Source: Pluralibacter sp. UBA7423
Lineage (GTDB): Bacteria; Pseudomonadota; Gammaproteobacteria; Enterobacterales; Enterobacteriaceae
Assembly (NCBI GenBank): GCA_002470465.1
Contig: DKMD01000018.1
Coordinates: 29,046-93,045 of the forward strand
Length of the DNA: 64,000 bases
Direction of reading: 5' to 3'
The notes beneath the pieces are model-generated. The model saw only the letters and a list, made by a program, of their open reading frames with translations, searched no databases and was not told the origin of the DNA. This document shows, piece by piece, positions 1-64,000 of the stretch (position 1 is the first letter of the stretch; every line of letters starts with the position of its first letter). The translations under genes were made by a program, and so were the position numbers.

Positions 1-196
1 ACTGGAGGCCCACGTCAAGCCTGGTGGAGTTATATTCAGTGGTGAGGCCGTCATCATACAAGTGGGCTGTTCCTGCCGATACGATGGCGATACCGGATCA
101 GGCTGAGTATGAGTCGACGTGGAAGTTGTCGGGATAATAGCCTGGCGGTGTACTGCCTCAGGCGTCAGCAGAATAAGTCCTTTCGCTACCGGATAA

Positions 197-330
197 TCAG
201 AAATTGATTTTGGCTCCAGCGGAAAATGCCCGGCCGCTGATGCCTTCTGATTGAAGGCGCTGCCGATATTGTACTTGGGTATTGAACAATGCGTTTTTCG
301 TAAGCTCGAATCCAACCCCGTTTTTCAGCT
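197..330 (-). pseudogene. C-terminal remnant of an autotransporter beta-barrel
   Basis: On the minus strand a frame ending in TGA at 197-199 reads NGVGFELTKNALFNTQ, then VQYRQRLQSEG, and ends SAGAKINF. Alternating hydrophobic residues with a terminal phenylalanine are typical of the last strands of an outer-membrane autotransporter barrel. Upstream the frame runs into a TAA, while a neighbouring frame continues with plausible residues, so a frameshift is likely. Further barrel-like residues (LYDDGLTTEYNSTRLDVGLQ) can be read on the same strand near 1-70. I read this as the decayed 3' end of an old adhesin gene. The family call rests on pattern only. Confidence 0.45.
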
Positions 331-860
331 GCAGATTATCTTCTCCCTTCCGGACTCTTCTGCTTTATCGCCACCAACGACGGTTCGCGGTACTTTGTGG
401 GGGGCTATTTTTTGTTCGCTGTACTTACAGAATTCACTTTGCAATTCTCTTTTTCTTGATTTCTAGTATTAACTGCCTTATGTCTGCCTTATGTCTGCCT
501 TATTTTGTAATTGGATTGTACTGAAACTGTTTCTGTGGCGTGCGCTTAAAGGCCTTTATTTTATTGGTCGGATCCCCGGTGGGTGCACTTATTGTGGTGT
601 TATCAGGGTATTGAGAAATATTGCGTTTACATTGTGATCACATTATGTGCATCGGTGAATAAAAAGATGCTATTAAGACCTTTTTTTGTGATTCCATTTA
701 TGAATAACCCGTCAGATAATACTTAGTATGTGTGGCAGACCTGCCTGCATTATGAATTAATATTTTTGTCGGGCGACAGTCTGTCTTTCATTCAGAATTT
801 ATTCTGTGAAGTGAAGAACAGGAACGTTGCGCTATTGTTGCTAGTCGAGGGAAGGCTATC

Positions 861-1508
861 GTGTCTGTAATGGTTATTAGTGATAGTATTTATTTTCTAC
901 AGGGAAGCAGCAACTATCCTTTGGGCGGTAACGTAACATGTTTACTGGCAGCCGACATGGTGGGTATTCCGGATTACTTTGATTATCTTATTAGCTCAAA
1001 AAAAACTAAAGTTCTTGTAATCAGCGTGGCTGATTACAGTATGCTGCTGACAATTATTAGCTATGCTGCCCATCATAAAACACTCCGTATAATTATCGAA
1101 ATTGCCTCGATTGTAGCTGTTCCGGTTATTAATGTTTGTGGCATCCTGATCGTCCATCGAAAATTATCCAGAGAAATACTAATTGAACTCGTCCTTTACG
1201 GGAAGCTCACACGGCAGTATCCGTTTCAGGTTAATTTCGATCGGTTAGCCGGGCGCTCGCACTATAATACCTTCCGGACATTGCTTTTTGATGTTTCTGG
1301 CAGGTTTAGTATGCCGGAAAAAACGATCAGCAGACATAAATGCTTGTTGGCCCGGGAAATGTTCCTGGAGGGCATTAACAGCGCCGTTCAGCTACGGCTG
1401 ATGCGCCTGTACATGCTTATTTATTCTATACGGGAAGAGGGAAGAGAGTCCCGGATGACCATGGCAATCGGCACGCTGCCTGACTATCTCGCAATTGTAG
1501 ATCGTTAA
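861..1508 (+). CDS. LuxR-like orphan regulator, degenerate (tentative)
   Basis: A 215-residue protein in an AT-rich setting. The N-terminus (MSVMVISDSIYFLQG) resembles the start of a receiver-like domain in LuxR-type fimbrial regulators. Around residues 154-166 the stretch PEKTISRHKCLLAREM looks like the recognition helix of a LuxR/FixJ-type helix-turn-helix, whose usual form is KTVSxHK...A..KLG. Phosphoacceptor residues are not evident. It lies about 1.6 kb upstream of chaperone-usher locus 1 in the same direction, where regulators of fimbrial operons often sit. The two clear LuxR-type proteins near 53.5 and 60 kb are only distantly similar. The start at 861 is a GTG after the purine-rich stretch GAGGGAAGG. 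Function is inferred and uncertain. Confidence 0.5.
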   Translation: MSVMVISDSIYFLQGSSNYPLGGNVTCLLAADMVGIPDYFDYLISSKKTKVLVISVADYSMLLTIISYAAHHKTLRIIIEIASIVAVPVINVCGILIVHRKLSREILIELVLYGKLTRQYPFQVNFDRLAGRSHYNTFRTLLFDVSGRFSMPEKTISRHKCLLAREMFLEGINSAVQLRLMRLYMLIYSIREEGRESRMTMAIGTLPDYLAIVDR

Positions 1509-3074
1509 AGCGATTTACTCAGAGACAATGTTGAAGAAGCGGGCAACCTTTCATAAAAGGTACAGTATACCTCTGGTATGACGATAAAGAGTCCTGCCAG
1601 GTTAACGATAGTTGCCCTGTACGCAGTGTTCAGAAATCAGTAACCCGCCGGAGTTATGGACCAGGGATATAGCATAAATATAACTCGTGGAATGTTACTT
1701 TAATGGCGCCATTGGTCGTAAACATTTAGCTAGAGGGTGATACTAGTAATACTTTTTATTCCTGTTCCACAATAAGAGCGGTGAAATCATCTAATACATG
1801 CTATTGGTGTGTGTTAGATGATTTTTCAATCCACGATCTGCCGATAAATTGTGCTGATGATTCTATGAATTTTCAAGCCAGCCTCCATTTGTAATACAAC
1901 ATACCATTCATATTTAAATAAAATGCGATGAAGCATCCTTAGGGACTTATCAATGCACTGCTGCCCCGCACTGTATGATATCCTGACTTTTCGTGTTAAA
2001 GGTTAGTGATTTTTTTACGTGACGCAATGTTTTTATTCCTTGCTGGTGTGCATATTTTAATATGTAGCTCATCATTGTGAGGTGTTGGCTACAAAACTCC
2101 TTTCTCAAAAAATCTTACGCAATACGATGCGTAGTATCTCCAAAGTCTGTCAGACACAAACTTCCGAAATCCTTAGATATACATCGTGCTGGTTATATGA
2201 AAATCCGAAGTATTGAGGAGTGAACCACTTTCAGTACTATCCTTAGCGAAGATTTCAACACGGCTGAGGTTGAACCAGAAAGGAACCAGGAGCTATATTT
2301 TAGTTTTTTTTGACTACAATCTACTCTATATGCCCTTATTTTTAATTTTTTCAGTCTTAACTGTCTTATCCAAAACTTATTCTGTGAATATTTTGTTACG
2401 ACCGTGCTTTTTCTTTGGTGTGATTGATTTTGTATTTTAATAATTATTTCAATGTGTTAGCTATCTTTTTTCGTTGTGGATATGTATGCGAAACACTAAT
2501 TTTACATTGTGTGGTTTTGCTTAGGCCGTAAGTGAGAAAAGATATTCTTAAGGTTGTTTTTCGCTATTTATTTTTTTTGTGCAGTGCCGGATAATTTTCG
2601 ACATACAGCAGGCACGTTCGTATCAAAAAAATAATATTTGTCTTTGGGATGTTATTTCTTGTGAGGGTATGCACTGTTTTGGTTGACAGATGATTAATCA
2701 GCGCTTTTTGCTGTGCTCCCATGAGTTATCAATGGAAATATATTCCTGTATGTAATGGTGTGATTATTCATCATCCGGTGACGAGACCTGCTTTTGGAAT
2801 ACGGAAATGACCCGTTACCAGGATTGATTTAATTACATCTGCCGGTAGATAAAACCTGAGAACTTTGTCATCAGTGTAACAGACCATGCCTGTTATTGAC
2901 TAATGTCTGCCACGCTAACCTGCATAAAGCATTCAGCATTTTTATAGAGGTGCTGTCTGCTGCGTCTGTTTGTGCCGACCCACTCGATGGGGGAAGTGAT
3001 GGCAGAATGCTTTATTAAATAAATGAAATTTCGTCAGGTGATATGAGCCTGATAAACAGAATCAGAGGTGTTAA
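1509..3074. other. AT-rich gap upstream of fimbrial locus 1, no convincing gene
   Basis: About 1.57 kb with low GC, many T and A runs and no reading frame that looks coding; a 75-codon frame at 2213-2440 is low-complexity and has no recognisable family. The base composition differs sharply from the following operon. It probably holds the promoter and regulatory DNA of the fimbrial operon and is a plausible H-NS binding region, but no individual site is certain. Confidence 0.4.
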
Positions 3075-3788
3075 GTGAAAGTAATAAATAAATCTGCAAT
3101 GTCAGCGGCCAGCTTATTGTTGAGTACGTTGTGTCTCTTCCCTCTGTATTCCCACGCAACGGGAATGGTGCCAGAAACGTCGGTGGTTATTGTTGAGGGC
3201 GGGGATGGCGAAGCGACCATGAATGTCACCAACACGGATAATTATCCAATGCTGCTGACCACCACCATTCAGGATATTGCTCAGGATAAAGAGAAGTTGT
3301 TGCTGGTTTCGCCTCCGGCCATTCGTGTGGACGGCGGCAAAACACAGAAGGTGCGCTTTATGCTGATAAGTAAAGCGCCGCTTAAAACGGAGCGCCTACG
3401 CCGCGTCATTTTCAACGGTATTCCGCCCCAGAATAAGGGCAAAAATGAGGTGCGCATGAGCGTCAGTCAGAATTTACCGGTGCTGATTCGTCCGGCAGGC
3501 CTGGCCCGCGATGAGGCTCCCTGGAAACGCCTGAGCTGGAAGGTCGCTGGCAACAAGCTGCTGGTCAGCAACGATTCCCCTTACGTGGTACGCCTGGCGC
3601 AGGGCGTGAAAACGCTGCCGGGGAATGTAGCCCTGAGCCTGCCTCAAAGTTACATCCTGCCAGGACAGCATCTTTCTTTACAGGCTCCGGAAGGAAAAGC
3701 GCTGTCCGGTACGAAGCAGGTGCGTATTTCGCCAGCGACCACATGGGGATATTCGGTAAATACCTTCGATGCACCGATCGCGCAGTAA
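3075..3788 (+). CDS. Periplasmic pilus chaperone (PapD-like), locus 1
   Basis: A 237-residue exported chaperone with a signal peptide ending near SHA (residues 26-28). The immunoglobulin-like N-terminal domain carries TTTIQDI and VSPPAIRVDGGKTQKVR, followed by LKTERLRRVIFNGIPP, matching the edge-strand signature of PapD-family chaperones. Such proteins cap pilin subunits by donor-strand complementation and deliver them to the usher. Translation probably starts at a GTG behind the ribosome site AGAGGTG. It is the first gene of a run with five pilin-like subunits, an usher and a minor subunit, all on the plus strand. The divergence from classical FimC/PapD fits the chaperones found with DUF1120-type subunits. 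Confidence 0.85.
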   Translation: MKVINKSAMSAASLLLSTLCLFPLYSHATGMVPETSVVIVEGGDGEATMNVTNTDNYPMLLTTTIQDIAQDKEKLLLVSPPAIRVDGGKTQKVRFMLISKAPLKTERLRRVIFNGIPPQNKGKNEVRMSVSQNLPVLIRPAGLARDEAPWKRLSWKVAGNKLLVSNDSPYVVRLAQGVKTLPGNVALSLPQSYILPGQHLSLQAPEGKALSGTKQVRISPATTWGYSVNTFDAPIAQ

Positions 3789-3905
3789 CCTGCATGACGG
3801 TCAGTAAGGTGTCTGCCTGAGAAGGAAGCCTGGTCTGCGGGTCCGGCTTCCGGTATGGAAAGCACCGGCCTGGAGCCGGTTTACAGTCATAAAAAGGAAA
3901 GCAGA

Positions 3906-4619
3906 ATGAAAACAACAACTATTAGTAAAGCCTTACTGGCCACGCTCCTGGCCGCCGTAGCAGGCCAGGCCATGGCCGAAGGCGACAGCGTTGATGTTAA
4001 GGTCCGTGGACAGTTCGTTCCGGCGGCCTGCACCACAACCGTCAGCGGCGGTGGAACCGTGGACTACGGCACCATCAAAGCGGAAACCATTGCGAAGGAC
4101 GATTTCACCATGCTGGCAGTGAAAAACCTGAACCTGAGCATTGCCTGCGAGGCGCCGATGAAGATTGCGCTCCACACCACGGATATGCGCGCGGATAGTA
4201 CCGTAGCGCTGACGGGTAAGAGCTGGAATGTTAAGGCCCAGAGCGGGGAGTATAAGGCAAGTAGCTCAGTGCTTGGGCTGGGCAAAGCTGGCGATAAAAA
4301 TATTGGTTCGTGGGCAATGTGGATGGAGCCAGACTCCATTAAGGCCGACGGTAACGCTGTGGACGTTATTGCTGTGAATGGTTTCCCGGCAGCAACGGAC
4401 AGTGCCTGGGTTAAACCTACATCAGGTACTACCTGGCTGGCGCAGACTGGGGATTCATATAAGTCATGGGCAGCTACCGGCACCACTACTCCGATTGCGC
4501 TGACCACTCTGAACGGCACCCTGTCCGTGCAGGCGGGTATCAATAAAGGTTCAGAGCTTGATCTGACCAAAACCGTAACCCTCGATGGCATGGCCACCAT
4601 CCAGGTGTTCTACCTCTGA
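3906..4619 (+). CDS. DUF1120-like fimbrial subunit 1 (subtype A)
   Basis: A 237-residue secreted pilin-like protein. The start chosen is ATG 3906 behind AAGGAAAG; an upstream in-frame ATG at 3855 would spoil the signal peptide. The signal peptide ends GQAMA. The mature start is EGDSVDVKVRGQFVPAACT, with the two-cysteine pattern AACT...IACEAP that should form one disulfide, and the C-terminus LDLTKTVTLDG..TIQVFYL has the alternating pattern of a pilin's final strand. It is the first of five tandem paralogs and is closest to the fourth (6226-6924), sharing VDYGT, DDFTML, IACEAP and a GxWAMWMEP block. It is probably a shaft or structural subunit; which of the five is major cannot be told. Confidence 0.85.
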   Translation: MKTTTISKALLATLLAAVAGQAMAEGDSVDVKVRGQFVPAACTTTVSGGGTVDYGTIKAETIAKDDFTMLAVKNLNLSIACEAPMKIALHTTDMRADSTVALTGKSWNVKAQSGEYKASSSVLGLGKAGDKNIGSWAMWMEPDSIKADGNAVDVIAVNGFPAATDSAWVKPTSGTTWLAQTGDSYKSWAATGTTTPIALTTLNGTLSVQAGINKGSELDLTKTVTLDGMATIQVFYL

Positions 4620-4656
4620 TTATTTGTTTCTGAAAATACAAGTTGGAATACCGATA

Positions 4657-5331
4657 ATGAATAAATTAACCAAACTGGCGGCCGCTACGCTGCTGGCTGC
4701 CGTTGCCGGTCAGGCAATGGCGGTTGACGACAACGTTGACGTTAAGGTTACGGGGCAGATCGTGCCTCCGGCATGCATACCGGCAGTCAATGGTGGGGCA
4801 GTATTTGACTATGGGGCGATTAAGGCGGGTTCATTAAAGAGCGACAGTTTTAACGTTCTGGCGAAAAAGGGTCTGAGCTTCAGCCTCACCTGTAGTTCTC
4901 CGATGAAGGTGGCCTTTATCTCAGCGGACGGTCGTGCGGGAACGGTTGTTTCCGGCGGCGGCTCTATGGGAATTAATGGCAGCAGTACATCCAAATTCTA
5001 TGGGCTCGGGCAGGTAGACGGAAAAAACATCGGCAACTATGCCATGGGGATCAGGGACACCGATTTAACGATCGACGGCGAAAAGGGCTTTGAAGGTATT
5101 CAGTCGCAGGATAACGGAGCAACCTGGAAAACTGGTGATTACAGAGGTATCTGGATGGATCAGCAATATATTTCAAGCGTTGCAAAATCCGGAACCACGG
5201 AACCAGTAGCCTTTACGACATTGACCGGCACTATTCTTACCCAGCCCGTGATCAATAAGGCTTCTGAGCTTGATTTGACCAAAGTTATCAATCTGGATGG
5301 ACTGGTCTCTATTCAGGTCTTGTACCTATAA
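4657..5331 (+). CDS. DUF1120-like fimbrial subunit 2 (subtype B)
   Basis: A 224-residue secreted pilin-like paralog. ATG 4657 is preferred because it opens a good signal peptide (MNKLTKLAAATLLAAVAGQAMA); the frame is open back to 4585, overlapping the previous gene. The mature N-terminus VDDNVDVKVTGQIVPPACIP and the FDYGAIKAGSLKSDSFNVL block define subtype B, shared with the genes at 5413 and 6978. Two cysteines (PPACIP and LTCSSP) should form a disulfide. The C-terminus is LDLTKVINLDGLVSIQVLYL. Only 37 bp separate it from subunit 1, so cotranscription is likely. The ribosome site (TTGGAA) is weak. Confidence 0.85.
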   Translation: MNKLTKLAAATLLAAVAGQAMAVDDNVDVKVTGQIVPPACIPAVNGGAVFDYGAIKAGSLKSDSFNVLAKKGLSFSLTCSSPMKVAFISADGRAGTVVSGGGSMGINGSSTSKFYGLGQVDGKNIGNYAMGIRDTDLTIDGEKGFEGIQSQDNGATWKTGDYRGIWMDQQYISSVAKSGTTEPVAFTTLTGTILTQPVINKASELDLTKVINLDGLVSIQVLYL

Positions 5332-5412
5332 ACAGGATCGGTTTAATAAATCAGATTCAGGACAGTTTCGCCTGCCTGAATATAGTGGGCAGGCTGAAAT
5401 AGGGATAAAACA

Positions 5413-6126
5413 ATGAAAGCAATTACGCGTAAAACGCTGTTAGCCGCTTTTCTGAGTGTCGTGGCGTGTCAGGTGATGGCCGTTGACGATAACGTTGATG
5501 TTAAAGTCACCGGGCAAATTGTACCGCCAGCCTGTATTCCGGCGATGAGCGGTGGGGCCGTATTTGATTACGGTGCCATTAAAGCAGCCTCTCTGAAAAG
5601 CGATGATTTTAATCTGTTAGCAGAAAAAACACTTAATTTTTCGGTATCCTGCGACTCGCCAACAAAAATAGCCTTTAAGGTAACGGATGCACGCAAGGGA
5701 ACGGCCGTGCTGCCGGTGGGTAAAAACATGCAGCGTCGCGATATCACTGCTGATACGGCTTTATCCGGGCTGGGAACAGAGGATGGCAAAAATATCGGTG
5801 CCTATTCCCTGAATATTGCAAAAATGACGGTGGATAAAGGCGACGGTTCTACGGAGACCGCCCTCGACAGCCTCGACAGCATCCGTTCAGAGGACAACGG
5901 GCAGACCTGGACAAAGCTCTCAACGGGAACAAATACCCGCGTTTACCTTGATGACGACGGACGTTTGTTCGCACTGGCGGAAAAAGGGCAGCTTGAGCCA
6001 CTGTCGGTTAAAGTTATGAATGCAACAATGTGGGCGATGGTCGCGATCAATAAAGGGTCAGCGCTTAATCTGACAAAGATAAATAATCTGGATGGTCAGA
6101 TAAATATTCAGGTTATTTATCTCTAA
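5413..6126 (+). CDS. DUF1120-like fimbrial subunit 3 (subtype B)
   Basis: A 237-residue secreted pilin-like protein with a signal peptide ending CQVMA. Its first 40 mature residues are nearly identical to subunits 2 and 5 (VDDNVDVKVTGQIVPPACIP), while the middle diverges (RRDITADTALSGLGTEDGKN). Cysteines lie in PPACIP and VSCDSP. The terminal strand is NNLDGQINIQVIYL. AGGGATAAAACA precedes the ATG. Conserved ends with variable centres across the five copies suggest duplication followed by diversification of surface-exposed loops. It is probably a structural or accessory pilin of the same fibre. Confidence 0.85.
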   Translation: MKAITRKTLLAAFLSVVACQVMAVDDNVDVKVTGQIVPPACIPAMSGGAVFDYGAIKAASLKSDDFNLLAEKTLNFSVSCDSPTKIAFKVTDARKGTAVLPVGKNMQRRDITADTALSGLGTEDGKNIGAYSLNIAKMTVDKGDGSTETALDSLDSIRSEDNGQTWTKLSTGTNTRVYLDDDGRLFALAEKGQLEPLSVKVMNATMWAMVAINKGSALNLTKINNLDGQINIQVIYL

Positions 6127-6225
6127 AGCAACGCGTCTTCTTATATTTTAGAGTGTGTTGGTTTGTATTCTGCTTATTTTTATAAGCAGACTGAAAATGT
6201 GAATTAAATTGTAAAGGAAAACACT

Positions 6226-6924
6226 ATGAAAGCAGTAATGCGTAAAACTCTTCTGGCTGCCGTGCTTGCTGCAACTGCAGGACAGGCTATGGCCGCAGGC
6301 GACAGCATTGATGTGAAAGTTATCGGTCAGATTGTCCCGGCTGCCTGCACGGCGAACGTTACCGGTGGCGCAACTGTTGATTACGGCACCATGAAATCCA
6401 GCACCCTGGCAACGGATGATTTCACCATGCTGGACGTGAAGACGCTTGAGCTGAGCATCGCCTGTGAAGCGCCGGTGAAGATTGCCCTGAAAACTCAGGA
6501 TATGCGCTCTGACAGCGTCGTGGCGCTGACCGGTAAAAACTGGGGTATGAAGGCCAGCACCGTGGCGGCCAACGGAAAAGAGTTGGGCCTGGGCAGTGCT
6601 GATGGCAAGAACATTGGTGCATGGGCAATGTGGATGGAGCCAGCGTCTGTTAAGGCGGACGGTAATGCGGTTGATGCGCTGGATACGACGGGTACCCCTA
6701 ATGCCAGCTCCACCTGGACCAAAGCCGCGGGCGGCGCAGCCTGGCTGGCAACTACTGGTGCCTATAAGTCCTGGGGCGCAACCGGCACTGTCACACCAGT
6801 TGCTCTGACTACCCTGACCGGCACTCTGTCCGTACAGGCGGGTATCAACAAGGCATCTGAGCTGGATCTGACCAAACCGGTCACGCTGGATGGCCTGGCT
6901 ACCCTGCAGGTTTACTACCTCTGA
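6226..6924 (+). CDS. DUF1120-like fimbrial subunit 4 (subtype A)
   Basis: A 232-residue secreted pilin-like protein with signal peptide MKAVMRKTLLAAVLAATAGQ followed by AMA and mature start AGDSIDVKVIGQIVPAACTA. It shares with subunit 1 the blocks VDYGTMKSSTLATDDFTML, SIACEAPVKIAL and GAWAMWMEPASVKADGNAV, so these two form subtype A. AAAGGAAAA lies seven bases before the ATG. The 99 bp gap before it contains an AT-rich stretch that could hold a second promoter, but no site is certain. Two cysteines are conserved. The C-terminus LDLTKPVTLDGLATLQVYYL matches the other copies. Confidence 0.85.
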   Translation: MKAVMRKTLLAAVLAATAGQAMAAGDSIDVKVIGQIVPAACTANVTGGATVDYGTMKSSTLATDDFTMLDVKTLELSIACEAPVKIALKTQDMRSDSVVALTGKNWGMKASTVAANGKELGLGSADGKNIGAWAMWMEPASVKADGNAVDALDTTGTPNASSTWTKAAGGAAWLATTGAYKSWGATGTVTPVALTTLTGTLSVQAGINKASELDLTKPVTLDGLATLQVYYL

Positions 6925-6977
6925 TGACCAATGCGGGCCGGGTTTCCGGCCCATTTATAAGACCGGGAGATAATGGA

Positions 6978-7652
6978 ATGAACCGTTCAGTAAAATTAAT
7001 CGCTGTTGCGGCGCTGGTGCTGGCAGCAGGCCAGGCGATGGCCGTCGACGATAATGTGGATGTGAAGGTTACCGGGCAGATTGTGCCGCCAGCCTGTGTA
7101 CCGGCTATCAGCGGAGGCGCGGTGTTTGATTATGGTAGTATTAAAGCCGCCAGCCTTGCGCAAGACGATTATACGGTATTGAGTGGAAAGTCTTTGAGCT
7201 TTACGGTTAAATGTGATGCTCCTATGAAAATCGCATTTAAAACTACGGATATCAGGAAGGACTCAGGTTTTCTTGGCCCTGCAGGAATAAAATTACTTGG
7301 TGCTGATAGTAAGGATAAGCAATTAAGTGGGTTAGGTATGATTAATGGTATTAGCATCGGGGGATACGTTCTCGGACTAGCTGGTACCAGTTATCTCGCT
7401 GATGGTTCTTCCGTTTCTGCTATCTATTCTACTGATAATGGGTCCACTTGGAAAGTGGGGGGCGGATGGTTATTAGATGATAATAAGCTGAACTCAGTTG
7501 CTTCTTCGGATGATATGACCGCTCCGATCCCTTTAACCACATTAAGTGCATACATTTCTGCTCAGGCTATTCTGAATAAAGGCTCAGAGCTTGATCTTAC
7601 TAAAGTTATTAATTTAGATGGTATGTCAACCATTCAAGTCATCTACCTTTGA
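6978..7652 (+). CDS. DUF1120-like fimbrial subunit 5 (subtype B)
   Basis: A 224-residue secreted pilin-like protein. ATG 6978, after GGGAGA, opens the signal peptide MNRSVKLIAVAALVLAAGQ followed by AMA; the frame is open from 6924. The mature start VDDNVDVKVTGQIVPPACVP is subtype B. Codon usage becomes visibly more AT-rich from about 7200 onward (the variable centre and C-terminus), while the 5' third is GC-rich. This suggests a mosaic gene built by recombination with an AT-rich allele. It is the last subunit before a hairpin and the usher. Two cysteines and the LDLTKVINLDG C-terminus are conserved. Confidence 0.85.
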   Translation: MNRSVKLIAVAALVLAAGQAMAVDDNVDVKVTGQIVPPACVPAISGGAVFDYGSIKAASLAQDDYTVLSGKSLSFTVKCDAPMKIAFKTTDIRKDSGFLGPAGIKLLGADSKDKQLSGLGMINGISIGGYVLGLAGTSYLADGSSVSAIYSTDNGSTWKVGGGWLLDDNKLNSVASSDDMTAPIPLTTLSAYISAQAILNKGSELDLTKVINLDGMSTIQVIYL

Positions 7653-7672
7653 TTAATCATTAAAATAATTAC

Positions 7673-7697
7673 AGGTGCCCTTGCCGGGGCGCCTTTT
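7673..7697 (+). terminator. Attenuator hairpin between subunits and usher
   Basis: AGGTGCCC (7673-7680) pairs with GGGCGCCT (7687-7694, with one G-U pair) around a six-base loop, followed directly by TTTT and further T-rich DNA. Placed between the subunit array and the usher, it should terminate part of the transcripts, giving many subunits and few ushers. Confidence 0.7.
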
Positions 7698-7728
7698 ATG
7701 GACTGTTTTATTTTTTTCCGGAGTACCC

Positions 7729-10203
7729 GTGTCAGACGCACGTCCCGTTATTTCATTCAGGTTATTTTCTGGCGCTGCTTTTTATTATAAACCGTCGGCT
7801 CTGGCATTATTTGTCCGCACAACGCTGACTGTTTTTCCTGCTCTGCTGGCAATGTCTGCGGCCCATGCCGACGATATTATTTTTGATACCGGAGCGCTGA
7901 AAACTCAGGGGCTGGATACCTCCCTTGCCACACAATTTCAGCGTGGTGATGCGTTTCCGCCGGGCGTTAACCGGGTTTCACTGAAGGTGAACGGTGCCGA
8001 TCGGGGGCGTCATCCGGCATATTTTGATAAAGCTGGGCGCTTTTGCCCGGATGCGACGCTCCTGCGCAATGCCGGGTTGAAGGTACCGGCTGGCGTACCG
8101 GAAAGACAGGGGGAAGAAGGGGAGATGAAGGAAACCTGCCCTGACCTGACAGCCGTCTGGCCACAGTTTACGGTGGAAGCCGATCCGGGCGAGGGTACAT
8201 TGGCCTTGATTGTGCCCCAGGATGCGCTGGACCCGGATGCGGATCGGGCGCAGTGGCAGCACAATGGCGCGGCCGCGCTGCTGAACTACAGCGCCCAGTA
8301 TATGGGGAGCCAGGCGAGTGCCACCCGTATGAACTACTGGCAGGTGCAGACTGAAGCCGGGTTCAATGCCGGAGACTGGGTGGTGCGCAGCAATCAGAGC
8401 CTGTACCGCTTTGACGATACGATGGAAACGGATTACCAGAACGCATATGCCCAGCGCACCTTTGCACGTCTGAAGAGCACGCTTCAGGTTGGGCAGGTTC
8501 CGCTCTCCGGCGGCCTGTTCGGTATCGGGCAGGTGATCGGCTTCCAGATGACGCCTGAGCAGGCGCTGTATGCGGGTCGTGGAGCGGCCGTTGTAACAGG
8601 AATCGCCGACGGCCCGTCAGTCGTGGAAGTGCGCCAGCTTGGGATTCCGGTTTATCACACTACCGTCCCGGCCGGGCCGTTCAGCCTGAGCGGATTTTCT
8701 CTGCTGAATACCCGAACCGACCTGACGGTAACGGTGAGCGGCACGGATGGTAGCCAGCGCAGCTTTATCGTTCCTGCCTCCGCTTATGCCCGCGATGGGG
8801 CCACCATCACGCCCGGCGTGTCATGGGGAATGGGGCGTTATGACCAGAAGGGGGCGGATAAAAAGCCCCTTGTGGCCATGGCCTCAAAAGGCTTTCAGCT
8901 GACGGAGAGAACGGCCCTTCAGGCTGGCGTTGTGTGGTCTGATGATTATCAGGCGGTGAGTTCGGCGCTGAACAGTACTTTCCTGTGGCGCACGGGCTTA
9001 ACCCTGCAAAATACGCTGGCCCGCGCCTCTTCTTCCGATAAAAAAGGATCGCTGACCTCCCTGTCTCTCAGCCAGCCGCTGGGGGAGATGTTTTCCCTCA
9101 ATCTTAGCGGTACGCACCAGGACGAGGGCTACCGTGAGTTCAGCGAGTCCCTGAGTCGGGAGCAGGAAAATGCTTCCCGCAATAAAAACCAGTACGGGGG
9201 TGGGATAACCTGGTCACAGGAGTGGCTGGGTAGCTTGAGCCTTTCTGCGGGGCGTAGTACCCAGACGCGTGGAGATGCAACAACCTGGACCCAACTCGGC
9301 TGGGGCCGGCAGTTTGGCCGCGCTACGCTGAATGTCAATGCTTCACGTAATCAGAGCGGAGGTGGCTATGGGCGCGATGACCGGCTTTACATCTCACTAC
9401 AGTTCCCTCTGGGAGAACAAACAACGCTTAATACTACGGCGAGCCACAGCCGGGATGGCTGGCGTTATGGTAGCCGGATTGACCAGCGTCTCAGCCAGGA
9501 TCGTAACTGGAGCCTTTCCGTGGACAGGGATGAAGGCCGCAGGCAGAACTCCGCCACAGGCACTTTTAGCGCCGTTAGCCGCTGGAGCGATCTGACCGGC
9601 AGCTTGTCCGCAGACTCTGACCATTCGCGTAGCCTGAGCCTTCAGGCCACCGGCAGTGCGGTGGCTCATCGGCACGGCATTACCCTGGCCCCGTACCAGG
9701 TACAGGACACGTTTGGCATTGCGAAAGTGGGCAAAAAGGCTGGCGTAAGGCTGGAAACGCCAGCTGGTCCGGTGTGGACGGACAGCAATGGTTATGCGGT
9801 GCTCCCTTCCCTGACCAGTTGGACCCGCTCCGACGTAGAGGTAGATACGCGTAGCCTGGGAAGGAGGGCCGATGTGCTGAACGGTACGCAGGACGTTTCT
9901 CCGGCGCGCGGCTCGGTCAGCCAGGTGCGCTTCGACACCGTCTCCACCCGGCGAGTGCTGGTCAGCGTGCGGAACGCGGCGGGCGGTCGCTTGTCACCGG
10001 GAGCCGCCGTTTATGATGACCAGGACAACTTCGTCACCGTGGTGGATGACGACGGTAATATTTTCCTGCCGGATACAAAGCCCGGCAGTGTGTTCAGCGT
10101 GGATCTGAAGGGGCAGGAGTGCCGCATCATCATGGACAATTTGCCGGAAGATCCTGATGAAAGTGCGGGCCTTTACGAAAACGCAAGCGGCGTATGCCGA
10201 TAA
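7729..10203 (+). CDS. Outer-membrane fimbrial usher, locus 1
   Basis: An 824-residue usher if it starts at GTG 7729, which has GGAG five bases upstream. The longer frame from 7675 would begin inside the terminator stem, so it is disfavoured. The signal peptide ends SAAHA. The N-terminal domain begins DDIIFDTGALKTQGLDTS, followed by the barrel (SNQSLYRFDD, FARLKSTLQVGQ) and a plug-like domain near GIADGPSVVEVRQLGIPVYH. The C-terminal domains end with a cysteine pair (GQECRI and SGVCR). The usher assembles chaperone-subunit complexes and exports the fibre. It diverges from FimD/PapC and probably belongs to the group found with DUF1120-like subunits. Confidence 0.9.
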   Translation: MSDARPVISFRLFSGAAFYYKPSALALFVRTTLTVFPALLAMSAAHADDIIFDTGALKTQGLDTSLATQFQRGDAFPPGVNRVSLKVNGADRGRHPAYFDKAGRFCPDATLLRNAGLKVPAGVPERQGEEGEMKETCPDLTAVWPQFTVEADPGEGTLALIVPQDALDPDADRAQWQHNGAAALLNYSAQYMGSQASATRMNYWQVQTEAGFNAGDWVVRSNQSLYRFDDTMETDYQNAYAQRTFARLKSTLQVGQVPLSGGLFGIGQVIGFQMTPEQALYAGRGAAVVTGIADGPSVVEVRQLGIPVYHTTVPAGPFSLSGFSLLNTRTDLTVTVSGTDGSQRSFIVPASAYARDGATITPGVSWGMGRYDQKGADKKPLVAMASKGFQLTERTALQAGVVWSDDYQAVSSALNSTFLWRTGLTLQNTLARASSSDKKGSLTSLSLSQPLGEMFSLNLSGTHQDEGYREFSESLSREQENASRNKNQYGGGITWSQEWLGSLSLSAGRSTQTRGDATTWTQLGWGRQFGRATLNVNASRNQSGGGYGRDDRLYISLQFPLGEQTTLNTTASHSRDGWRYGSRIDQRLSQDRNWSLSVDRDEGRRQNSATGTFSAVSRWSDLTGSLSADSDHSRSLSLQATGSAVAHRHGITLAPYQVQDTFGIAKVGKKAGVRLETPAGPVWTDSNGYAVLPSLTSWTRSDVEVDTRSLGRRADVLNGTQDVSPARGSVSQVRFDTVSTRRVLVSVRNAAGGRLSPGAAVYDDQDNFVTVVDDDGNIFLPDTKPGSVFSVDLKGQECRIIMDNLPEDPDESAGLYENASGVCR

Positions 10204-10217
10204 TGAGAGAGATACCA

Positions 10218-10874
10218 GTGAACAACAGTGACAGCCAGTTTCGCCAGATCCTGAACGTGATTTGTGGCCCTCGCAGGCCCGCCCGTCCGACCGCATTTTT
10301 TCTGCAGGTTGCATCGGTCATCTTGTTGATGGCTCTGGTCTGTGCCGGGAAGAGCCACGCCGCAGTCAACCCTCAGCCGCAAATGCAGTTAATCCTTCCT
10401 GAATGCCGGGTGACGGCGGGATCCGGCGTGGTGGATTTTGGCAGCCGCAGCCGAGGACAGCTCCAGAATGCTCCCGGTGGAATGACGCCGGGTACCCGCA
10501 CTCTCCAGCTGAGCGCCATCTGCACCCTGCCGCGGAATATGAAGATCCGCCTTGACGGAATAGCAAGAGGAAGCGCCTTCAGCTGGGGGGGCGCAGACAG
10601 CGTCCTGCGCATTCGCGCTCTCAGGGCACAGATTGACGGGGAGAGCGTACAGCTTCAGAAGCTGAACGGTGCCGGAAATCCGGAGGGGCAGCCGGAAGCG
10701 TCGCTGTCCCTGACGCCCGGCGACGGCCTGATGGCCGTCCGGAATGGGCAGCCGGTTCACGGCAAACAGCTGAACGTGACCCTCGAGGTGGTACCGGTGT
10801 TGGGCGAGCAGGACAGCCGTCCGCTACAGCGGGCATACCCGGAAGCCTCGCTTGGCATCACCCTGGTGCCCTGA
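10218..10874 (+). CDS. Minor fimbrial subunit / tip-like pilin, locus 1
   Basis: About 218 residues from GTG 10218, preceded by GAGAG; alternative starts are ATG 10194 and ATG 10203, which overlap the usher end. It carries a long signal segment (FFLQVASVILLMALVCAG, cleavage near SHA). The mature part has a pilin-like pattern: LILPECRVTAGSGVVDFG, a second cysteine in LSAICTLP, and a C-terminus ending ASLGITLVP. It resembles the DUF1120 subunits only in general plan. Its position directly after the usher suggests a tip, adaptor or terminating subunit. Whether it is adhesive cannot be read from the sequence. Confidence 0.65.
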   Translation: MNNSDSQFRQILNVICGPRRPARPTAFFLQVASVILLMALVCAGKSHAAVNPQPQMQLILPECRVTAGSGVVDFGSRSRGQLQNAPGGMTPGTRTLQLSAICTLPRNMKIRLDGIARGSAFSWGGADSVLRIRALRAQIDGESVQLQKLNGAGNPEGQPEASLSLTPGDGLMAVRNGQPVHGKQLNVTLEVVPVLGEQDSRPLQRAYPEASLGITLVP

Positions 10875-10999
10875 GCAAAGAAGAAAGTGCCCCGTAGCGG
10901 CAGGTCAGGCCGCTGCGGTCGGCTTCGTGAATTATGGCGCGGCCCGGCCATGCTGAGGTGCGCTAAATGTCAGTGCTCTGTTACTCATAGGATGAGATC

Positions 11000-13966
11000 A
11001 TGTCTGAAACATTTTCCGGCGAGCGCCAACGCTTGTCCCTTTCCTGCCTCAGCACCGCCATCATACTGGCCCTGAGCACCTTCAGCTGCGGTGTTCGTGC
11101 CGCGCCAGCTGTGAATGCCGGCAGCGGCGAAAACAAGATCATTACCGGTGATATTACCGCAACGGCGATGGGCGATTCGGCTCTGAACGCCCATGACGGC
11201 GGTGTGATTACCGGCGGGGACGTCATTCTTTCCAGCCGATTCAACGCGCTTATTCGCGCTTCAGGAAACAGCTGTATCGAGCTTAACGGCGTGACCCTGG
11301 GCCCTTCGTTTGGTGCTCAGGCGTACATTGAGGACGGTGCGCAGGTGGCGCTGTCGGACGTTACCTTTACCGGAGGGGATGTGCTGTACGTTGCCGGGGC
11401 AGGAAGCCAGCTTCTGCTGAAAAATGCTCTGTCATCGCCCTCCCGGGCGGCGTTTGATATCAGCGACGGTGGCCGCCTGGCGCTGGATAACTTCACGCTT
11501 GAAGGCGAGCCCTCCGGCAGCGGTGCGGCGATGATCCGCGCCGCAGGCGGTTCCACCGTTTCCATTACCAGTGGCAGCAGCCTGCTGTCCCACGATAACG
11601 CCGTGCTTAAGCTGAGTGAGGGGGCCACGGCCATCCTGCGGGACAGCTCACTGTCCACCTCTCCGCTGAATCCTGAAAATATCGGCTACTATCCGGTTGT
11701 TCAGCTGAACCCGGGAACCGCCCTTGATGCGGATAACGTACAGCTGGCGTTTGACGTGGAGGGGAGCGCCTTTTCGCTGGACGAGGGCGCGACTGCTGAT
11801 ATTCGCAACAGTCGCATCGTGGGCACGAAGATTAGCGGGGCAGGGGCTGCGGTCGATGTTTTTGGCCGAGAGAGCCGGGCCGACCTCACTGATACCAGCA
11901 TCTCCGTTGCAGGGGATATGTCCGCCACCCCTGGGCAGTTTATGGGCATTTATGTTGGGCAGGGTGCCGCGCTGGACATGCAGGGAGGAAGTATTACAAC
12001 AGACGGAAAAGGAACGACGGGGCTTCAGGGCGATTATGCGCAGGTACATCTTCGTGACGTGAATATCGTCACGCAGCAGGATGAATCGGCGGGGGTTATC
12101 CTGTATGGCGCGTCAGGGGATATCACCGGGGGCACGATTACGACGAAAGGGGGTAATGCACCGGCGCTATCCCTGCGGGACAATGGTGCGCTTATTGTCA
12201 AGGATACGACGATTATGGCGTCGTCTTCTGATGCGCTTCTGCTTGTCGGAGGAGCCAGTCATTCGCTGGATTTGACGCTTGATAATGCGCAAATCCTCTC
12301 CGGCGACAGCGGTACATCGCTGGTCATGCAGGATCCCACCAAGCGGCAGCCTGGCGGGGCAGTTATCAGTACTAATCTGCGCAATGGCACGATGATGTCA
12401 GGAGATGTTAGCGTGACGGGAAACGATTCCCGTTCGGCATTCAGCCTGGCGCTGGATAATGCCACGCTGAATGGCGCAGTCAATGCCTCAGGCGGAACGA
12501 CCTCGCTGACTACGACAAATCATGGGATATGGAACGTCACGGGCAATTCCGTACTGGATACGCTGCACAATGGTGGCACCGTTGCATTCGCAGGAGATAC
12601 TCCAGGGACCCGGCTTCATGTTCGTGGGGATTATGCTGGCGACAATGGGCTAATTGCCTTTCGTACGGTGCTTGGTGATGACGATGCCCTAACGGATCGT
12701 ATGCTGGTAGACGGTAATACCTCGGGAAAAAGCAGCGTGCTGGTCACAAATGCGGGTGGCAGCGGGGCAAAAACGCTGGAAGGAATTGAACTCATCCATG
12801 TGCAGGGCGACTCTACCGGCGAGTTTATGCAGAAGGGACGAATTGTGGCAGGTGCCTGGGATTATCGTCTGGCCAGAGGAGAAGGTGCCTATGCTGCTAA
12901 CTGGTATTTGACCAGCAAGGACGTTACGCCAACGCCTCCCCCGGATGATGGTGGAAAAAATACGGATAAACCGCTGGACCCTCGCGATTCGTCGACAGCT
13001 CGTCCTGAAGCGGGCGCCTACGCGGCAAACCTGGCGGCAGCGAATACGCTGTTCCTTAACAGACTTCATGATCGCCTGGGAGAAACACACTATGTGGATG
13101 CGCTCACCGGCGAGGACCGGGTAACCAGCCTGTGGATGCGAAATGTAGGGGGGCACAGCCGCAGCAAAGACAACAGTGAGCAGCTTAGTACCCAGGCTAA
13201 CCGCTATGTTCTTCAGTTGGGGGGAGACGTTGCACAATGGACTGCAGGCAACGAGAGCCGTTTTCATCTGGGTGTAATGGGTGGGTATGCGAACCAGCAT
13301 AGCCGTACCCGCAACCAGCGTAATGATTACCATGCTGATGGACGAATTAACGGATACAGCGTAGGGGGGTATGGCACCTGGCTTGAGGATGGCAAGGATA
13401 ACACAGGGGGATATATTGATATCTGGATGCTTTACAACTGGTTCAATAACAGTGTGAAGGGGGAGTCCTTATCCTCAGAAGATTATAAATCGAAAGGCGT
13501 GACCACTTCCGTTGAAGCGGGTTATACCTGGAAAGCCGGTGAAAGAACGCCCCGCGAAAGCTGGTATATTCAGCCGGTGGCGCAGCTGACATGGATGAAT
13601 GTCAGGGCCAATGAGCACCACGAGGCCAACGGTACGCGTGTTCAGGGAGAAGGCACCGGAAACGTTCAGTCGCGCCTGGGTCTCCGTACCTTTATAAAAG
13701 GGCATAGCCGACTGGATGAAAATAAGAATAGAACCTTCGAGCCGTTTATCGAGGCAAACTGGTTACATAATACAAAATCATTCGGGGCTAGCCTGAATGG
13801 TGTGCGCATCGATCGGGCAGGCAATCGTAACGTCGCAGAGTTGAAAGCGGGGGTAGAAAGCCAGCTAAACCGCAGCCTTTCCCTTTGGGGAAACATTGGG
13901 CAGCAAATAGGTGATAGCGGCTACAGCGATACTCTCGGTATGCTGGGCGTGAAGGCGGCTTTTTAA
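11000..13966 (+). CDS. Autotransporter adhesin (AIDA/pertactin-type)
   Basis: A 988-residue type Va secreted protein. The signal peptide ends near GVRAAPA. The passenger (about residues 36-640) consists of short beta-strand repeats with GG, DN and T-rich turns (LSEGATAILRDSSLSTS, LDEGATADIRNSRI), as expected of a pertactin-like beta-helix. A proline-rich linker (TPTPPPDDGGKNTDKP) near residue 643 precedes the autotransporter barrel, which contains LWMRNVGGHSRSKD and ends LGMLGVKAAF with the terminal phenylalanine needed for Bam-mediated insertion. No protease motif is seen. It begins 125 bp after the minor subunit on the same strand, so it may be coexpressed with the fimbrial locus. It is probably an adhesion or aggregation factor. 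Confidence 0.9.
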   Translation: MSETFSGERQRLSLSCLSTAIILALSTFSCGVRAAPAVNAGSGENKIITGDITATAMGDSALNAHDGGVITGGDVILSSRFNALIRASGNSCIELNGVTLGPSFGAQAYIEDGAQVALSDVTFTGGDVLYVAGAGSQLLLKNALSSPSRAAFDISDGGRLALDNFTLEGEPSGSGAAMIRAAGGSTVSITSGSSLLSHDNAVLKLSEGATAILRDSSLSTSPLNPENIGYYPVVQLNPGTALDADNVQLAFDVEGSAFSLDEGATADIRNSRIVGTKISGAGAAVDVFGRESRADLTDTSISVAGDMSATPGQFMGIYVGQGAALDMQGGSITTDGKGTTGLQGDYAQVHLRDVNIVTQQDESAGVILYGASGDITGGTITTKGGNAPALSLRDNGALIVKDTTIMASSSDALLLVGGASHSLDLTLDNAQILSGDSGTSLVMQDPTKRQPGGAVISTNLRNGTMMSGDVSVTGNDSRSAFSLALDNATLNGAVNASGGTTSLTTTNHGIWNVTGNSVLDTLHNGGTVAFAGDTPGTRLHVRGDYAGDNGLIAFRTVLGDDDALTDRMLVDGNTSGKSSVLVTNAGGSGAKTLEGIELIHVQGDSTGEFMQKGRIVAGAWDYRLARGEGAYAANWYLTSKDVTPTPPPDDGGKNTDKPLDPRDSSTARPEAGAYAANLAAANTLFLNRLHDRLGETHYVDALTGEDRVTSLWMRNVGGHSRSKDNSEQLSTQANRYVLQLGGDVAQWTAGNESRFHLGVMGGYANQHSRTRNQRNDYHADGRINGYSVGGYGTWLEDGKDNTGGYIDIWMLYNWFNNSVKGESLSSEDYKSKGVTTSVEAGYTWKAGERTPRESWYIQPVAQLTWMNVRANEHHEANGTRVQGEGTGNVQSRLGLRTFIKGHSRLDENKNRTFEPFIEANWLHNTKSFGASLNGVRIDRAGNRNVAELKAGVESQLNRSLSLWGNIGQQIGDSGYSDTLGMLGVKAAF

Positions 13967-14006
13967 CAACGGTGACATAACCCGTTTTGAGTAGTCTGGT
14001 AAAACA

Positions 14007-14051
14007 GGCTATTGCCTCTATGGCTCCGGTAGCGCTATAGAGGTAATAGCC
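14007..14051. repeat. 15-bp inverted repeat after the autotransporter
   Basis: GGCTATTGCCTCTAT (14007-14021) and ATAGAGGTAATAGCC (14037-14051) pair over 15 positions including one G-U wobble, with a 15-base loop. There is no T-run on the plus side. It lies between the convergent autotransporter gene and the phosphatase remnant. It may be a factor-dependent terminator, an RNA-stabilising 3' structure or a protein-binding palindrome. Confidence 0.6.
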
Positions 14052-14149
14052 AAATCGTCAGTACTTTCCAGAAAATGAAAGAGAAATTGCTGATTCGTAC
14101 ATTAATATCACTAAGCATTGCCTGGCTTTTTATAATGCTTAATTGCTTT

Positions 14150-14648
14150 TTAAATGGTCTGTTTAAATTCTTCCTTCGCATTATTTAACGCCATATTAAA
14201 TTTAGGATTGCTATGTAAGGAAGCAACCACTGCTGCACCCATTAGGCGACCGTTATCCACATCACTTTGCCAATGGGCCCCACAGATAACTCGACTCTGA
14301 CCAAAATCATAACCGCGCTTCAGAATATCCGTTTCTCGACCGGGATTTATTTCAGCTAATATTAATGCTGCTGCCCATCCAAATGAGGCGTGCCCGGAGG
14401 GATATGAACCCGTTTTTGCCATTTTTTCATCGTCTTGAGGCGTGCAGGTATGATTCTTAAATAAAACAAAAGGCCTGACTTGCATATAATGATCTTTAGA
14501 ACCTCGCATTGCGAAGTCGTGGCTATCCTTCAGAACACCTTGCAGTAATGCATACAACTTTGGCGTGTTTGACGGTGAAATCTCTTCGCCGAAGGCTGCG
14601 GAAAATATTTGCGTGATGTTTTTGTAATCGGCATCATCTGCCGGACCA
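14150..14648 (-). pseudogene. Class A acid phosphatase (PhoN/PhoC-like), 5' truncated
   Basis: The frame reads from IGPADDADYKNITQIF through MYALLQGV to the stop at 14150-14152. It carries the complete PAP2/class A phosphatase signature: K-x6-RP (KDHYMQVRP), PSGH (GSYPSGHASFGWA) and SR-x5-H-x3-D (SRVICGAHWQSD). Salmonella PhoN has about 80 more residues at the N-terminus, including the signal peptide; here the frame meets a TGA just upstream of IGPADD and no signal peptide is found. A periplasmic enzyme without export would be inactive in its normal role, so this is a remnant. The shortest annotated form would be a TTG-started 135-residue protein (14150-14557). Confidence 0.75.
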
Positions 14649-15106
14649 ATAAATCAGAATAAAGTGAATAAAATCTCTGTTTTTAACCTGGGTTAGCCAG
14701 AAGAGGCATTAAGAAATCCCTTTCTCATGCGGAATACATTACGAAGTTTCCCTAATGGGAGCAATGGTTTTAGTCAATAATAAGGGCTGTCGTGGATGGG
14801 ATTTTTCTCGAAATTAATTCTGAAATTAAAACTTCCTGTTCGGGGAAAAAGGGGGCGTTTTTTGTGCAGAAAGTGCGCCATGATGAATGATGGATGATTC
14901 AGGCCGAAGTTATAACGCATTGATAAAAATGGTTTTATTTTCTTATCATGCCCTCAGAAGATGTAGGGAATATTAGCCTGGATTGAGCTTGCATGGCAAA
15001 GGAGTCTATGCAAGGTCTGTATTAATAGCGACCCAGGTGTTCTACATTTTGTTGAGAAAACTCCTATAATTTTATAAGCTTTTTTTAATTCAGAGGGCTA
15101 ATCTAT
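14649..15106. other. Gap between phosphatase remnant and ToxR-like gene
   Basis: No coding frame is convincing. The first part is where the missing phosphatase 5' end would have been, so a deletion or rearrangement lies near 14.65 kb. The AT-rich remainder probably contains the promoter of the regulator at 15107; TTGAG...TATAAT at 15052-15070 may be its -10 region, but spacing to a -35 is unclear. Confidence 0.35.
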
Positions 15107-15919
15107 ATGTCTGACACTTCGGTTAAAAATTCTGATAATGCTAAACCTTTAGGATATCGCATCGCTGGGAGCGTTGACTTTATTCTCGAAGAGGGAAAAT
15201 TACGTCATGTTTTATCAGGAAAAGAATCCCTTCTGTACATCCCTGCTGCTCAATGTCTGGAGAAGCTGCTGAGCGAGCACGGAAGCGTGGTTAGCTATGA
15301 AGAGTTGATTCAGGCTGGCTGGCCAGAAAGGGCTGACAAAATCTCCCTGAACACCTTTTACCAGATGGTATCAAACCTCCGTCGGCAGATCGGTGCTGTG
15401 TTACCTGAAGAGGATATTGTTACTACAGTAAAACGCAGTGGGTTACAAGTTACAGTTCCTGTAACTGTAATTCAAAATACTTTTTTAAAAGATGAGGGTA
15501 AATCTCTGTCTCAGCCAGCTGACATCAGCCACCCTAATATTGCTTTAAATCCAGCAGGTGAAAAAAGATCCGTTAAGCTGAGACTGATAAGTTCCTTTTT
15601 GATGCTAACATGTTTCGCTGGGAGCATTTTATATGTTTATCTACAGAGTAAATCACCGTTCCCCCGTTTTTTTGATAATTATACTTTTTATCAGAAATTA
15701 TCTTCCGGATGTTCGATGTATACAAATAATGACGATGCAGCGAAAATCTCCAACCGGTTCTCACCAACGGTATTTGATTGTAAGGGGTTTTCTGTGGCGT
15801 ACATTAGCCAATGGCCGATGAGGACTCGTTCGTCGGCCATTTTGTGCCACCCTACCGGAAGATCAAAAGTTTATGGTCTTGAATGCAAAAGCTATTATTA
15901 TGCGAGTAATGCACAATGA
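15107..15919 (+). CDS. ToxR/MarT-like transmembrane wHTH regulator 1
   Basis: A 270-residue membrane-bound transcription factor. Residues about 20-118 form an OmpR/ToxR-type winged helix, with LEKLLSEHGSVVSYEELIQA, NTFYQMVSNLRRQIG and the wing IVTTVKRSGLQV. A single membrane helix lies near 159-179. The roughly 90-residue periplasmic tail has four cysteines (202, 225, 247, 260) at spacings like those in the regulators at 52.2 and 60.8 kb, and shares VAYISQWPM with YISHFPM of copy 2. It lacks the receiver domain of two-component regulators, so it should bind DNA from the membrane. Its stop overlaps the start of the partner gene by four bases. It lies near an autotransporter and fimbrial genes, its likely targets. 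Confidence 0.8.
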   Translation: MSDTSVKNSDNAKPLGYRIAGSVDFILEEGKLRHVLSGKESLLYIPAAQCLEKLLSEHGSVVSYEELIQAGWPERADKISLNTFYQMVSNLRRQIGAVLPEEDIVTTVKRSGLQVTVPVTVIQNTFLKDEGKSLSQPADISHPNIALNPAGEKRSVKLRLISSFLMLTCFAGSILYVYLQSKSPFPRFFDNYTFYQKLSSGCSMYTNNDDAAKISNRFSPTVFDCKGFSVAYISQWPMRTRSSAILCHPTGRSKVYGLECKSYYYASNAQ

Positions 15920-16401
15920 TAAAATTTCGTAAAATAAGTATCCTGAAATTTAATTTGATAATGTTGTCTTTTTCCCTGGCGATTTTTGCCTATGGATGGC
16001 AGCTTAAGCAATTCAACCAGAAAATGAATTGCACCATAAATATGGTTATATCAAACCATGACCTGACCATGCCATTTATCGGTCGGCTGTTTTATTCAAA
16101 TGGTCGAGGGTATCTTTCCTTTGATGGGCCGGTCTACGCAGATCATCAGTATGAAGGTATACTTAGCCGCATCATATACTTTTCGGGGGAATATAAAGGG
16201 GATATGTTGAGTATTAAAGGGGAAAAGATGCTCGTTCCTGAGAAAAATAGTTTTCCTCAATTAAATGCTGAAAGAATTCTGCCTAATTTTTTTGTACGGC
16301 CTAATTCGACAATTTCATTTTACTTACGACAGGAGAAAGGCGGGGTGTTTTTCCTGAAAGAAAATGTGCCCATTTTTTACTGTAAAGATTTAGTGAAATG
16401 A
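15916..16401 (+). CDS. FidL-like single-span partner protein 1
   Basis: A 161-residue protein starting in the ATGA overlap with the upstream regulator, which implies translational coupling. An N-terminal hydrophobic helix (about residues 11-28) should anchor it in the inner membrane with the rest in the periplasm. Two cysteines, C39 (MNCTIN) and C156 (FYCKD), correspond to one near each end of the partners at 51.7 and 61.6 kb. Shared blocks include G.LSF(D/N)G and R.I.F..EY in the middle and P.FF(V/Y) before the end. It resembles Salmonella FidL in size, topology and placement beside a ToxR-like gene. I infer that it senses a signal for, or stabilises, its regulator as ToxS does ToxR. Confidence 0.65.
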   Translation: MIKFRKISILKFNLIMLSFSLAIFAYGWQLKQFNQKMNCTINMVISNHDLTMPFIGRLFYSNGRGYLSFDGPVYADHQYEGILSRIIYFSGEYKGDMLSIKGEKMLVPEKNSFPQLNAERILPNFFVRPNSTISFYLRQEKGGVFFLKENVPIFYCKDLVK

Positions 16402-17028
16402 CTATATTTACTCCCCTTATATCTACATCTACACCCAACTTTTGGGATTGGCAGTTTGCCAGCTATAGGTATATGCTCTTATAGCACTGTTTTTTTTAGT
16501 GAATCAGGAGGAACATCAGTTGTTATTATTTACCCATTAGTATTCTATTATTCTTCGCAGTAAGGTTAATATTTGAACTGTATAGGTGGAAATGTTGAAT
16601 ATTTGTGCTATCTAGGTATTTAGAATACTCAATAATATTTAACACAGGCCTGTTCTGTTTGATAAAACCTCTCGCCACTGTGTGGCGTTTCAGTCCGTTG
16701 AACCAGAACTGCTCAGTGAAAATTTGGACAGTTGATGATCAATGCTGCATGTGATCATATGCCGAAAATGGATGGCTAAATATTCCATTATCTGAACGTT
16801 ACACTGAGCGGTTCTGTCTGGTGCAGATAGACTTGCCGATGGCTGAAACCTCATTATCTAGTACTAAGCACTGACTATGGCACCGTTTGAAAATGACCAT
16901 TTAAATTCGAATATTATCGAAAAGCATTTAACTTGTACTGATCCGCCTTTATAAATTAATCGGGTTGGCTGCATCAGCAACGAGGTAGGTTTGATCAATA
17001 ACAGTTGGATGAGTGAGGGGAGTGCAAC
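16402..17028. other. AT-rich gap with no recognisable gene
   Basis: About 630 bp between the FidL-like gene and the 3' end of the alpha-glucosidase cluster. No frame is convincingly coding, and no inverted repeat with a T-run was found. The composition is like the left accessory region, so the border between accessory and metabolic DNA lies near 17.0 kb. Confidence 0.4.
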
Positions 17029-18675
17029 TCAAAACTGATAAACCCGCGTTTCCCAGTGATGAAGCCGGTAAGGCTCGTCAATCTGTGCAGCGTTCCCCAG
17101 CACGCACTTCGCACCTTCAAGGCTGAGCTCGCTCTGCGGCCACTGTGCAGATTTGGACGACAAATTACACAGCACCAGAAACGTCTCGTTGCCCAGCTCA
17201 CGGGTATAAGCATAGATCTGCGGGTGATCCGCCAGCGCCAGCCGATAGCGGCCATAGATTAGCGTGCGCTCTTTTTTACGCAGGGCGATCAGGGCCCGAT
17301 AAAAATTGAGCACCGAATCGGGATCCTGCTGCTGAGCGGCAACGTTAATGATGACGTGGTTGGCATTGACCTGAAACCAGGGCTTAACCTCACTGAAACC
17401 GGCATTGGTCGAGTGATCCCACTGCATTGGCGTGCGGGAGTTGTCGCGCCCGGTGTGGGTGAGGAAGGCAATGATTTCCTCTTCGCTTTTGCCCTGCGTT
17501 GCCATATCCCGCCACATATTTTTCGCTGAGACATCATCGAAGTCGGCCAGGCCATTAAAGTGGGTGTTGGTCATGCCGATTTCCTGGCCCTGATAGATAA
17601 ACGGCGTGCCCTGCATCAGAAAATAAAGCACCGCGAGACAAGTCGCACTTTCCCGCCAGTAGTGCTGGGTATCGCCCCAGCGTGAGGTGATGCGGGTTAA
17701 ATCGTGGTTTTCGACGTACAGCGCATTCCAGCCTTTGCCCTCCAGCGCCTCCTGCCAGGCGGTGAAGATTTTTTTCAGCTGAGCGGGAGAGGGGCGGATC
17801 CCGGCTTCGGTTTCCCACAGCCGTACGTGCTCGAACTGGAACACCATATTCAGACGATTGCGATGCTCGCCGACCCACTCCTCGGCGTGAGCGGAATCCA
17901 GGCCGTTTACCTCGCCAACGGTGACGATGTCGTAGTGCTGAAAGACGTTGCGGCTCATGTCGTCGACGTAGTCCAGCAGCCCGTCGTAGTTGAGGTGGCT
18001 TTTCATTGACGGCACATAGCGCAGATTATCAGGGTTGGGCACATCGGCAAGCGTCGGCTCTTTTTTCATATGGCAGATGGCGTCGATGCGAAAGCCGTCG
18101 ATGCCTTTGTCCAGCCACCAGCGCATCATCTCGTAAACCGCGCTGCGTACTTCCTGATTCTCCCAGTTCAGATCCGGCTGACGACGGGTAAACAGGTGCA
18201 GGTAATACTGTTCAGTGTGCGGATCAAACTCCCACGCTGAGCCTTTGAAAATGCCTTCCCAGTTGTTCGGCTCCGCGCCATTTTTCCCGTCGCGCCAGGT
18301 GTACCAGTCGCGTTTCGGATTGTCTCTTGAAGAGCGGGATTCCAGGAACCATGGATGCTCGTCGGAGGTATGGTTGACGACCAGATCGATAATCAGCCGC
18401 ATCCCGCGGGCGTGAACTTCGGCCAGCAGGCGGTCGAAATCGGCCATTGTGCCGAACTCCGCCATGATCTGCTGATAGTCGCTGATGTCGTAGCCGTTGT
18501 CGTCGTTAGGCGATTTGTACATCGGGCAGATCCAGATCAGATCGATGCCCAGATCCTTCAGGTAGTCGAGTTTATCGGTGATGCCGTTGAGATCGCCAAT
18601 GCCGTCGCCATTGCTGTCCTTAAAACTGCGCGGATAAATCTGGTAGGCCACGGCCTCTTTCCACCAGGTTGCCAT
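17029..18675 (-). CDS. GH13 alpha-glucosidase / oligo-1,6-glucosidase 1
   Basis: A 548-residue cytoplasmic glycosidase without a signal peptide. The four GH13 regions are present: DLVVNHTSDEHPWF (97-110), GFRIDAI with nucleophile D198, GEVNG with acid/base E255, and VENHD with D325. The opening WWKEAVAYQIYPRSFKDSNG is typical of oligo-1,6-glucosidases, trehalulose/isomaltulose hydrolases and related enzymes. It lies three bases downstream of a second GH13 gene and behind a sugar ABC importer, so it should hydrolyse the imported alpha-glucoside to glucose and a second sugar. Valine after the catalytic glutamate (GEV) is common in alpha-1,6-acting members, but exact specificity is not certain. 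It is not a sucrose isomerase: the length and the RLDRD motif do not fit. Confidence 0.9.
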   Translation of the reverse strand: MATWWKEAVAYQIYPRSFKDSNGDGIGDLNGITDKLDYLKDLGIDLIWICPMYKSPNDDNGYDISDYQQIMAEFGTMADFDRLLAEVHARGMRLIIDLVVNHTSDEHPWFLESRSSRDNPKRDWYTWRDGKNGAEPNNWEGIFKGSAWEFDPHTEQYYLHLFTRRQPDLNWENQEVRSAVYEMMRWWLDKGIDGFRIDAICHMKKEPTLADVPNPDNLRYVPSMKSHLNYDGLLDYVDDMSRNVFQHYDIVTVGEVNGLDSAHAEEWVGEHRNRLNMVFQFEHVRLWETEAGIRPSPAQLKKIFTAWQEALEGKGWNALYVENHDLTRITSRWGDTQHYWRESATCLAVLYFLMQGTPFIYQGQEIGMTNTHFNGLADFDDVSAKNMWRDMATQGKSEEEIIAFLTHTGRDNSRTPMQWDHSTNAGFSEVKPWFQVNANHVIINVAAQQQDPDSVLNFYRALIALRKKERTLIYGRYRLALADHPQIYAYTRELGNETFLVLCNLSSKSAQWPQSELSLEGAKCVLGNAAQIDEPYRLHHWETRVYQF

Positions 18676-18677
18676 CG

Positions 18678-20318
18678 TTATCTCCCGATCAGTATTGCGA
18701 AGGATTCATAAGGTTGGAGCTCGATGCTCGAGCCAAGCAGTTCGCGTGGGGCGTAATGGCTAATCATGCATTCGCCGTGCCAGCCGTGCATCTCTTCTGG
18801 CAGCTTCAGCATCACGCGTTCGCGGCTGAAGTTGTTTATCACCAGCAGCGTGTCGCTGCCGAGGGTTCTGAGCCACGCGAAAACCTGCGGGTGGCTGGCA
18901 AAGATCTGCTGAAAGTCGCCGTACACCAGAACAGGGTGCTGTTTACGCAGCGCCACCAGCTTCTGGTAATGCCAGAAAACAGAATCCGGATTCGCCAGCG
19001 CGGCGGCGACGTTGATTTCCCGGTAGTTGGGATTCACGGCAATCCACGGTGTACCGCTGGTAAAACCGGCATTTGGGCTTGCGTCCCATTGCATCGGCGT
19101 GCGGGCGTTGTCGCGCCCGTTGGCGTGGATGCCGAGCATCATCTCTTCATGGCTGACGCCTGCCTCCACCCGTTCGCGGTAGAGGTTCAGGGTTTCGATA
19201 TCACGGTAGTCATGAATGGATTTGAAGCGCACGTTGGTCATGCCGATCTCTTCGCCCTGATAGATATAAGGCGTCCCCTTCAGGCAGTGCAGGGCGGTGG
19301 CGAGCATTTTGGCAGAGGCTTCGCGATACTCTCCCTCGTCGCCGAATTTGGACACCGCTCGTGGCAGATCGTGGTTGCTCCAGAACAGCGAGTTCCAGCC
19401 TTCGTGCGCCAGCGCCGTTTGCCATTTATCGATCACGGCTTTGAAACCCGACAGCTCAAACGGCCTGCTGCGCCACTTTCCGGCGTGCTCGTCCCAGAAC
19501 TGCTTGATGTGGTCAAACTGGAACACCATCGACAGCTCATCGCGATCTTCAGCGCTGTAGAGCAACGCATCCTCCGGCGAGGCGCTCCAGGCTTCACCGA
19601 CCGTGACGTAATCACCTTTGCCGAAGGTGGCCCGGTTCATCTGGCGAATCAGCGCGTGCAGGTTTTTGCCGTTGGCCATGATTTGCTTATCGACCTCTTT
19701 GCCAATCAGGTCGATAACGTCCATGCGAAAGCCGCCAATACCGCGGGCGAGCCAGCGATTCATCATGGCGTGGACTTCTTCGTGTACGCGCGGGTTATCC
19801 CAGTTGAGATCGGGCTGGCGCTTTGAAAACTGATGCAGATAGTATTCACCGCTCGCCTCGTCGAACGCCCAGCCGCTGCCGCCAAAATAAGAACGAAAGC
19901 CATTCGGCGGCCCGCCGTCCGCTGCCGGTTTGCGCCAGATGTAGAAGTCACGGTATTGGCTATCGGGGGATTTTAGCGCTTCGAGAAACCACGGATGCTC
20001 GTCGGAGGTGTGGTTGACCACCAGATCCATCAGGATGTGGATGTCGCGCCGTTTCGCCTGTTCGATAAGTTCGTCCATTCGGGCAAGGGTACCGAACTCG
20101 GCGGCGATATCTTCGTAGTCGGAGATGTCGTAGCCGTTATCGTCCATCGGCGAGCGATACACCGGCGAGAGCCAGATCAGGTTAATACCTAGCTGGTGGA
20201 GGTAATCGAGCTTACTGATGATGCCGCCGAGATCGCCGATCCCATCGCCGTTGCTGTCCATAAAGCTGCGCGGATAGATCTGGTACACCACGGCGCTGTG
20301 CCACCATTTTTGCTCCAT
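18678..20318 (-). CDS. GH13 alpha-glucosidase / oligo-1,6-glucosidase 2
   Basis: A 546-residue GH13 enzyme from ATG 20318, which follows a strong AAGGAGAAAG; the frame is open 27 codons further but that part is repeat DNA. Conserved regions are DLVVNHTSDEHPWF (98-111), GFRMDVIDL with nucleophile D200, GEAWS with acid/base E242, and SNHD with D317. It is a paralog of the neighbouring enzyme and is cytoplasmic. Differences around the catalytic residues (GEAWS against GEVNG, SNHD against ENHD) suggest that the two split linkage or substrate preferences, for example alpha-1,6 or alpha-1,1 against alpha-1,4. It is probably cotranscribed with the ABC transporter upstream. Confidence 0.9.
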   Translation of the reverse strand: MEQKWWHSAVVYQIYPRSFMDSNGDGIGDLGGIISKLDYLHQLGINLIWLSPVYRSPMDDNGYDISDYEDIAAEFGTLARMDELIEQAKRRDIHILMDLVVNHTSDEHPWFLEALKSPDSQYRDFYIWRKPAADGGPPNGFRSYFGGSGWAFDEASGEYYLHQFSKRQPDLNWDNPRVHEEVHAMMNRWLARGIGGFRMDVIDLIGKEVDKQIMANGKNLHALIRQMNRATFGKGDYVTVGEAWSASPEDALLYSAEDRDELSMVFQFDHIKQFWDEHAGKWRSRPFELSGFKAVIDKWQTALAHEGWNSLFWSNHDLPRAVSKFGDEGEYREASAKMLATALHCLKGTPYIYQGEEIGMTNVRFKSIHDYRDIETLNLYRERVEAGVSHEEMMLGIHANGRDNARTPMQWDASPNAGFTSGTPWIAVNPNYREINVAAALANPDSVFWHYQKLVALRKQHPVLVYGDFQQIFASHPQVFAWLRTLGSDTLLVINNFSRERVMLKLPEEMHGWHGECMISHYAPRELLGSSIELQPYESFAILIGR

Positions 20319-20335
20319 TGCTTTCTCCTTTGAAT

Positions 20336-20361
20336 GTCGGGTGGCGCTGCGCTTACCCGAC
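20336..20361. repeat. REP-like palindromic unit
   Basis: GTCGGGT (20336-20342) and ACCCGAC (20355-20361) enclose a GC-rich centre, followed by CTACAAAA, the usual form of enterobacterial REP units. It lies between the ATPase gene and the glucosidase gene and may protect upstream mRNA or reduce downstream expression. Confidence 0.7.
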
Positions 20362-20405
20362 CTACAAAACCCTTGCAGGGGGGATAAGCGTAGAGACATC
20401 CACCA

Positions 20406-21500
20406 CTAAAGCCTTTGAAATGCCAGTCCCGCATCATCGAACAAATAGCAGCGCTCCGGCGGCAGGCGCAGGCCGAGGCGCTGATCGGGCGCGATTTCCA
20501 GCCGCGACGTCAGGCGCGTCACCAGGGGTTCGCTGCCATAGCCACCGTTGACGTAGAGCAGCGTTTCGTTGCCCATCTGCTCGACAAACAGCACTTCGCC
20601 CTCCACATCCGCCACGGGCAGGTCAATCAGCTGAACGTGCTCCGGGCGGATGCCAAGCCATACGCGATCGCCAACTTTTCCCCTCAGCGTATCTATTGGC
20701 AGCACCATGCGCTGGCGGTTCTCCAGATCCACCCCCGTTTCGCTTTCGCTCGTTGCGGTGAGCGTGCCAGCAATCAGGTTCATCTTCGGTGAGCCAATAA
20801 ACTGCGCAACGAACAGGTTGGCGGGGCGATCGTACAGCTCAAGCGGAGAGCCGACCTGCTCTATATGGCCCTGATTCAGCACCACAATCCGGTCAGCAAG
20901 CGTCATCGCCTCCACCTGATCATGGGTGACGTACAGAATGGTGGCGTTAATACGCTTGTGCAGCGCGGCGATCTCCATGCGCATCTGTACGCGCAGTGAA
21001 GCATCAAGGTTTGAGAGCGGCTCGTCGAACAGAAACAGGCTGGGTTCGCGCACTATCGCCCGGCCAATCGCCACGCGCTGACGCTGGCCGCCGGAAAGAT
21101 CTTTCGGCCGCCTGTCGAGCAAGTTTTCAAGTTGCAAAATGCGCGCACTGTTCCTGACTTTTTCATCGATCTCCTTGGCCGGGCGCTTTGCCATTTCAAG
21201 AGCAAACGCCATGTTCTGGTAAACCGTCATGTGCGGGTAGAGCGCGTAAGACTGAAACACCATCCCGATGCCGCGCTCGGAGGGGGAGTCATCGTTCACG
21301 CAAACGCCGTCGATGCGCATTTCGCCTTCGCTTATCTCTTCAAGCCCCGCCACCATCCGCAGCAGCGTCGATTTGCCGCAGCCCGAAGGGCCGACCACAA
21401 CCACGAATTCGCCATCGCTGACGGTCAAATCCAGCGGCTTGATCACCTCCGAAGAGGAGCCGTAACGCTTGCTGATCTTGTCGAGTACCAGTTGCCCCAT
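20406..21500 (-). CDS. Sugar ABC transporter ATPase (MalK/UgpC-like)
   Basis: A 364-residue nucleotide-binding subunit of an alpha-glucoside importer. Walker A GPSGCGKST is at residues 37-45, the signature LSGGQ at 135-139, Walker B LFLFDE with E160, and a switch histidine in YVTHDQ. The C-terminal third is the TOBE/OB-fold regulatory domain (IRPEHVQL, EQMGNETLLYVNG) typical of CUT1 transporters. Two bases separate it from the permease gene, so the set is an operon. It energises the permeases encoded upstream. In MalK the C-terminal domain also mediates inducer exclusion; whether that holds here is unknown. Confidence 0.92.
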   Translation of the reverse strand: MGQLVLDKISKRYGSSSEVIKPLDLTVSDGEFVVVVGPSGCGKSTLLRMVAGLEEISEGEMRIDGVCVNDDSPSERGIGMVFQSYALYPHMTVYQNMAFALEMAKRPAKEIDEKVRNSARILQLENLLDRRPKDLSGGQRQRVAIGRAIVREPSLFLFDEPLSNLDASLRVQMRMEIAALHKRINATILYVTHDQVEAMTLADRIVVLNQGHIEQVGSPLELYDRPANLFVAQFIGSPKMNLIAGTLTATSESETGVDLENRQRMVLPIDTLRGKVGDRVWLGIRPEHVQLIDLPVADVEGEVLFVEQMGNETLLYVNGGYGSEPLVTRLTSRLEIAPDQRLGLRLPPERCYLFDDAGLAFQRL

Positions 21501-21502
21501 CG

Positions 21503-22348
21503 TTACCCCTTAATTGCTCCGCTGGTGAGCCCGCTGACGATACGTTTCTGAAAGATCAGCACCAGGATGATGATCGGCAGCGTCACCACCACCGATGCCG
21601 CCATAATGCTGCCCCATGGCAGCTCGAAGGTGGAGGCACCGCTGAACATGCTGATGGCTACCGGCACCGTGCGTTTGTCTCCGGAGATGATGAACGTCAG
21701 CGCGAACATAAATTCGTTCCACGCGCCGATAAACGCCAGCAGGCCCGTGGTGACCAGCGCCGGGGCGAGGATCGGCGCAAAGACGCGGCGGATAATGGTC
21801 CAGGTGCCTGCGCCATCGACAATGGCCGCTTCTTCGAGTTCGACCGGGATCGACTTCATAAAGGTGGTCAATACCCAGACGGTAAACGGCAGCGAAAACG
21901 TGGTGTAGGAGAGAACGAGCGCGCCCAGTGAGTCGTACAGCCCCAGAAAGCGCACCAGTTCGAACATGCCGGTCAGCACCGCCACCTGCGGGAACATCGA
22001 TACGCACAAAATGGTGAACAGCAGAAAGCGCCTGCCGCGAAACGGCACGCGGGCCAGCGCAAACGAGGCGGTGACGGACACCAGCAGGCAGATGCCAACG
22101 GTGATGGTCGCCACCAGCACCGAGTTCAGCAGGCTGCGGGCGATACCGTTATCCACCAGCGCGACCACATAGTTATGCCAGTGCCAGCCGCTCGGCAGAT
22201 AGGCCGGTAAAAACAGCTCCTGTCCGGTGCGCAGCGAGGTCAGGATTGCGTAGTAAAACGGGAAAACGCAGAACAGCACGGCAAGCGTCGCGCCTGCGTA
22301 AATCGTGAGGTTTTTGCCAAAGCGTCGCTGGGTGCGCGTGGTTTTCAT
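21503..22348 (-). CDS. Sugar ABC permease (MalG-like)
   Basis: A 281-residue inner-membrane protein of the CUT1 class with about six hydrophobic segments; the first (LTIYAGATLAVLFCVFPFYY) follows a positively charged start. The coupling-helix motif EEAAIVDGAGTWTIIRRVFAP is the EAA loop that contacts the ATPase. The ORF starts in a four-base overlap with the MalF-like permease (22345-22348), so the two should be made in equal amounts. With its partner it forms the translocation path for the sugar. Confidence 0.92.
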   Translation of the reverse strand: MKTTRTQRRFGKNLTIYAGATLAVLFCVFPFYYAILTSLRTGQELFLPAYLPSGWHWHNYVVALVDNGIARSLLNSVLVATITVGICLLVSVTASFALARVPFRGRRFLLFTILCVSMFPQVAVLTGMFELVRFLGLYDSLGALVLSYTTFSLPFTVWVLTTFMKSIPVELEEAAIVDGAGTWTIIRRVFAPILAPALVTTGLLAFIGAWNEFMFALTFIISGDKRTVPVAISMFSGASTFELPWGSIMAASVVVTLPIIILVLIFQKRIVSGLTSGAIKG

Positions 22349-23265
22349 GGCCGCTTCTCCTTGTCGTTAAGCTTTGAGACGCGGATAAAACAGGCGGCAA
22401 TGCCCGCCACCATCATAAAGACCAGCACCGACGCCGCGGAGCCCGCGCCCATATCCTGATAGGAGATGATCTGCTCGCGGGCGTAGCCGGAAACGGACAT
22501 GGTGGCTTCGCTGTTGGAGGTCAGGACGAAAATCAGATCGAAAATGCGCATGGCGTCCATCACCCGGAAAATGACCGCCACGACCATGGCAGGCAGGATC
22601 AGCGGCAGCGTGATGCGCTTAAAGCGCTGCCAGGCGCTTGCGCCGTCCACGCGTGCGGCTTCGTAGAGATCGCCGGGGATCAGCTGCAGGGCCGCCAGGA
22701 GCATCAGCGCCATAAACGGCGTGGTTTTCCAGACGTCGGCGATCACCACGGCCCACATCGACAGCGACGGTTCCGCAATCCACGCCAGATGCGCCTGATA
22801 GCCGAAGATCTTCGCCAGCAGATCGTTCACTACGCCGTACTGATCGTGGAACATCCAGCCCCACATTTTGGCGCTGACGATGGTCGGAATAGCCCACGGC
22901 ACCAGGATGGCGGTGCGCACCAGCCCCTGGCCGCGAAACTTCTCGTTCATCAGCAGCGCGAGCAGCATGCCGAGCAGCACTTCCAGACAGACGGAAACCA
23001 CCGTGAACCACAGCGTGTTGCCTACAGCCTGCCACCAAAGCGGATCAGCCAGCACGCCGCTGATGTCGCCGTCATGATTGAGGTAATAGTTAGCCAGCCC
23101 CACCATCTGATACTCGCCCGGGTTGTCGAGCATCGCGTTGGTGAAGCTGAAAAAGAAGGTGCGAGCCAGCGGCCATCCTGCCGCCAGCGCCAGTAATAAA
23201 AGGGCGGGCGCCACCAGTATCCATGCGATACGGCGGCGCCGCTGCTGATAGCCTGAGTGCGCCAA
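22345..23265 (-). CDS. Sugar ABC permease (MalF-like)
   Basis: A 306-residue CUT1 permease. A basic start (MAHSGYQQRRRRIAW) leads into the first membrane helix, and further helices follow, with the EAA loop YEAARVDGASAWQRFKRITLP near residue 200. It lacks the long periplasmic P2 loop of E. coli MalF, as is usual for this subclass. It begins directly after the binding protein (23266), so the order binding protein, permease, permease, ATPase, glucosidase 2, glucosidase 1 forms one minus-strand transcription unit. Confidence 0.92.
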   Translation of the reverse strand: MAHSGYQQRRRRIAWILVAPALLLLALAAGWPLARTFFFSFTNAMLDNPGEYQMVGLANYYLNHDGDISGVLADPLWWQAVGNTLWFTVVSVCLEVLLGMLLALLMNEKFRGQGLVRTAILVPWAIPTIVSAKMWGWMFHDQYGVVNDLLAKIFGYQAHLAWIAEPSLSMWAVVIADVWKTTPFMALMLLAALQLIPGDLYEAARVDGASAWQRFKRITLPLILPAMVVAVIFRVMDAMRIFDLIFVLTSNSEATMSVSGYAREQIISYQDMGAGSAASVLVFMMVAGIAACFIRVSKLNDKEKRP

Positions 23266-24531
23266 TTAATGCCAGTCCTTGCCTTTCACGCGCTCCAGGC
23301 GCTTTTGCAGATCCGCCACCGCAGTTTTGCCGTCGCTGCCGCCGTTCAGCACCTTAAAGGTGACGTTGAAGATGGCGTTGGAGACGCGCGGGTACTGACT
23401 CCTGGTCGCAGTTGCCGGGCGCGGGACCGCATTGGCGAAGATCTCTTTGAACATCGTCAGGTGCGGCGCGCTTTCCATCACTGCTTTGTCTTCATACAGC
23501 ACTGAACGCGTCGGGGCAAAACCGAGATACTTCAGCTGCATTTTCTGCGAGTCGGCATCGGTGAGGATTTTCAGCAGCGCAATAGCCGCGTCTTTGTTTT
23601 TGGTGTTGGCGTTGATTGACCACTGCCAGCCGCCCAGCGCGTTGGCGGATTTGCCGTCCGGCCCGGCAGGTAGAGGGGCTACGCCCACTTTGCCTTTCAG
23701 CGGGCTATCCGCCCCTTGTGATAACAGGTAAGCGTATGGCCAGTTGCGCATAAAGAGCGCGTCACCGTTCTGGAATACGGCCCGTGACTCTTCTTCTTTA
23801 TAGCCGAGTGCGCCTTTTGGCGTGATTTTGCCAATCCAGCCTGCGACCATGTCCAGCGCCGCCGCGGCCTTTGGATTGTTAACGGTCACGTTCCCTTTTT
23901 CGTCGATAAAGGTGCCGCCACCGTAGGAATCAATCCACTCCAGCGCGTTACAGGTCAGGCCTTCGTAGGATTTGCCCTGGAAGATCATCCCCCAGAAGTT
24001 GTTGTGCCCGGCCTTGCGCTCTTCGGCCTGAATTTTGGTGGCAATGCGGGTCAGCTCATCCCAGGTTTTTGGCGGCTGCTCGTTGTATTTTTCCAGCAGG
24101 TCTTTGCGGTAATAGAGCACGCCGGTGTCCAGATAGGCGGGGATAGCTTTGACCTTGCCGTTTACGGTGTCATTGGCCCACGGGCCCGGGAAGAAATCGC
24201 CCTTCATGTCGCTGACTGCGTCGGTCAGATCCAGAGTTTGCTTATCGAGCAGCCCGACCCAGATGGTGTCTGACTGGAACAGATCCACCGCTTTTTCATC
24301 CTTAGCGGCGAACAGCTGCTGGAGCAGGGCGAGCTTCTCGTCGGAGGCCGCCGGGAATTCAATAAACTCCAGCTTGTTGTGGGTTTGCTTTTCAAAACGG
24401 TCTTTGACGTAGCTGCAGTATTCCTTACCGCCGGGAGAGATAGGGCATTCCATACGCAGGGTGTCGGCCAGCGCCGCGTTTGCGACACCTGCCAGCGCTA
24501 AGGTCATCATACTTAACGTCAGTTTTTTCAT
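23266..24531 (-). CDS. Alpha-glucoside ABC binding protein (periplasmic)
   Basis: A 421-residue extracellular solute-binding protein, family 1, with signal peptide MKKLTLSMMTLALAGVANAA and cleavage near ALA. The mature part begins DTLRMECPISPGGKEYC and has the two-lobe pattern of CUT1 binding proteins, including FQSDTIWVG, AIPAYLDTGVLYYRKDLLEKY and GGWQWSINANTKNKDAAIALL. It is the promoter-proximal gene of the cluster. It should bind the sugar in the periplasm and present it to the permeases. The pairing with two GH13 hydrolases resembles the isomaltulose (pal) systems of Erwinia, Klebsiella and Enterobacter, so isomaltulose or trehalulose are candidate substrates. No regulator gene lies next to it. 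Confidence 0.88.
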   Translation of the reverse strand: MKKLTLSMMTLALAGVANAALADTLRMECPISPGGKEYCSYVKDRFEKQTHNKLEFIEFPAASDEKLALLQQLFAAKDEKAVDLFQSDTIWVGLLDKQTLDLTDAVSDMKGDFFPGPWANDTVNGKVKAIPAYLDTGVLYYRKDLLEKYNEQPPKTWDELTRIATKIQAEERKAGHNNFWGMIFQGKSYEGLTCNALEWIDSYGGGTFIDEKGNVTVNNPKAAAALDMVAGWIGKITPKGALGYKEEESRAVFQNGDALFMRNWPYAYLLSQGADSPLKGKVGVAPLPAGPDGKSANALGGWQWSINANTKNKDAAIALLKILTDADSQKMQLKYLGFAPTRSVLYEDKAVMESAPHLTMFKEIFANAVPRPATATRSQYPRVSNAIFNVTFKVLNGGSDGKTAVADLQKRLERVKGKDWH

Positions 24532-24712
24532 TATGTCCTCGACTGTTCAGACGTAACCAGAGGTGGCGTATATAGAAAACGCCATCTCAAAAGCTAGTTA
24601 ACAACGAGGCCAGGCAGCAAGTTAGCTGCCTAATCTTTGTGCTAAATCCGGATCTACCGCACGAACAGGATTTTTTTTCAGCGCTTCGCAGAAAGAAGCG
24701 CTAAGAGGGAAG

Positions 24713-25483
24713 TCAGTCGAGGGTGAAGGTGTCGGCATCCTGCCAGGCCGGGAATTTTTCGCGGTATTCCTTCAGCGCAGTCAGCGACAGCTCGGCGTGA
24801 ATCAGCGTGGCCTGATGCGGCTCGGCTGTGGCGACGATCTCGCCCTGGGGATTAATCACCCGGCTGTCGCCGCGATAGTGATGCCCGTTGCCGTCGGTGC
24901 CGACGCGGTTGCAGCCAACCACGTACGCCTGGTTTTCAATGGCGCGTGCGGTGAGGAGCGCCTGCCAGTGCAGAGAACGCGGCGCGGGCCAGTTGGCGAC
25001 GTACAGGATCAGATCGTAATCGTTGTGGTTACGTGACCATACGGGGAAGCGCAGGTCGTAGCACACCAGCGGCATAATCCGCCAGCCGCGCCACTCAAAC
25101 ACCACGCGCTCGTCGCCAGCCTGATAGTGATGATGCTCATCGGCCATGCGGAACAGATGACGTTTGTCGTAGTGATGAATGGTGCCGTTGGGCTCAACCA
25201 GTAAAAAACGGTTAACCGGGCCGCGTTCGGTTTGCAGGGCAGCGCTTCCGGCAATCAGCGCATCGGCCCGCTGAGCTTTATCCTGCATCCAGGCAATGAC
25301 GTCCGCCTCAGGTAGCGACTGAACGGCGGCCTCCATGGCAAAACCGGTGGTGAACATCTCCGGCAGGACAATCACGTCCCGCCCGCTGACGGCTTCCAGC
25401 TGACGATCGAAGTGGCGCAGGTTGGCGGGGCCATCCATCCACACCAGGGGCTGTTGCAGGACGGTTACTTTCAGGTTAGGCAC
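24713..25483 (-). CDS. yafV: Omega-amidase YafV (nitrilase superfamily)
   Basis: A 256-residue cytoplasmic hydrolase. The nitrilase triad is visible: E42 (LPEMF), K107 (YDKRHLF) and C141 (VCYDLRFP). In E. coli YafV acts on 2-oxoglutaramate, removing the amide left by glutamine transaminases and so serving metabolite repair. It belongs to the conserved order yafV-fadE-gmhA. The ivy lysozyme-inhibitor gene that lies between yafV and fadE in E. coli is absent; only about 170 bp separate the two genes here. It has its own minus-strand start 181 bp downstream of the binding-protein start. Confidence 0.92.
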   Translation of the reverse strand: MPNLKVTVLQQPLVWMDGPANLRHFDRQLEAVSGRDVIVLPEMFTTGFAMEAAVQSLPEADVIAWMQDKAQRADALIAGSAALQTERGPVNRFLLVEPNGTIHHYDKRHLFRMADEHHHYQAGDERVVFEWRGWRIMPLVCYDLRFPVWSRNHNDYDLILYVANWPAPRSLHWQALLTARAIENQAYVVGCNRVGTDGNGHHYRGDSRVINPQGEIVATAEPHQATLIHAELSLTALKEYREKFPAWQDADTFTLD

Positions 25484-25563
25484 GGTCTAAAACTCCCGAT
25501 GTCAGGCTCACGATTCAGGCTTCTACCTTATCAGGGCAGGGCGAGAGTGCGTAACATTTCAAT

Positions 25564-25590
25564 AAAAAAAGCGGAGAATTTCTCCGCTTT
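25564..25590 (-). terminator. Rho-independent terminator of fadE
   Basis: A perfect stem AAAGCGGAGAA / TTCTCCGCTTT with a T-run on the minus strand, downstream of the fadE stop and before yafV. A second GC hairpin (GGGCCG...CGGCCC, 25619-25640) lies between it and the stop. Confidence 0.8.
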
Positions 25591-25655
25591 GAGTATGAAC
25601 ACGTGATGTGATTTTCATGGGCCGAATCGTTGTCCGGCCCTGTTGTTATGCTTTG

Positions 25656-28100
25656 TTATGCGGCTTCAATCTTGCGCACTTTTTCCGGGAGCTTTACCGG
25701 TTTTGTGGCCAGTGCGTCAGGTTCGAAGTCGTCCACGTTGATGCTGCGCAGGCGGCTCTCTTCGGCTTTCGTCAGAACGGCAGCTTCTTCCTGGTCAATC
25801 AGCCCTTTCGCCAGCGCGTTGCGGGCCAGCTCATCAAGTCGGGTGAACGGCAGGTTCTTGCCAATCTCTTTGCAGATCCGCTGGTGGATAGGATCGGCAG
25901 CCATCACGTCAATCAGTGCTGATTCCAGCAGACCCACCGGGTTGTGCTCGCTCGGCGTCAGGTACTGGCCGCGACCGATGCGTGAACGGGTGGCGCTTGG
26001 TACCTGCAGGATTTTCGCCACGGCGTGATCCAGTTTGTCAGAAGGTGCGGCGTAGTGGCGGCCCGTCGGGAAGATAACGAAGCGCATCACGCCTGCCACG
26101 AACCCGTTCGGGAAGTTGCGCAGCAGGTCATCAATGGCCTGTTCTGCCTGATGCAGCGCGTCCTGAACGCCCCAGTGAACCAGCGGCAGATCCGCTTCGT
26201 TCCGGCCTTCATCGTCATAGCGTTTCAGCACGGCAGAGGCCAGGTAGAGCTGGCTCAGCACGTCGCCCAGGCGGGCTGAGATGCGCTCGCGACGCTTCAG
26301 GCTGCCGCCAAGTACCGCCATCGACACATCTGACAGCAGCGCCAGGTTCGCGCTCAGGCGGTTCAGGTGTTGATAGTAACGACGGGTGGCATCGTGGGTT
26401 GGCGTGCTGCTGGTCAGGCCGCGAGTCAGGCCGAGCCAGAAGCTGCGCACTTTATTGCTGCCCACGTGGCCGATATGTTTGAACAGCAGCTGGTCGAACG
26501 CGTCCAGGTCTTTATTCTGCGCGGCGGCCATCTCTTCGAGCACGTACGGATGGCAGCGGATGGCGCCCTGGCCGAAGATCATCATGCTGCGGGTCAGGAT
26601 GTTGGCACCTTCCACAGTGATGGCAATTGGTGCGCCCTGATAAGCACGGGCGAGGAAGTTGCCTTCGCCGAGCATAATGCCTTTCCCACCGGTGATGTCC
26701 ATCGCATCAATGATTGACTGCTGGCCGCGGTGGGTACAGTGATACTTCACAATTGCTGACAGCACCGCCGGTTTTTCACCGAGCATAATGCCATAGGTAA
26801 TCAGGGATGCAGCAGCATCCATTACGTAGGCGTTGCCGGCGATACGCGCGAGCGGCTCTTCAATCCCTTCCATCTTGCCGATGGAGATTTTGAACTGACG
26901 GCGAATGTGGGCATAGGCACCCGTCGCCATCGCCACGGATTTCACGCCGCCCGTAGAGTTAGACGGCAGGGTAATGCCGCGGCCCACGGAGAGACATTCC
27001 ACCAGCATACGCCAGCCCTGACCGGCCATTTTTGGCCCGCCGATGATGAAGTCGATCGGCACAAAAATATCCTGACCGCGGGTTGGACCGTTCTGGAACG
27101 GTACGTTCAACGGGAAGTGACGACGGCCAATTTCCACGCCCGGCGTGCCGGTTGGGATCAGCGCACAGGTGATGCCTAAATCCTCTTCGCCGCCGAGCAG
27201 TTTGTCCGGGTCGGAAAGTTTGAACGCCAGGCCCAGCACGGTGGCGATAGGGGCCAGCGTGATGTAGCGCTTGTTCCAGGTCAGGCGCATGCCAAGCACC
27301 TGCTCGCCCTGCCATTCACCCATGCAGACCACGCCGGTATCCGGAATAGCGCCCGCATCGGAACCCGCTTCAGGGCTGGTCAGCGCGAAGCATGGAATTT
27401 CCTGACCGCGTGCCAGACGCGGCAGATAATGATTTTTCTGCTCGTCGGTGCCGTAATGTTGCAGCAGCTCGCCCGGGCCTAAGGAGTTCGGTACACCGAC
27501 GGTGATCGCCAGGATCCCGGAGACGCCGGAGAGTTTTTGCAGCACGCGGGACTGTGCGTAAGCGGAGAATTCCAGGCCGCCGTACTCTTTCTTGATGATC
27601 ATCGCGAAGAAGCGATGTTCTTTCAGATACGCCCACAGCTCTGGCGGCAGATCGGCCATTTCGTGGGTGATTTCAAAGTCGTTTGCCATGCGGCACGCTT
27701 CTTCTACCGGCCCGTCGATAAAGGCCTGCTCTTCCGGCGTCAGGTGCGGCTGAGGATAGTTGTGCAGCTTTTTCCAGTCCGGATTACCCTGGAACAGATC
27801 GCCTTCCCACCAGGTGGTGCCCGCATCAATTGCTTCTTTTTCGGTGCGGGACATCGGCGGCATAACTTTGCTGAAGGTGCGGAACACCGGCGCGGAAATC
27901 ATCGATTTACGCATTGGCGTCAGGTTGAACGGCAGCAGGATAATGGCCAGCGGCACCAGCAGCCAGATATTCCATAGCCCGACAGCGCCCAGCGCACCGG
28001 TCCAGACCAGCAGAACAAGGCTGCTCAGCAGCAGGTTAACCCGATGATAGAACAGCACCCCGAGTAACACGATGGTTGCAACAATACTCAAAATCATCAT
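25656..28100 (-). CDS. fadE: Acyl-CoA dehydrogenase FadE
   Basis: An 814-residue protein, the usual FadE length. Two N-terminal hydrophobic stretches (about 3-22 and 26-58) are followed by the acyl-CoA dehydrogenase domain with [19 protein letters not shown] and a flavin-binding core. It catalyses the first FAD-linked oxidation of fatty acyl-CoA in beta-oxidation. Position next to gmhA is conserved with E. coli. A FadR operator just upstream (28124-28140) predicts repression without fatty acids and derepression by long-chain acyl-CoA. Confidence 0.97.
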
Positions 28101-28123
28101 AAAGAAATGCTCCCTTGCTTGTA

Positions 28124-28140
28124 GGAGGTCTGACCACTTG
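28124..28140 (-). promoter_or_regulatory. FadR operator upstream of fadE
   Basis: On the minus strand the bases CAAGTGGTCAGACCTCC contain the core TGGTCAGACC of the FadR consensus (CTGGTCNGACC). It sits 24-40 bp before the fadE start, in the position of a repressor site. Confidence 0.8.
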
Positions 28141-28337
28141 TGATGATATGGTTGTAGTGGATGTTATTTCTTTTATCAATGTGTTTACAAAATAATTACA
28201 ACCCAGCTCACACTGTTGCCGCATTCGGGGGCACGGAAAATCAAAAGCGGGGTGGATTACGCAGGGGAGTGCTTCTCGCGTCAGCCGCTATCCGTTACAC
28301 TGCTGAGGTTAATAATCAAAGCGGAAGGACATTCCTC

Positions 28338-28919
28338 ATGTACCAGGATCTGATTCGTAATGAACTGAACGAAGCCGCAGAAACGCTGGCTAATTTCCTC
28401 GCCGATGAAGCGAACATTCACGCTATCCAGCGCGCCGCAGTACTGCTGGCGGACAGCTTTAAGGCTGGCGGGAAAGTCCTTTCCTGCGGCAACGGCGGCT
28501 CACATTGCGATGCCATGCACTTTGCCGAAGAGCTGACTGGACGCTACCGTGAAAACCGTCCTGGCTACCCGGCGATCGCGATTTCCGACGTCAGCCATCT
28601 CTCCTGCGTGAGCAACGACTTCGGTTACGAATACGTCTTCTCCCGTTACGTGGAATCCGTTGGCCGTACCGGCGACGTTCTGTTTGGTATCTCCACCTCC
28701 GGTAATTCCGGCAACGTTATTAAAGCGATTGAAGCGGCGCGCGCGCAGGGCATGAAGGTGATCACCCTGACAGGTAAAGACGGCGGGAAAATGGCGGGTT
28801 CCGCGGACGTTGAAATTCGCGTGCCGCACTTTGGCTACGCCGATCGCATTCAGGAAATCCATATTAAGGTTATCCATATCCTGATTATGCTGATCGAAAA
28901 AGAGATGGTTAAGGCCTGA
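28338..28919 (+). CDS. gmhA: Sedoheptulose 7-phosphate isomerase GmhA
   Basis: A 193-residue cytoplasmic enzyme that makes D-glycero-D-manno-heptose 7-phosphate, the first step of ADP-heptose synthesis for LPS inner core. ATG 28338 behind GGAAGGAC is chosen over an open upstream frame from 28161, since [13 protein letters not shown] is the known start. SIS-domain motifs [20 protein letters not shown] and [11 protein letters not shown] are present. It is divergent from fadE, and the gap between them holds the FadR site. Confidence 0.97.
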
Positions 28920-28928
28920 TGATGTTGT

Positions 28929-28998
28929 GTCGGGCGGCACTGCGTTTGCCCGGCCAGCAACTCAGCCCACAGGCCGGGTAAGCAACGCGCCACCCGGC
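28929..28998. repeat. Pair of REP units between gmhA and yafJ
   Basis: Two palindromic units, GTCGGGC...GCCCGGC and GCCGGGT (28973-28979) with ACCCGGC (28992-28998), form a BIME-like pair in the gap between two plus-strand genes. It is likely an mRNA 3' stabiliser or gyrase-binding element. Confidence 0.7.
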
Positions 28999-29026
28999 GC
29001 TGCCTGAAAGCGCTAAGAGGTGATTT

Positions 29027-29794
29027 ATGTGCGAACTGCTCGGGATGAGCGCCAATGTGCCAACCGATATCTGCTTCAGCTTTACCGGGCTGGTACAGCG
29101 CGGTGGCGGCACCGGGCCGCATAAAGATGGCTGGGGAATTACCTTCTATGAGGGTAAAGGCTGCCGCACGTTTAAGGATCCGCAACCGAGCTTTCAGTCG
29201 CCGATTGCCCGGTTGGTGCAGGACTATCCGATCAAATCCTGCTCCGTCATTGCCCATATTCGCCAGGCGAACCGCGGCGAAGTGGCGCTGGAGAATACCC
29301 ATCCCTTTACCCGCGAGCTTTGGGGCCGCAACTGGACCTACGCCCACAACGGGCAGCTGACGGGGTATAAATCGCTGGAAACCGGTCAGTTCCGCCCGGT
29401 AGGCGAAACCGACAGCGAAAAGGCCTTCTGCTGGCTGCTGCACAAACTCACTACACGCTACCCACGTACGCCGGGCAACATGAACGCAGTATTCAAATAT
29501 ATTGCGACGCTTGCGGGTGAGCTGCGCGAAAAGGGCGTGTTCAATATGCTGTTGTCGGATGGGCGCTACGTAATGGCGTTTTGCTCGACCAATCTGTACT
29601 GGATCACGCGTCGTGCGCCGTTTGGGGTGGCAACGCTGCTGGATCAGGATGTGGAAATTGATTTTCAGCGGGAAACCACACCGAACGATGTGGTCACCGT
29701 GATTGCCACACAGCCGTTAACCGGCAATGAAACCTGGCACAAGATTATGCCAGGCGAGTGGGCGTTATTTTGCCTGGGGGAGCGTGTAGTTTGA
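29027..29794 (+). CDS. yafJ: Class II glutamine amidotransferase YafJ
   Basis: A 255-residue protein that begins [19 protein letters not shown], exposing the nucleophilic cysteine C2 typical of GATase II enzymes. Further family residues are [26 protein letters not shown] and the NTHPF turn. The domain releases ammonia from glutamine; the acceptor for YafJ is unknown. It is in its conserved place between gmhA and dpaA. Its 3' end overlaps that of the convergent dpaA by about 30 bp. Confidence 0.93.
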
Positions 29795-30502
29795 CACGAG
29801 CTGCGAGCGCACCTCGTGGCTCAGCGGCTTGCTGACAACATAGCGTCCGTTGACGACGGAAACCGTTGGCGGCTTATGCGTCTGCTGGAAGTAGTCATAT
29901 CCCGGCTTCAGCTGTGACCAGAAGTCTTTATAGTATGAATATTTGTGGCGTTCCATGTTGGCGTCGGTCATGCGGAACGGGTAAATGCTCACCTGCACGC
30001 TTGACTGACCAAACACCAGCGCGCCGGTCACGAACTGGAAAATCTCATCAATACCGGTATCGGTCATGGCGTAGCAGCCAATCGACACGCAGGCACCGTG
30101 GATCATCAGGTATTTCCCTTCATAGCCGTGTGCCTGATCGTAGGCATTTGGAAAGCCGATGTTGATGGCTTTATAGAAGCGGCTGTCGGGTTTGAGCTGA
30201 CTGCGGGAGACGTTATAAAAGCCTTCCGGAGATTTGAAATCGCCCTGACGCTGTTTTGGCCCCAGCCCGCCGGAATAGTTGCAGATTTTGTAGCTGTCGA
30301 GCAGCTGGTACGTTTCGCCCATCTTCACGTAAAGATCAAGGGTGCGTTCTTCTTTGAAGATCTGGATATAAACCGGTGAGCCCATCAGCTGCTGCTTGTA
30401 TTCTTTGCTGACTGGCGTGGTCGAGCTGGAGCTGCTCAGCAAACCGGCAAATGACATGCACGGGATCAACAGCATCGCAAGTAACAATGCGATTTTGCGC
30501 AT
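29765..30502 (-). CDS. dpaA: DpaA (YafK/LdtF), murein-lipoprotein amidase
   Basis: A 245-residue exported protein, with signal peptide [20 protein letters not shown]. The YkuD-type catalytic motif is [14 protein letters not shown] with H135 and nucleophile C143. In E. coli this protein, formerly called LdtF, cuts the bond between Braun lipoprotein and the diaminopimelate of peptidoglycan. It is in the conserved position after yafJ and is convergent with it. A hydrophilic C-terminal part after residue 180 is also usual for the family. Confidence 0.93.
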
Positions 30503-30890
30503 ACTACATGTTCCTTGATAAAACGGTGAAGAGAGGCCGGGAGGCCAAAATAAACCCGGAATCAGAATTGTCCTGAATTGGTGCGCTCACATTAGCATCA
30601 CCAAAGTTTTTCGCAAGTCCGGACTGCGCGGTTTACAAATAAGTTTTACGTTATAAACCGTTTTTCTGCTCAAATCTGTCAGAACTTTGCGTATTTGCTC
30701 GCAAATACTGGCCTGCAAACCGCGCAAATGCTGCTTTCGAGCGACTCATCCTGTAAACTTCTTCGGTCTTACGATCAGGTTAAGAAAGGATGCTTTACTC
30801 TCATCGCACTGCCGCCAGCAGCGCCCTCTGGCCCTGGCTTTTCCTTTCTTATTTCTTCTTTCTACGCTGGGTTTTAGTGACAGTAACGAC

Positions 30891-32234
30891 ATGATTAAAA
30901 TTACAAAAGGGTTGAATCTGCCTATCGCAGGCGTGCCTTCGCAGGAGACTGCCGAAAGCGTAAAGATCACACGCATTGCCGTTCTGGGAGAAGAGTTTAT
31001 CGGCATGCGCCCTTTAATGGCGGTGCAGGAAGGCGACCGTGTGCGTAAAGGGCAAGTGCTTTTTGAAGATAAAAAGACGCCCGGCGTATGTTTTACCGCT
31101 CCGGCAAGCGGTGTGGTCAGCGCCATTCACCGTGGCGAACGCCGCGTGCTGCAGGCCGTGGTCATTGATATCGACGGTGAAGACGCGATTGCGTTTCCAC
31201 GCACGGAGGCCGCGGAACTCGTTCGGCTGGATCGCGAAGCGGTGCAGCAGCAACTGCTGGCGTCCGGTTTATGGACCAGCCTGCGCACGCGGCCTTTCAG
31301 CAAAATTCCGGTACCGGCAAGCGTGCCAGCGGCGATTTTTGTCACCGCTATTGATACCAACCCGCTGGCCGCCGATCCGCTGCCCATCATCTTTCAGCAT
31401 CGCGAAGCCTTTAATGCGGGCTTAACGGCGTTGACGCGCCTGACGGACGGCAAAGTGCACGTCTGCCAGGCAAGCGGCGGCATACTGGGCGGGCATCCCG
31501 TCGGCCAGGTCACCTTCAATACCTTCACCGGACCGCATCCGGCAGGCCTTCCGGGCACGCACATCCATTTTCTCGAACCGGTCAGCCTGACGAAGCAGGT
31601 CTGGCATCTGAATTATCAGGATGTTATCGCCATCGGCAAGCTGTTCGTGGAGGGCGAGCTGTGGACGGAGCGCGTTATCTCTCTTGCCGGGCCGCAGGTG
31701 AAAACGCCGCGCCTGGTGAAAACTCAGCTTGGCGCAAGCCTTGAACAGCTGACGGCAGGTGAACTTGCTGAGGGTGAAAACAGGGTTATTTCCGGATCGG
31801 TGCTGAGCGGGACGCGTGCGCTGGGGCCATATGCGTTCCTCGGCCGCTACCACCTGCAGGTGAGCGTAGTGAAAGAAGGGCGTGAGAAAGAGCTGTTTGG
31901 CTGGGTGATGCCCGGCAAAGACAAATTCTCTGTTACCCGTACCACGCTCGGCCATTTTCTCAAGCGCAAGCTGTTCAGCTTCTCCACGGACACTCACGGC
32001 GGCGAACGGGCGATGGTGCCCATTGGCAACTACGAGCGCGTGATGCCGCTGGATATTTTACCGACGCACCTGCTCCGCGATTTGCTGGCTGGCGATACCG
32101 ACAGCGCGCAGGCGCTGGGCTGTCTCGAACTTGACGAAGAAGATCTGGCGCTTTGCACCTATGTTTGCCCGGCAAAATATGAATACGGCCCGGCGCTGCG
32201 TGAGGTCTTAACCCGCATTGAGCAGGAAGGATAA
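30891..32234 (+). CDS. nqrA: Na+-translocating NADH-quinone reductase subunit A
   Basis: A 447-residue peripheral subunit of the sodium-pumping respiratory complex. ATG 30891 ([18 protein letters not shown]) is the family start; the frame is open back to 30687, but that part is not conserved. Motifs: biotinyl-like [14 protein letters not shown], then [14 protein letters not shown] and a C-terminal cysteine region near [15 protein letters not shown]. It starts a six-gene operon with very short spacing. The complex oxidises NADH, reduces ubiquinone and exports Na+. Confidence 0.96.
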
Positions 32235-32237
32235 ATG

Positions 32238-33476
32238 ATGGGTTTGAAAAATCTGCTGGAAAAAATTGAGCCGCACTTTACCCAAGGTGGCAGGCTGGAG
32301 AAGTATTACCCGCTGTATGAAGCGGCGGCGACTATTTTCTACACGCCGGGTCAGGTGACCAGAGGGGCATCGCACGTTCGTGATGCCATCGATCTCAAAC
32401 GCATGATGATCCTGGTATGGCTGGCGGTATTCCCGGCCATGTTCTGGGGTATGTACAACGTCGGGCTGCAAACCCTTCCGGCTTTGCACAAGCTTTACGG
32501 CGTGGAACAGCTGCAGCAGGTGATTGCCAGCCACTGGCACTACAGCGTGGCACAGTGGCTGGGCGTGAGCTTCGCGCCAGATGCGGGCTGGCTCAGCATG
32601 ATGGGATTAGGCGCGGTCTTCTTCCTGCCCATTTATCTGACCGTATTCATCGTCGGCGGCTTCTGGGAAGTGCTGTTTGCCATCGTGCGCAAACATGAAA
32701 TCAATGAAGGCTTCTTTGTCACCTCCATTTTGTTCGCGCTGATTGTGCCACCCACGCTGCCGCTGTGGCAGGCGGCGCTCGGCATCAGCTTTGGCGTAGT
32801 GATCGGCAAGGAGATTTTTGGCGGAACCGGACGTAATTTCCTCAACCCTGCACTGGCGGGGCGTGCGTTTCTGTTCTTCGCCTATCCAGCGCAAATCTCT
32901 GGCGATCTGGTGTGGACGGCAGCGGATGGCTTCTCAGGTGCAACGCCGCTTTCCCAATGGGCAAGCCATGGCGGAGAAGCGCTGGTGAACGTTACCACCG
33001 GGCAGCCCGTCACCTGGATGGATGCCTTCCTCGGTAACATTCCAGGTTCAATTGGTGAAGTCTCCACGCTGATGATTTTGCTCGGCGGCGCGCTCATTAT
33101 TTTCGGTCGTATTGCTTCCTGGCGCATCGTCGCGGGCGTGATGCTCGGTATGATAGCGACAGCCACCCTGTTCAACTTTATCGGCTCCGCGACTAACCCA
33201 ATGTTTGCCATGCCGTGGTACTGGCATCTGGTGCTCGGCGGGTTTGCCTTCGGCATGATGTTTATGGCGACGGATCCGGTTTCGGCATCCTTTACCGACA
33301 AAGGGAAATGGGCCTACGGCGCGCTGATTGGCGTGATGTGCGTGCTAATCCGCGTGGTTAACCCGGCGTATCCGGAAGGCATGATGCTGGCCATTCTGTT
33401 TGCCAACCTCTTTGCACCGCTGTTCGATTACCTGGTGGTGCAGGCCAACATCAAGCGGAGGAAGTCGCGTGGCTGA
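32238..33476 (+). CDS. nqrB: Na+-NQR subunit B (FMN-carrying membrane protein)
   Basis: A 412-residue multi-span protein. The second of two adjacent ATG codons (32238) is preferred: AGGAAGG is at the right distance, and it places the covalent FMN threonine of SGAT at residue 236, as known in Vibrio NqrB. It carries the electron path from NqrC towards quinone and part of the sodium channel. The stop overlaps the GTG of nqrC by eight bases, so translation is probably coupled. Confidence 0.96.
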
Positions 33477-34263
33477 AGTGAAAAGTAACGATAGCATCGG
33501 TAAAACGCTGCTGGTTGTGCTGGTGCTTTGCCTGGTTTGCTCCGTCATCGTGGCGGGCTCGGCGGTCGGTCTGAAGCCCCGTCAGCAGGAGCAGCGAGCG
33601 CTGGATAAGCAGCGCAATATTCTGGCTGTAGCCGGGCTGATGCAGCCGGAAATGACGCCGGGCGACGTCGCATCGGTTTTTGCCGGGCGTATTTCTCCGC
33701 GGTTGTTGGATCTGAAAAGCGGTGCGCTGCTAGATAAAGATCCGGGCACTTTTAACCAGGGGCTGGCGCTTAAAGATCCTGCTCAGAGCATTCAGCTGGT
33801 GGCCGGCGACGATCCGGCTGGCATTAAGCGACGGAGCAACGTGGTGGAAATCTACCTCGTTAAAGATGCCCAGCAAAAGGTGCAGCAGGTGGTGCTGCCT
33901 GTTTACGGCAACGGCCTGTGGTCGATGATGTATGCCTTTGTGGCGCTGGATACCGACGGACGCACGGTGAAAGGCATCACTTACTACGATCAGGGTGAAA
34001 CGCCGGGGCTCGGTGGGGAAGTGGAAAACCCGGCCTGGCGTAAGCAGTTTGTCGGTAAAAAAGTGCTGGATGACAACGGCATGCCTGCGCTGAAGGTCAT
34101 GAAAGGCGCGGCGCGTCCGGGCGATGAGTATGCGGTGGACGGGCTGTCCGGCGCGACGCTGACCTCCAACGGCGTGCAGCACAGTTTTGATTTCTGGATG
34201 GGAGAGCAGGGTTTTGGGCCATTCCTCAAACAGATGCGTGAAGGAGGCCTGAACCATGGCTGA
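33469..34263 (+). CDS. nqrC: Na+-NQR subunit C (covalent FMN)
   Basis: A 264-residue protein from GTG 33469, preceded by GCGGAGGAAG. The N-terminus has one membrane helix ([18 protein letters not shown]), and the periplasmic part ends with [12 protein letters not shown], where T230 should carry FMN, attached by ApbE. No apbE gene lies in this operon, so flavinylation must depend on a copy elsewhere. It overlaps nqrB at its start and nqrD at its end by eight bases each. Confidence 0.95.
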
Positions 34264-34894
34264 ACTCGGTGAAATGAAAGAAGTAAAACGGGTGCTGGTG
34301 GGGCCGCTTATTGCCAATAACCCGATTGCGCTGCAGGTGCTGGGCGTCTGTTCGGCGCTGGCGGTAACGACCAGGCTGGAAACGGCCTTCGTGATGACCA
34401 TTGCGGTCACGCTGGTGACGGCGTTTTCCAGCATGTTTATCTCGATGATCCGCCACCACATTCCGAACAGCGTGCGCATTATCGTGCAGATGGCGATCAT
34501 CGCCTCTCTGGTGATTGTGGTCGATCAGCTCTTACGTGCGTTCGCCTATGAAACGTCTAAACAGCTGTCGGTATTCGTTGGGCTCATCATCACCAACTGT
34601 ATTGTGATGGGGCGCGCCGAAGCCTACGCCATGAAGTCGCCGCCGCTGGCGAGCTTTATGGACGGCATCGGTAACGGCCTGGGCTATGGTGCAATCCTGA
34701 TGATTGTCGGGTTCCTGCGCGAGCTTATCGGCAGCGGAAAACTGTTTGGTATCACCGTGCTGCAAACCGTGCAGAACGGCGGCTGGTATCAGCCAAACGG
34801 CCTGTTCCTGCTCGCCCCGAGCGCGTTTTTCATCATTGGTTTGCTTATCTGGGCGCTGCGCAGCTGGAAGCCGGAACAGCAGGAGAAGGAGTAA
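34256..34894 (+). CDS. nqrD: Na+-NQR subunit D
   Basis: A 212-residue integral membrane subunit, starting [20 protein letters not shown], with about six helices and the family block [20 protein letters not shown]. Together with NqrE it binds an iron-sulfur centre between the membrane halves through a cysteine in each (ITNC here). It overlaps nqrC by eight bases. The similarity to RnfE is family-wide, but the neighbours settle the assignment as Nqr. Confidence 0.96.
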
Positions 34895-34900
34895 CTGACT

Positions 34901-35497
34901 ATGGCTCATTACCTCAGTCTTTTTGTGCGCGCGGTGTTTGTGGAAAATATGGCGCTGGCCTTCTTCCTTGGCATGTGTACGTTCCTGGCGGTATCGAAGA
35001 AAGTCTCTACGGCATTTGGCCTGGGCGTGGCGGTCACCGTTGTGCTTGGGATCTCCGTGCCGGTCAACAACCTGATCTACAACCTGGTGCTGCGCGACGG
35101 TGCGCTGGTGGAAGGAGTGGATCTGAGCTTCCTCAATTTCATCACCTTTATCGGGGTGATCGCCGCTCTGGTGCAAATCCTTGAGATGATCCTCGATAAA
35201 TACTTCCCGTCGCTCTACAACGCGCTCGGGATCTTCCTGCCGCTTATCGCCGTAAACTGCGCCATCTTCGGCGGCGTGTCGTTTATGGTACAGCGCGACT
35301 ACAACTTCCCGGAATCCATCGTTTATGGCTTTGGCTCCGGTATCGGCTGGATGCTGGCGATTGTGGCGATGGCAGGCATTCGCGAAAAAATGAAGTATGC
35401 CAACGTGCCCGCAGGACTGCGCGGCTTAGGGATCACCTTTATCACCACCGGACTGATGGCGCTGGGCTTTATGTCATTCTCCGGCGTGCAGCTATAA
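34901..35497 (+). CDS. nqrE: Na+-NQR subunit E
   Basis: A 198-residue integral membrane subunit, starting [20 protein letters not shown], with the block [19 protein letters not shown]; the cysteine in VNCAIFGG helps hold the shared iron centre with NqrD. It follows nqrD by six bases. It is related to RnfA but is embedded in the nqr order. Confidence 0.96.
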
Positions 35498-35508
35498 GGG
35501 CGTAAGCG

Positions 35509-36732
35509 ATGGAAATCATTCTCGGCGTAGTCATGTTTACGCTTATCGTGCTGGCGTTGTCGTTGTTGATTCTGGCGGCGCGCGCCAGGCTTGTGAACGC
35601 GGGCGACGTGGTCATTGAGATCAACAGCGAGGCGGACAAGCAGATTCGTACTCCGGCGGGCGATAAGCTGCTGAATACGCTCTCCAGCAACGGTATTTTT
35701 GTTTCTTCGGCATGCGGCGGCGGCGGCTCATGCGGGCAGTGCCGCGTGACGGTGAAAGAGGGGGGAGGCGATATTCTGCCGACTGAGCTTTCGCATATCA
35801 GCAAGCGTGAAGCGAAAGAGGGCTGTCGTCTGGCGTGCCAGGTGGCGGTTCGTCAGAACATGAAAATCGAGCTGCCGGAAGAGATCTTCGGTGTCAAAAA
35901 ATGGGAGTGCGAGGTTATCTCCAACGATAATAAAGCCACCTTCATTAAAGAGCTGAAGCTTGCAATCCCGGAAGGCGAAAGCGTGCCGTTTCGCGCGGGA
36001 GGCTATATTCAGATTGAGTGCCCGTCGCACAAAGTCGCCTATGCCGATTTCGACGTGCCGGACGAATACCGCGGCGACTGGGATAAATTTAACCTTTTCC
36101 GCTATGTATCCGAGGTCAAAGAGCCGACGCTGCGAGCCTACTCGATGGCGAACTACCCGGATGAGAAGGGCATTATCATGCTCAACGTCCGTATCGCCAC
36201 GCCGCCGCCGTCCGCAGCGGATGTGCCACCCGGCATCATGTCGTCGTATATCTGGTCGCTGAAAGCGGGCGATAAGGTCACGATTTCGGGGCCGTTTGGC
36301 GAATTCTTCGCGAAAGAAACGGACGCAGAAATGGTCTTTATTGGTGGTGGTGCGGGTATGGCGCCGATGCGTTCGCATATTTTCGATCAGCTCAAGCGTC
36401 TCGGGAGTCAGCGCAAAATCAGCTTCTGGTACGGTGCACGCTCGCTGCGCGAAATGTTCTACGATGATGAGTTTGAACAGCTTGCGCGCGATAATCCGAA
36501 CTTCACCTTCCACGTGGCGCTCTCCGATCCGCAGCCGGAAGATAACTGGACGGGGCACACCGGGTTTATCCATAACGTGTTGTATGAAAACTACCTGAAG
36601 CACCATAACGCCCCGGAAGACTGCGAGTTCTATATGTGCGGGCCGCCGGTGATGAATACGGCGGTCATCAGAATGCTGAAAGATCTTGGCGTTGAAGATG
36701 AAAACATCATGCTCGACGATTTCGGAGGCTGA
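35509..36732 (+). CDS. nqrF: Na+-NQR subunit F (NADH dehydrogenase part)
   Basis: A 407-residue electron-entry subunit. A membrane helix (residues 5-24) is followed by a 2Fe-2S ferredoxin domain with C69, C75, C78 ([11 protein letters not shown]) and C110. The FAD domain contains RAYSMANYP, and the NADH domain contains [11 protein letters not shown] and YMCGPPVM near the end. It accepts hydride from NADH and passes electrons to the other subunits. It begins 11 bases after nqrE. Confidence 0.97.
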
Positions 36733-36734
36733 AG

Positions 36735-36950
36735 ATGTTGACGGTCTTTCTGGCTACGTTCGCGGTGTTTGTGCTGGTTGTCTTCGGCATGTCGCTCGGC
36801 TATCTGGTGAAGCGTAAAAGTATTCAGGGGAGCTGCGGCGGGATTTCGTCGCTGGGGCTGGAGAAGGTCTGCGATTGCCCCGAGCCGTGCGATGCACGCA
36901 AAAAGCGCCTGGCCCGCGAGGTGCAGCGCCAGCAAAACCGTATACTCTGA
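36735..36950 (+). CDS. nqrM: Na+-NQR maturation protein NqrM
   Basis: A 71-residue protein two bases after nqrF. It has a single N-terminal membrane helix (LATFAVFVLVVFGMSLGYLV) and four cysteines (SCGG, CDCPEPC) in the short tail. NqrM is needed to deliver iron for the centre between NqrD and NqrE. In many gammaproteobacteria apbE comes between nqrF and nqrM; here it does not. Confidence 0.9.
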   Translation: MLTVFLATFAVFVLVVFGMSLGYLVKRKSIQGSCGGISSLGLEKVCDCPEPCDARKKRLAREVQRQQNRIL

Positions 36951-36967
36951 ATTTGTTTCTGACATAG

Positions 36968-36993
36968 GCCCGGCAAACGAGGTGTCGCCGGGC
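36968..36993 (+). terminator. Hairpin after the nqr operon
   Basis: GCCCGGC (36968-36974) pairs with GCCGGGC (36987-36993). A clear T-run is missing, so it may be a REP-like stabiliser or a weak terminator before dinB. Confidence 0.45.
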
Positions 36994-37041
36994 AACATTC
37001 CTCGAAGCCAAATCCTCGCCTTCGCGTCTCTCATTATTTTA

Positions 37042-37057
37042 CTGTATACTTAACCAG
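37042..37057 (+). promoter_or_regulatory. LexA box of dinB
   Basis: CTGTATACTTAACCAG has the LexA form CTG-N10-CAG and lies 20 bp before the dinB start. It predicts SOS induction, as for E. coli dinB. Confidence 0.9.
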
Positions 37058-37076
37058 TAATGTGTGAGGGCTGAGT

Positions 37077-38135
37077 ATGCGCAAAATTATCCATGTCGAT
37101 ATGGACTGTTTTTTCGCCGCGGTGGAAATGCGGGATAATCCAGCCCTGCGCGATATTCCCATTGCCATCGGCGGAAGCCGGGAGCGGCGGGGAGTGATCA
37201 GCACCGCTAACTATCCGGCACGTAAGTTTGGCGTGCGCAGCGCGATGCCGACCGGAATGGCCCTCAAGCTTTGTCCACACCTCACGCTGCTGCCCGGCCG
37301 ATTCGACGCCTACAAAGAAGCCTCAAACCACATCCGCGAAATATTCTCCCGTTACACTTCGCTGATTGAGCCGCTCTCGCTGGACGAGGCCTACCTGGAT
37401 GTGACCGACAGCATGCACTGCCACGGTTCGGCCACGCTGATGGCGGAAGAGATCCGCCAGACTATCCATAAGGAGCTGGATTTGACAGCATCGGCTGGCA
37501 TTGCGCCGGTGAAATTTCTGGCCAAAATCGCTTCCGATCTGAATAAGCCCAACGGCCAGTACGTGATCACACCTGATGATGTCCCCGTTTTCCTGAAAAC
37601 GCTGCCGCTGGCGAAAATTCCGGGCGTTGGCAAAGTTTCTGCCGCGAAGCTCGAAAACATGGGGCTCCGCACCTGTGAAGACGTGCAGCGAACCGATCTG
37701 GCGATGCTGCTTAAACGCTTTGGTAAGTTTGGTCGGGTGCTGTGGGAGCGCAGCAACGGCATTGACGAGCGAGATGTGAACAGCGAGCGGCTGCGCAAAT
37801 CAATCGGCGTGGAGCGCACTTTGGCGGAGGACATTCACGAATGGAGCGACTGCGAGGCAATCATCGTGAACCAGCTATACCCGGAGCTTGAGCGCAGGCT
37901 TACGAAAGTAAAACCGGATCTGCTGATTGCCCGCCAGGGTATCAAGCTTAAGTTTAATGACTTTCAGCAGACCACCCAGGAGCATGTCTGGCCGAAGCTG
38001 AACAAAGACGATCTGATCGCGACGGCGTATAAAACCTGGCAGGAGAGACGAGGCGGGCGCGGCGTGAGGCTGGTAGGGGTGCATGTGACGCTGCTCGATC
38101 CACAGCTTGAACGGCAGCTGGTTTTAGGGCTGTGA
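37077..38135 (+). CDS. dinB: DNA polymerase IV
   Basis: A 352-residue Y-family translesion polymerase. Catalytic residues D8 (VDMD), D103 and E104 (SLDEAYLD) are present, as is the steric-gate F13 (CFFAAVE). The C-terminus ends [13 protein letters not shown], a clamp-binding QLVLGL motif. It copies past minor-groove adducts and causes frameshifts when overproduced. A LexA box lies upstream. The E. coli yafNOP genes that follow dinB are not present; a terminator and pepD come next. Confidence 0.97.
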
Positions 38136-38176
38136 CGCCTGGCGGCGTTTTGCTTGCGCCACCGGGCTCGAGCCAA

Positions 38177-38206
38177 CAAAAAAGCCTCCGTCCGGAGGCT
38201 TTTTTA
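38177..38206. terminator. Bidirectional terminator between dinB and pepD
   Basis: AAAAAAGCCTCCG and CGGAGGCTTTTTT form a near-perfect stem with a two-base centre, with T-runs on both strands, between convergent genes. Confidence 0.9.
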
Positions 38207-38238
38207 TGCAGAGATCAGCAGGCTTATTTTGCCGCTAT

Positions 38239-39696
38239 TTACTTCGCAGGAATGGCTTTCAGCAGTTCGGTCAGCAGGGTCCAGTACTGGCCCACGCTTT
38301 CGATGTGAACCTGCTCGTCCGGCGAGTGCGGGCCGGTGATGGTTGGGCCGATGGAAACCATGTCCATATCCGGATACGGTTTTTTGAACAAACCGCATTC
38401 CAGACCGGCGTGGATGATCTGGATGTTCGGCGTTTTGTCGAACAGGCGCTGATAGGTTTCGCGCACCAGGTGCATTACCGGAGAGTTAGCATCAGGCTGC
38501 CAGCCTGGGTAGCCACCCTTCGGTGCCGTTTTCGCGCCTGCCAGCTTGCCCAGTGATTCCAGCATGCTGACCACGTAGTCTTTGCCGCTGTCGATCAGAG
38601 AACGAATCAGGCAGATGATTTCGACGTTGTCGTCCTGCATGGTGACCACGCCGACGTTCAGGGAAGTTTCCACCACGCCTTTAGCGACGTCGGAATTACG
38701 GATCACGCCGTTTGGGGTAGCGTTCAGCAGCTGAATGAAGCTGTCGCGGGATTTTTCACTCAGGGCGTTTTTATCCGCGCTGACCGCCTCCAGAATCACG
38801 ATCAGGTTCTTCTCTTTTGCTTCCAGCTCATTTTTCAGGATGGCCTGGTATTCTGCTGCCAGTGCTTTCAGGGTATCCGCTTTCGCCGCTGGTACCGCCA
38901 CGGTGGTGAAGGCTTCGCGCGGGATGGCGTTGCGCAGAGTACCGCCGTTGAAATCAACCAGGCGCAGATCCAGCTCAGCTGCGTGACCGGCCAGGAAACG
39001 CGCCAGCAGTTTGTTGGCGTTGCCCAGACCTAAATGAATATCGCCGCCGGAGTGGCCGCCTTTCAGGCCTTTCAGGGTCAGCTTAAAGCTCTGGAAGCCA
39101 GCCGGAATCGCTTCACGAGTCAGCGGCAGGGTGGTGATAAAATCGATCCCGCCCGCGCAGCCCATGTAGATCTCACCTTCTTCTTCGGAGTCGGTGTTGA
39201 TCAGGATGTCCGCCTGCAGCCAGTTTGGCTGAAGACCAAACGCACCGTCCATGCCCGCTTCTTCGGTCATGGTCAGCAGCACTTCCAGCGGGCCGTGAAC
39301 CACGGTGTCGTCCGCCAGCACAGCCAGCGCAGAAGCCATACCGATGCCATTATCCGCACCCAGCGTGGTGCCGCGTGCTTTTACCCACTCGCCGTCGATG
39401 TATGGCTGAATCGGATCTTTAGTGAAGTCGTGAACGGTGTCGTTGTTTTTCTGCGGCACCATATCGAGGTGAGCCTGCATAACCACCGGTTTGCGGTTTT
39501 CCATACCTGCCGTTGCGGCTTTACGAATCAGGATGTTACCTACCTGGTCGCGCTCTGCATGCAGGCCTTTTTCCTTTGCCCAGCCCATGATGTGTTCGGC
39601 AAGCTGTTCTTCGTGATAGGAGGGATGGGGAATGGAACAGATTTTGGCAAAAATGTCCCACAGTGGCTGCGGGGACAGTTGAGACAGTTCAGACAC
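38239..39696 (-). CDS. pepD: Aminoacyl-histidine dipeptidase (peptidase D)
   Basis: A 485-residue cytosolic M20-family metallopeptidase. GTG 39696 after AAGGAGACTC is the right start (MSELSQLSPQPLWDIFAKIC), giving the same length as E. coli PepD; the frame is open for 54 more codons upstream. Metal-site blocks are VVMQAHLDMVPQ, TTLGADNGIGMA, TEEAGMDGAFG and NTDSEEEGEI. It cleaves Xaa-His and other dipeptides. It is divergent from gpt. Confidence 0.97.
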   Translation of the reverse strand: MSELSQLSPQPLWDIFAKICSIPHPSYHEEQLAEHIMGWAKEKGLHAERDQVGNILIRKAATAGMENRKPVVMQAHLDMVPQKNNDTVHDFTKDPIQPYIDGEWVKARGTTLGADNGIGMASALAVLADDTVVHGPLEVLLTMTEEAGMDGAFGLQPNWLQADILINTDSEEEGEIYMGCAGGIDFITTLPLTREAIPAGFQSFKLTLKGLKGGHSGGDIHLGLGNANKLLARFLAGHAAELDLRLVDFNGGTLRNAIPREAFTTVAVPAAKADTLKALAAEYQAILKNELEAKEKNLIVILEAVSADKNALSEKSRDSFIQLLNATPNGVIRNSDVAKGVVETSLNVGVVTMQDDNVEIICLIRSLIDSGKDYVVSMLESLGKLAGAKTAPKGGYPGWQPDANSPVMHLVRETYQRLFDKTPNIQIIHAGLECGLFKKPYPDMDMVSIGPTITGPHSPDEQVHIESVGQYWTLLTELLKAIPAK

Positions 39697-39951
39697 GGTG
39701 AGTCTCCTTACGGCTCCTGCAAAACGGCTTGCAGGTAATGGGTTAGCAAGGGCAAACAGGCGTGGAGCCTGACTTGCGAGATGGCGTTGAGAATACCACT
39801 TTCTGCCCGCTCTGGTAGTGGGATACGCGCAAAAACTCCCGGCGAGGCCGTTAAACACTGGTTTTTAGTGCGTCAGATCTCTATAATCTCGCGCAACCTG
39901 GAATCACCCCGAACATTTTTTAAGCCGTTTTACAGGCTGGGATACAATCAC

Positions 39952-40410
39952 ATGAGCGAAAAATACGTCGTTACCTGGGACATGTTGCAGATCCATGCAC
40001 GCAAACTGGCCGCGCGCCTGATGCCCTCCGAGCAGTGGAAAGGCATTATTGCCGTCAGCCGTGGAGGTCTGGTACCAGGCGCTCTGCTGGCCCGTGAACT
40101 GGGTATTCGTCATGTCGATACCGTCTGCATTTCCAGCTACGACCACGACAACCAGCGCGAGCTGAAAGTCCTGAAGCGTGCCGAAGGCGATGGTGAAGGC
40201 TTTATCGTGATTGACGATCTGGTCGACACCGGTGGCACCGCCGTTGCAATTCGTGAAATGTACCCGAAAGCGCACTTCGTCACTATCTTCGCTAAGCCTG
40301 CCGGCAAGCCGCTGGTTGATGATTACGTGATTGATATCCCTCAGGATACCTGGATTGAGCAGCCGTGGGATATGGGCGTGGTGTTTGTGCCGCCTATCTC
40401 TGGCCGTTAA
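39952..40410 (+). CDS. gpt: Xanthine-guanine phosphoribosyltransferase
   Basis: A 152-residue purine salvage enzyme, starting [20 protein letters not shown], with the PRPP-binding loop [15 protein letters not shown]. It converts xanthine, guanine and hypoxanthine to nucleotides, at the inner membrane face in E. coli. ATG 39952 is chosen for family length; the frame is open from 39781. The 255 bp gap to pepD holds divergent promoters; no operator was recognised. Confidence 0.97.
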
Positions 40411-40429
40411 TTCAACACTATTCTTTCAG

Positions 40430-40458
40430 CGCCCGGCTTGCCGGGCGTTGTTCTTTTT
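40430..40458 (+). terminator. Terminator after gpt
   Basis: CGCCCGGC-TT-GCCGGGCG (40430-40447), followed by TTGTTCTTTTT. Confidence 0.85.
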
Positions 40459-40510
40459 GGCGCCCGGCAGGTTACAATAGAGTCCATGTCGTATTTATGG
40501 AGTCTATGCG

Positions 40511-41755
40511 ATGCCAGAAGCCAACCTCAGCGAAGTCCTCTTTAAGCCCCGTTTTAAACACCCCGAAACCTCGACGCTGGTGCGTCGTTTTAATGCTGGC
40601 TCGCAGCCCGCGGTGCAATCTGCGCTGGACGGAAAAAACGTGCCGCACTGGTATCGGATGGTCAACCGCCTGATGTGGATCTGGCGCGGCGTTACGCCGC
40701 AGGAAATTCTCGACGTGCAGGCGCGTATCGTCATGAGCGAGGCCGAGCGCACCGACGCTGAACTTTACGATACGGTAGTGGGCTACCGCGGTGGCAACTG
40801 GATATACGAGTGGTCAAAACAGGCAATGCTCTGGCAGCAGAAGGCCACGCAGGAGCAGGATGACGCGAAAGCGGGCCGCCACTGGCTCCACGCTTCCAAC
40901 CTTTACAGCATTGCTGCTTACCCGCATCTCAAAGGCGACGAGCTGGCCGACCAGGCCCAGGCGCTGGCGAATCGTGCCTATGAGGAAGCGGCACAGCGCC
41001 TGCCTGGCTCTATGCGTGAGCTGGAGTTCACCATTCCGGGTGGCGCGCCCGTCAGCGGCTTCCTGCACATGCCGCCGGGGGATGGCCCATTTCCGACGGT
41101 GCTGATGTGCGGCGGGCTGGATGCATTGCAAAGCGACAATTACAGCCTGTTTGAGCGCTATCTGGCGCCGCTCGGCATCGCCATGCTGACGCTGGATATG
41201 CCGTCGATTGGTTTCTCATCAAAATGGAAGCTCACTCAGGACTCGAGCTTCCTGCATCAGCAGGTGCTGAAGAACCTGCCAAACATTCCGTGGGTTGATC
41301 ATACCCGGGTGGCCGTATTTGGTTTCCGCTTTGGCGCGAACGTGGCGGTGCGTCTGGCGTATCTGGAATCGCCGCGCCTGAAAGCGGTGGCCTGTCTTGG
41401 GCCGGTGGTGCATGGTCTGCTGTGCGATCCGCTGCGTCAGGGCAATGTGCCAGAAATGTATCTCGACGTGCTGGCGTCCCGACTGGGTATGCACGATGCT
41501 TCCGACGACGCTTTACGCGTTGAGCTTAATCGCTATTCGCTGAAAACTCAGGGGCTGCTGGGGCGGCGCTGCCCGACGCCAATGCTTTCCGGCTACTGGC
41601 AGAACGATCCTTTCAGCCCGGAAGAGGAGTCACGCCTTATCACTTCTTCCTCTGCGGAGGGTAAATTGATGCAGATCCCGTTTAAGCCGGTTTACCGTAA
41701 TTTTGACAAAGCGCTGAAAGAAATTGCCGGGTGGATCAACGATCGATTAGGTTAA
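40511..41755 (+). CDS. frsA: FrsA (YafA), alpha/beta-hydrolase-fold protein
   Basis: A 414-residue cytoplasmic protein, starting [20 protein letters not shown]. The C-terminal alpha/beta hydrolase fold shows [17 protein letters not shown] and [15 protein letters not shown]; the nucleophile-elbow position is GFRFGA, lacking the serine of a classic GxSxG. FrsA was named a fermentation/respiration switch that binds IIA-Glc in E. coli, and carboxylesterase activity has been described. Its place between gpt and crl is conserved. Confidence 0.95.
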
Positions 41756-41812
41756 TAGATTGCTAAATTCTATTGTTTTGGTAAAACAGGTGCATCACTA
41801 AAGGAGACTGTA

Positions 41813-42211
41813 ATGACGTTACCGAGTGGACACCCGAAGAGTAAACTGATCAAGAAGTTCATGGCCCTGGGCCCGTACATCCGGGAAGAGCAGTGTGAGG
41901 ATAATCGCTTCTTCTTCGATTGCCTGGCCGTCTGCGTCAATGTTAAACCGGCACCCGAGAAGCGTGAATTCTGGGGCTGGTGGCTGGAAATGGAAGCCCA
42001 GGAAAAGCGGTTTACCTACAGCTATCAGTTTGGCCTGTTCGACAAAGACGGCGTCTGGCAGCCGACGGCTATCAAAGACACCGAAGTGACTGACCGGCTG
42101 GAACAAACGTTGCGTGATTTCCATGTGCGAGCAGAAGAGCTGCTGAAAACCTTGGGTCTGAAGCTGGAGCCTGCCGAAGACGTTACCCAGCCCGTGAGAT
42201 TATCAGCCTGA
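41813..42211 (+). CDS. crl: Sigma-S assisting protein Crl
   Basis: A 132-residue protein, starting [20 protein letters not shown], with the conserved [10 protein letters not shown] and [14 protein letters not shown] segments. Crl binds RpoS and promotes formation of sigma-S RNA polymerase, helping expression of curli and other stationary-phase genes. It begins after GGAGACTGTA and is in its conserved place before phoE, which converges on it. Confidence 0.96.
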
Positions 42212-42226
42212 AATCTGCCAGAATAA

Positions 42227-42257
42227 TAAAAAGGCCCCTCATCATGAGGGGCCTTTT
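42227..42257. terminator. Bidirectional terminator between crl and phoE
   Basis: AAAAGGCCCCTCAT / ATGAGGGGCCTTTT, a long perfect stem with A/T runs on both sides between convergent genes. Confidence 0.9.
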
Positions 42258-42271
42258 GCATTGGGGAATAA

Positions 42272-43369
42272 TCAGAACTGATAAACCAGGCCCAGAGCAA
42301 CCACGTCGTCGTTGTTCAGGGCGAGCTTATTGTCATCGCTCAGCTGGTTAATTTTATAATCCACAAAGGCAGACATGTTTTTGTTGAAGTAGTAAGTTGC
42401 CGCTACGTCAATATATTTCACCAGATCCGCATCGCCAACGCCTTCAATATCCTTGCCTTTAGACTGGATATAACCGACAGACGGGCGCAGGCCGAAATCA
42501 AACTGGTATTGCGCCACGACTTCAAACGCCTGGTTTTTATTCGCAAAACCGCTGACTTTGGTATCTACACCGCCGATCGAAGCCGTGCCGGAAATTGGCG
42601 TCATATCACGGGTTTCAGCATAAATCGCAGCCAGGTAAACGTTGTTAGCATCGTATTTAAAGCCAGTGGTCCAGGCTTCGGCGTCGCTGCCCTTGCCGAA
42701 ATCGCTGTCCTGCTGGGTCAGCGTGCGGTTAGAGTTGGCGTACGCTGCGCCCAGAGTGAAGCCCGAGTCGCCGAAATCATAGCTCAGAGAGGTACCGAAG
42801 CCGTCTCCGTTGGCTTTGCTGGCCGCACGGCCATCGTTCTCGTTCTTGCCCTGATACTGTACCGCCACTTTCAGGCCGTCGACCAGGCCGAAGAAGTTGT
42901 TGTTACGGTAGGTTGCAACACCGTTGGCACGGCCGGTCATGAAGTTATCGGTTTTAACGAAGGAGTCATCACCGAACTCCGGGATCATATCCGTGTAGGC
43001 CGCAACGTTATACAGAATGCCGTAGTTACGACCGTAGTCGAAGGAGCCTGCGTCACCTGCTTTCAGACCCGCAAAAGCCAGACGGGTTTTCGTCGTATTC
43101 GGGTCACCTTCCACTTTGTTGGCGGCAACCTGATATTCCCACTGACCAAAACCGGTCAGCTGGTCGTTAATTTGAGTCTGGCCCTTAAAGCCCAGACGGA
43201 TATAAGACTGGTCGCCATCCACGGCATCGTTATCACTCATATAGTGTTCGGCTTTCACGCGGCCGTAAAGATCCAGCTTATTACCGTCTTTGTTATAAAC
43301 TTCTGCGGCTTGTGCTGCACCAGTAGACATTACGCCCAGTACGATTAATGCCAGTGTTGTCTTTTTCAT
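42272..43369 (-). CDS. phoE: Outer-membrane porin PhoE
   Basis: A 365-residue trimeric porin. The signal peptide [20 protein letters not shown] followed by A is cut before [17 protein letters not shown], the usual porin start. Loop 3 shows [10 protein letters not shown] (E. coli PEFGGD), and the chain ends ALGLVYQF with terminal phenylalanine. Position between crl and proB and a Pho box upstream identify it as PhoE, the anion-preferring porin made in phosphate starvation, rather than OmpC or OmpF. Confidence 0.95.
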
Positions 43370-43447
43370 TTTTAACCCTGATTTATCTACGCGCTGAAAT
43401 TTGGGAACTCGCCCGATGTAAAAAACAGGAAGGGTTGTAACGCCGGG

Positions 43448-43467
43448 AAATGAACGTTTTATGACAA
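43448..43467 (-). promoter_or_regulatory. Pho box of phoE
   Basis: On the minus strand TTGTCATAAAACGTTCATTT matches the PhoB tandem repeat (CTGTCAT-N4-CTGTCAT) with few mismatches, 79 bp before the phoE start and in the right direction. Confidence 0.75.
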
Positions 43468-43504
43468 AGTAAGAATAATTTTAAATATCTGTATTTATCT
43501 ATTT

Positions 43505-43524
43505 CTGTCATAAAAAAGCCATTT
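43505..43524 (+). promoter_or_regulatory. Second Pho-box-like half site, plus orientation
   Basis: CTGTCATAAAAAAGCCATTT has a perfect first heptamer and a poor second one. It lies 38 bp from the other box in the phoE-proB gap and may be an additional PhoB contact. Confidence 0.4.
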
Positions 43525-43644
43525 TCTGCCGCTACGCTTCCTGATCCCGCGCAACAAAGTGCTCAGCAACCCTTTGCGGGAGTTGGCAAGCCGTCTGACT
43601 CCTGCTAAAACGTCCTTTTCGTAATGATTGAATGGCAGAGAATC

Positions 43645-44748
43645 ATGAGTGACAGCCAGACGCTGGTCGTAAAACTGGGTACCAGTGTATTAACCGGTGG
43701 CTCGCGCCGCCTGAACCGTGCGCATATCGTTGAACTGGTGCGTCAGTGCGCGCAGCTTCACGCCGCAGGACATCGTATTGTGATCGTGACGTCAGGCGCG
43801 ATTGCCGCCGGACGCGAACACCTGGGCTACCCGGAACTCCCTGCCACTATCGCTTCCAAACAGCTGCTGGCGGCTGTTGGCCAGAGCCGTCTGATTCAGC
43901 TCTGGGAACAGCTTTTCTCTATCTACGGCATTCACGTGGGTCAGATGCTGCTGACTCGTGCCGATATGGAGGATCGCGAACGCTTCCTGAATGCACGCGA
44001 CACGCTGCGTGCGCTGCTGGATAACAACATCGTACCGGTCATTAACGAGAATGACGCGGTGGCGACAGCTGAAATTAAAGTTGGCGATAACGACAATCTC
44101 TCCGCGCTGGCGGCCATTCTGGCGGGAGCGGACAAGCTTCTGTTGCTGACAGATCAGCAAGGCCTGTTCACCGCCGATCCGCGCACCAACCCGCTGGCGG
44201 AGCTGATCCAGGACGTTCACGGCATTGATGACGCGCTGCGTGCCATCGCTGGCGACAGCGTTTCCGGCCTTGGTACCGGCGGTATGGGTACTAAATTACA
44301 GGCCGCCGACGTCGCCTGCCGCGCGGGCATCGATACCATTATCGCTGCGGGCAGCCGCCCGGGCGTCATTGGCGACGTGATGGAAGGCATTGCCGTTGGC
44401 ACCCGCTTCCATGCGCAAACCTCTCCGCTTGAAACCCGTAAGCGCTGGATTTTTGGCGCACCTCCTGCGGGAGAAATTACGGTTGATGAAGGCGCTGTTT
44501 CCGCGATTCTGGAAAGAGGGAGTTCATTACTTCCAAAAGGAATTAAAAGCGTGACAGGCAACTTCTCCCGTGGTGAAGTAATCCGTATTCGTACGCTGGA
44601 CGGTCGCGACATCGCCCACGGCGTATCCCGCTACAACAGCGACGCGCTGCGCCGCATTGCCGGCCAGCACTCACAGCAAATCGACGCCATTCTTGGCTAC
44701 GAGTATGGCCCGGTAGCCGTGCATCGCGACGACATGATCATCCGTTAA
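43645..44748 (+). CDS. proB: Glutamate 5-kinase
   Basis: A 367-residue enzyme that phosphorylates glutamate in the first step of proline synthesis. ATG 43645 gives [19 protein letters not shown] and the E. coli length; the frame is open from 43624. The kinase core has [16 protein letters not shown] and [12 protein letters not shown], and the C-terminal PUA domain (about 270-367) includes [17 protein letters not shown]. Proline feedback acts on the kinase domain. It is followed by proA after 10 bases. Confidence 0.97.
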
Positions 44749-44758
44749 GGAGCTTTCA

Positions 44759-46012
44759 ATGCTGGAACAAATGGGCATCGCTGCCAAAGCGGCTTCGTAC
44801 AAGCTGGCGCAGCTGTCCGGCCGCGAAAAAAATCAGGTTCTGGAAAAGATTGCTGATTATCTGGAAGCGCAGACGGATACGATTTTGAGCGCTAATGCGC
44901 AGGATCTGGAAGAGGCTCGCGCCAGTGGCCTGAGTGAAGCGCTGCTCGATCGCCTGGCGCTGACGCCCGCTCGCCTGAAAAGCATCGCTGATGACGTGCG
45001 TCAGGTGTGCAAGCTCGCCGATCCGGTCGGGCAGGTAATAGACGGCGGATTGCTGGACAGCGGCCTGCGTATCGAACGTCGCCGCGTGCCGCTTGGCGTG
45101 GTCGGGGTGATTTATGAAGCGCGTCCGAACGTCACGGTAGACGTTGCCTCGCTGTGCCTGAAAACGGGCAACGCGGCGATCCTGCGCGGCGGGAAAGAGA
45201 CCTGGCGCACGAATGCCGCTACCGTAAAAGTGATCCAGCAGGCGCTGGAAGAGTGCGGTTTGCCGGCGGGTGCCGTGCAGGCCATTGAAAGCCCGGACCG
45301 CGCGCTGGTGAACGAAATGCTGCGCATGGACAAATATATCGACATGCTGATCCCACGCGGTGGCGCTGGTCTGCACAAGCTGTGCCGCGAGCAGTCGACG
45401 ATCCCGGTGATCACTGGCGGAATTGGCGTGTGTCATATCTACGTCGATGATTCTGCAGAGTTTGAACCGGCCCTGAAGATTATCGTTAACGCCAAAACCC
45501 AGCGTCCGAGCACCTGCAATACCGTGGAAACGCTGCTGGTGCATAAAGATATCGCCGACACATTCCTGCCTGTGCTGAGCAAACAGATGGCGGAAAGTGG
45601 TGTAACGCTGCACGCAGACGCTAACGCGCTGTCGCAGCTTCAGGCTGGCCCGGCGAAGGTGGAAGCGGTTCAGACGCAGCAGTATGACGATGAATATCTG
45701 TCGCTGGATTTGAACGTGAAGCTGGTCGACGGCCTCGACGGCGCAATTGCGCATATTCGGGAGCACGGAACCCAGCATTCCGACGCCATTCTGACCCGTA
45801 CGCTGCGCAACGCCGACCGCTTTATCAACGAAGTGGATTCCTCTGCGGTGTACGTCAATGCCTCCACCCGTTTCACCGACGGCGGCCAGTTTGGCCTGGG
45901 GGCCGAAGTGGCGGTCAGCACGCAGAAGCTGCACGCACGCGGCCCGATGGGGCTCGAAGCGTTGACCACCTACAAGTGGATTGGCTTTGGTGACGATACA
46001 ATCCGTGCGTAA
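44759..46012 (+). CDS. proA: Gamma-glutamyl phosphate reductase
   Basis: A 417-residue NADPH-dependent enzyme that reduces glutamyl phosphate to the semialdehyde. Motifs: [31 protein letters not shown] and [14 protein letters not shown] with the catalytic cysteine. AAGGAGC lies before the ATG. It is cotranscribed with proB; ProA and ProB form a channelling complex. The thrW tRNA gene follows. Confidence 0.97.
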
Positions 46013-46020
46013 TTGAAAAC

Positions 46021-46071
46021 GGGTGATGCAAAAACAGGCAGTTGATTCTAAAGGCCATTGACGCATCACCC
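46021..46071. repeat. Long-loop inverted repeat between proA and thrW
   Basis: GGGTGATGC (46021-46029) and GCATCACCC (46063-46071) are perfect inverse complements separated by 33 bases. No T-run follows. It may end proBA mRNA or help process the thrW precursor. Confidence 0.5.
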
Positions 46072-46112
46072 GCAGCGTTTTAAGCTTTTGCCCCGTAGCA
46101 CTTCCCCTCAGT

Positions 46113-46188
46113 GCCGATATAGCTCAGTTGGTAGAGCAGCGCATTCGTAATGCGAAGGTCGTAGGTTCGACTCCTATTATCGGCACCA
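46113..46188 (+). tRNA. thrW: tRNA-Thr (anticodon CGT)
   Basis: A 76-base gene with acceptor GCCGATA / TATCGGC, D-arm AGCTCAGTTGGTAGAGC, anticodon stem around TTCGTAA (anticodon CGT), T-arm GTAGGTTCGACTCCTA and an encoded CCA. In E. coli thrW directly follows proA and is a well-known phage and island integration site; accessory DNA begins here too. Confidence 0.97.
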
Positions 46189-46331
46189 TTTCAAACTCTT
46201 CCCAGGTCTACCGAAATCCACTAAAAGCCCGTATGATGCGGTTTCTGGCCCATATCCTGTCTCCTGTTATCAACTGGACTCAACCGGAATCAAGTTACAG
46301 TTGGGGGGCATAAGTGGGGGCATTCTGTGTT

Positions 46332-46883
46332 TGTAAGTATCCCTGCAAAACGAACCATCCACTTTTAGAGATCTTCCGACATACTGATTATGTCCTCTGA
46401 GGAGATCGCCATGCGTAAAGCCTGATTCACCGAACATCAGATCATTGCCGTTCTGAAGTCCGTCGAAATCGGACGTACCGTTAAGGATGTCTGCCGTGAA
46501 GCCGGTATCTCTGAAGTCTCGTACTACAACGGGAAAGCAAAGTATGGTGGTATGGAAGCCTCTGATATCAAAAAGATGAAAGACCTGGAGGATGAAAACC
46601 GACGTCTCAAACAGATATTTGCTGATCTCAGCCTTGAATGTCGTGCACTGAAAGATGTTATCGAAAAAAGCTTTAAAACCAGTGATAAAGCGGGAGTTTG
46701 TCAGCTATCTGACGGCACAATTTGCCATGAGAGCACAGGAAATCACCGAGCGCTGGCTGGCTGAATATAACAGCGAACGGCCTCATGAATCCCTGAGTAA
46801 CCTGACGCCGGAAAAGTACCCGCTGATGGCTGAAAAGCCGGAAGTCTCAAAAAGTACGTGGAACTAAAACAGGTGTGCTTACA
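46332..46883 (+). mobile_element. Decayed IS3-family element 1 (internal deletion)
   Basis: Imperfect terminal repeats TGTAAGTATCCCTG (46332) and CAGGTGTGCTTACA (46870-46883) enclose transposase pieces. OrfA starts at 46411, but its fifth codon is TGA (46423-46425); the rest reads FTEHQIIAVLKSVEIGRTVK and DLEDENRRLKQIFADLSLE. The middle of OrfB, including the DDE core, is deleted; its C-terminus remains as ITERWLAEYNSERPHES to STWN (stop at 46865-46867). At 552 bp against about 1.2 kb for a full element it cannot move by itself. It sits 143 bp after thrW. Confidence 0.85.
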
Positions 46884-46916
46884 CATCATTACGAGCCTAA
46901 TAAGCAATAGAGATAT

Positions 46917-46942
46917 ATCTGGCGCTAAGAGTGCCGCCAGAT
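46917..46942. terminator. Hairpin after the aldo/keto reductase gene
   Basis: ATCTGGCG (46917-46924) and CGCCAGAT (46935-46942) form a perfect eight-base stem with a ten-base loop, downstream of the minus-strand reductase. The T-run is weak. Confidence 0.5.
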
Positions 46943-46974
46943 AATGAATAAAAATGAGTTTTACTCTTTGATCT

Positions 46975-48069
46975 TTATAGCCACCCTTCAACGGGATACC
47001 CGGAAAAAATGCGTTCCTTCGGCAGACTGGTGATGTAGTAAGGGTTAAGTAAAGGTGGTGCACCAGCAGCATTCAGTTTTTCAAGAGACTCGTCAGGGAG
47101 GATAATATCGAGCGAAGTAATATTCTGTACAATTTGTTCTGCTCTGCTGGCACCAATCAGTACGGATGATACTCCGGCCCTGTTCACGACCCAGGCGAGT
47201 GCGACCTGCGCCATGGGCCTGCCCATCTCTTCTGCGACTTCACGCAGGGTGTCCACAATCTGAAAATTTGTTTCAGTGAAGAGCAGTCCGCCAAAGGGAT
47301 TATCGCCATTCAGACGACCATCGCTTTTCTGCCCGGATTCGCCCGACGTGTTAGGCAGGCTCCCCGCAGGACCGGCGTTACTCAGCTTCTCCCGGCCATA
47401 TTTCCCCGTCAATAACCCCGCTCCCAGCGGGCTCCAGGCAACTAATCCCATACCCAGTGCTTTTCCTGCAGGGAGGATATCCAGCTCAACGCCTCTGTCT
47501 ATCAGTGAATAGGAATATTGCAGACCCACAGGCTCAGGTAACCCATTTGCACGGGCAAGAGTGGCAATCTGGGCAACGTACCATGAAGGTGCGTTAGAGA
47601 ACCCATAGTAGAGAATATCTCCCCGGCGAACGGCATCGGTTAATGCGTGCAGAACCTCTTCAGGCGGGGTTGTCTGGTCCCACACATGTGTCCAGAAAAG
47701 GTCGATATAATCTGTCCCCAGACGCCTGAGGGAGCCTTCGATGCCGTTACGGATGTTACGGGCTGAATTCCCCCCGGTCAGCGGCGTATCCTGCCTGCGT
47801 GGAAAACCCGCTTTGGTAGAGATAACGACCTTCTCACGATTGCCACTGCTGTTAATAAAACGCCCCAGCATCTCTTCGCTATTGCCACCCGCATAGACAT
47901 CAGCGGTGTCGACGAAATTACCACCGTTATTGATATAAGCATCGAAAATAGCGCGGGCACCGGCTTCATCGACTCCCCAGCGTCCGGCACCAAAAGTCAT
48001 AGCCCCCAGTGCAAGTGGGCTCACGATAAGGCCTGAGCGCCCCAGAGTGCGATAGCTGCAAAGATTCAT
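46975..48069 (-). CDS. Aldo/keto reductase
   Basis: A 364-residue NADPH-dependent oxidoreductase of the AKR superfamily, starting MNLCSYRTLGRSGLIVSPLA. The catalytic tetrad is D54, Y59, K86 and H128 (in FVDTADVYAG, STKAGF and FWTHVWDQ). The nucleotide site is near VLIGASRAEQIVQN. It probably reduces aldehydes or ketones; its natural substrate cannot be told. It is divergent from a LysR-type regulator, a common arrangement in which the regulator controls the reductase. The pair lies between two decayed IS3-family elements. Confidence 0.9.
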   Translation of the reverse strand: MNLCSYRTLGRSGLIVSPLALGAMTFGAGRWGVDEAGARAIFDAYINNGGNFVDTADVYAGGNSEEMLGRFINSSGNREKVVISTKAGFPRRQDTPLTGGNSARNIRNGIEGSLRRLGTDYIDLFWTHVWDQTTPPEEVLHALTDAVRRGDILYYGFSNAPSWYVAQIATLARANGLPEPVGLQYSYSLIDRGVELDILPAGKALGMGLVAWSPLGAGLLTGKYGREKLSNAGPAGSLPNTSGESGQKSDGRLNGDNPFGGLLFTETNFQIVDTLREVAEEMGRPMAQVALAWVVNRAGVSSVLIGASRAEQIVQNITSLDIILPDESLEKLNAAGAPPLLNPYYITSLPKERIFSGYPVEGWL

Positions 48070-48171
48070 GGTAGTATCTCTTCAATGAGTCAGAAAAGTT
48101 ATTAGCATACGACCATGTTACGGAATAACTAGCCCCGGTTCATGGCAAGACCTTGTGAGTGGGATGCAACA

Positions 48172-49065
48172 ATGAAACGTGGCGATCTCGACGATCTGGC
48201 AGCATTTGCTGTCGTGGCAAGAACGCGTAGCTTCACTCGTGCAGCTGCAGAAATGGGGTTATCACCCTCTGCGCTGAGTCATGCCATGCGTGGGCTTGAG
48301 CAGCGGCTGGGCGTCGTGCTGCTTGCCAGAACTACCCGTTCCGTTGCACCAACAGCAGCAGGTAGACAATTATTGCATTCGCTGGAGCCTGCCCTTGCCG
48401 GACTGGCTGAAGGCCTGGCCTCGCTTGCGAGCTGGCGGGGCACGCCAGCGGGCAATATCAGACTGACCACGCTTCACTATGCCTCCCGAACTCTCCTTGC
48501 CGACCGGCTACCTGCTTTTTTGCGGGAATATTCCGACGTGACTGTTGAAGTCACCATTGATGACCGGCTGACCGATATTGTCGCCGGAGGTTTTGATGCC
48601 GGGATCAGACCTGGCGGGGTTGTTGAAAATGATATGATTGCCATCAGGCTTGAACCTGATTCCCGCACACGAGTCGTGGGTACACCTGACTATTTCACAC
48701 GTCATCCCCGCCCACAATCACTGCAGGACTTGCAGGAGCATATTTGCATTAATTATCGCAGGGTAACGACCGGTGAGATTACGCCCTGGCGATTTGAGCG
48801 TGAGGGCGAAATGATAAATATCAGGACTCAGGGGCAATTGATCGTTAATGACGGGGTACTTGCTGGTGCAACCATTCGTGCTGGCGCAGGGCTGGGGGTC
48901 TTACTGGAGCATGAAATCACAGAGGAGCTGGCTGATGGCAGGCTTGTCTCAGTACTCGATGAGTGGAGCCCCGTATTTCACGGTTGTCATTTATATTATC
49001 CCAACAGGCAAATAACGCCTGCGTTAAGGGCGCTGACAGAGGCGTTGCGCTGGAAGGATAAGTGA
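48172..49065 (+). CDS. LysR-type transcriptional regulator
   Basis: A 297-residue regulator; ATG 48172 (MKRGDLDDLAAFAVVARTRS) is preferred over the upstream in-frame 48142. The winged helix (residues 5-64) includes SFTRAAAEMGLSPSALSHAM and LEQRLGVVLLARTTRSVAPT. The effector-binding domain follows. Homologs next to aldo/keto reductases are widespread. The 102 bp divergent gap should contain its operator for both genes; no perfect T-N11-A palindrome was fixed by eye. Confidence 0.92.
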   Translation: MKRGDLDDLAAFAVVARTRSFTRAAAEMGLSPSALSHAMRGLEQRLGVVLLARTTRSVAPTAAGRQLLHSLEPALAGLAEGLASLASWRGTPAGNIRLTTLHYASRTLLADRLPAFLREYSDVTVEVTIDDRLTDIVAGGFDAGIRPGGVVENDMIAIRLEPDSRTRVVGTPDYFTRHPRPQSLQDLQEHICINYRRVTTGEITPWRFEREGEMINIRTQGQLIVNDGVLAGATIRAGAGLGVLLEHEITEELADGRLVSVLDEWSPVFHGCHLYYPNRQITPALRALTEALRWKDK

Positions 49066-49269
49066 TATTCTTCAGTTAAGTAGTAAAGTTGTGACATTAA
49101 AATCCCCTATACCTTTGCCACTCAGTTAACTTCCTTAATTGTTATATCTTCAATCGTCAAGTTAGCTCTCATATCGTGCTGGCCAGCGTCTAAATACACT
49201 GGAATGAGTCGTTATCTTCAAGCATATATGTCCACTCACCATGTCCTGCCCCAGGATTAGATACAACCT
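49066..49269. other. Gap between LysR gene and IS remnant 2
   Basis: No gene or clear structure is seen. The composition is AT-rich. Confidence 0.3.
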
Positions 49270-49770
49270 TCAGTTAGTCATGTCAGTTGGTTTTTCTTCA
49301 TATTGCCAGTCCACTGCAAATTCAGCTGGAGTCTGGTAATCCAGCGATGAATATGGGCGGCACTTATTATAATCCTGCCGCCAGTCATTAATTGTTTTCC
49401 GGGCGTGAACAATATCGCTGAACTGGTGCTCATGCAGGCATTCATCTCTAAATCATCCGTTAAAACTCTCAATAAACCCGTTCTGAGTCGGTTTGCCCGG
49501 CTGGATAAGACACAGCTTCATGCCATGCTCAAAGGCCCATTGATCCAGTGCGCGGCAGGTGAATTCCGGACCCTGATCGGTCTTATCGTAGCCGGATAGC
49601 CAGGGAAAAGCGCGATACTGTCCAGAATACGCGTGACCTGTACGCCTGAAATCCCGGCTTCGACCTTGCGGAGAATACTGATGATCTGTTCGTCGGAAAA
49701 ACGCTTCTTCGCATGGATGCCCTTACGTTGTTGATGAAGACATTACTAACATCACGGTGTATTAATCAAC
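49270..49770 (-). mobile_element. Decayed IS3-family element 2 (internal deletion)
   Basis: Minus strand. An OrfA start reads MHAKKRFSDEQIISILRKVE and, after a deletion join, continues into OrfB residues DQGPEFTCRALDQWAFEHG, LCLIQPGKPTQNGFIESFNG, a TGA in place of an arginine codon, FRDECLHEHQFSDIVHARKT and NDWRQDYNKCRPYSSL, to the stop at 49270-49272. Most of OrfA and the first part of OrfB are gone. It differs in sequence from element 1. Exact termini were not found. Confidence 0.8.
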
Positions 49771-50023
49771 GGGGGGCTGGTCACTGTTGTTGCTTAAAGT
49801 CAATCACTTACGACTTTTATCAAACTAAAAAGCTGTAAAAGTAGACATTTGTCGACTTTTCATCTTAAAGTCCCCGGGTTGGCACTAGACAAAACCAGTG
49901 CTTGGTTATCAAATGGTTAAAAGATTTTTTGCTGAGCGTAAATGACCGACTAAATTTTTACATAAAGGTCGGCATGTATCTCAGCGTTTGCAAACACCGT
50001 GACACACCTCTTCGGGAGTATTT
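49771..50023. other. Promoter region of the POT transporter
   Basis: AT-rich DNA with AGTAGACATTTGTCGACTTTTC forming a short inverted repeat (AGTMGAC / GTCGACT) near 49840-49860, and the ribosome site GGGAG before ATG 50024. No operator can be named. Confidence 0.35.
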
Positions 50024-51577
50024 ATGCAGTCCTCTGCTCAACATAACGAAGGCCGGACGTTCTTCGGCCACCCTTATCCTCTCGGTTCGCTGTTCTTCAC
50101 TGAGATGTGGGAGCGCTTTTCCTTCTACGGCATTCGTCCACTGCTGATCCTGTTTATGGCGGCGACCGTTTATGACGGCGGAATGGGGCTTGCACGTGAA
50201 AACGCCTCGGCCATCGTCGGGATTTTTGCCGGGGCCATGTACCTGGCGGCTCTGCCGGGCGGCTGGCTTGCGGATAACTGGCTTGGCCAGCAGAAAGCAG
50301 TCTGGTACGGTTCGATTCTGATTGCGCTCGGGCACCTGTCAATTGCACTGTCGGCCTTTATGGGCGATACGCTGTTCTTCGTTGGCCTGATGTTTATCGT
50401 ACTCGGCTCTGGCCTGTTCAAAACCTGTATTTCGGTTATGGTGGGCACGCTCTACAAAGCCGGTGATGCCCGACGCGACGGTGGTTTTTCGCTGTTCTAC
50501 ATGGGCATTAACATCGGTTCGTTTATCGCACCGCTGATCTCCGGCTGGCTGATTAAAACACACGGCTGGCACTGGGGCTTTGGCATCGGCGGCATCGGGA
50601 TGCTGGTGGCGCTGATTATTTTCCGCGTGTTTGCCGTACCATCAATGAAACGCTACGACCGCGAAGTAGGGCTGGATTCCACCTGGAACAGCCCGGTTTC
50701 GAAGAAAAAAGGCGTTGGCGGTTGGCTGCTGGCGCTGGCAGTGGGCGTTGCAGTGATTGTCACGCTGATTGCCCGGGGCATTATCATTATCAACCCTGTC
50801 GCGGTTGCCAGCGCGCTGGTGTACGTTATTGCGGCCTCCGTGGCGCTCTACTTCATTTATCTTTTCCTCTTCGCCGGTCTGAACCGCAAAGAGCGCGCAC
50901 GACTGCTGGTGTGCTTTATTCTGCTGGTCTCTGCGGCGTTCTTCTGGTCGGCATTTGAGCAAAAGCCAACCTCCTTCAACCTGTTTGCGAACGACTACAC
51001 CAATCGCATGATCGGTGATTTTGAAATTCCGGCAGTTTGGTTCCAGTCCATCAATGCGCTGTTTATCATTATTTTGGCCCCGGTGTTCAGCTGGCTGTGG
51101 CCGATGCTGGCGCGCAAGAACGTTCGCCCGGGCAGTATCACCAAGTTCGTGATCGGCATTTTGTTTGCTGCCGCAGGCTTTGGCCTGATGATGCTGGCGG
51201 CGAAGGACGTGCTTGGCAACGGTGGCGCAGGTGTCTCACCGATGTGGCTGGTAGGTAGCATCCTTATGCTGACGCTCGGTGAGCTTTGCCTGAGCCCGAT
51301 TGGCCTGGCGACCATGACGCTGTTGGCGCCGGAAAGAATGCGCGGTCAAATGATGGGGCTGTGGTTCTGCGCCAGCGCGTTGGGTAACCTGGCGGCAGGT
51401 CTGATTGGCGGTCACGTCAAGGCCGACCAGCTGGATATGCTGCCAGACCTCTTCGCTCGTTGTTCTGTGGCGCTGCTGATCTGTGCTGCGGTATTAATTG
51501 TGCTGATTGTCCCGGTACGCCGAATGCTGGAAAATGCGCAGGTTAAGACGGAAACAAAACCTACCGCAAACGTCTGA
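50024..51577 (+). CDS. POT-family proton-coupled peptide transporter
   Basis: A 517-residue inner-membrane protein with about 14 helices. The proton-coupling motif ExxER is in FFTEMWERFSFYG (E27, E30, R31), and the family signatures GAMYLAALPGGWLADNWLG and FSLFYMGINIGSFIAPLISG are clear. It differs from DtpA, DtpB, DtpC and DtpD of E. coli in its N-terminus. It should import di- or tripeptides; some family members carry nitrate or other compounds instead. It has its own terminator and no operon partner. Confidence 0.9.
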   Translation: MQSSAQHNEGRTFFGHPYPLGSLFFTEMWERFSFYGIRPLLILFMAATVYDGGMGLARENASAIVGIFAGAMYLAALPGGWLADNWLGQQKAVWYGSILIALGHLSIALSAFMGDTLFFVGLMFIVLGSGLFKTCISVMVGTLYKAGDARRDGGFSLFYMGINIGSFIAPLISGWLIKTHGWHWGFGIGGIGMLVALIIFRVFAVPSMKRYDREVGLDSTWNSPVSKKKGVGGWLLALAVGVAVIVTLIARGIIIINPVAVASALVYVIAASVALYFIYLFLFAGLNRKERARLLVCFILLVSAAFFWSAFEQKPTSFNLFANDYTNRMIGDFEIPAVWFQSINALFIIILAPVFSWLWPMLARKNVRPGSITKFVIGILFAAAGFGLMMLAAKDVLGNGGAGVSPMWLVGSILMLTLGELCLSPIGLATMTLLAPERMRGQMMGLWFCASALGNLAAGLIGGHVKADQLDMLPDLFARCSVALLICAAVLIVLIVPVRRMLENAQVKTETKPTANV

Positions 51578-51596
51578 TCATTTTCTTTATCTGAAT

Positions 51597-51630
51597 AAAC
51601 GGGCCCTATTTGGGCCTGTTTGTTTTGTCA
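51597..51630 (+). terminator. Terminator after the POT gene
   Basis: AACGGGCCC-TATTT-GGGCCTGTT with one G-U pair, then TGTTTTG. Confidence 0.75.
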
Positions 51631-51676
51631 TAATCAGCTGTATGCTTTAGTTGAAACTTAACGTGAGCTAATGGCT

Positions 51677-52168
51677 TCACTTCACCACTACGGCCTGGAA
51701 GGAACGTTTGCAGGAGAATGTCGGTAGTGTCCCTATAAAAAAAAGATAGTTGTTATTGAACTGTTTTATTATTTTAATGTAAATATCTTTGCCTTCATAA
51801 ACATAAAAATCAGGAAAGCGCTGTGCCATCCACTCATCGCTGACGGAATCATCGGGATACTTGATATTATGCATCGAGCGTAATACATAGGTATTTTGAT
51901 TCCGTTGGTAATCAAATAAAATTTTTCGATTGAAGATCTTAGTGGGATCTTCTTCCAGATAGCCGTTCAGGCTCAGGGAACCACCTGTTTTATTGAATAC
52001 GTAGTGCGATGTTCCATGAACATTACCTTGTGAACCATGGCTTATGTGATTAGCCACGCAGGAAATGGTATTATCATGCTTCGATATCCACAGGATATAA
52101 GTCAGGCTGGCGCTGGCAAACAGCGCTACAGCAATCAGAAGAAGTACCGATAAATTCTTTAGCATCAC
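51677..52168 (-). CDS. FidL-like single-span partner protein 2
   Basis: A 163-residue protein that overlaps the ToxR-like gene upstream by four bases. The N-terminal helix (residues 6-28) should hold it in the inner membrane with a periplasmic domain. C37 (ISCVAN) and C153 (FSCKRS) match the two cysteines of copies 1 and 3, and the block NRKILFDYQ aligns with SRIIYFSGEY of copy 1 and SRQVLFHYK of copy 3. PDFYVYEGKDIYI is also shared in pattern. It probably modulates the paired regulator at the membrane. Confidence 0.65.
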   Translation of the reverse strand: MMLKNLSVLLLIAVALFASASLTYILWISKHDNTISCVANHISHGSQGNVHGTSHYVFNKTGGSLSLNGYLEEDPTKIFNRKILFDYQRNQNTYVLRSMHNIKYPDDSVSDEWMAQRFPDFYVYEGKDIYIKIIKQFNNNYLFFIGTLPTFSCKRSFQAVVVK

Positions 52169-53028
52169 TTATTGGACTCAAAGAAATAATCTGAAATACA
52201 GGTATTATGTTGGCTCATCGGCTTATCACAGCGAATGATAGAGGTTCGAGGCAACATCGGAAAGTGTGAAATATATAGCCAGGGATAGTTCTGGCAGCTT
52301 CGCTCAAAACGGTTAACATATGAAAGGGCTTTATCTTTATCAGCTTTGCTTTTGATATTTTTTGAAAGAAAGACTCTGCATTCTCCGTGTGAAATAGAGG
52401 CAGAATAGGTTTCAAAGTAGCGGTGATTAGTGGCATTGTCAGAGCCTATGGCAAATGCCATAAAGAGCGTCAACAAAATAAAAATAATGAGGATAAGGCT
52501 GCTTATCTGCTTGATTGATAGCCGGTGAGCAAGAACACGCAGGCTAGCTTTCTGTGCTGGTGGGAACAATTTTGTGTCCCCTGGAGCATGCTGTGTCTCG
52601 ATGGTTAAACCTGGGCTCATGCTGTCATCTTCTTGTTCATGAATAGCATTTGCATGATCGTGCCTGATTTCCGCCTCGTGATCGGCGACCAGCTTCTTAA
52701 CCTGGGTGCCGCTGGCCAGCGTCAGGCCAATGCGCGGAATGGTCACGATCAGATTTTCAACTACCCCTAACTTTTTTAATCCCTTTCGTAGAATTGAGAT
52801 GTTCTGATAATAGGTATTCAGTGAGACCTGCATCCCACTTTGCTCCCAGACAATATCCATGACCTCATGTTGGGTAACAATATTTCCCTGGCGATTAATC
52901 AATAGCAGCAGACAGCGACTGGCGGGATAATTTAGTACCACTACATTGTTGGGGTCATGCAAATCCCGTAGCGTACTCGTCGCTGGATGAAATTCTAAAG
53001 TGTTATTTATAATATAATGATTGTGCAT
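52165..53028 (-). CDS. ToxR/MarT-like transmembrane wHTH regulator 2
   Basis: A 287-residue regulator. The winged helix covers about residues 10-106 (RCLLLLINRQGNIVTQHEVM, NTYYQNISILRKGLKKLG, wing IVTIPRIGLTL). An acidic, histidine-rich linker follows (ADHEAEIRHDHANAIHEQED), then one membrane helix (about 176-194) and a periplasmic tail with C217, C245, C267 and C277. AGGAAG precedes the ATG. It is divergent from the LuxR-type gene at 53483 and close to fimbrial locus 2, which it may control. Confidence 0.8.
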   Translation of the reverse strand: MHNHYIINNTLEFHPATSTLRDLHDPNNVVVLNYPASRCLLLLINRQGNIVTQHEVMDIVWEQSGMQVSLNTYYQNISILRKGLKKLGVVENLIVTIPRIGLTLASGTQVKKLVADHEAEIRHDHANAIHEQEDDSMSPGLTIETQHAPGDTKLFPPAQKASLRVLAHRLSIKQISSLILIIFILLTLFMAFAIGSDNATNHRYFETYSASISHGECRVFLSKNIKSKADKDKALSYVNRFERSCQNYPWLYISHFPMLPRTSIIRCDKPMSQHNTCISDYFFESNK

Positions 53029-53482
53029 AGCTTCCTTTCTTTTTCTCCATAAATATAAAGCAGTTCTTTGTTTGTAAGAGATAAATTGAGGTTTTTTTAA
53101 CTGATAAAGGGTGTTTGTTAAAGATTATTTTTTGGATTATACACCCCCTGAAAAAGGATTTTTCTGAAAAATAGTCATATTTAGCAATGCTCATGCTTCT
53201 AAACTTGATTTTTACAGCGGGCAGAAAACTTAAGGAAAGGGCTCTTTTCTACGACTGCGCTGTGTTATTTATTGACACCGGTAACCGATAATCTTTGTGA
53301 TGACTGATGTTTTTGAAATGATTGTGAATTAATCTTTATTTGGCTTTAAACATGCAGCGGAAATACTTCAAATAATTTCAGGTGCGCCTGGGAAAGCCTC
53401 TTCGCCATAATGGAATGACAACTCAGTAATCAAAATCAGAACAAATCTAACGGCATGTGCACCAGGGAGTAAGGAGGGGGGT
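53029..53482. promoter_or_regulatory. Divergent promoter region, AT-rich
   Basis: 454 bp between the ToxR-like gene (minus) and the LuxR-type gene (plus), very AT-rich at the ToxR-like side. Both promoters must lie here. A perfect AAGGAGG (53471-53477) serves the LuxR-type gene. No operator can be fixed. Confidence 0.45.
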
Positions 53483-54085
53483 ATGCTGAATATACCAGGG
53501 TCAGAAGGGCGGATGACCGTTGCATTATCAGATGCGAATCATTTTGTCCGCAACGCAATTTATACTTTATTACAGGAGCTGGATACGCAGGGGAAAATCA
53601 GCGTCTCGGTCAGAAATTATCCATTGCTGGAAAATACGCAGGAACAAAGCGATATCGACTTGGTATTCTGGTCCGGCCTGGAATCAGGCACCGGATATGG
53701 TTGTCTGGAATATGTCAAAGAGGCGCGGGAAAAATACCCCAAAATGGCAATCTGCATGTACTCACAACAGCCTGACTCCTCATTGTATATTCGTGGTCAT
53801 ATTGATGCCTGGCTCTCATTGAATGAACCCTTGTCGACATGGCGAAGCTATATCATGAAAGTGATCGATGCCAGCACCTGTTCACGCAAAAAAAATTCCG
53901 GTGAGTTTCCGTTAACGGAAAGTGAATGGGAAGTCCTTAAAGCCATTAAAGCGGGCGACTCTTTGCAGGATATCGCCGTAAAAACAGAAAACAGCTATCG
54001 CCGGGTCAGTGCATTAAAAAACTCGGCAATCCGTAAACTTGGGTTGCGCAATAAAACAGAACTGCTGTTATTTCTGACGCGTTAA
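53483..54085 (+). CDS. LuxR-type regulator A of fimbrial locus 2
   Basis: A 200-residue protein. An N-terminal receiver-like fold without a clear phosphoacceptor (MTVALSDANHFVRNAIYTLL; DIDLVFWSG) is followed by a LuxR-type helix-turn-helix in the last 60 residues: LTESEWEVLKAIKAG, then YRRVSALKNSAIRKLGLRNK. That C-terminal part is nearly identical in plan to regulator B at 59514, so the two are paralogs. It ends 11 bp from the 3' end of the convergent adhesin gene. Such pairs often set fimbrial expression; the direction of action is unknown. Confidence 0.85.
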   Translation: MLNIPGSEGRMTVALSDANHFVRNAIYTLLQELDTQGKISVSVRNYPLLENTQEQSDIDLVFWSGLESGTGYGCLEYVKEAREKYPKMAICMYSQQPDSSLYIRGHIDAWLSLNEPLSTWRSYIMKVIDASTCSRKKNSGEFPLTESEWEVLKAIKAGDSLQDIAVKTENSYRRVSALKNSAIRKLGLRNKTELLLFLTR

Positions 54086-54096
54086 GTTGTTGTGCG

Positions 54097-55107
54097 TTAT
54101 TGATAGGAAAATGTCAGGCTGGCTAACGCGTTAGCCGTGCCTGGCACAATGGTCCCCTTACGTACATACCTCACCTGGAAAGGCAGCGAGACGGTTTGCG
54201 CCGTGGTAGTGGTGGTGATGTAAAACTGGTTGGCTGTGCCTGCGGCAGAACTATCCTGCCCCAGATGAAGAGGGCCTGTGCCATCGTAATAAAATGCTAC
54301 TCCCAGCGCGCCGGCGGTTGAATCTAAGGTAAGGGCAACCGCGTCGCTGTTGTTTGACGGATAACTTTGATCGCTCAGGACGGCGCTCAGGGAGATGCCG
54401 GCGTCGCAATCCAGAGTGACGTTAAATGCGCCGGCAGCAGCCATGCTGCCTACCGTGGGCAGTTGACGAATATCCACAGCACCCAGATTGACGCTTGCAG
54501 ATTTGGTGATCACCACGCAGCCGGTCGCGGTGACGGTGATTGTGGTGGGGTTAATGATAACGCTGGCCGTTTTGGTTTCATTGTTGTACGCCGTGAGCAG
54601 CGCTGCGTTGATGGTCGGCGTGACATAAACCCCTGATACCAGCGGCTGTCCTGTTTTGATAAAGGTCACCTTGCCGGACCACCCCAGATTTTGCGCAAAC
54701 CCGCTGGTGCCGTCTGCCGGATAGGTTTGCGTTACGCCGTTTTGCAATGGCATGTAGGCGCTGCCGTAAAAATCTTTCAGGCCAATAATGTAGCCAATGC
54801 CCGGAATGCCGGTTTCGAAGATGGTGTAGCTTTTGCCGTCGAGCGTTACGCTCATGCCGGTCGAGACAGTCCCGCTACCGGGTTCCATCGTGCCTTTGCT
54901 GCACAAAAAGACCAGCCCACACCAGAACACCTCCTGCACATCTGCAGTGGCACTCCAGTTGCTGCCAATTACTTTACCCGGAACGATGGAGTTTGCCGGA
55001 CCGGAGTAGGTCAGTGGGACAGGGGAGAGCACGATATCGGCGACCCAGTTCAATGCCCAGGCCTGGATGCTGAACAGAAAAGTGATTAAAAAAGTCAATG
55101 TCTTCAT
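54097..55107 (-). CDS. Two-domain fimbrial tip adhesin, locus 2
   Basis: A 336-residue exported protein, with signal peptide MKTLTFLITFLFSIQAWA. The N-terminal half (to about residue 175) is probably the receptor-binding domain, with the cysteine pair FWCGLVFLCSKG; the C-terminal half is a pilin domain starting near ITVTATGCVVITKSASVNLG, with a second cysteine in LDCDAGIS and ending LASLTFSYQ. This layout is FimH-like. It begins in a four-base overlap with the minor-subunit stop and is the last gene of the operon. Receptor specificity cannot be read from the sequence. Confidence 0.8.
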   Translation of the reverse strand: MKTLTFLITFLFSIQAWALNWVADIVLSPVPLTYSGPANSIVPGKVIGSNWSATADVQEVFWCGLVFLCSKGTMEPGSGTVSTGMSVTLDGKSYTIFETGIPGIGYIIGLKDFYGSAYMPLQNGVTQTYPADGTSGFAQNLGWSGKVTFIKTGQPLVSGVYVTPTINAALLTAYNNETKTASVIINPTTITVTATGCVVITKSASVNLGAVDIRQLPTVGSMAAAGAFNVTLDCDAGISLSAVLSDQSYPSNNSDAVALTLDSTAGALGVAFYYDGTGPLHLGQDSSAAGTANQFYITTTTTAQTVSLPFQVRYVRKGTIVPGTANALASLTFSYQ

Positions 55108-55622
55108 TGGTACTCCACAAGCCAGGTGGCCGTTGCTGATACATCCCCGGCGCCGACAGTGGACTGCGTGGCGATCATACGGGCATAAAATTTCATCTCT
55201 ACGTCGCTGGCTCCTGCCTGTCCATAGAACTTAGTCTGCGTATTTAAAGGCACGAGCTGGTCGTCTGAGTCGAATAGCGCAAGGGCAACTCCACTTGCGC
55301 CGCCGGTGGTCGTTTTTAACCATTGTGCGTTGGCAGGAGCGGGCGTGCCGGTAAAGCGAACCTTTGCCCCGGTGAACGTTGGACCGCAGTTTTGAAGGCT
55401 CAGCGTGAACCAGGATTTCACATTGCCCATGCTGCCTGCTGTACGAAACTGTCCGGTGCCGATTGTGCCAAGAGGAACCGTCAGGGTTTTTGCATCTGCG
55501 GCAACGTCGCAGGTATTGCCAATGATGCTGCCGGTGATGGAAATTAAAACGTCGTACCCGTGGGCTGGGGCTTGCAGAAGAGAGCCCGCCAGCAGGGCGA
55601 TTGCACAGAAACGTTTATTCAT
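55104..55622 (-). CDS. Minor fimbrial subunit, locus 2
   Basis: A 172-residue pilin-like protein from ATG 55622 (MNKRFCAIALLAGSLLQAPA), which overlaps the usher stop in TCAT; the longer frame from 55700 lies inside the usher gene. Features: ITGSIIGNTCDVAAD, a second cysteine in LQNCGPTFTG, and the C-terminus ATATWLVEYQ with penultimate-strand tyrosine. It probably links the adhesin to the shaft. Both ends overlap neighbours by four bases, so translation is coupled. Confidence 0.82.
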   Translation of the reverse strand: MNKRFCAIALLAGSLLQAPAHGYDVLISITGSIIGNTCDVAADAKTLTVPLGTIGTGQFRTAGSMGNVKSWFTLSLQNCGPTFTGAKVRFTGTPAPANAQWLKTTTGGASGVALALFDSDDQLVPLNTQTKFYGQAGASDVEMKFYARMIATQSTVGAGDVSATATWLVEYQ

Positions 55623-58147
55623 TGGCAATTCAGCTCCTGTGTGTAAAGGCCGGTCGCCGGATTGAAATGTTGGGGTTTCAGGTAATAGGAGGCCTGGCAC
55701 TGTTTATCCGCCCCTTTTCCCCAGACGATTTTCAGCGTGCCGGACTCCGCTAAACCCGACATGTATAAGCTGCCGTTGTCGCCGACGATGCCGCTGTTTT
55801 GCTGGCGCTGGCTGATGGAGGCGAGGCTACCAAAAGGCAGATCGCTCCGGTCGTGGCGGATAAAGAACATCGCTTTGAGCCCGGTCTGGGTTTTAATTTC
55901 CGCTCTGACGAGAGCGCCTTCTGTCGGCACCACGTTCACAATGGCATTTTCGATCTCGACGTTCTGCCCGGCGGTCGTGACGTCCATTTCAACCCGGTTC
56001 TGGCGATAGGGTGAAGCCCAGGGGATAACGGCGTAGCCATGGCTGTCGGTGGTAACATTCGGGTTATTACGCAGCGCGGCGCCCTCTGCTCCCGGTGCTT
56101 TGACCAGAATGTTGGTGTTGCCTAATGGGCGGCTGAGCGTCACGCCTCCCTCATGAAGGACGATACCGCCACTTGCGCCATAGCTGATATTGCGGGACTG
56201 TGGCGAATAGCCGTAGCCCAGGTTGTAGTCACCTTTTCCGGTGGAATATTGCAGCGCGAGATTCCCGCCGTTTTCATTCTGCGAATTTATTCTCTGGCTG
56301 GCGCTGTAGAACAGACTTTTGTTGCCTGGCATGTAGCCACTAATACCCAGGTTATAAACCGCAGGTGAAGCACTGGGCTGTAGTACGGAGAAGTTTGCCC
56401 GCGTAGCGGCAGCGGGCGAGCCCAGCGGAACAGAAACGGCTAACGACAGGATGTTTTCCTTTTTCCCGCTGCCGAGTGAAGTGCTCCGCTGGTAGCTCAG
56501 GCCAAACGATAAACGCCGCCAGGTGCTGTTCCAGGCGAATTGAGTGCTTTCTGACGTCTGATTCGATTTCCACCAGGTTTGTCGTACCCAGGAGAGCGAA
56601 AGCGATCCTAAATCGCCCATCTGCTGAGATATCTCGAGCTGGTTTTTGGCTTTTTTGGCCCTGTTTAAATCGTAATAGTTGTCGTATTGATAAGTGACGG
56701 TTCCGTCGCTGTTTGTCGTTTGCGGCGGGGCACCGCTTTTCATGGCCCGCCATGTGGTGTCGCTCAGGCTGTAAAAGCCTGCGGTTGAATAGCGCCAGGA
56801 ATAAAAATTAAGCCGGGTGCCGTAATAGTTCAGCAATTTACTGTAACGAACCTGAACAGAATTACCTGAATAGAGATGGCCATCGGCCAGTCGGCTGCGT
56901 GCGTGGGTAAGATCGACGGCATAAGCACCCACGATCCCCAGATTTTGTCCCGCGCCGATAGCCACCGCGCGGTAATCGAGCGTAAGCTGCGTGCCGCCGT
57001 ACAGCGTCAGGTTATCGAATGCTCCCCAGTACGCTTCCCCCCAAAACAGCTGCGGCTCGTTCTGGTTACCAGCGGCCTGATATTTACCTGCCCCCACGGC
57101 GTAATGAACCTGCCCCCGACGCAACATGTCAGGTACGCTTGCGAACGGCACGGTAAAATGCTGATTCTGGCCATTTTCCTCTTCAATGGTAACGTCCAGA
57201 TCCCCCCCAAATGCCGTCGGGTAAAGATCTTTCAGAATAAAAGGGCCGGGTGAAACCGTCGTCTGGTAGAGAATGTTGTTATTTTGCCGTACGGTCACGG
57301 TGGCATGGCTTTTGGCAATGCCTTTTACTTCCGGGGCGTACCCGCGCAGGCTGTCCGGCAGCATATTATCGTCGGAATTGAGCATAATTCCGCGCATGCC
57401 GACGGAGTCGAACAGCTTTTGAGAAGAGAGCACTTCCCCGACGGAAAGCTGGGAGTCCAGCGCTTTCAGATCGCGCTGAAGCCAGGTGCGTCCATGAGAA
57501 AAACCATCTGCCTGGCTTTTGGTCCAGGTGGAGTAGTCGCGTAAACGCCATGCGCCCCAGTTCAGCGCGCTGGAAAGCCCGATGAAAAGCTGCTCCGGAG
57601 CCTGCGCGTCATCACGCGATCCGTTGATCACATAGTTCACCCATCCGGAGGTCAGCCCGTAGTCCCAGCTTTCTGGATTAACGTAGCCGCGCGGCAGGTT
57701 GACCATGTAGCGCTGGGGAACGTTAACTTGCAGCGTCATGGTTTTGTTGATGAATGAAAATGTGGCCTGGGGCAGTATATCTTCAAGAGACCAGAGCCCG
57801 GCTTGTTGCTGCTGAAACGCATTGGCGTCAGCAAGCTGTTTAAGATCGATTCCCAGCGCGCTGAGTTGCTCTTTGCTGAACTGAGGTGAAACGACCCCCT
57901 CCCTCATCGCGAAGGGAATGTCGGCGGTGAAAGCAAAATTATCGTTGATATAAATATTAACGTTGTAGTGACCCGGTGGAATTTCATTGCCGCTGCCGAT
58001 CCACGAAAGATCGACGTTATTATCGACTTCGCCATTAATAAAGGCCGGGTTGAAGCGTAAATCACTTTCAGCAACGGCGTTATCCACCAGCAGAGTTAAT
58101 GACGATGCCATAAAAATGATTTTAACTTTCATTTTAACCTGATTCAT
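55619..58147 (-). CDS. Outer-membrane fimbrial usher, locus 2
   Basis: An 842-residue FimD-like usher. The signal peptide ends NAVAE, and the N-terminal domain starts SDLRFNPAFINGEVDNNVDLSW. The plug region includes PEVKGIAKSHATVTVRQNNN, and the barrel and C-terminal domains end with GADKQCQASYYLKP and TQELNCQ, where a C-terminal cysteine pair is usual. It starts at ATG 58147, or at the ATG five codons on, which has AGG before it. It secretes and assembles the fibre of locus 2 and is unrelated in detail to the usher of locus 1. Confidence 0.93.
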   Translation of the reverse strand: MNQVKMKVKIIFMASSLTLLVDNAVAESDLRFNPAFINGEVDNNVDLSWIGSGNEIPPGHYNVNIYINDNFAFTADIPFAMREGVVSPQFSKEQLSALGIDLKQLADANAFQQQQAGLWSLEDILPQATFSFINKTMTLQVNVPQRYMVNLPRGYVNPESWDYGLTSGWVNYVINGSRDDAQAPEQLFIGLSSALNWGAWRLRDYSTWTKSQADGFSHGRTWLQRDLKALDSQLSVGEVLSSQKLFDSVGMRGIMLNSDDNMLPDSLRGYAPEVKGIAKSHATVTVRQNNNILYQTTVSPGPFILKDLYPTAFGGDLDVTIEEENGQNQHFTVPFASVPDMLRRGQVHYAVGAGKYQAAGNQNEPQLFWGEAYWGAFDNLTLYGGTQLTLDYRAVAIGAGQNLGIVGAYAVDLTHARSRLADGHLYSGNSVQVRYSKLLNYYGTRLNFYSWRYSTAGFYSLSDTTWRAMKSGAPPQTTNSDGTVTYQYDNYYDLNRAKKAKNQLEISQQMGDLGSLSLSWVRQTWWKSNQTSESTQFAWNSTWRRLSFGLSYQRSTSLGSGKKENILSLAVSVPLGSPAAATRANFSVLQPSASPAVYNLGISGYMPGNKSLFYSASQRINSQNENGGNLALQYSTGKGDYNLGYGYSPQSRNISYGASGGIVLHEGGVTLSRPLGNTNILVKAPGAEGAALRNNPNVTTDSHGYAVIPWASPYRQNRVEMDVTTAGQNVEIENAIVNVVPTEGALVRAEIKTQTGLKAMFFIRHDRSDLPFGSLASISQRQQNSGIVGDNGSLYMSGLAESGTLKIVWGKGADKQCQASYYLKPQHFNPATGLYTQELNCQ

Positions 58148-58178
58148 TTTGCGCGATTAAGTTAACTCAAAACTGCGG

Positions 58179-58850
58179 CTAAAAATGCACGTCCATCACC
58201 GGAGTTAATGCACCAAAATCGTTGATGGTTTGATAGCTAATGCGCTGTGCAGCCTGAAATTTTCCCGGGATTGTCGCTTCGCTTTTCGGCGCGATCATCA
58301 CCGGTGCAACGCTCTTATTGTCAATACGGACATTGGTAGTGGTAATGTAAAAAGGTGTCGGGTTGCTAAAAGTAATGGTCCCGTTATGATTGTTTGCTTT
58401 TATTTTTGTATGGCTCTGAACAGCGCCTTCAGCAATACTCTGCGGGCGGTAAAAGAGCTTTATTCTGCTGGCAGACGCAAACTGCAATGTATTTTCAGAT
58501 GTGGTGGTTTGCATCTGCGGAATCGCTTTCACCGTTATCCAGTAAAGCGTTTCCCGATCCTGAGTAAGCGGTTTTCCGGCAAACAGGACCTTCAGCATAT
58601 TTTCACTGGCAGGCTTGAGCACGAACAGCGGCGGCGTAATAACAAAATCGCGTGAGGGCTGCCCCTGTTCGTTCTCTATCCATGACTGGATGAGAAACTG
58701 TGACTGCGAATCGGTGTTTCTGACTTCCAGAGAGGATTGTTTACTGTCGCTGGTGTAGATAAGACGGGTGGTTCCCAGCCCGACGCCCCCGGCGCGGGCA
58801 TCAATGGCGCAGAATATCAGCAGAAGAATGAGTGAGCGAAAGCGTTTCAT
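58179..58850 (-). CDS. Periplasmic pilus chaperone (FimC/PapD-like), locus 2
   Basis: A 223-residue exported chaperone from ATG 58850 behind AAGGAC (the frame is open to 58907). The signal peptide ends DARA. Conserved PapD features: GVGLGTTRLIYTSDSKQSS, FLIQSWIENEQGQPSRDFVITPPLF and ETLYWITVKAIPQ, followed by RIKLFYRP. It stabilises subunits in the periplasm. A hairpin lies between it and the major subunit gene upstream. Confidence 0.93.
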   Translation of the reverse strand: MKRFRSLILLLIFCAIDARAGGVGLGTTRLIYTSDSKQSSLEVRNTDSQSQFLIQSWIENEQGQPSRDFVITPPLFVLKPASENMLKVLFAGKPLTQDRETLYWITVKAIPQMQTTTSENTLQFASASRIKLFYRPQSIAEGAVQSHTKIKANNHNGTITFSNPTPFYITTTNVRIDNKSVAPVMIAPKSEATIPGKFQAAQRISYQTINDFGALTPVMDVHF

Positions 58851-58876
58851 GAATGTCCTTATACTTAGCAATAATG

Positions 58877-58901
58877 AAGGCCCGCTCCCGGAACGGGCCT
58901 T
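58877..58901 (-). terminator. Attenuator hairpin after the major subunit, locus 2
   Basis: AAGGCCCG (58877-58884) and CGGGCCTT (58894-58901) form a perfect stem between the major subunit and the chaperone. The T-run on the minus strand is weak (CATTATT), so read-through is likely. Confidence 0.65.
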
Positions 58902-58906
58902 TGTCA

Positions 58907-59461
58907 TCAGGAATAGGTCAGGGTATAAGTGGCAACGGCGCTGGCATCACCTGCGGTGGCATCGCCCGCTGATGAGTAATATTTAGCGCTGAAGTTGAGT
59001 GTATTCTCGCCATCACGCAGGCTGGTGACGCTGGATGCGACGCCCAGTTTTACCTGAGCCCCGTTCTCATCGTACAGACGGATAGCCACGTTTTGCGCCG
59101 TGGAAGCCCCGCCGTTGGAGCCTACAGCCAGGCTTGTGGGGTCAGCTTTATCGGGCGTGCCGCTGAAGGTAATCGCGACGCCCGTTGAGGTTTTGGTGTC
59201 ACAACCCTGTAAAACGATGGCGAAGTTTTTAGCCGTAGCAGACTGGCTACCTGCGGTTTTCAAAGAAGCTGCGCGGATCTCGCCAAGCTCCACATTAATA
59301 TCTGCGCTGTTGCTGCTGATGGCACATGCAGTGGTGACCACGCTGCCGTGAAAATTCACCGTGCCGCCACTGACTTCTGCAGCATGAACCGCACCTACGG
59401 CTGGTAGTAACAATAATAAGCTGATGGACAGCAAAGATTTAGTACGAATAAGCGAGTTCAT
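58907..59461 (-). CDS. FimA-like major fimbrial subunit, locus 2
   Basis: A 184-residue pilin with a signal peptide ending AVHAAE. The mature part has GTVNFHGSVVTTACAI, the second cysteine in VLQGCDTKT, and the terminal strand ATYTLTYS, all as in type 1 pilins. It is the first structural gene of the minus-strand operon major-chaperone-usher-minor-adhesin. It follows the LuxR-type gene at 59514 by 52 bp, so its promoter lies there or upstream of that gene. Confidence 0.93.
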   Translation of the reverse strand: MNSLIRTKSLLSISLLLLLPAVGAVHAAEVSGGTVNFHGSVVTTACAISSNSADINVELGEIRAASLKTAGSQSATAKNFAIVLQGCDTKTSTGVAITFSGTPDKADPTSLAVGSNGGASTAQNVAIRLYDENGAQVKLGVASSVTSLRDGENTLNFSAKYYSSAGDATAGDASAVATYTLTYS

Positions 59462-59513
59462 GAAATTACCCTACATAATGGCATGATTAAATAGACATCT
59501 AATAAATAGATGT

Positions 59514-60125
59514 TTAGCTGGTAAGAAATACCAGTAAATCTGTTTTATTTCGAAGTCCCAGTTTTCTTATCGCCGAGGTTTTTAAAGCGCTCACCCGGCG
59601 ATAAGGAATTTCTTCTTTGTGTGCAATATGGTGCATGGAAAAGCCACTTTTTATACCTTTTAATACTTTCCATTCGGCATGGGTTAGCGACATTCGCTGT
59701 GCGGGAAAGCGATTTAGCGTACCACGACGGTTTTCAAGTATTCTTTTTAATCTGTATTTCAGGGAGTAGATCGGTTCGTCCGTTGATAAGTAATCATCTA
59801 CCGCACCGCATGCCCAAAAGTAAAGGCTGCTACACGCTGAATAAATACAGATAGTCATTCCTGGATACGTTTCTTTTAACTGCTGAAGATAACTAATGCA
59901 GTCATAACCCTGGATTCCTGATTTATTGTCAGAGATAAATAAAATATCGACGGCGGTTTGCGATAAAAAAAGATCGAGAACCTTTTGTTCACGAACCGAC
60001 GCTCTAATATGGATGCGTGGGCTAATTTCCTGTATCAGGTTTGATAGTCCACCTCTGGCAAAGTTATCCGCTCCCATGATCGCGACTGTTTTATTATGCC
60101 CAGGAGAAAATGCGGTAATCATCAT
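59514..60125 (-). CDS. LuxR-type regulator B of fimbrial locus 2
   Basis: A 203-residue paralog of regulator A. The receiver-like N-terminus (KTVAIMGADNFARGGLSNLI, DILFISDNKSG) has no clear phosphorylation site. The helix-turn-helix region is LTHAEWKVLKGIKSG, then YRRVSALKTSAIRKLGLRNK and TDLLVFLTS. It is directly upstream of the major subunit gene and in the same direction, so it may be the first gene of the operon or autoregulate it. It starts at one of two adjacent ATG codons. Confidence 0.85.
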   Translation of the reverse strand: MMITAFSPGHNKTVAIMGADNFARGGLSNLIQEISPRIHIRASVREQKVLDLFLSQTAVDILFISDNKSGIQGYDCISYLQQLKETYPGMTICIYSACSSLYFWACGAVDDYLSTDEPIYSLKYRLKRILENRRGTLNRFPAQRMSLTHAEWKVLKGIKSGFSMHHIAHKEEIPYRRVSALKTSAIRKLGLRNKTDLLVFLTS

Positions 60126-60847
60126 CTTGCCCCCTCTGTTTGTGTTGTTAATGTGATTTTTTTTTACAAATAAATCAACGCCGCCTCACAAAGACCTGTT
60201 TTTTGGGTTTTAATGCTGCTTGTTTTGTGTTTATTGAAATTTTTGAATATTACCGTAAGATTTTGGCGCCTTTCTGTGGGGTTTTACACTGGTCGCGCCC
60301 GTTAAAAAACGCACCCTTTTTATTCACATCACGCTAACTTTCTTCGGAATAATCCATGGAAATTTCTTATTTTCCGTTAATTTCTGAGAGCCATGTCGCT
60401 GTTAGCACGAGCCACAGATCTTTATATTGCCAAACACCGTGCCCTCCCGCTGATGGGCGGGTCATAATCGCAGGTATCGAGTCAGGCTATTGTTTTTTAG
60501 CGGATTATTATCTACGCCTGTAGCATTACTCATCGTATTAACCGGCAGCATTTTTCGAACGCTTGCTGCTATTGTCCTTTTCACTGTTCCCTTCCCCTGA
60601 ATGGCGTTTGTCCTGAGTTCTTTTTTGGATCTAAAAAGCGGGAAAGTAATCAAAATTAGTCAAAACTTAATCAAAAGTTCGCGGTTTGGACTCAGGCTGT
60701 AGCGTGACATCTGCCTGTTTCAGAAGATCTGAAACGCGTCTGTAACATCTCTTGCAAGGCGTTAACTTATTGATTAGGAATCTTTTTAGATTTATAAGCT
60801 GTCTGATAGTATGGTTGGGAAAATTCCTAAAAATAAGATGCGAACCG
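60126..60847. other. Divergent intergenic region with no clear gene
   Basis: About 720 bp between LuxR-type regulator B (minus) and ToxR-like regulator 3 (plus). A 63-codon minus frame (60462-60653) has no recognisable family and is not called. The region should contain both promoters. Confidence 0.4.
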
Positions 60848-61579
60848 ATGACTGTTATCTACCTGATCAATAACGTATTGTCATTTTCTCCTGCTGATAA
60901 ATTACTGAAAAACATCGAAGAAAATATAAGCGCGAGCTTGCATACTCCCGCGTCAAACTGTTTGCAGGCGTTGATCGAACGTCAGGGAGAGGTCATCAGG
61001 CAGGAAGAACTTTATAAGATTGGCTGGGGCGAAATTAAAGGTCCTTCAACGTCGCCCAGTGCTTATTATCAGTGCTTTGTTAACTTACGTAAACAGCTGA
61101 AGATCATTGGCTATGAAGCCGAGCTCGTTATCACTGTGCCCAAAGAGGGGATGAAACTTGATCCGAACGCCAGGATAACTGTGGTGGAAGTGAATCCGGA
61201 GCAGGACGTTTCTTCTTTATCTGTCTGTCCGCGCAGTCGGGTCATTACCTCATGGCTGAAAACCAACAAGCTGTTAACCACATTTATTATCGGGTTTTGT
61301 GTGGTCATGGTGAAGCTGGTATTCATTTCTTTTCATCGCCATGAATATGTGTCTCAGCGTTTTCGTCCTGTAAATGCGCTACCGGCATGTCTTTTACTAA
61401 AAAAGGATGCCGACATATCGACGGAAGAGGCCGTGGGCATCATTCATTCATACAAAATTATGTGCAGCAGTGATAAACCGGTCTATGTCAGCGTAACTCC
61501 TGGTAAGCTGACGGGTATTCAATGTGACAAGGAGTTAAAACGCTGTACTTCATTTACCGAGATATCCCATTATGAATAA
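60848..61579 (+). CDS. ToxR/MarT-like transmembrane wHTH regulator 3
   Basis: A 243-residue regulator from ATG 60848 (MTVIYLINNVLSFSPADKLL); an earlier in-frame ATG at 60752 would add a hydrophobic segment before the DNA-binding domain. Winged-helix elements: CLQALIERQGEVIRQEELYK, AYYQCFVNLRKQLKIIG and wing VITVPKEGMKL. The single membrane helix lies near 142-161, and the periplasmic tail has C181, C206, C226 and C233, matching the other two copies. Its end overlaps the partner gene by eight bases. Confidence 0.8.
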   Translation: MTVIYLINNVLSFSPADKLLKNIEENISASLHTPASNCLQALIERQGEVIRQEELYKIGWGEIKGPSTSPSAYYQCFVNLRKQLKIIGYEAELVITVPKEGMKLDPNARITVVEVNPEQDVSSLSVCPRSRVITSWLKTNKLLTTFIIGFCVVMVKLVFISFHRHEYVSQRFRPVNALPACLLLKKDADISTEEAVGIIHSYKIMCSSDKPVYVSVTPGKLTGIQCDKELKRCTSFTEISHYE

Positions 61580-62018
61580 ATTTATTAGTGCCGTGGCGCT
61601 TGCCGCATTGTATGCATGTCCTTCTGTTGGGGCGGTGAAAGTTATAGACTGCAGTATTATCCATAAATTACATCATGGTAACGATACTGTATCTGTAACC
61701 TACAAGCTACATATGGCGAAAAATAGTGGAACGGTGGTTATGCAAGGCGTTTTTGATGAAGGGAATAAAAAATCGGTTATCAGCCGGCAGGTATTGTTTC
61801 ATTATAAGTCGGTAGATGATACAGGCTATCAGCTGACTTCCGATAAAATCATTTCGTTTTCAGGTGAGACGGTGCATCCTGAATCAATGAGAATGCACTA
61901 TCCCCTCTTTTTCCTGAAGGGAGGAATGCAGCTGTTTATGAGTATTCGCGAATTTTCGCCATACAGCCTCGCGATCAGTTTTGTATCTGATGTTTTATTT
62001 ATTTGCTCCAAACCCTGA
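61572..62018 (+). CDS. FidL-like periplasmic partner protein 3
   Basis: A 148-residue protein that begins eight bases before the regulator stop. Unlike copies 1 and 2, its N-terminus (MNKFISAVALAALYACPSVG followed by A) looks like a cleavable signal peptide, so it may be free in the periplasm. C27 (VIDCSII) and C145 (FICSKP) correspond to the paired cysteines of the other partners, as does SRQVLFHYK. The shared pattern with copies 1 and 2 is clear although overall identity is low. Function is inferred: modulation of regulator 3. Confidence 0.6.
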   Translation: MNKFISAVALAALYACPSVGAVKVIDCSIIHKLHHGNDTVSVTYKLHMAKNSGTVVMQGVFDEGNKKSVISRQVLFHYKSVDDTGYQLTSDKIISFSGETVHPESMRMHYPLFFLKGGMQLFMSIREFSPYSLAISFVSDVLFICSKP

Positions 62019-62199
62019 GAGTAATCAATTGCCAGGACAGGCTATGGTTCTTTAAATATAAACTTTGGTGCTGAGTTGCCCGGAGAGGAAATATCGCCGT
62101 TACGAAGTTTGGTATTTTTCACTGGTACGGTAAACTGACGAAGATAAAAACAATTGGCGGCACTACGCTACACTTTGTCTGACTTAAGCAGCAGGCATA

Positions 62200-63948
62200 A
62201 TGGGGTCTGTACCCGAATTCACGTCTCCTGGTTACCGAATGAAAAAACTCAAAAAAGCCTCTTCGCCTTCTAACGTTCTGCGCTATCTGTGGTGGTCTGC
62301 AACGGCAACCCTTGTGTTGACGTCGATTCTCTCGTGGTGGCTGCTTTCCGGCTCCTGGCAGGCCTGGAACAGCGCCAGAGATGACGTACTTCAGTTCGAC
62401 AACTTCTATCTTGTTTTGCAGGTTTCCAATGACCTGGCAAGCGAACGGGCCTTTTCTAATGAGCTGGTGCTGAGTCCGCAGGCATCGAAAGCAAAAACCT
62501 GGCAGGCGCTGCAGGAAAGCCGACAGATTACCGATAGCGATCTGCAAAAGGTGCCCGCCAATCTGCTGTCGCAGGCGCTGCTGACGGCCACGGTTGAGCA
62601 ACTGAAGCGCTCGCGTCTGAGCGTCAATTTCTATCAGGACAGGGTGCTCCAGGATCCGGTAGAAGCCCAGCGGGCTATCAATGCGATGGTGGAGGCGACG
62701 GAGTTCTATCATGAAGCGCTGTTTCAGCACACGTCTGAATTTTTGCTGCTCGAACCGTTTGCGCTCGGGCCGATTCTGCGTGCTCAGGCGCTCGGCGAGC
62801 TTCGCGATGCCACGGGGCGCCTGGGTTCCCAACTGCTGCTCCCGCTGGCAACCCGCACGCCAATTCCGTTGCATAACGACGAGGCGCTGAGCCGTGGAAT
62901 GGAGCGGATTAACGTTTTGTGGTGGCTTCTTCGCACCCAGGGTGATGAGGCAGGGTATTTACCTGGCTTCCAGAAGCAGCTGGAAAATACGCGCCAGCAG
63001 TTCGAAGAACAGGGCGTGAGGCTGATCAAAACGCTTCATGCAGAGAGTGGTAATGGCGAGGCTTATAGCGTGGATGCGGAAAGTTTTGCCATGCGCTATC
63101 ACGCCAGCCTTAGTTCCTTTGATGATCTGCTCAATACCTATTTGACAGGCGTGAAAAAACATTACGTTCATGCTCAACAGAAGGCACTGCTGCATCTGGT
63201 CATGGTGATAGCGATCCTGATTTTGCTCTGCCTGCTGACCTCCGGGCTGATCTACTACATCCGCACCCGCGTGCTGCAGCCTATTTTGCGACTCAACCAG
63301 ATAGCAACGGGGATCATCGCTGGCGATCATCAGGATGCCCTGATGGATGAAAGCTCGGCGGAAGAAGTTCAGGAGCTCTTCTCTTCGCTGGGCACGCTCG
63401 GCACTAAGCTGCGCGAGCAAACACACCTGAGTAAAAAGCTACAACGTCAGTCGGAAGAAGATCCGTTGACGCACCTCTTTAACCGCCGGGCGTTCGATGC
63501 GCTTGCGGGGAATTTGCTGCTTAAAGTAAGCCAGGCAACCCCGGCCTGGTTGATAATGATCGACGTCGATCGCTTCAAATCCATTAACGATACCTGGGGC
63601 CACCCAACCGGTGACAAGGTGCTGGTGGCGCTGGCCGCCACGCTCAAAAAATTCAGCCGACCTGGCGACGTGATTGCGAGGCTGGGCGGGGAGGAGTTTG
63701 CCGTGATGTTCCTCGCCCCTGGTCATGAGGATGTGATGGGCTACACCAGCCGCATTCAGAATGAAATTCGCAGGCTGCGCTTTGCAGGGCTGAAAGGGGA
63801 AGCGTTTTCGATTACCGCAAGTTTTGGCGTGACGTCCGGCTGGCAGCGAGAGCTGGGCGATATGCTTGCCGAAGCCGATGCGGCGCTGTACGAAGCGAAA
63901 AACAGCGGACGGGATAAAATCTGCGGCCTGCCCACCTCACATGCCTGA
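62200..63948 (+). CDS. Membrane diguanylate cyclase (HAMP-GGEEF)
   Basis: A 582-residue protein; ATG 62239 (MKKLKKASSPSNVLRY) is an equally good start. Two membrane helices (about 29-50 and 329-353) enclose a periplasmic sensor rich in helices. A HAMP linker (354-408) and a GGDEF domain follow, with DPLTHLFNRRAF, the catalytic GGEEF at 496-500 and an inhibitory I-site R487-P-G-D490. It should make cyclic di-GMP and be feedback-inhibited by it. Adjacent fimbrial genes make surface attachment a plausible output, but the ligand is unknown. Confidence 0.93.
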   Translation: MGSVPEFTSPGYRMKKLKKASSPSNVLRYLWWSATATLVLTSILSWWLLSGSWQAWNSARDDVLQFDNFYLVLQVSNDLASERAFSNELVLSPQASKAKTWQALQESRQITDSDLQKVPANLLSQALLTATVEQLKRSRLSVNFYQDRVLQDPVEAQRAINAMVEATEFYHEALFQHTSEFLLLEPFALGPILRAQALGELRDATGRLGSQLLLPLATRTPIPLHNDEALSRGMERINVLWWLLRTQGDEAGYLPGFQKQLENTRQQFEEQGVRLIKTLHAESGNGEAYSVDAESFAMRYHASLSSFDDLLNTYLTGVKKHYVHAQQKALLHLVMVIAILILLCLLTSGLIYYIRTRVLQPILRLNQIATGIIAGDHQDALMDESSAEEVQELFSSLGTLGTKLREQTHLSKKLQRQSEEDPLTHLFNRRAFDALAGNLLLKVSQATPAWLIMIDVDRFKSINDTWGHPTGDKVLVALAATLKKFSRPGDVIARLGGEEFAVMFLAPGHEDVMGYTSRIQNEIRRLRFAGLKGEAFSITASFGVTSGWQRELGDMLAEADAALYEAKNSGRDKICGLPTSHA

Positions 63949-63972
63949 AGGCGGTGCCGGGACGTTTTGTAG

Positions 63973-64000
63973 GCCCGGTAAGGCGTAGCCGCCACCGGGC
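63973..64000. repeat. REP unit at the right edge
   Basis: GCCCGGT (63973-63979) and ACCGGGC (63994-64000) bracket a GC-rich centre, preceded by TTTTGTAG. It is a standard enterobacterial REP unit, cut by the window end. Confidence 0.75.

What the first reader, a model, noticed from the sequence alone, without database searches (positions are those of the whole stretch)
15107..62018. Three paralogous ToxR-like regulator plus FidL-like partner pairs with a conserved cysteine code
Pairs at 15107-16401, 51677-53028 and 60848-62018 share one plan. Each has a winged-helix domain, one membrane helix and a short periplasmic tail, then a small exported partner whose gene overlaps by 4, 4 and 8 bases. 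All three regulator tails have exactly four cysteines (202/225/247/260, 217/245/267/277, 181/206/226/233). All three partners have one cysteine near the N-terminus of the periplasmic part and one near the C-terminus (C39/C156, C37/C153, C27/C145). Primary sequences differ widely, so the cysteines are under selection. I infer a disulfide-dependent sensor module, of the ToxR-ToxS or MarT-FidL kind but in three copies, wired to surface adhesins.
Basis: partly seen in the sequence, partly recalled or inferred. Interest (0 to 1): 0.85.

Follow-up and report, generated by a model that had tools for sequence, protein, structure and literature searches.

The report
Paired membrane sensors beside fimbriae operons

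Summary

In a census of 115 partner ORFs from 42 genomes, 112 keep both partner cysteines, the other 3 being truncated; of 108 readable regulator tails 107 keep at least four. Of the 115, 53 lie within 10 kb of an usher gene, against about 5 expected at random. The own genome has six pairs, each within 5 kb of an usher; genomes with any have 1-8.

Most likely they are tethered activators of the neighbouring adhesin operons, tuned by a ligand or pH, with the cysteines as structural disulfides. Redox sensing is possible but not shown. New members of a known kind; modest interest.

The parts
15107..15919 (+). Regulator 1: winged-helix domain, membrane helix, periplasmic tail with C202/225/247/260
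   Evidence: Pfam PF00486 33.1 bits, cut-off 26.2; cysteines and hydropathy
15916..16401 (+). Partner 1: N-terminal hydrophobic segment, C39 and C156
   Evidence: No Pfam family; own-genome profile hit E 1.5e-38; clustered database copy P0004, with a later start, carries precomputed PF27292.1
52165..53028 (-). Regulator 2: same plan, C217/245/267/277
51677..52168 (-). Partner 2: GTG start, membrane helix, eight-strand barrel, C37 and C153
   Evidence: AlphaFold2 model pLDDT 91.8; eight best PDB matches are VtrC and ToxS chains; precomputed PF27292.1 for P0003
60848..61579 (+). Regulator 3: same plan, C181/206/226/233
   Evidence: PF00486 22.8 bits, below the 26.2 cut-off; own-genome profile hit E 6.6e-52
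61572..62018 (+). Partner 3: C27 and C145 (plus C16 in the hydrophobic N-terminal segment)
   Evidence: Own-genome profile hit E 7.2e-35; cysteines
53483..54085 (+). LuxR-type regulator, divergent from regulator 2
   Evidence: PF00196 GerE 29.2 bits, cut-off 23.5
59514..60125 (-). LuxR-type regulator, divergent from regulator 3
   Evidence: PF00196 GerE 28.3 bits
54097..59461 (-). Chaperone-usher fimbrial operon between pairs 2 and 3 (three fimbrial subunits, usher, chaperone): proposed target, inferred
   Evidence: PF00419 three times, PF00577, PF00345/PF02753
3075..10874 (+). Second chaperone-usher operon with five DUF1120 proteins, upstream of pair 1: possible target, inferred
   Evidence: PF00345, five PF06551, PF00577; 10194-10874 matched no family
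11000..13966 (+). Autotransporter between that operon and pair 1: possible target, inferred
   Evidence: PF03797, PF18883, PF03212

Best explanation
Each pair is a co-component transmembrane transcription regulator of the YqeI/YqeJ-FidL clade. The first protein binds DNA through a ToxR/CadC-type winged helix while tethered to the inner membrane; its small beta2-alpha-beta3 periplasmic domain joins a lipocalin-like eight-strand barrel, the partner, made from the overlapping gene. The partner most likely stabilises the regulator and tunes it to a periplasmic cue (an amphipathic ligand as in VtrC, or pH as in PsaF). The complex then switches the adjacent fimbrial or autotransporter genes, together with a divergent LuxR-type regulator at pairs 2 and 3. 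The cysteines most likely form three intrachain structural disulfides: C1-C2 and C3-C4 in the regulator tail, and one closing the partner barrel between strands 1 and 8. Shown here: sequence, layout, conservation, predicted partner fold, gene linkage. Inferred: heterodimer, disulfide formation, ligand, target promoters.
For: Same layout and 4+2 cysteines in K-12 YqeI/YqeJ. Partner 2 model's eight best PDB matches are VtrC and ToxS chains; ToxR is the best match of regulator 2's DNA-binding domain by structure and of the regulator profile by sequence (1.4e-18). Cysteines: 112 of 115 partner ORFs and 107 of 108 readable tails. L073 has lost C3 and C4 together and kept C1 and C2, as the pairing predicts. 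53 of 115 partners within 10 kb of an usher, 4.7 expected; all six own pairs within 5 kb. PsaE cysteine-to-serine changes abolish psaA expression and destabilise PsaE and PsaF (PMC8407435, passages). A yqeI deletion in an avian E. coli lowered adhesion, which its authors link to lower fim gene expression (PMC7552227, passages).
Against: No PDB match for the partner at E 0.001 or below. No coordinates were returned, so no disulfide distance was measured, and only pair 2 was modelled. 56 of 115 partners have no usher, chaperone or autotransporter match within 10 kb, so adhesin control is not general for the clade. Tail-partner co-divergence is only slightly stronger than wHTH-partner (partial r 0.41 versus 0.32).
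Confidence: 0.72

Rival explanations
1. Redox sensor: making or breaking one of the disulfides is itself the signal that switches the regulator.
For: Near-invariant cysteines. Kinch et al. discuss acid-linked disulfide reduction in CadC and a possible shared pH role (PMC9214523 Discussion).
Against: Positions are those of structural disulfides; PsaE cysteine mutants lose the protein; VtrA works without a disulfide. No redox data exist for these proteins in what I saw.
Confidence: 0.15
2. The partner is only a folding chaperone or protease shield for the regulator and senses nothing.
For: ToxS, TcpH and PsaF all protect their regulators from proteolysis (PMC9214523 Discussion; PMC8407435).
Against: The barrel fold is shared with VtrC, which binds bile acid; PsaF responds to pH; the partner has conserved non-cysteine residues, R81 in 77 of 84 and G69 in 80 of 84.
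Confidence: 0.2
3. Regulator and partner are linked by a disulfide between the two chains.
For: Both chains have a conserved cysteine near the C-terminus.
Against: Even numbers in each chain; C37 and C153 lie in strands 1 and 8, neighbours in a closed barrel; L073 lacks C3 and C4 while its partner keeps both.
Confidence: 0.05

Closest known systems
YqeI/YqeJ (E. coli)
   Same: Domain plan, overlapping genes, four tail and two partner cysteines; a LuxR-type gene (yqeH) nearby
   Different: Low identity (25% regulator 1 to YqeI, 21% partner 1 to YqeJ). yqeI/J lies in the ETT2 remnant (PMC9214523), not beside an usher
MarT/FidL (Salmonella) and GrvA/FidL (E. coli O157)
   Same: Same class; MarT controls the neighbouring autotransporter MisL (PMC9214523)
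   Different: Sequences not compared here; the window partners do not hit Pfam FidL_like
PsaE/PsaF and MyfE/MyfF (Yersinia)
   Same: Membrane-tethered regulator plus partner that control a fimbrial operon (PMC8407435; PMC10269533 Table 1)
   Different: PsaE has two periplasmic cysteines, not four
VtrA/VtrC and ToxR/ToxS (Vibrio)
   Same: ToxR-type DNA-binding domain; barrel partner
   Different: VtrA lacks a disulfide, and VtrA and ToxR end in a helix that the regulator 2 model lacks

Membership tests
Co-component (VtrA/VtrC-like) systems | N-terminal CadC/ToxR-type winged helix | tested here: met
   PF00486 above cut-off for regulators 1 and 2, below it for 3; ToxR best by structure for regulator 2
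Co-component (VtrA/VtrC-like) systems | Single membrane helix, then a short periplasmic domain of order beta2-alpha-beta3 | tested here: inconclusive
   Helix by hydropathy in all three; order of elements in the regulator 2 model fits; the fold search was filled by the winged helix, so the tail fold was not compared; regulators 1 and 3 not modelled
Co-component (VtrA/VtrC-like) systems | Adjacent downstream partner gene, often overlapping | tested here: met
   Overlaps 4, 4 and 8 bases
Co-component (VtrA/VtrC-like) systems | Partner with lipocalin-like eight-strand fold | tested here: met
   Partner 2 only: eight strands, best matches VtrC and ToxS, E 0.004-0.06
Co-component (VtrA/VtrC-like) systems | Obligate heterodimer that senses a periplasmic cue | not testable with these tools
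   Needs biochemistry; co-divergence gives weak support
Disulfide-bearing FidL/YqeJ clade | Partner cysteines in first and last strand; regulator cysteines in last two strands | tested here: met
   C37/C153 in strands 1 and 8, C267/C277 at the last two strands, by position only
Disulfide-bearing FidL/YqeJ clade | C-terminal Cys codon overlapping the partner's start codon (a tendency in PMC9214523, with YqeI/YqeJ, GrvA/FidL and MarT/FidL named as exceptions) | tested here: not met
   Last tail Cys codon lies 26-32 bases or so upstream of the partner start in all three (from positions); not defining
Pfam PF15941 FidL_like | Match above the curated cut-off | tested here: not met
   No hit up to E 10 for the three partners. 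A sibling partner, L013, scores 16 of 27 bits; the database's newer precomputed label is PF15941.12 for the L013-type cluster P0006 and PF27292.1 for P0003 and P0004

The most novel reading that the evidence does not exclude
The three conserved disulfides make the regulator-partner complex a readout of periplasmic oxidative folding. Fimbrial subunits and their assembly also rely on the Dsb system (recalled), so these cassettes would allow fimbrial genes to be expressed only when the periplasm can fold their products: a folding-capacity checkpoint built into the activator, with the extra C1-C2 pair as this clade's added safeguard.
Probability: 0.1. Interest if true: 0.6.

Novelty: new member of a known kind. 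Interest (0 to 1): 0.3.

Why it matters
It places the window's adhesin operons beside a named class of sensor and turns a suggestive pattern into counts: the 4+2 cysteine code marks a clade that is recognisable even where identity falls to about 20%. It shows that the clade is over-represented next to chaperone-usher operons in this family of bacteria, sometimes with a pair on each side. It points to two testable features: a second regulator cysteine pair, and a highly conserved partner arginine.

Tried and rejected
Pfam and NCBIfam scans gave the three partners no family above cut-off; partner 1 had two weak NCBIfam matches. A sequence search of solved structures with the partner profile gave only weak, unrelated names (best E 0.093), so the fold search was needed. 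Near-identity search of E. coli genomes with the pair 1 region: no match. The usher listing is capped (at most 12 scored per genome, row list cut), so I used only its per-genome counts for the expectation, and repeated it with 29 ushers per genome (15.7 expected). An apparent regulator-partner fusion in L122 has only the first tail cysteine in place and then runs into the partner; I read it as decay. Absence of VtrA- or ToxR-tail structures means nothing, since the winged helix filled the list.

Considered and rejected: that the cysteines are shared only because the copies are recent (regulators 2 and 3 are 24 and 21% identical to regulator 1, partners 2 and 3 are 19 and 14% identical to partner 1); that three copies are unusual.

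Rows dropped before counts: of 115 partner ORFs (some are pieces of broken genes) 5 had no upstream regulator-profile hit. Of 110 regulators, one ORF was too short to split at the membrane helix (L111; its fragment still shows four cysteines) and one has no tail (L097, in a genome listed as 49% complete). The other 108 had four (105), five (2) or two (1) tail cysteines. Two further regulator-profile hits without a detected partner (L142, L161) also show four tail cysteines and were not counted. In the co-divergence test 24 of 105 pairs were left out for short aligned stretches.

Full report
Observation. Regulators 1 and 2 match Pfam Trans_reg_C above its cut-off and regulator 3 below it; no partner matches a Pfam or NCBIfam family above cut-off.

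What they are. E. coli K-12 YqeI/YqeJ, a control that I fetched, has the same plan and the same four plus two cysteines, and likewise no Pfam family above cut-off for its partner. Kinch et al. 2022 (PMC9214523; I read the abstract, Results parts 1 and 2 of 3, the CadC section and the Discussion, plus passages; not the supplement) describe this class as co-component systems: VtrA/VtrC, ToxR/ToxS, PsaE/PsaF, MarT/FidL, GrvA/FidL, YqeI/YqeJ and others. They report a partner disulfide between the N- and C-terminal strands and a regulator disulfide between the last two strands. I did not see the second regulator pair, C1-C2, mentioned in those sections.

Conservation. A protein search found 273 regulators and listed 120; all 120 listed have at least four tail cysteines (116 with four, 4 with five), 105 of the 116 with the spacing 28/22/10. 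In an alignment of 44 partners the only invariant columns are C37, R81 and C153; in 84 profile-aligned pairs the arginine falls to 77 of 84. To count without picking I took every partner match listed in a draw of 99 genomes of the family (42 with matches, the own genome among them) and fetched them, which gave 115 partner ORFs. Both partner cysteines are present in 112; the other three are truncated. Of 108 readable tails 107 have at least four. The exception, L073, has lost C3 and C4 together and kept C1 and C2, which fits the pairing C1-C2 and C3-C4.

Linkage. The own genome has six partner genes and nine ushers. Each pair lies within 5 kb of an usher: window pair 1 about 4.9 kb, pairs 2 and 3 about 2.6 and 2.7 kb on either side of one fimbrial operon, one pair at L012 about 2.2 kb, and two pairs flanking another operon at L013. 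In the 41 named loci found with the regulator profile, 31 have an usher match in the fetched flank of up to 10 kb a side (counted); many of these are one orthologous locus in Enterobacter and kin. In the best-partner-per-genome subset 20 of 41 have an usher. In the census 53 of 115 partners have an usher within 10 kb and 59 of 115 an usher, chaperone or autotransporter; random placement would give 4.7 for ushers, or 15.7 if each genome had 29 ushers. So the link to adhesins is real but far from universal. Enterobacter sp. CC120223-11 (L016) shows the window's order: pair 3, LuxR, chaperone, usher, LuxR, pair 2, so pairs 2 and 3 are not a recent local duplication.

How it works. The best account is a membrane-tethered activator held and tuned by a barrel partner, acting on neighbouring adhesin genes. 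The closest functional precedent is PsaE/PsaF: cysteine-to-serine changes in PsaE abolish target expression and destabilise both proteins, and PsaF histidines respond to pH (PMC8407435, passages). The same passages note that in ToxR loss of a cysteine affects stability less readily. This favours disulfides needed for folding over a redox switch, which I put at 0.15. Tail and partner distances correlate beyond the winged helix (partial r 0.41, p 0.001 in 999 permutations), but winged helix and partner also do, given the tail (0.32), so this is weak support for a cognate interface.

Family labels. The local Pfam FidL_like model does not hit the three partners and scores the L013 partner below cut-off (16 of 27 bits). 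The protein database carries newer precomputed labels: PF27292.1 for P0003 (partner 2) and P0004 (partner 1), PF15941.12 for the L013 type; I have no description of PF27292. Profiles of the two groups align at 96% probability, so they are related.

Novelty. New members of a known kind. Library searches for FidL with chaperone-usher (one unrelated paper listed) and for three of co-component, fimbria, lipocalin and cysteine (10 of 76 listed, listing only) showed no paper on this fimbria-linked set, also seen as listings, did not either. The review PMC10269533 (passages) already lists fimbrial control by PsaE and MyfE.

Noticed in passing
L012 4276-6411; L013 4331-12486 (own genome): Three further regulator/partner pairs beside two other chaperone-usher operons; at L013 a pair sits on each side of the operon, as pairs 2 and 3 do in the window.
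   Followed up: yes
L010 7861-8433 (own genome, just upstream of the window): A lone 190-residue winged-helix protein with a membrane helix and no periplasmic tail or partner, beside genes that look by eye like Tad/Flp pilus genes. PypB, which controls Flp pilin in Yersinia (PMC10269533 Table 1), is a possible analogue. Similar tail-less lone regulators occur at L045, L047, L049 and L050.
   Followed up: partly
L070, L085, L095, L099, L107, L108, L118, L123, L124, L141, L159: In 11 census loci a short winged-helix ORF (122-163 residues stop to stop, no obvious membrane helix) lies near the pair, in most on the opposite strand just past the regulator; a possible third gene of the module.
   Followed up: no
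53483-54085, 59514-60125; L012 5818-6411: LuxR-type genes next to three of the six own pairs, two of them divergent from the regulator; K-12 yqeH, also LuxR-type, lies upstream of yqeI/J.
   Followed up: partly
   Followed up: partly
L073 (relative): A regulator that has lost both C-terminal tail cysteines but kept the first two, with an intact-looking partner that keeps both.
   Followed up: partly
L011 5738-6502 (own genome): A 254-residue winged-helix protein with a cysteine-bearing C-terminal part and no detected partner, next to genes that look by eye like a type III secretion cluster.
   Followed up: no
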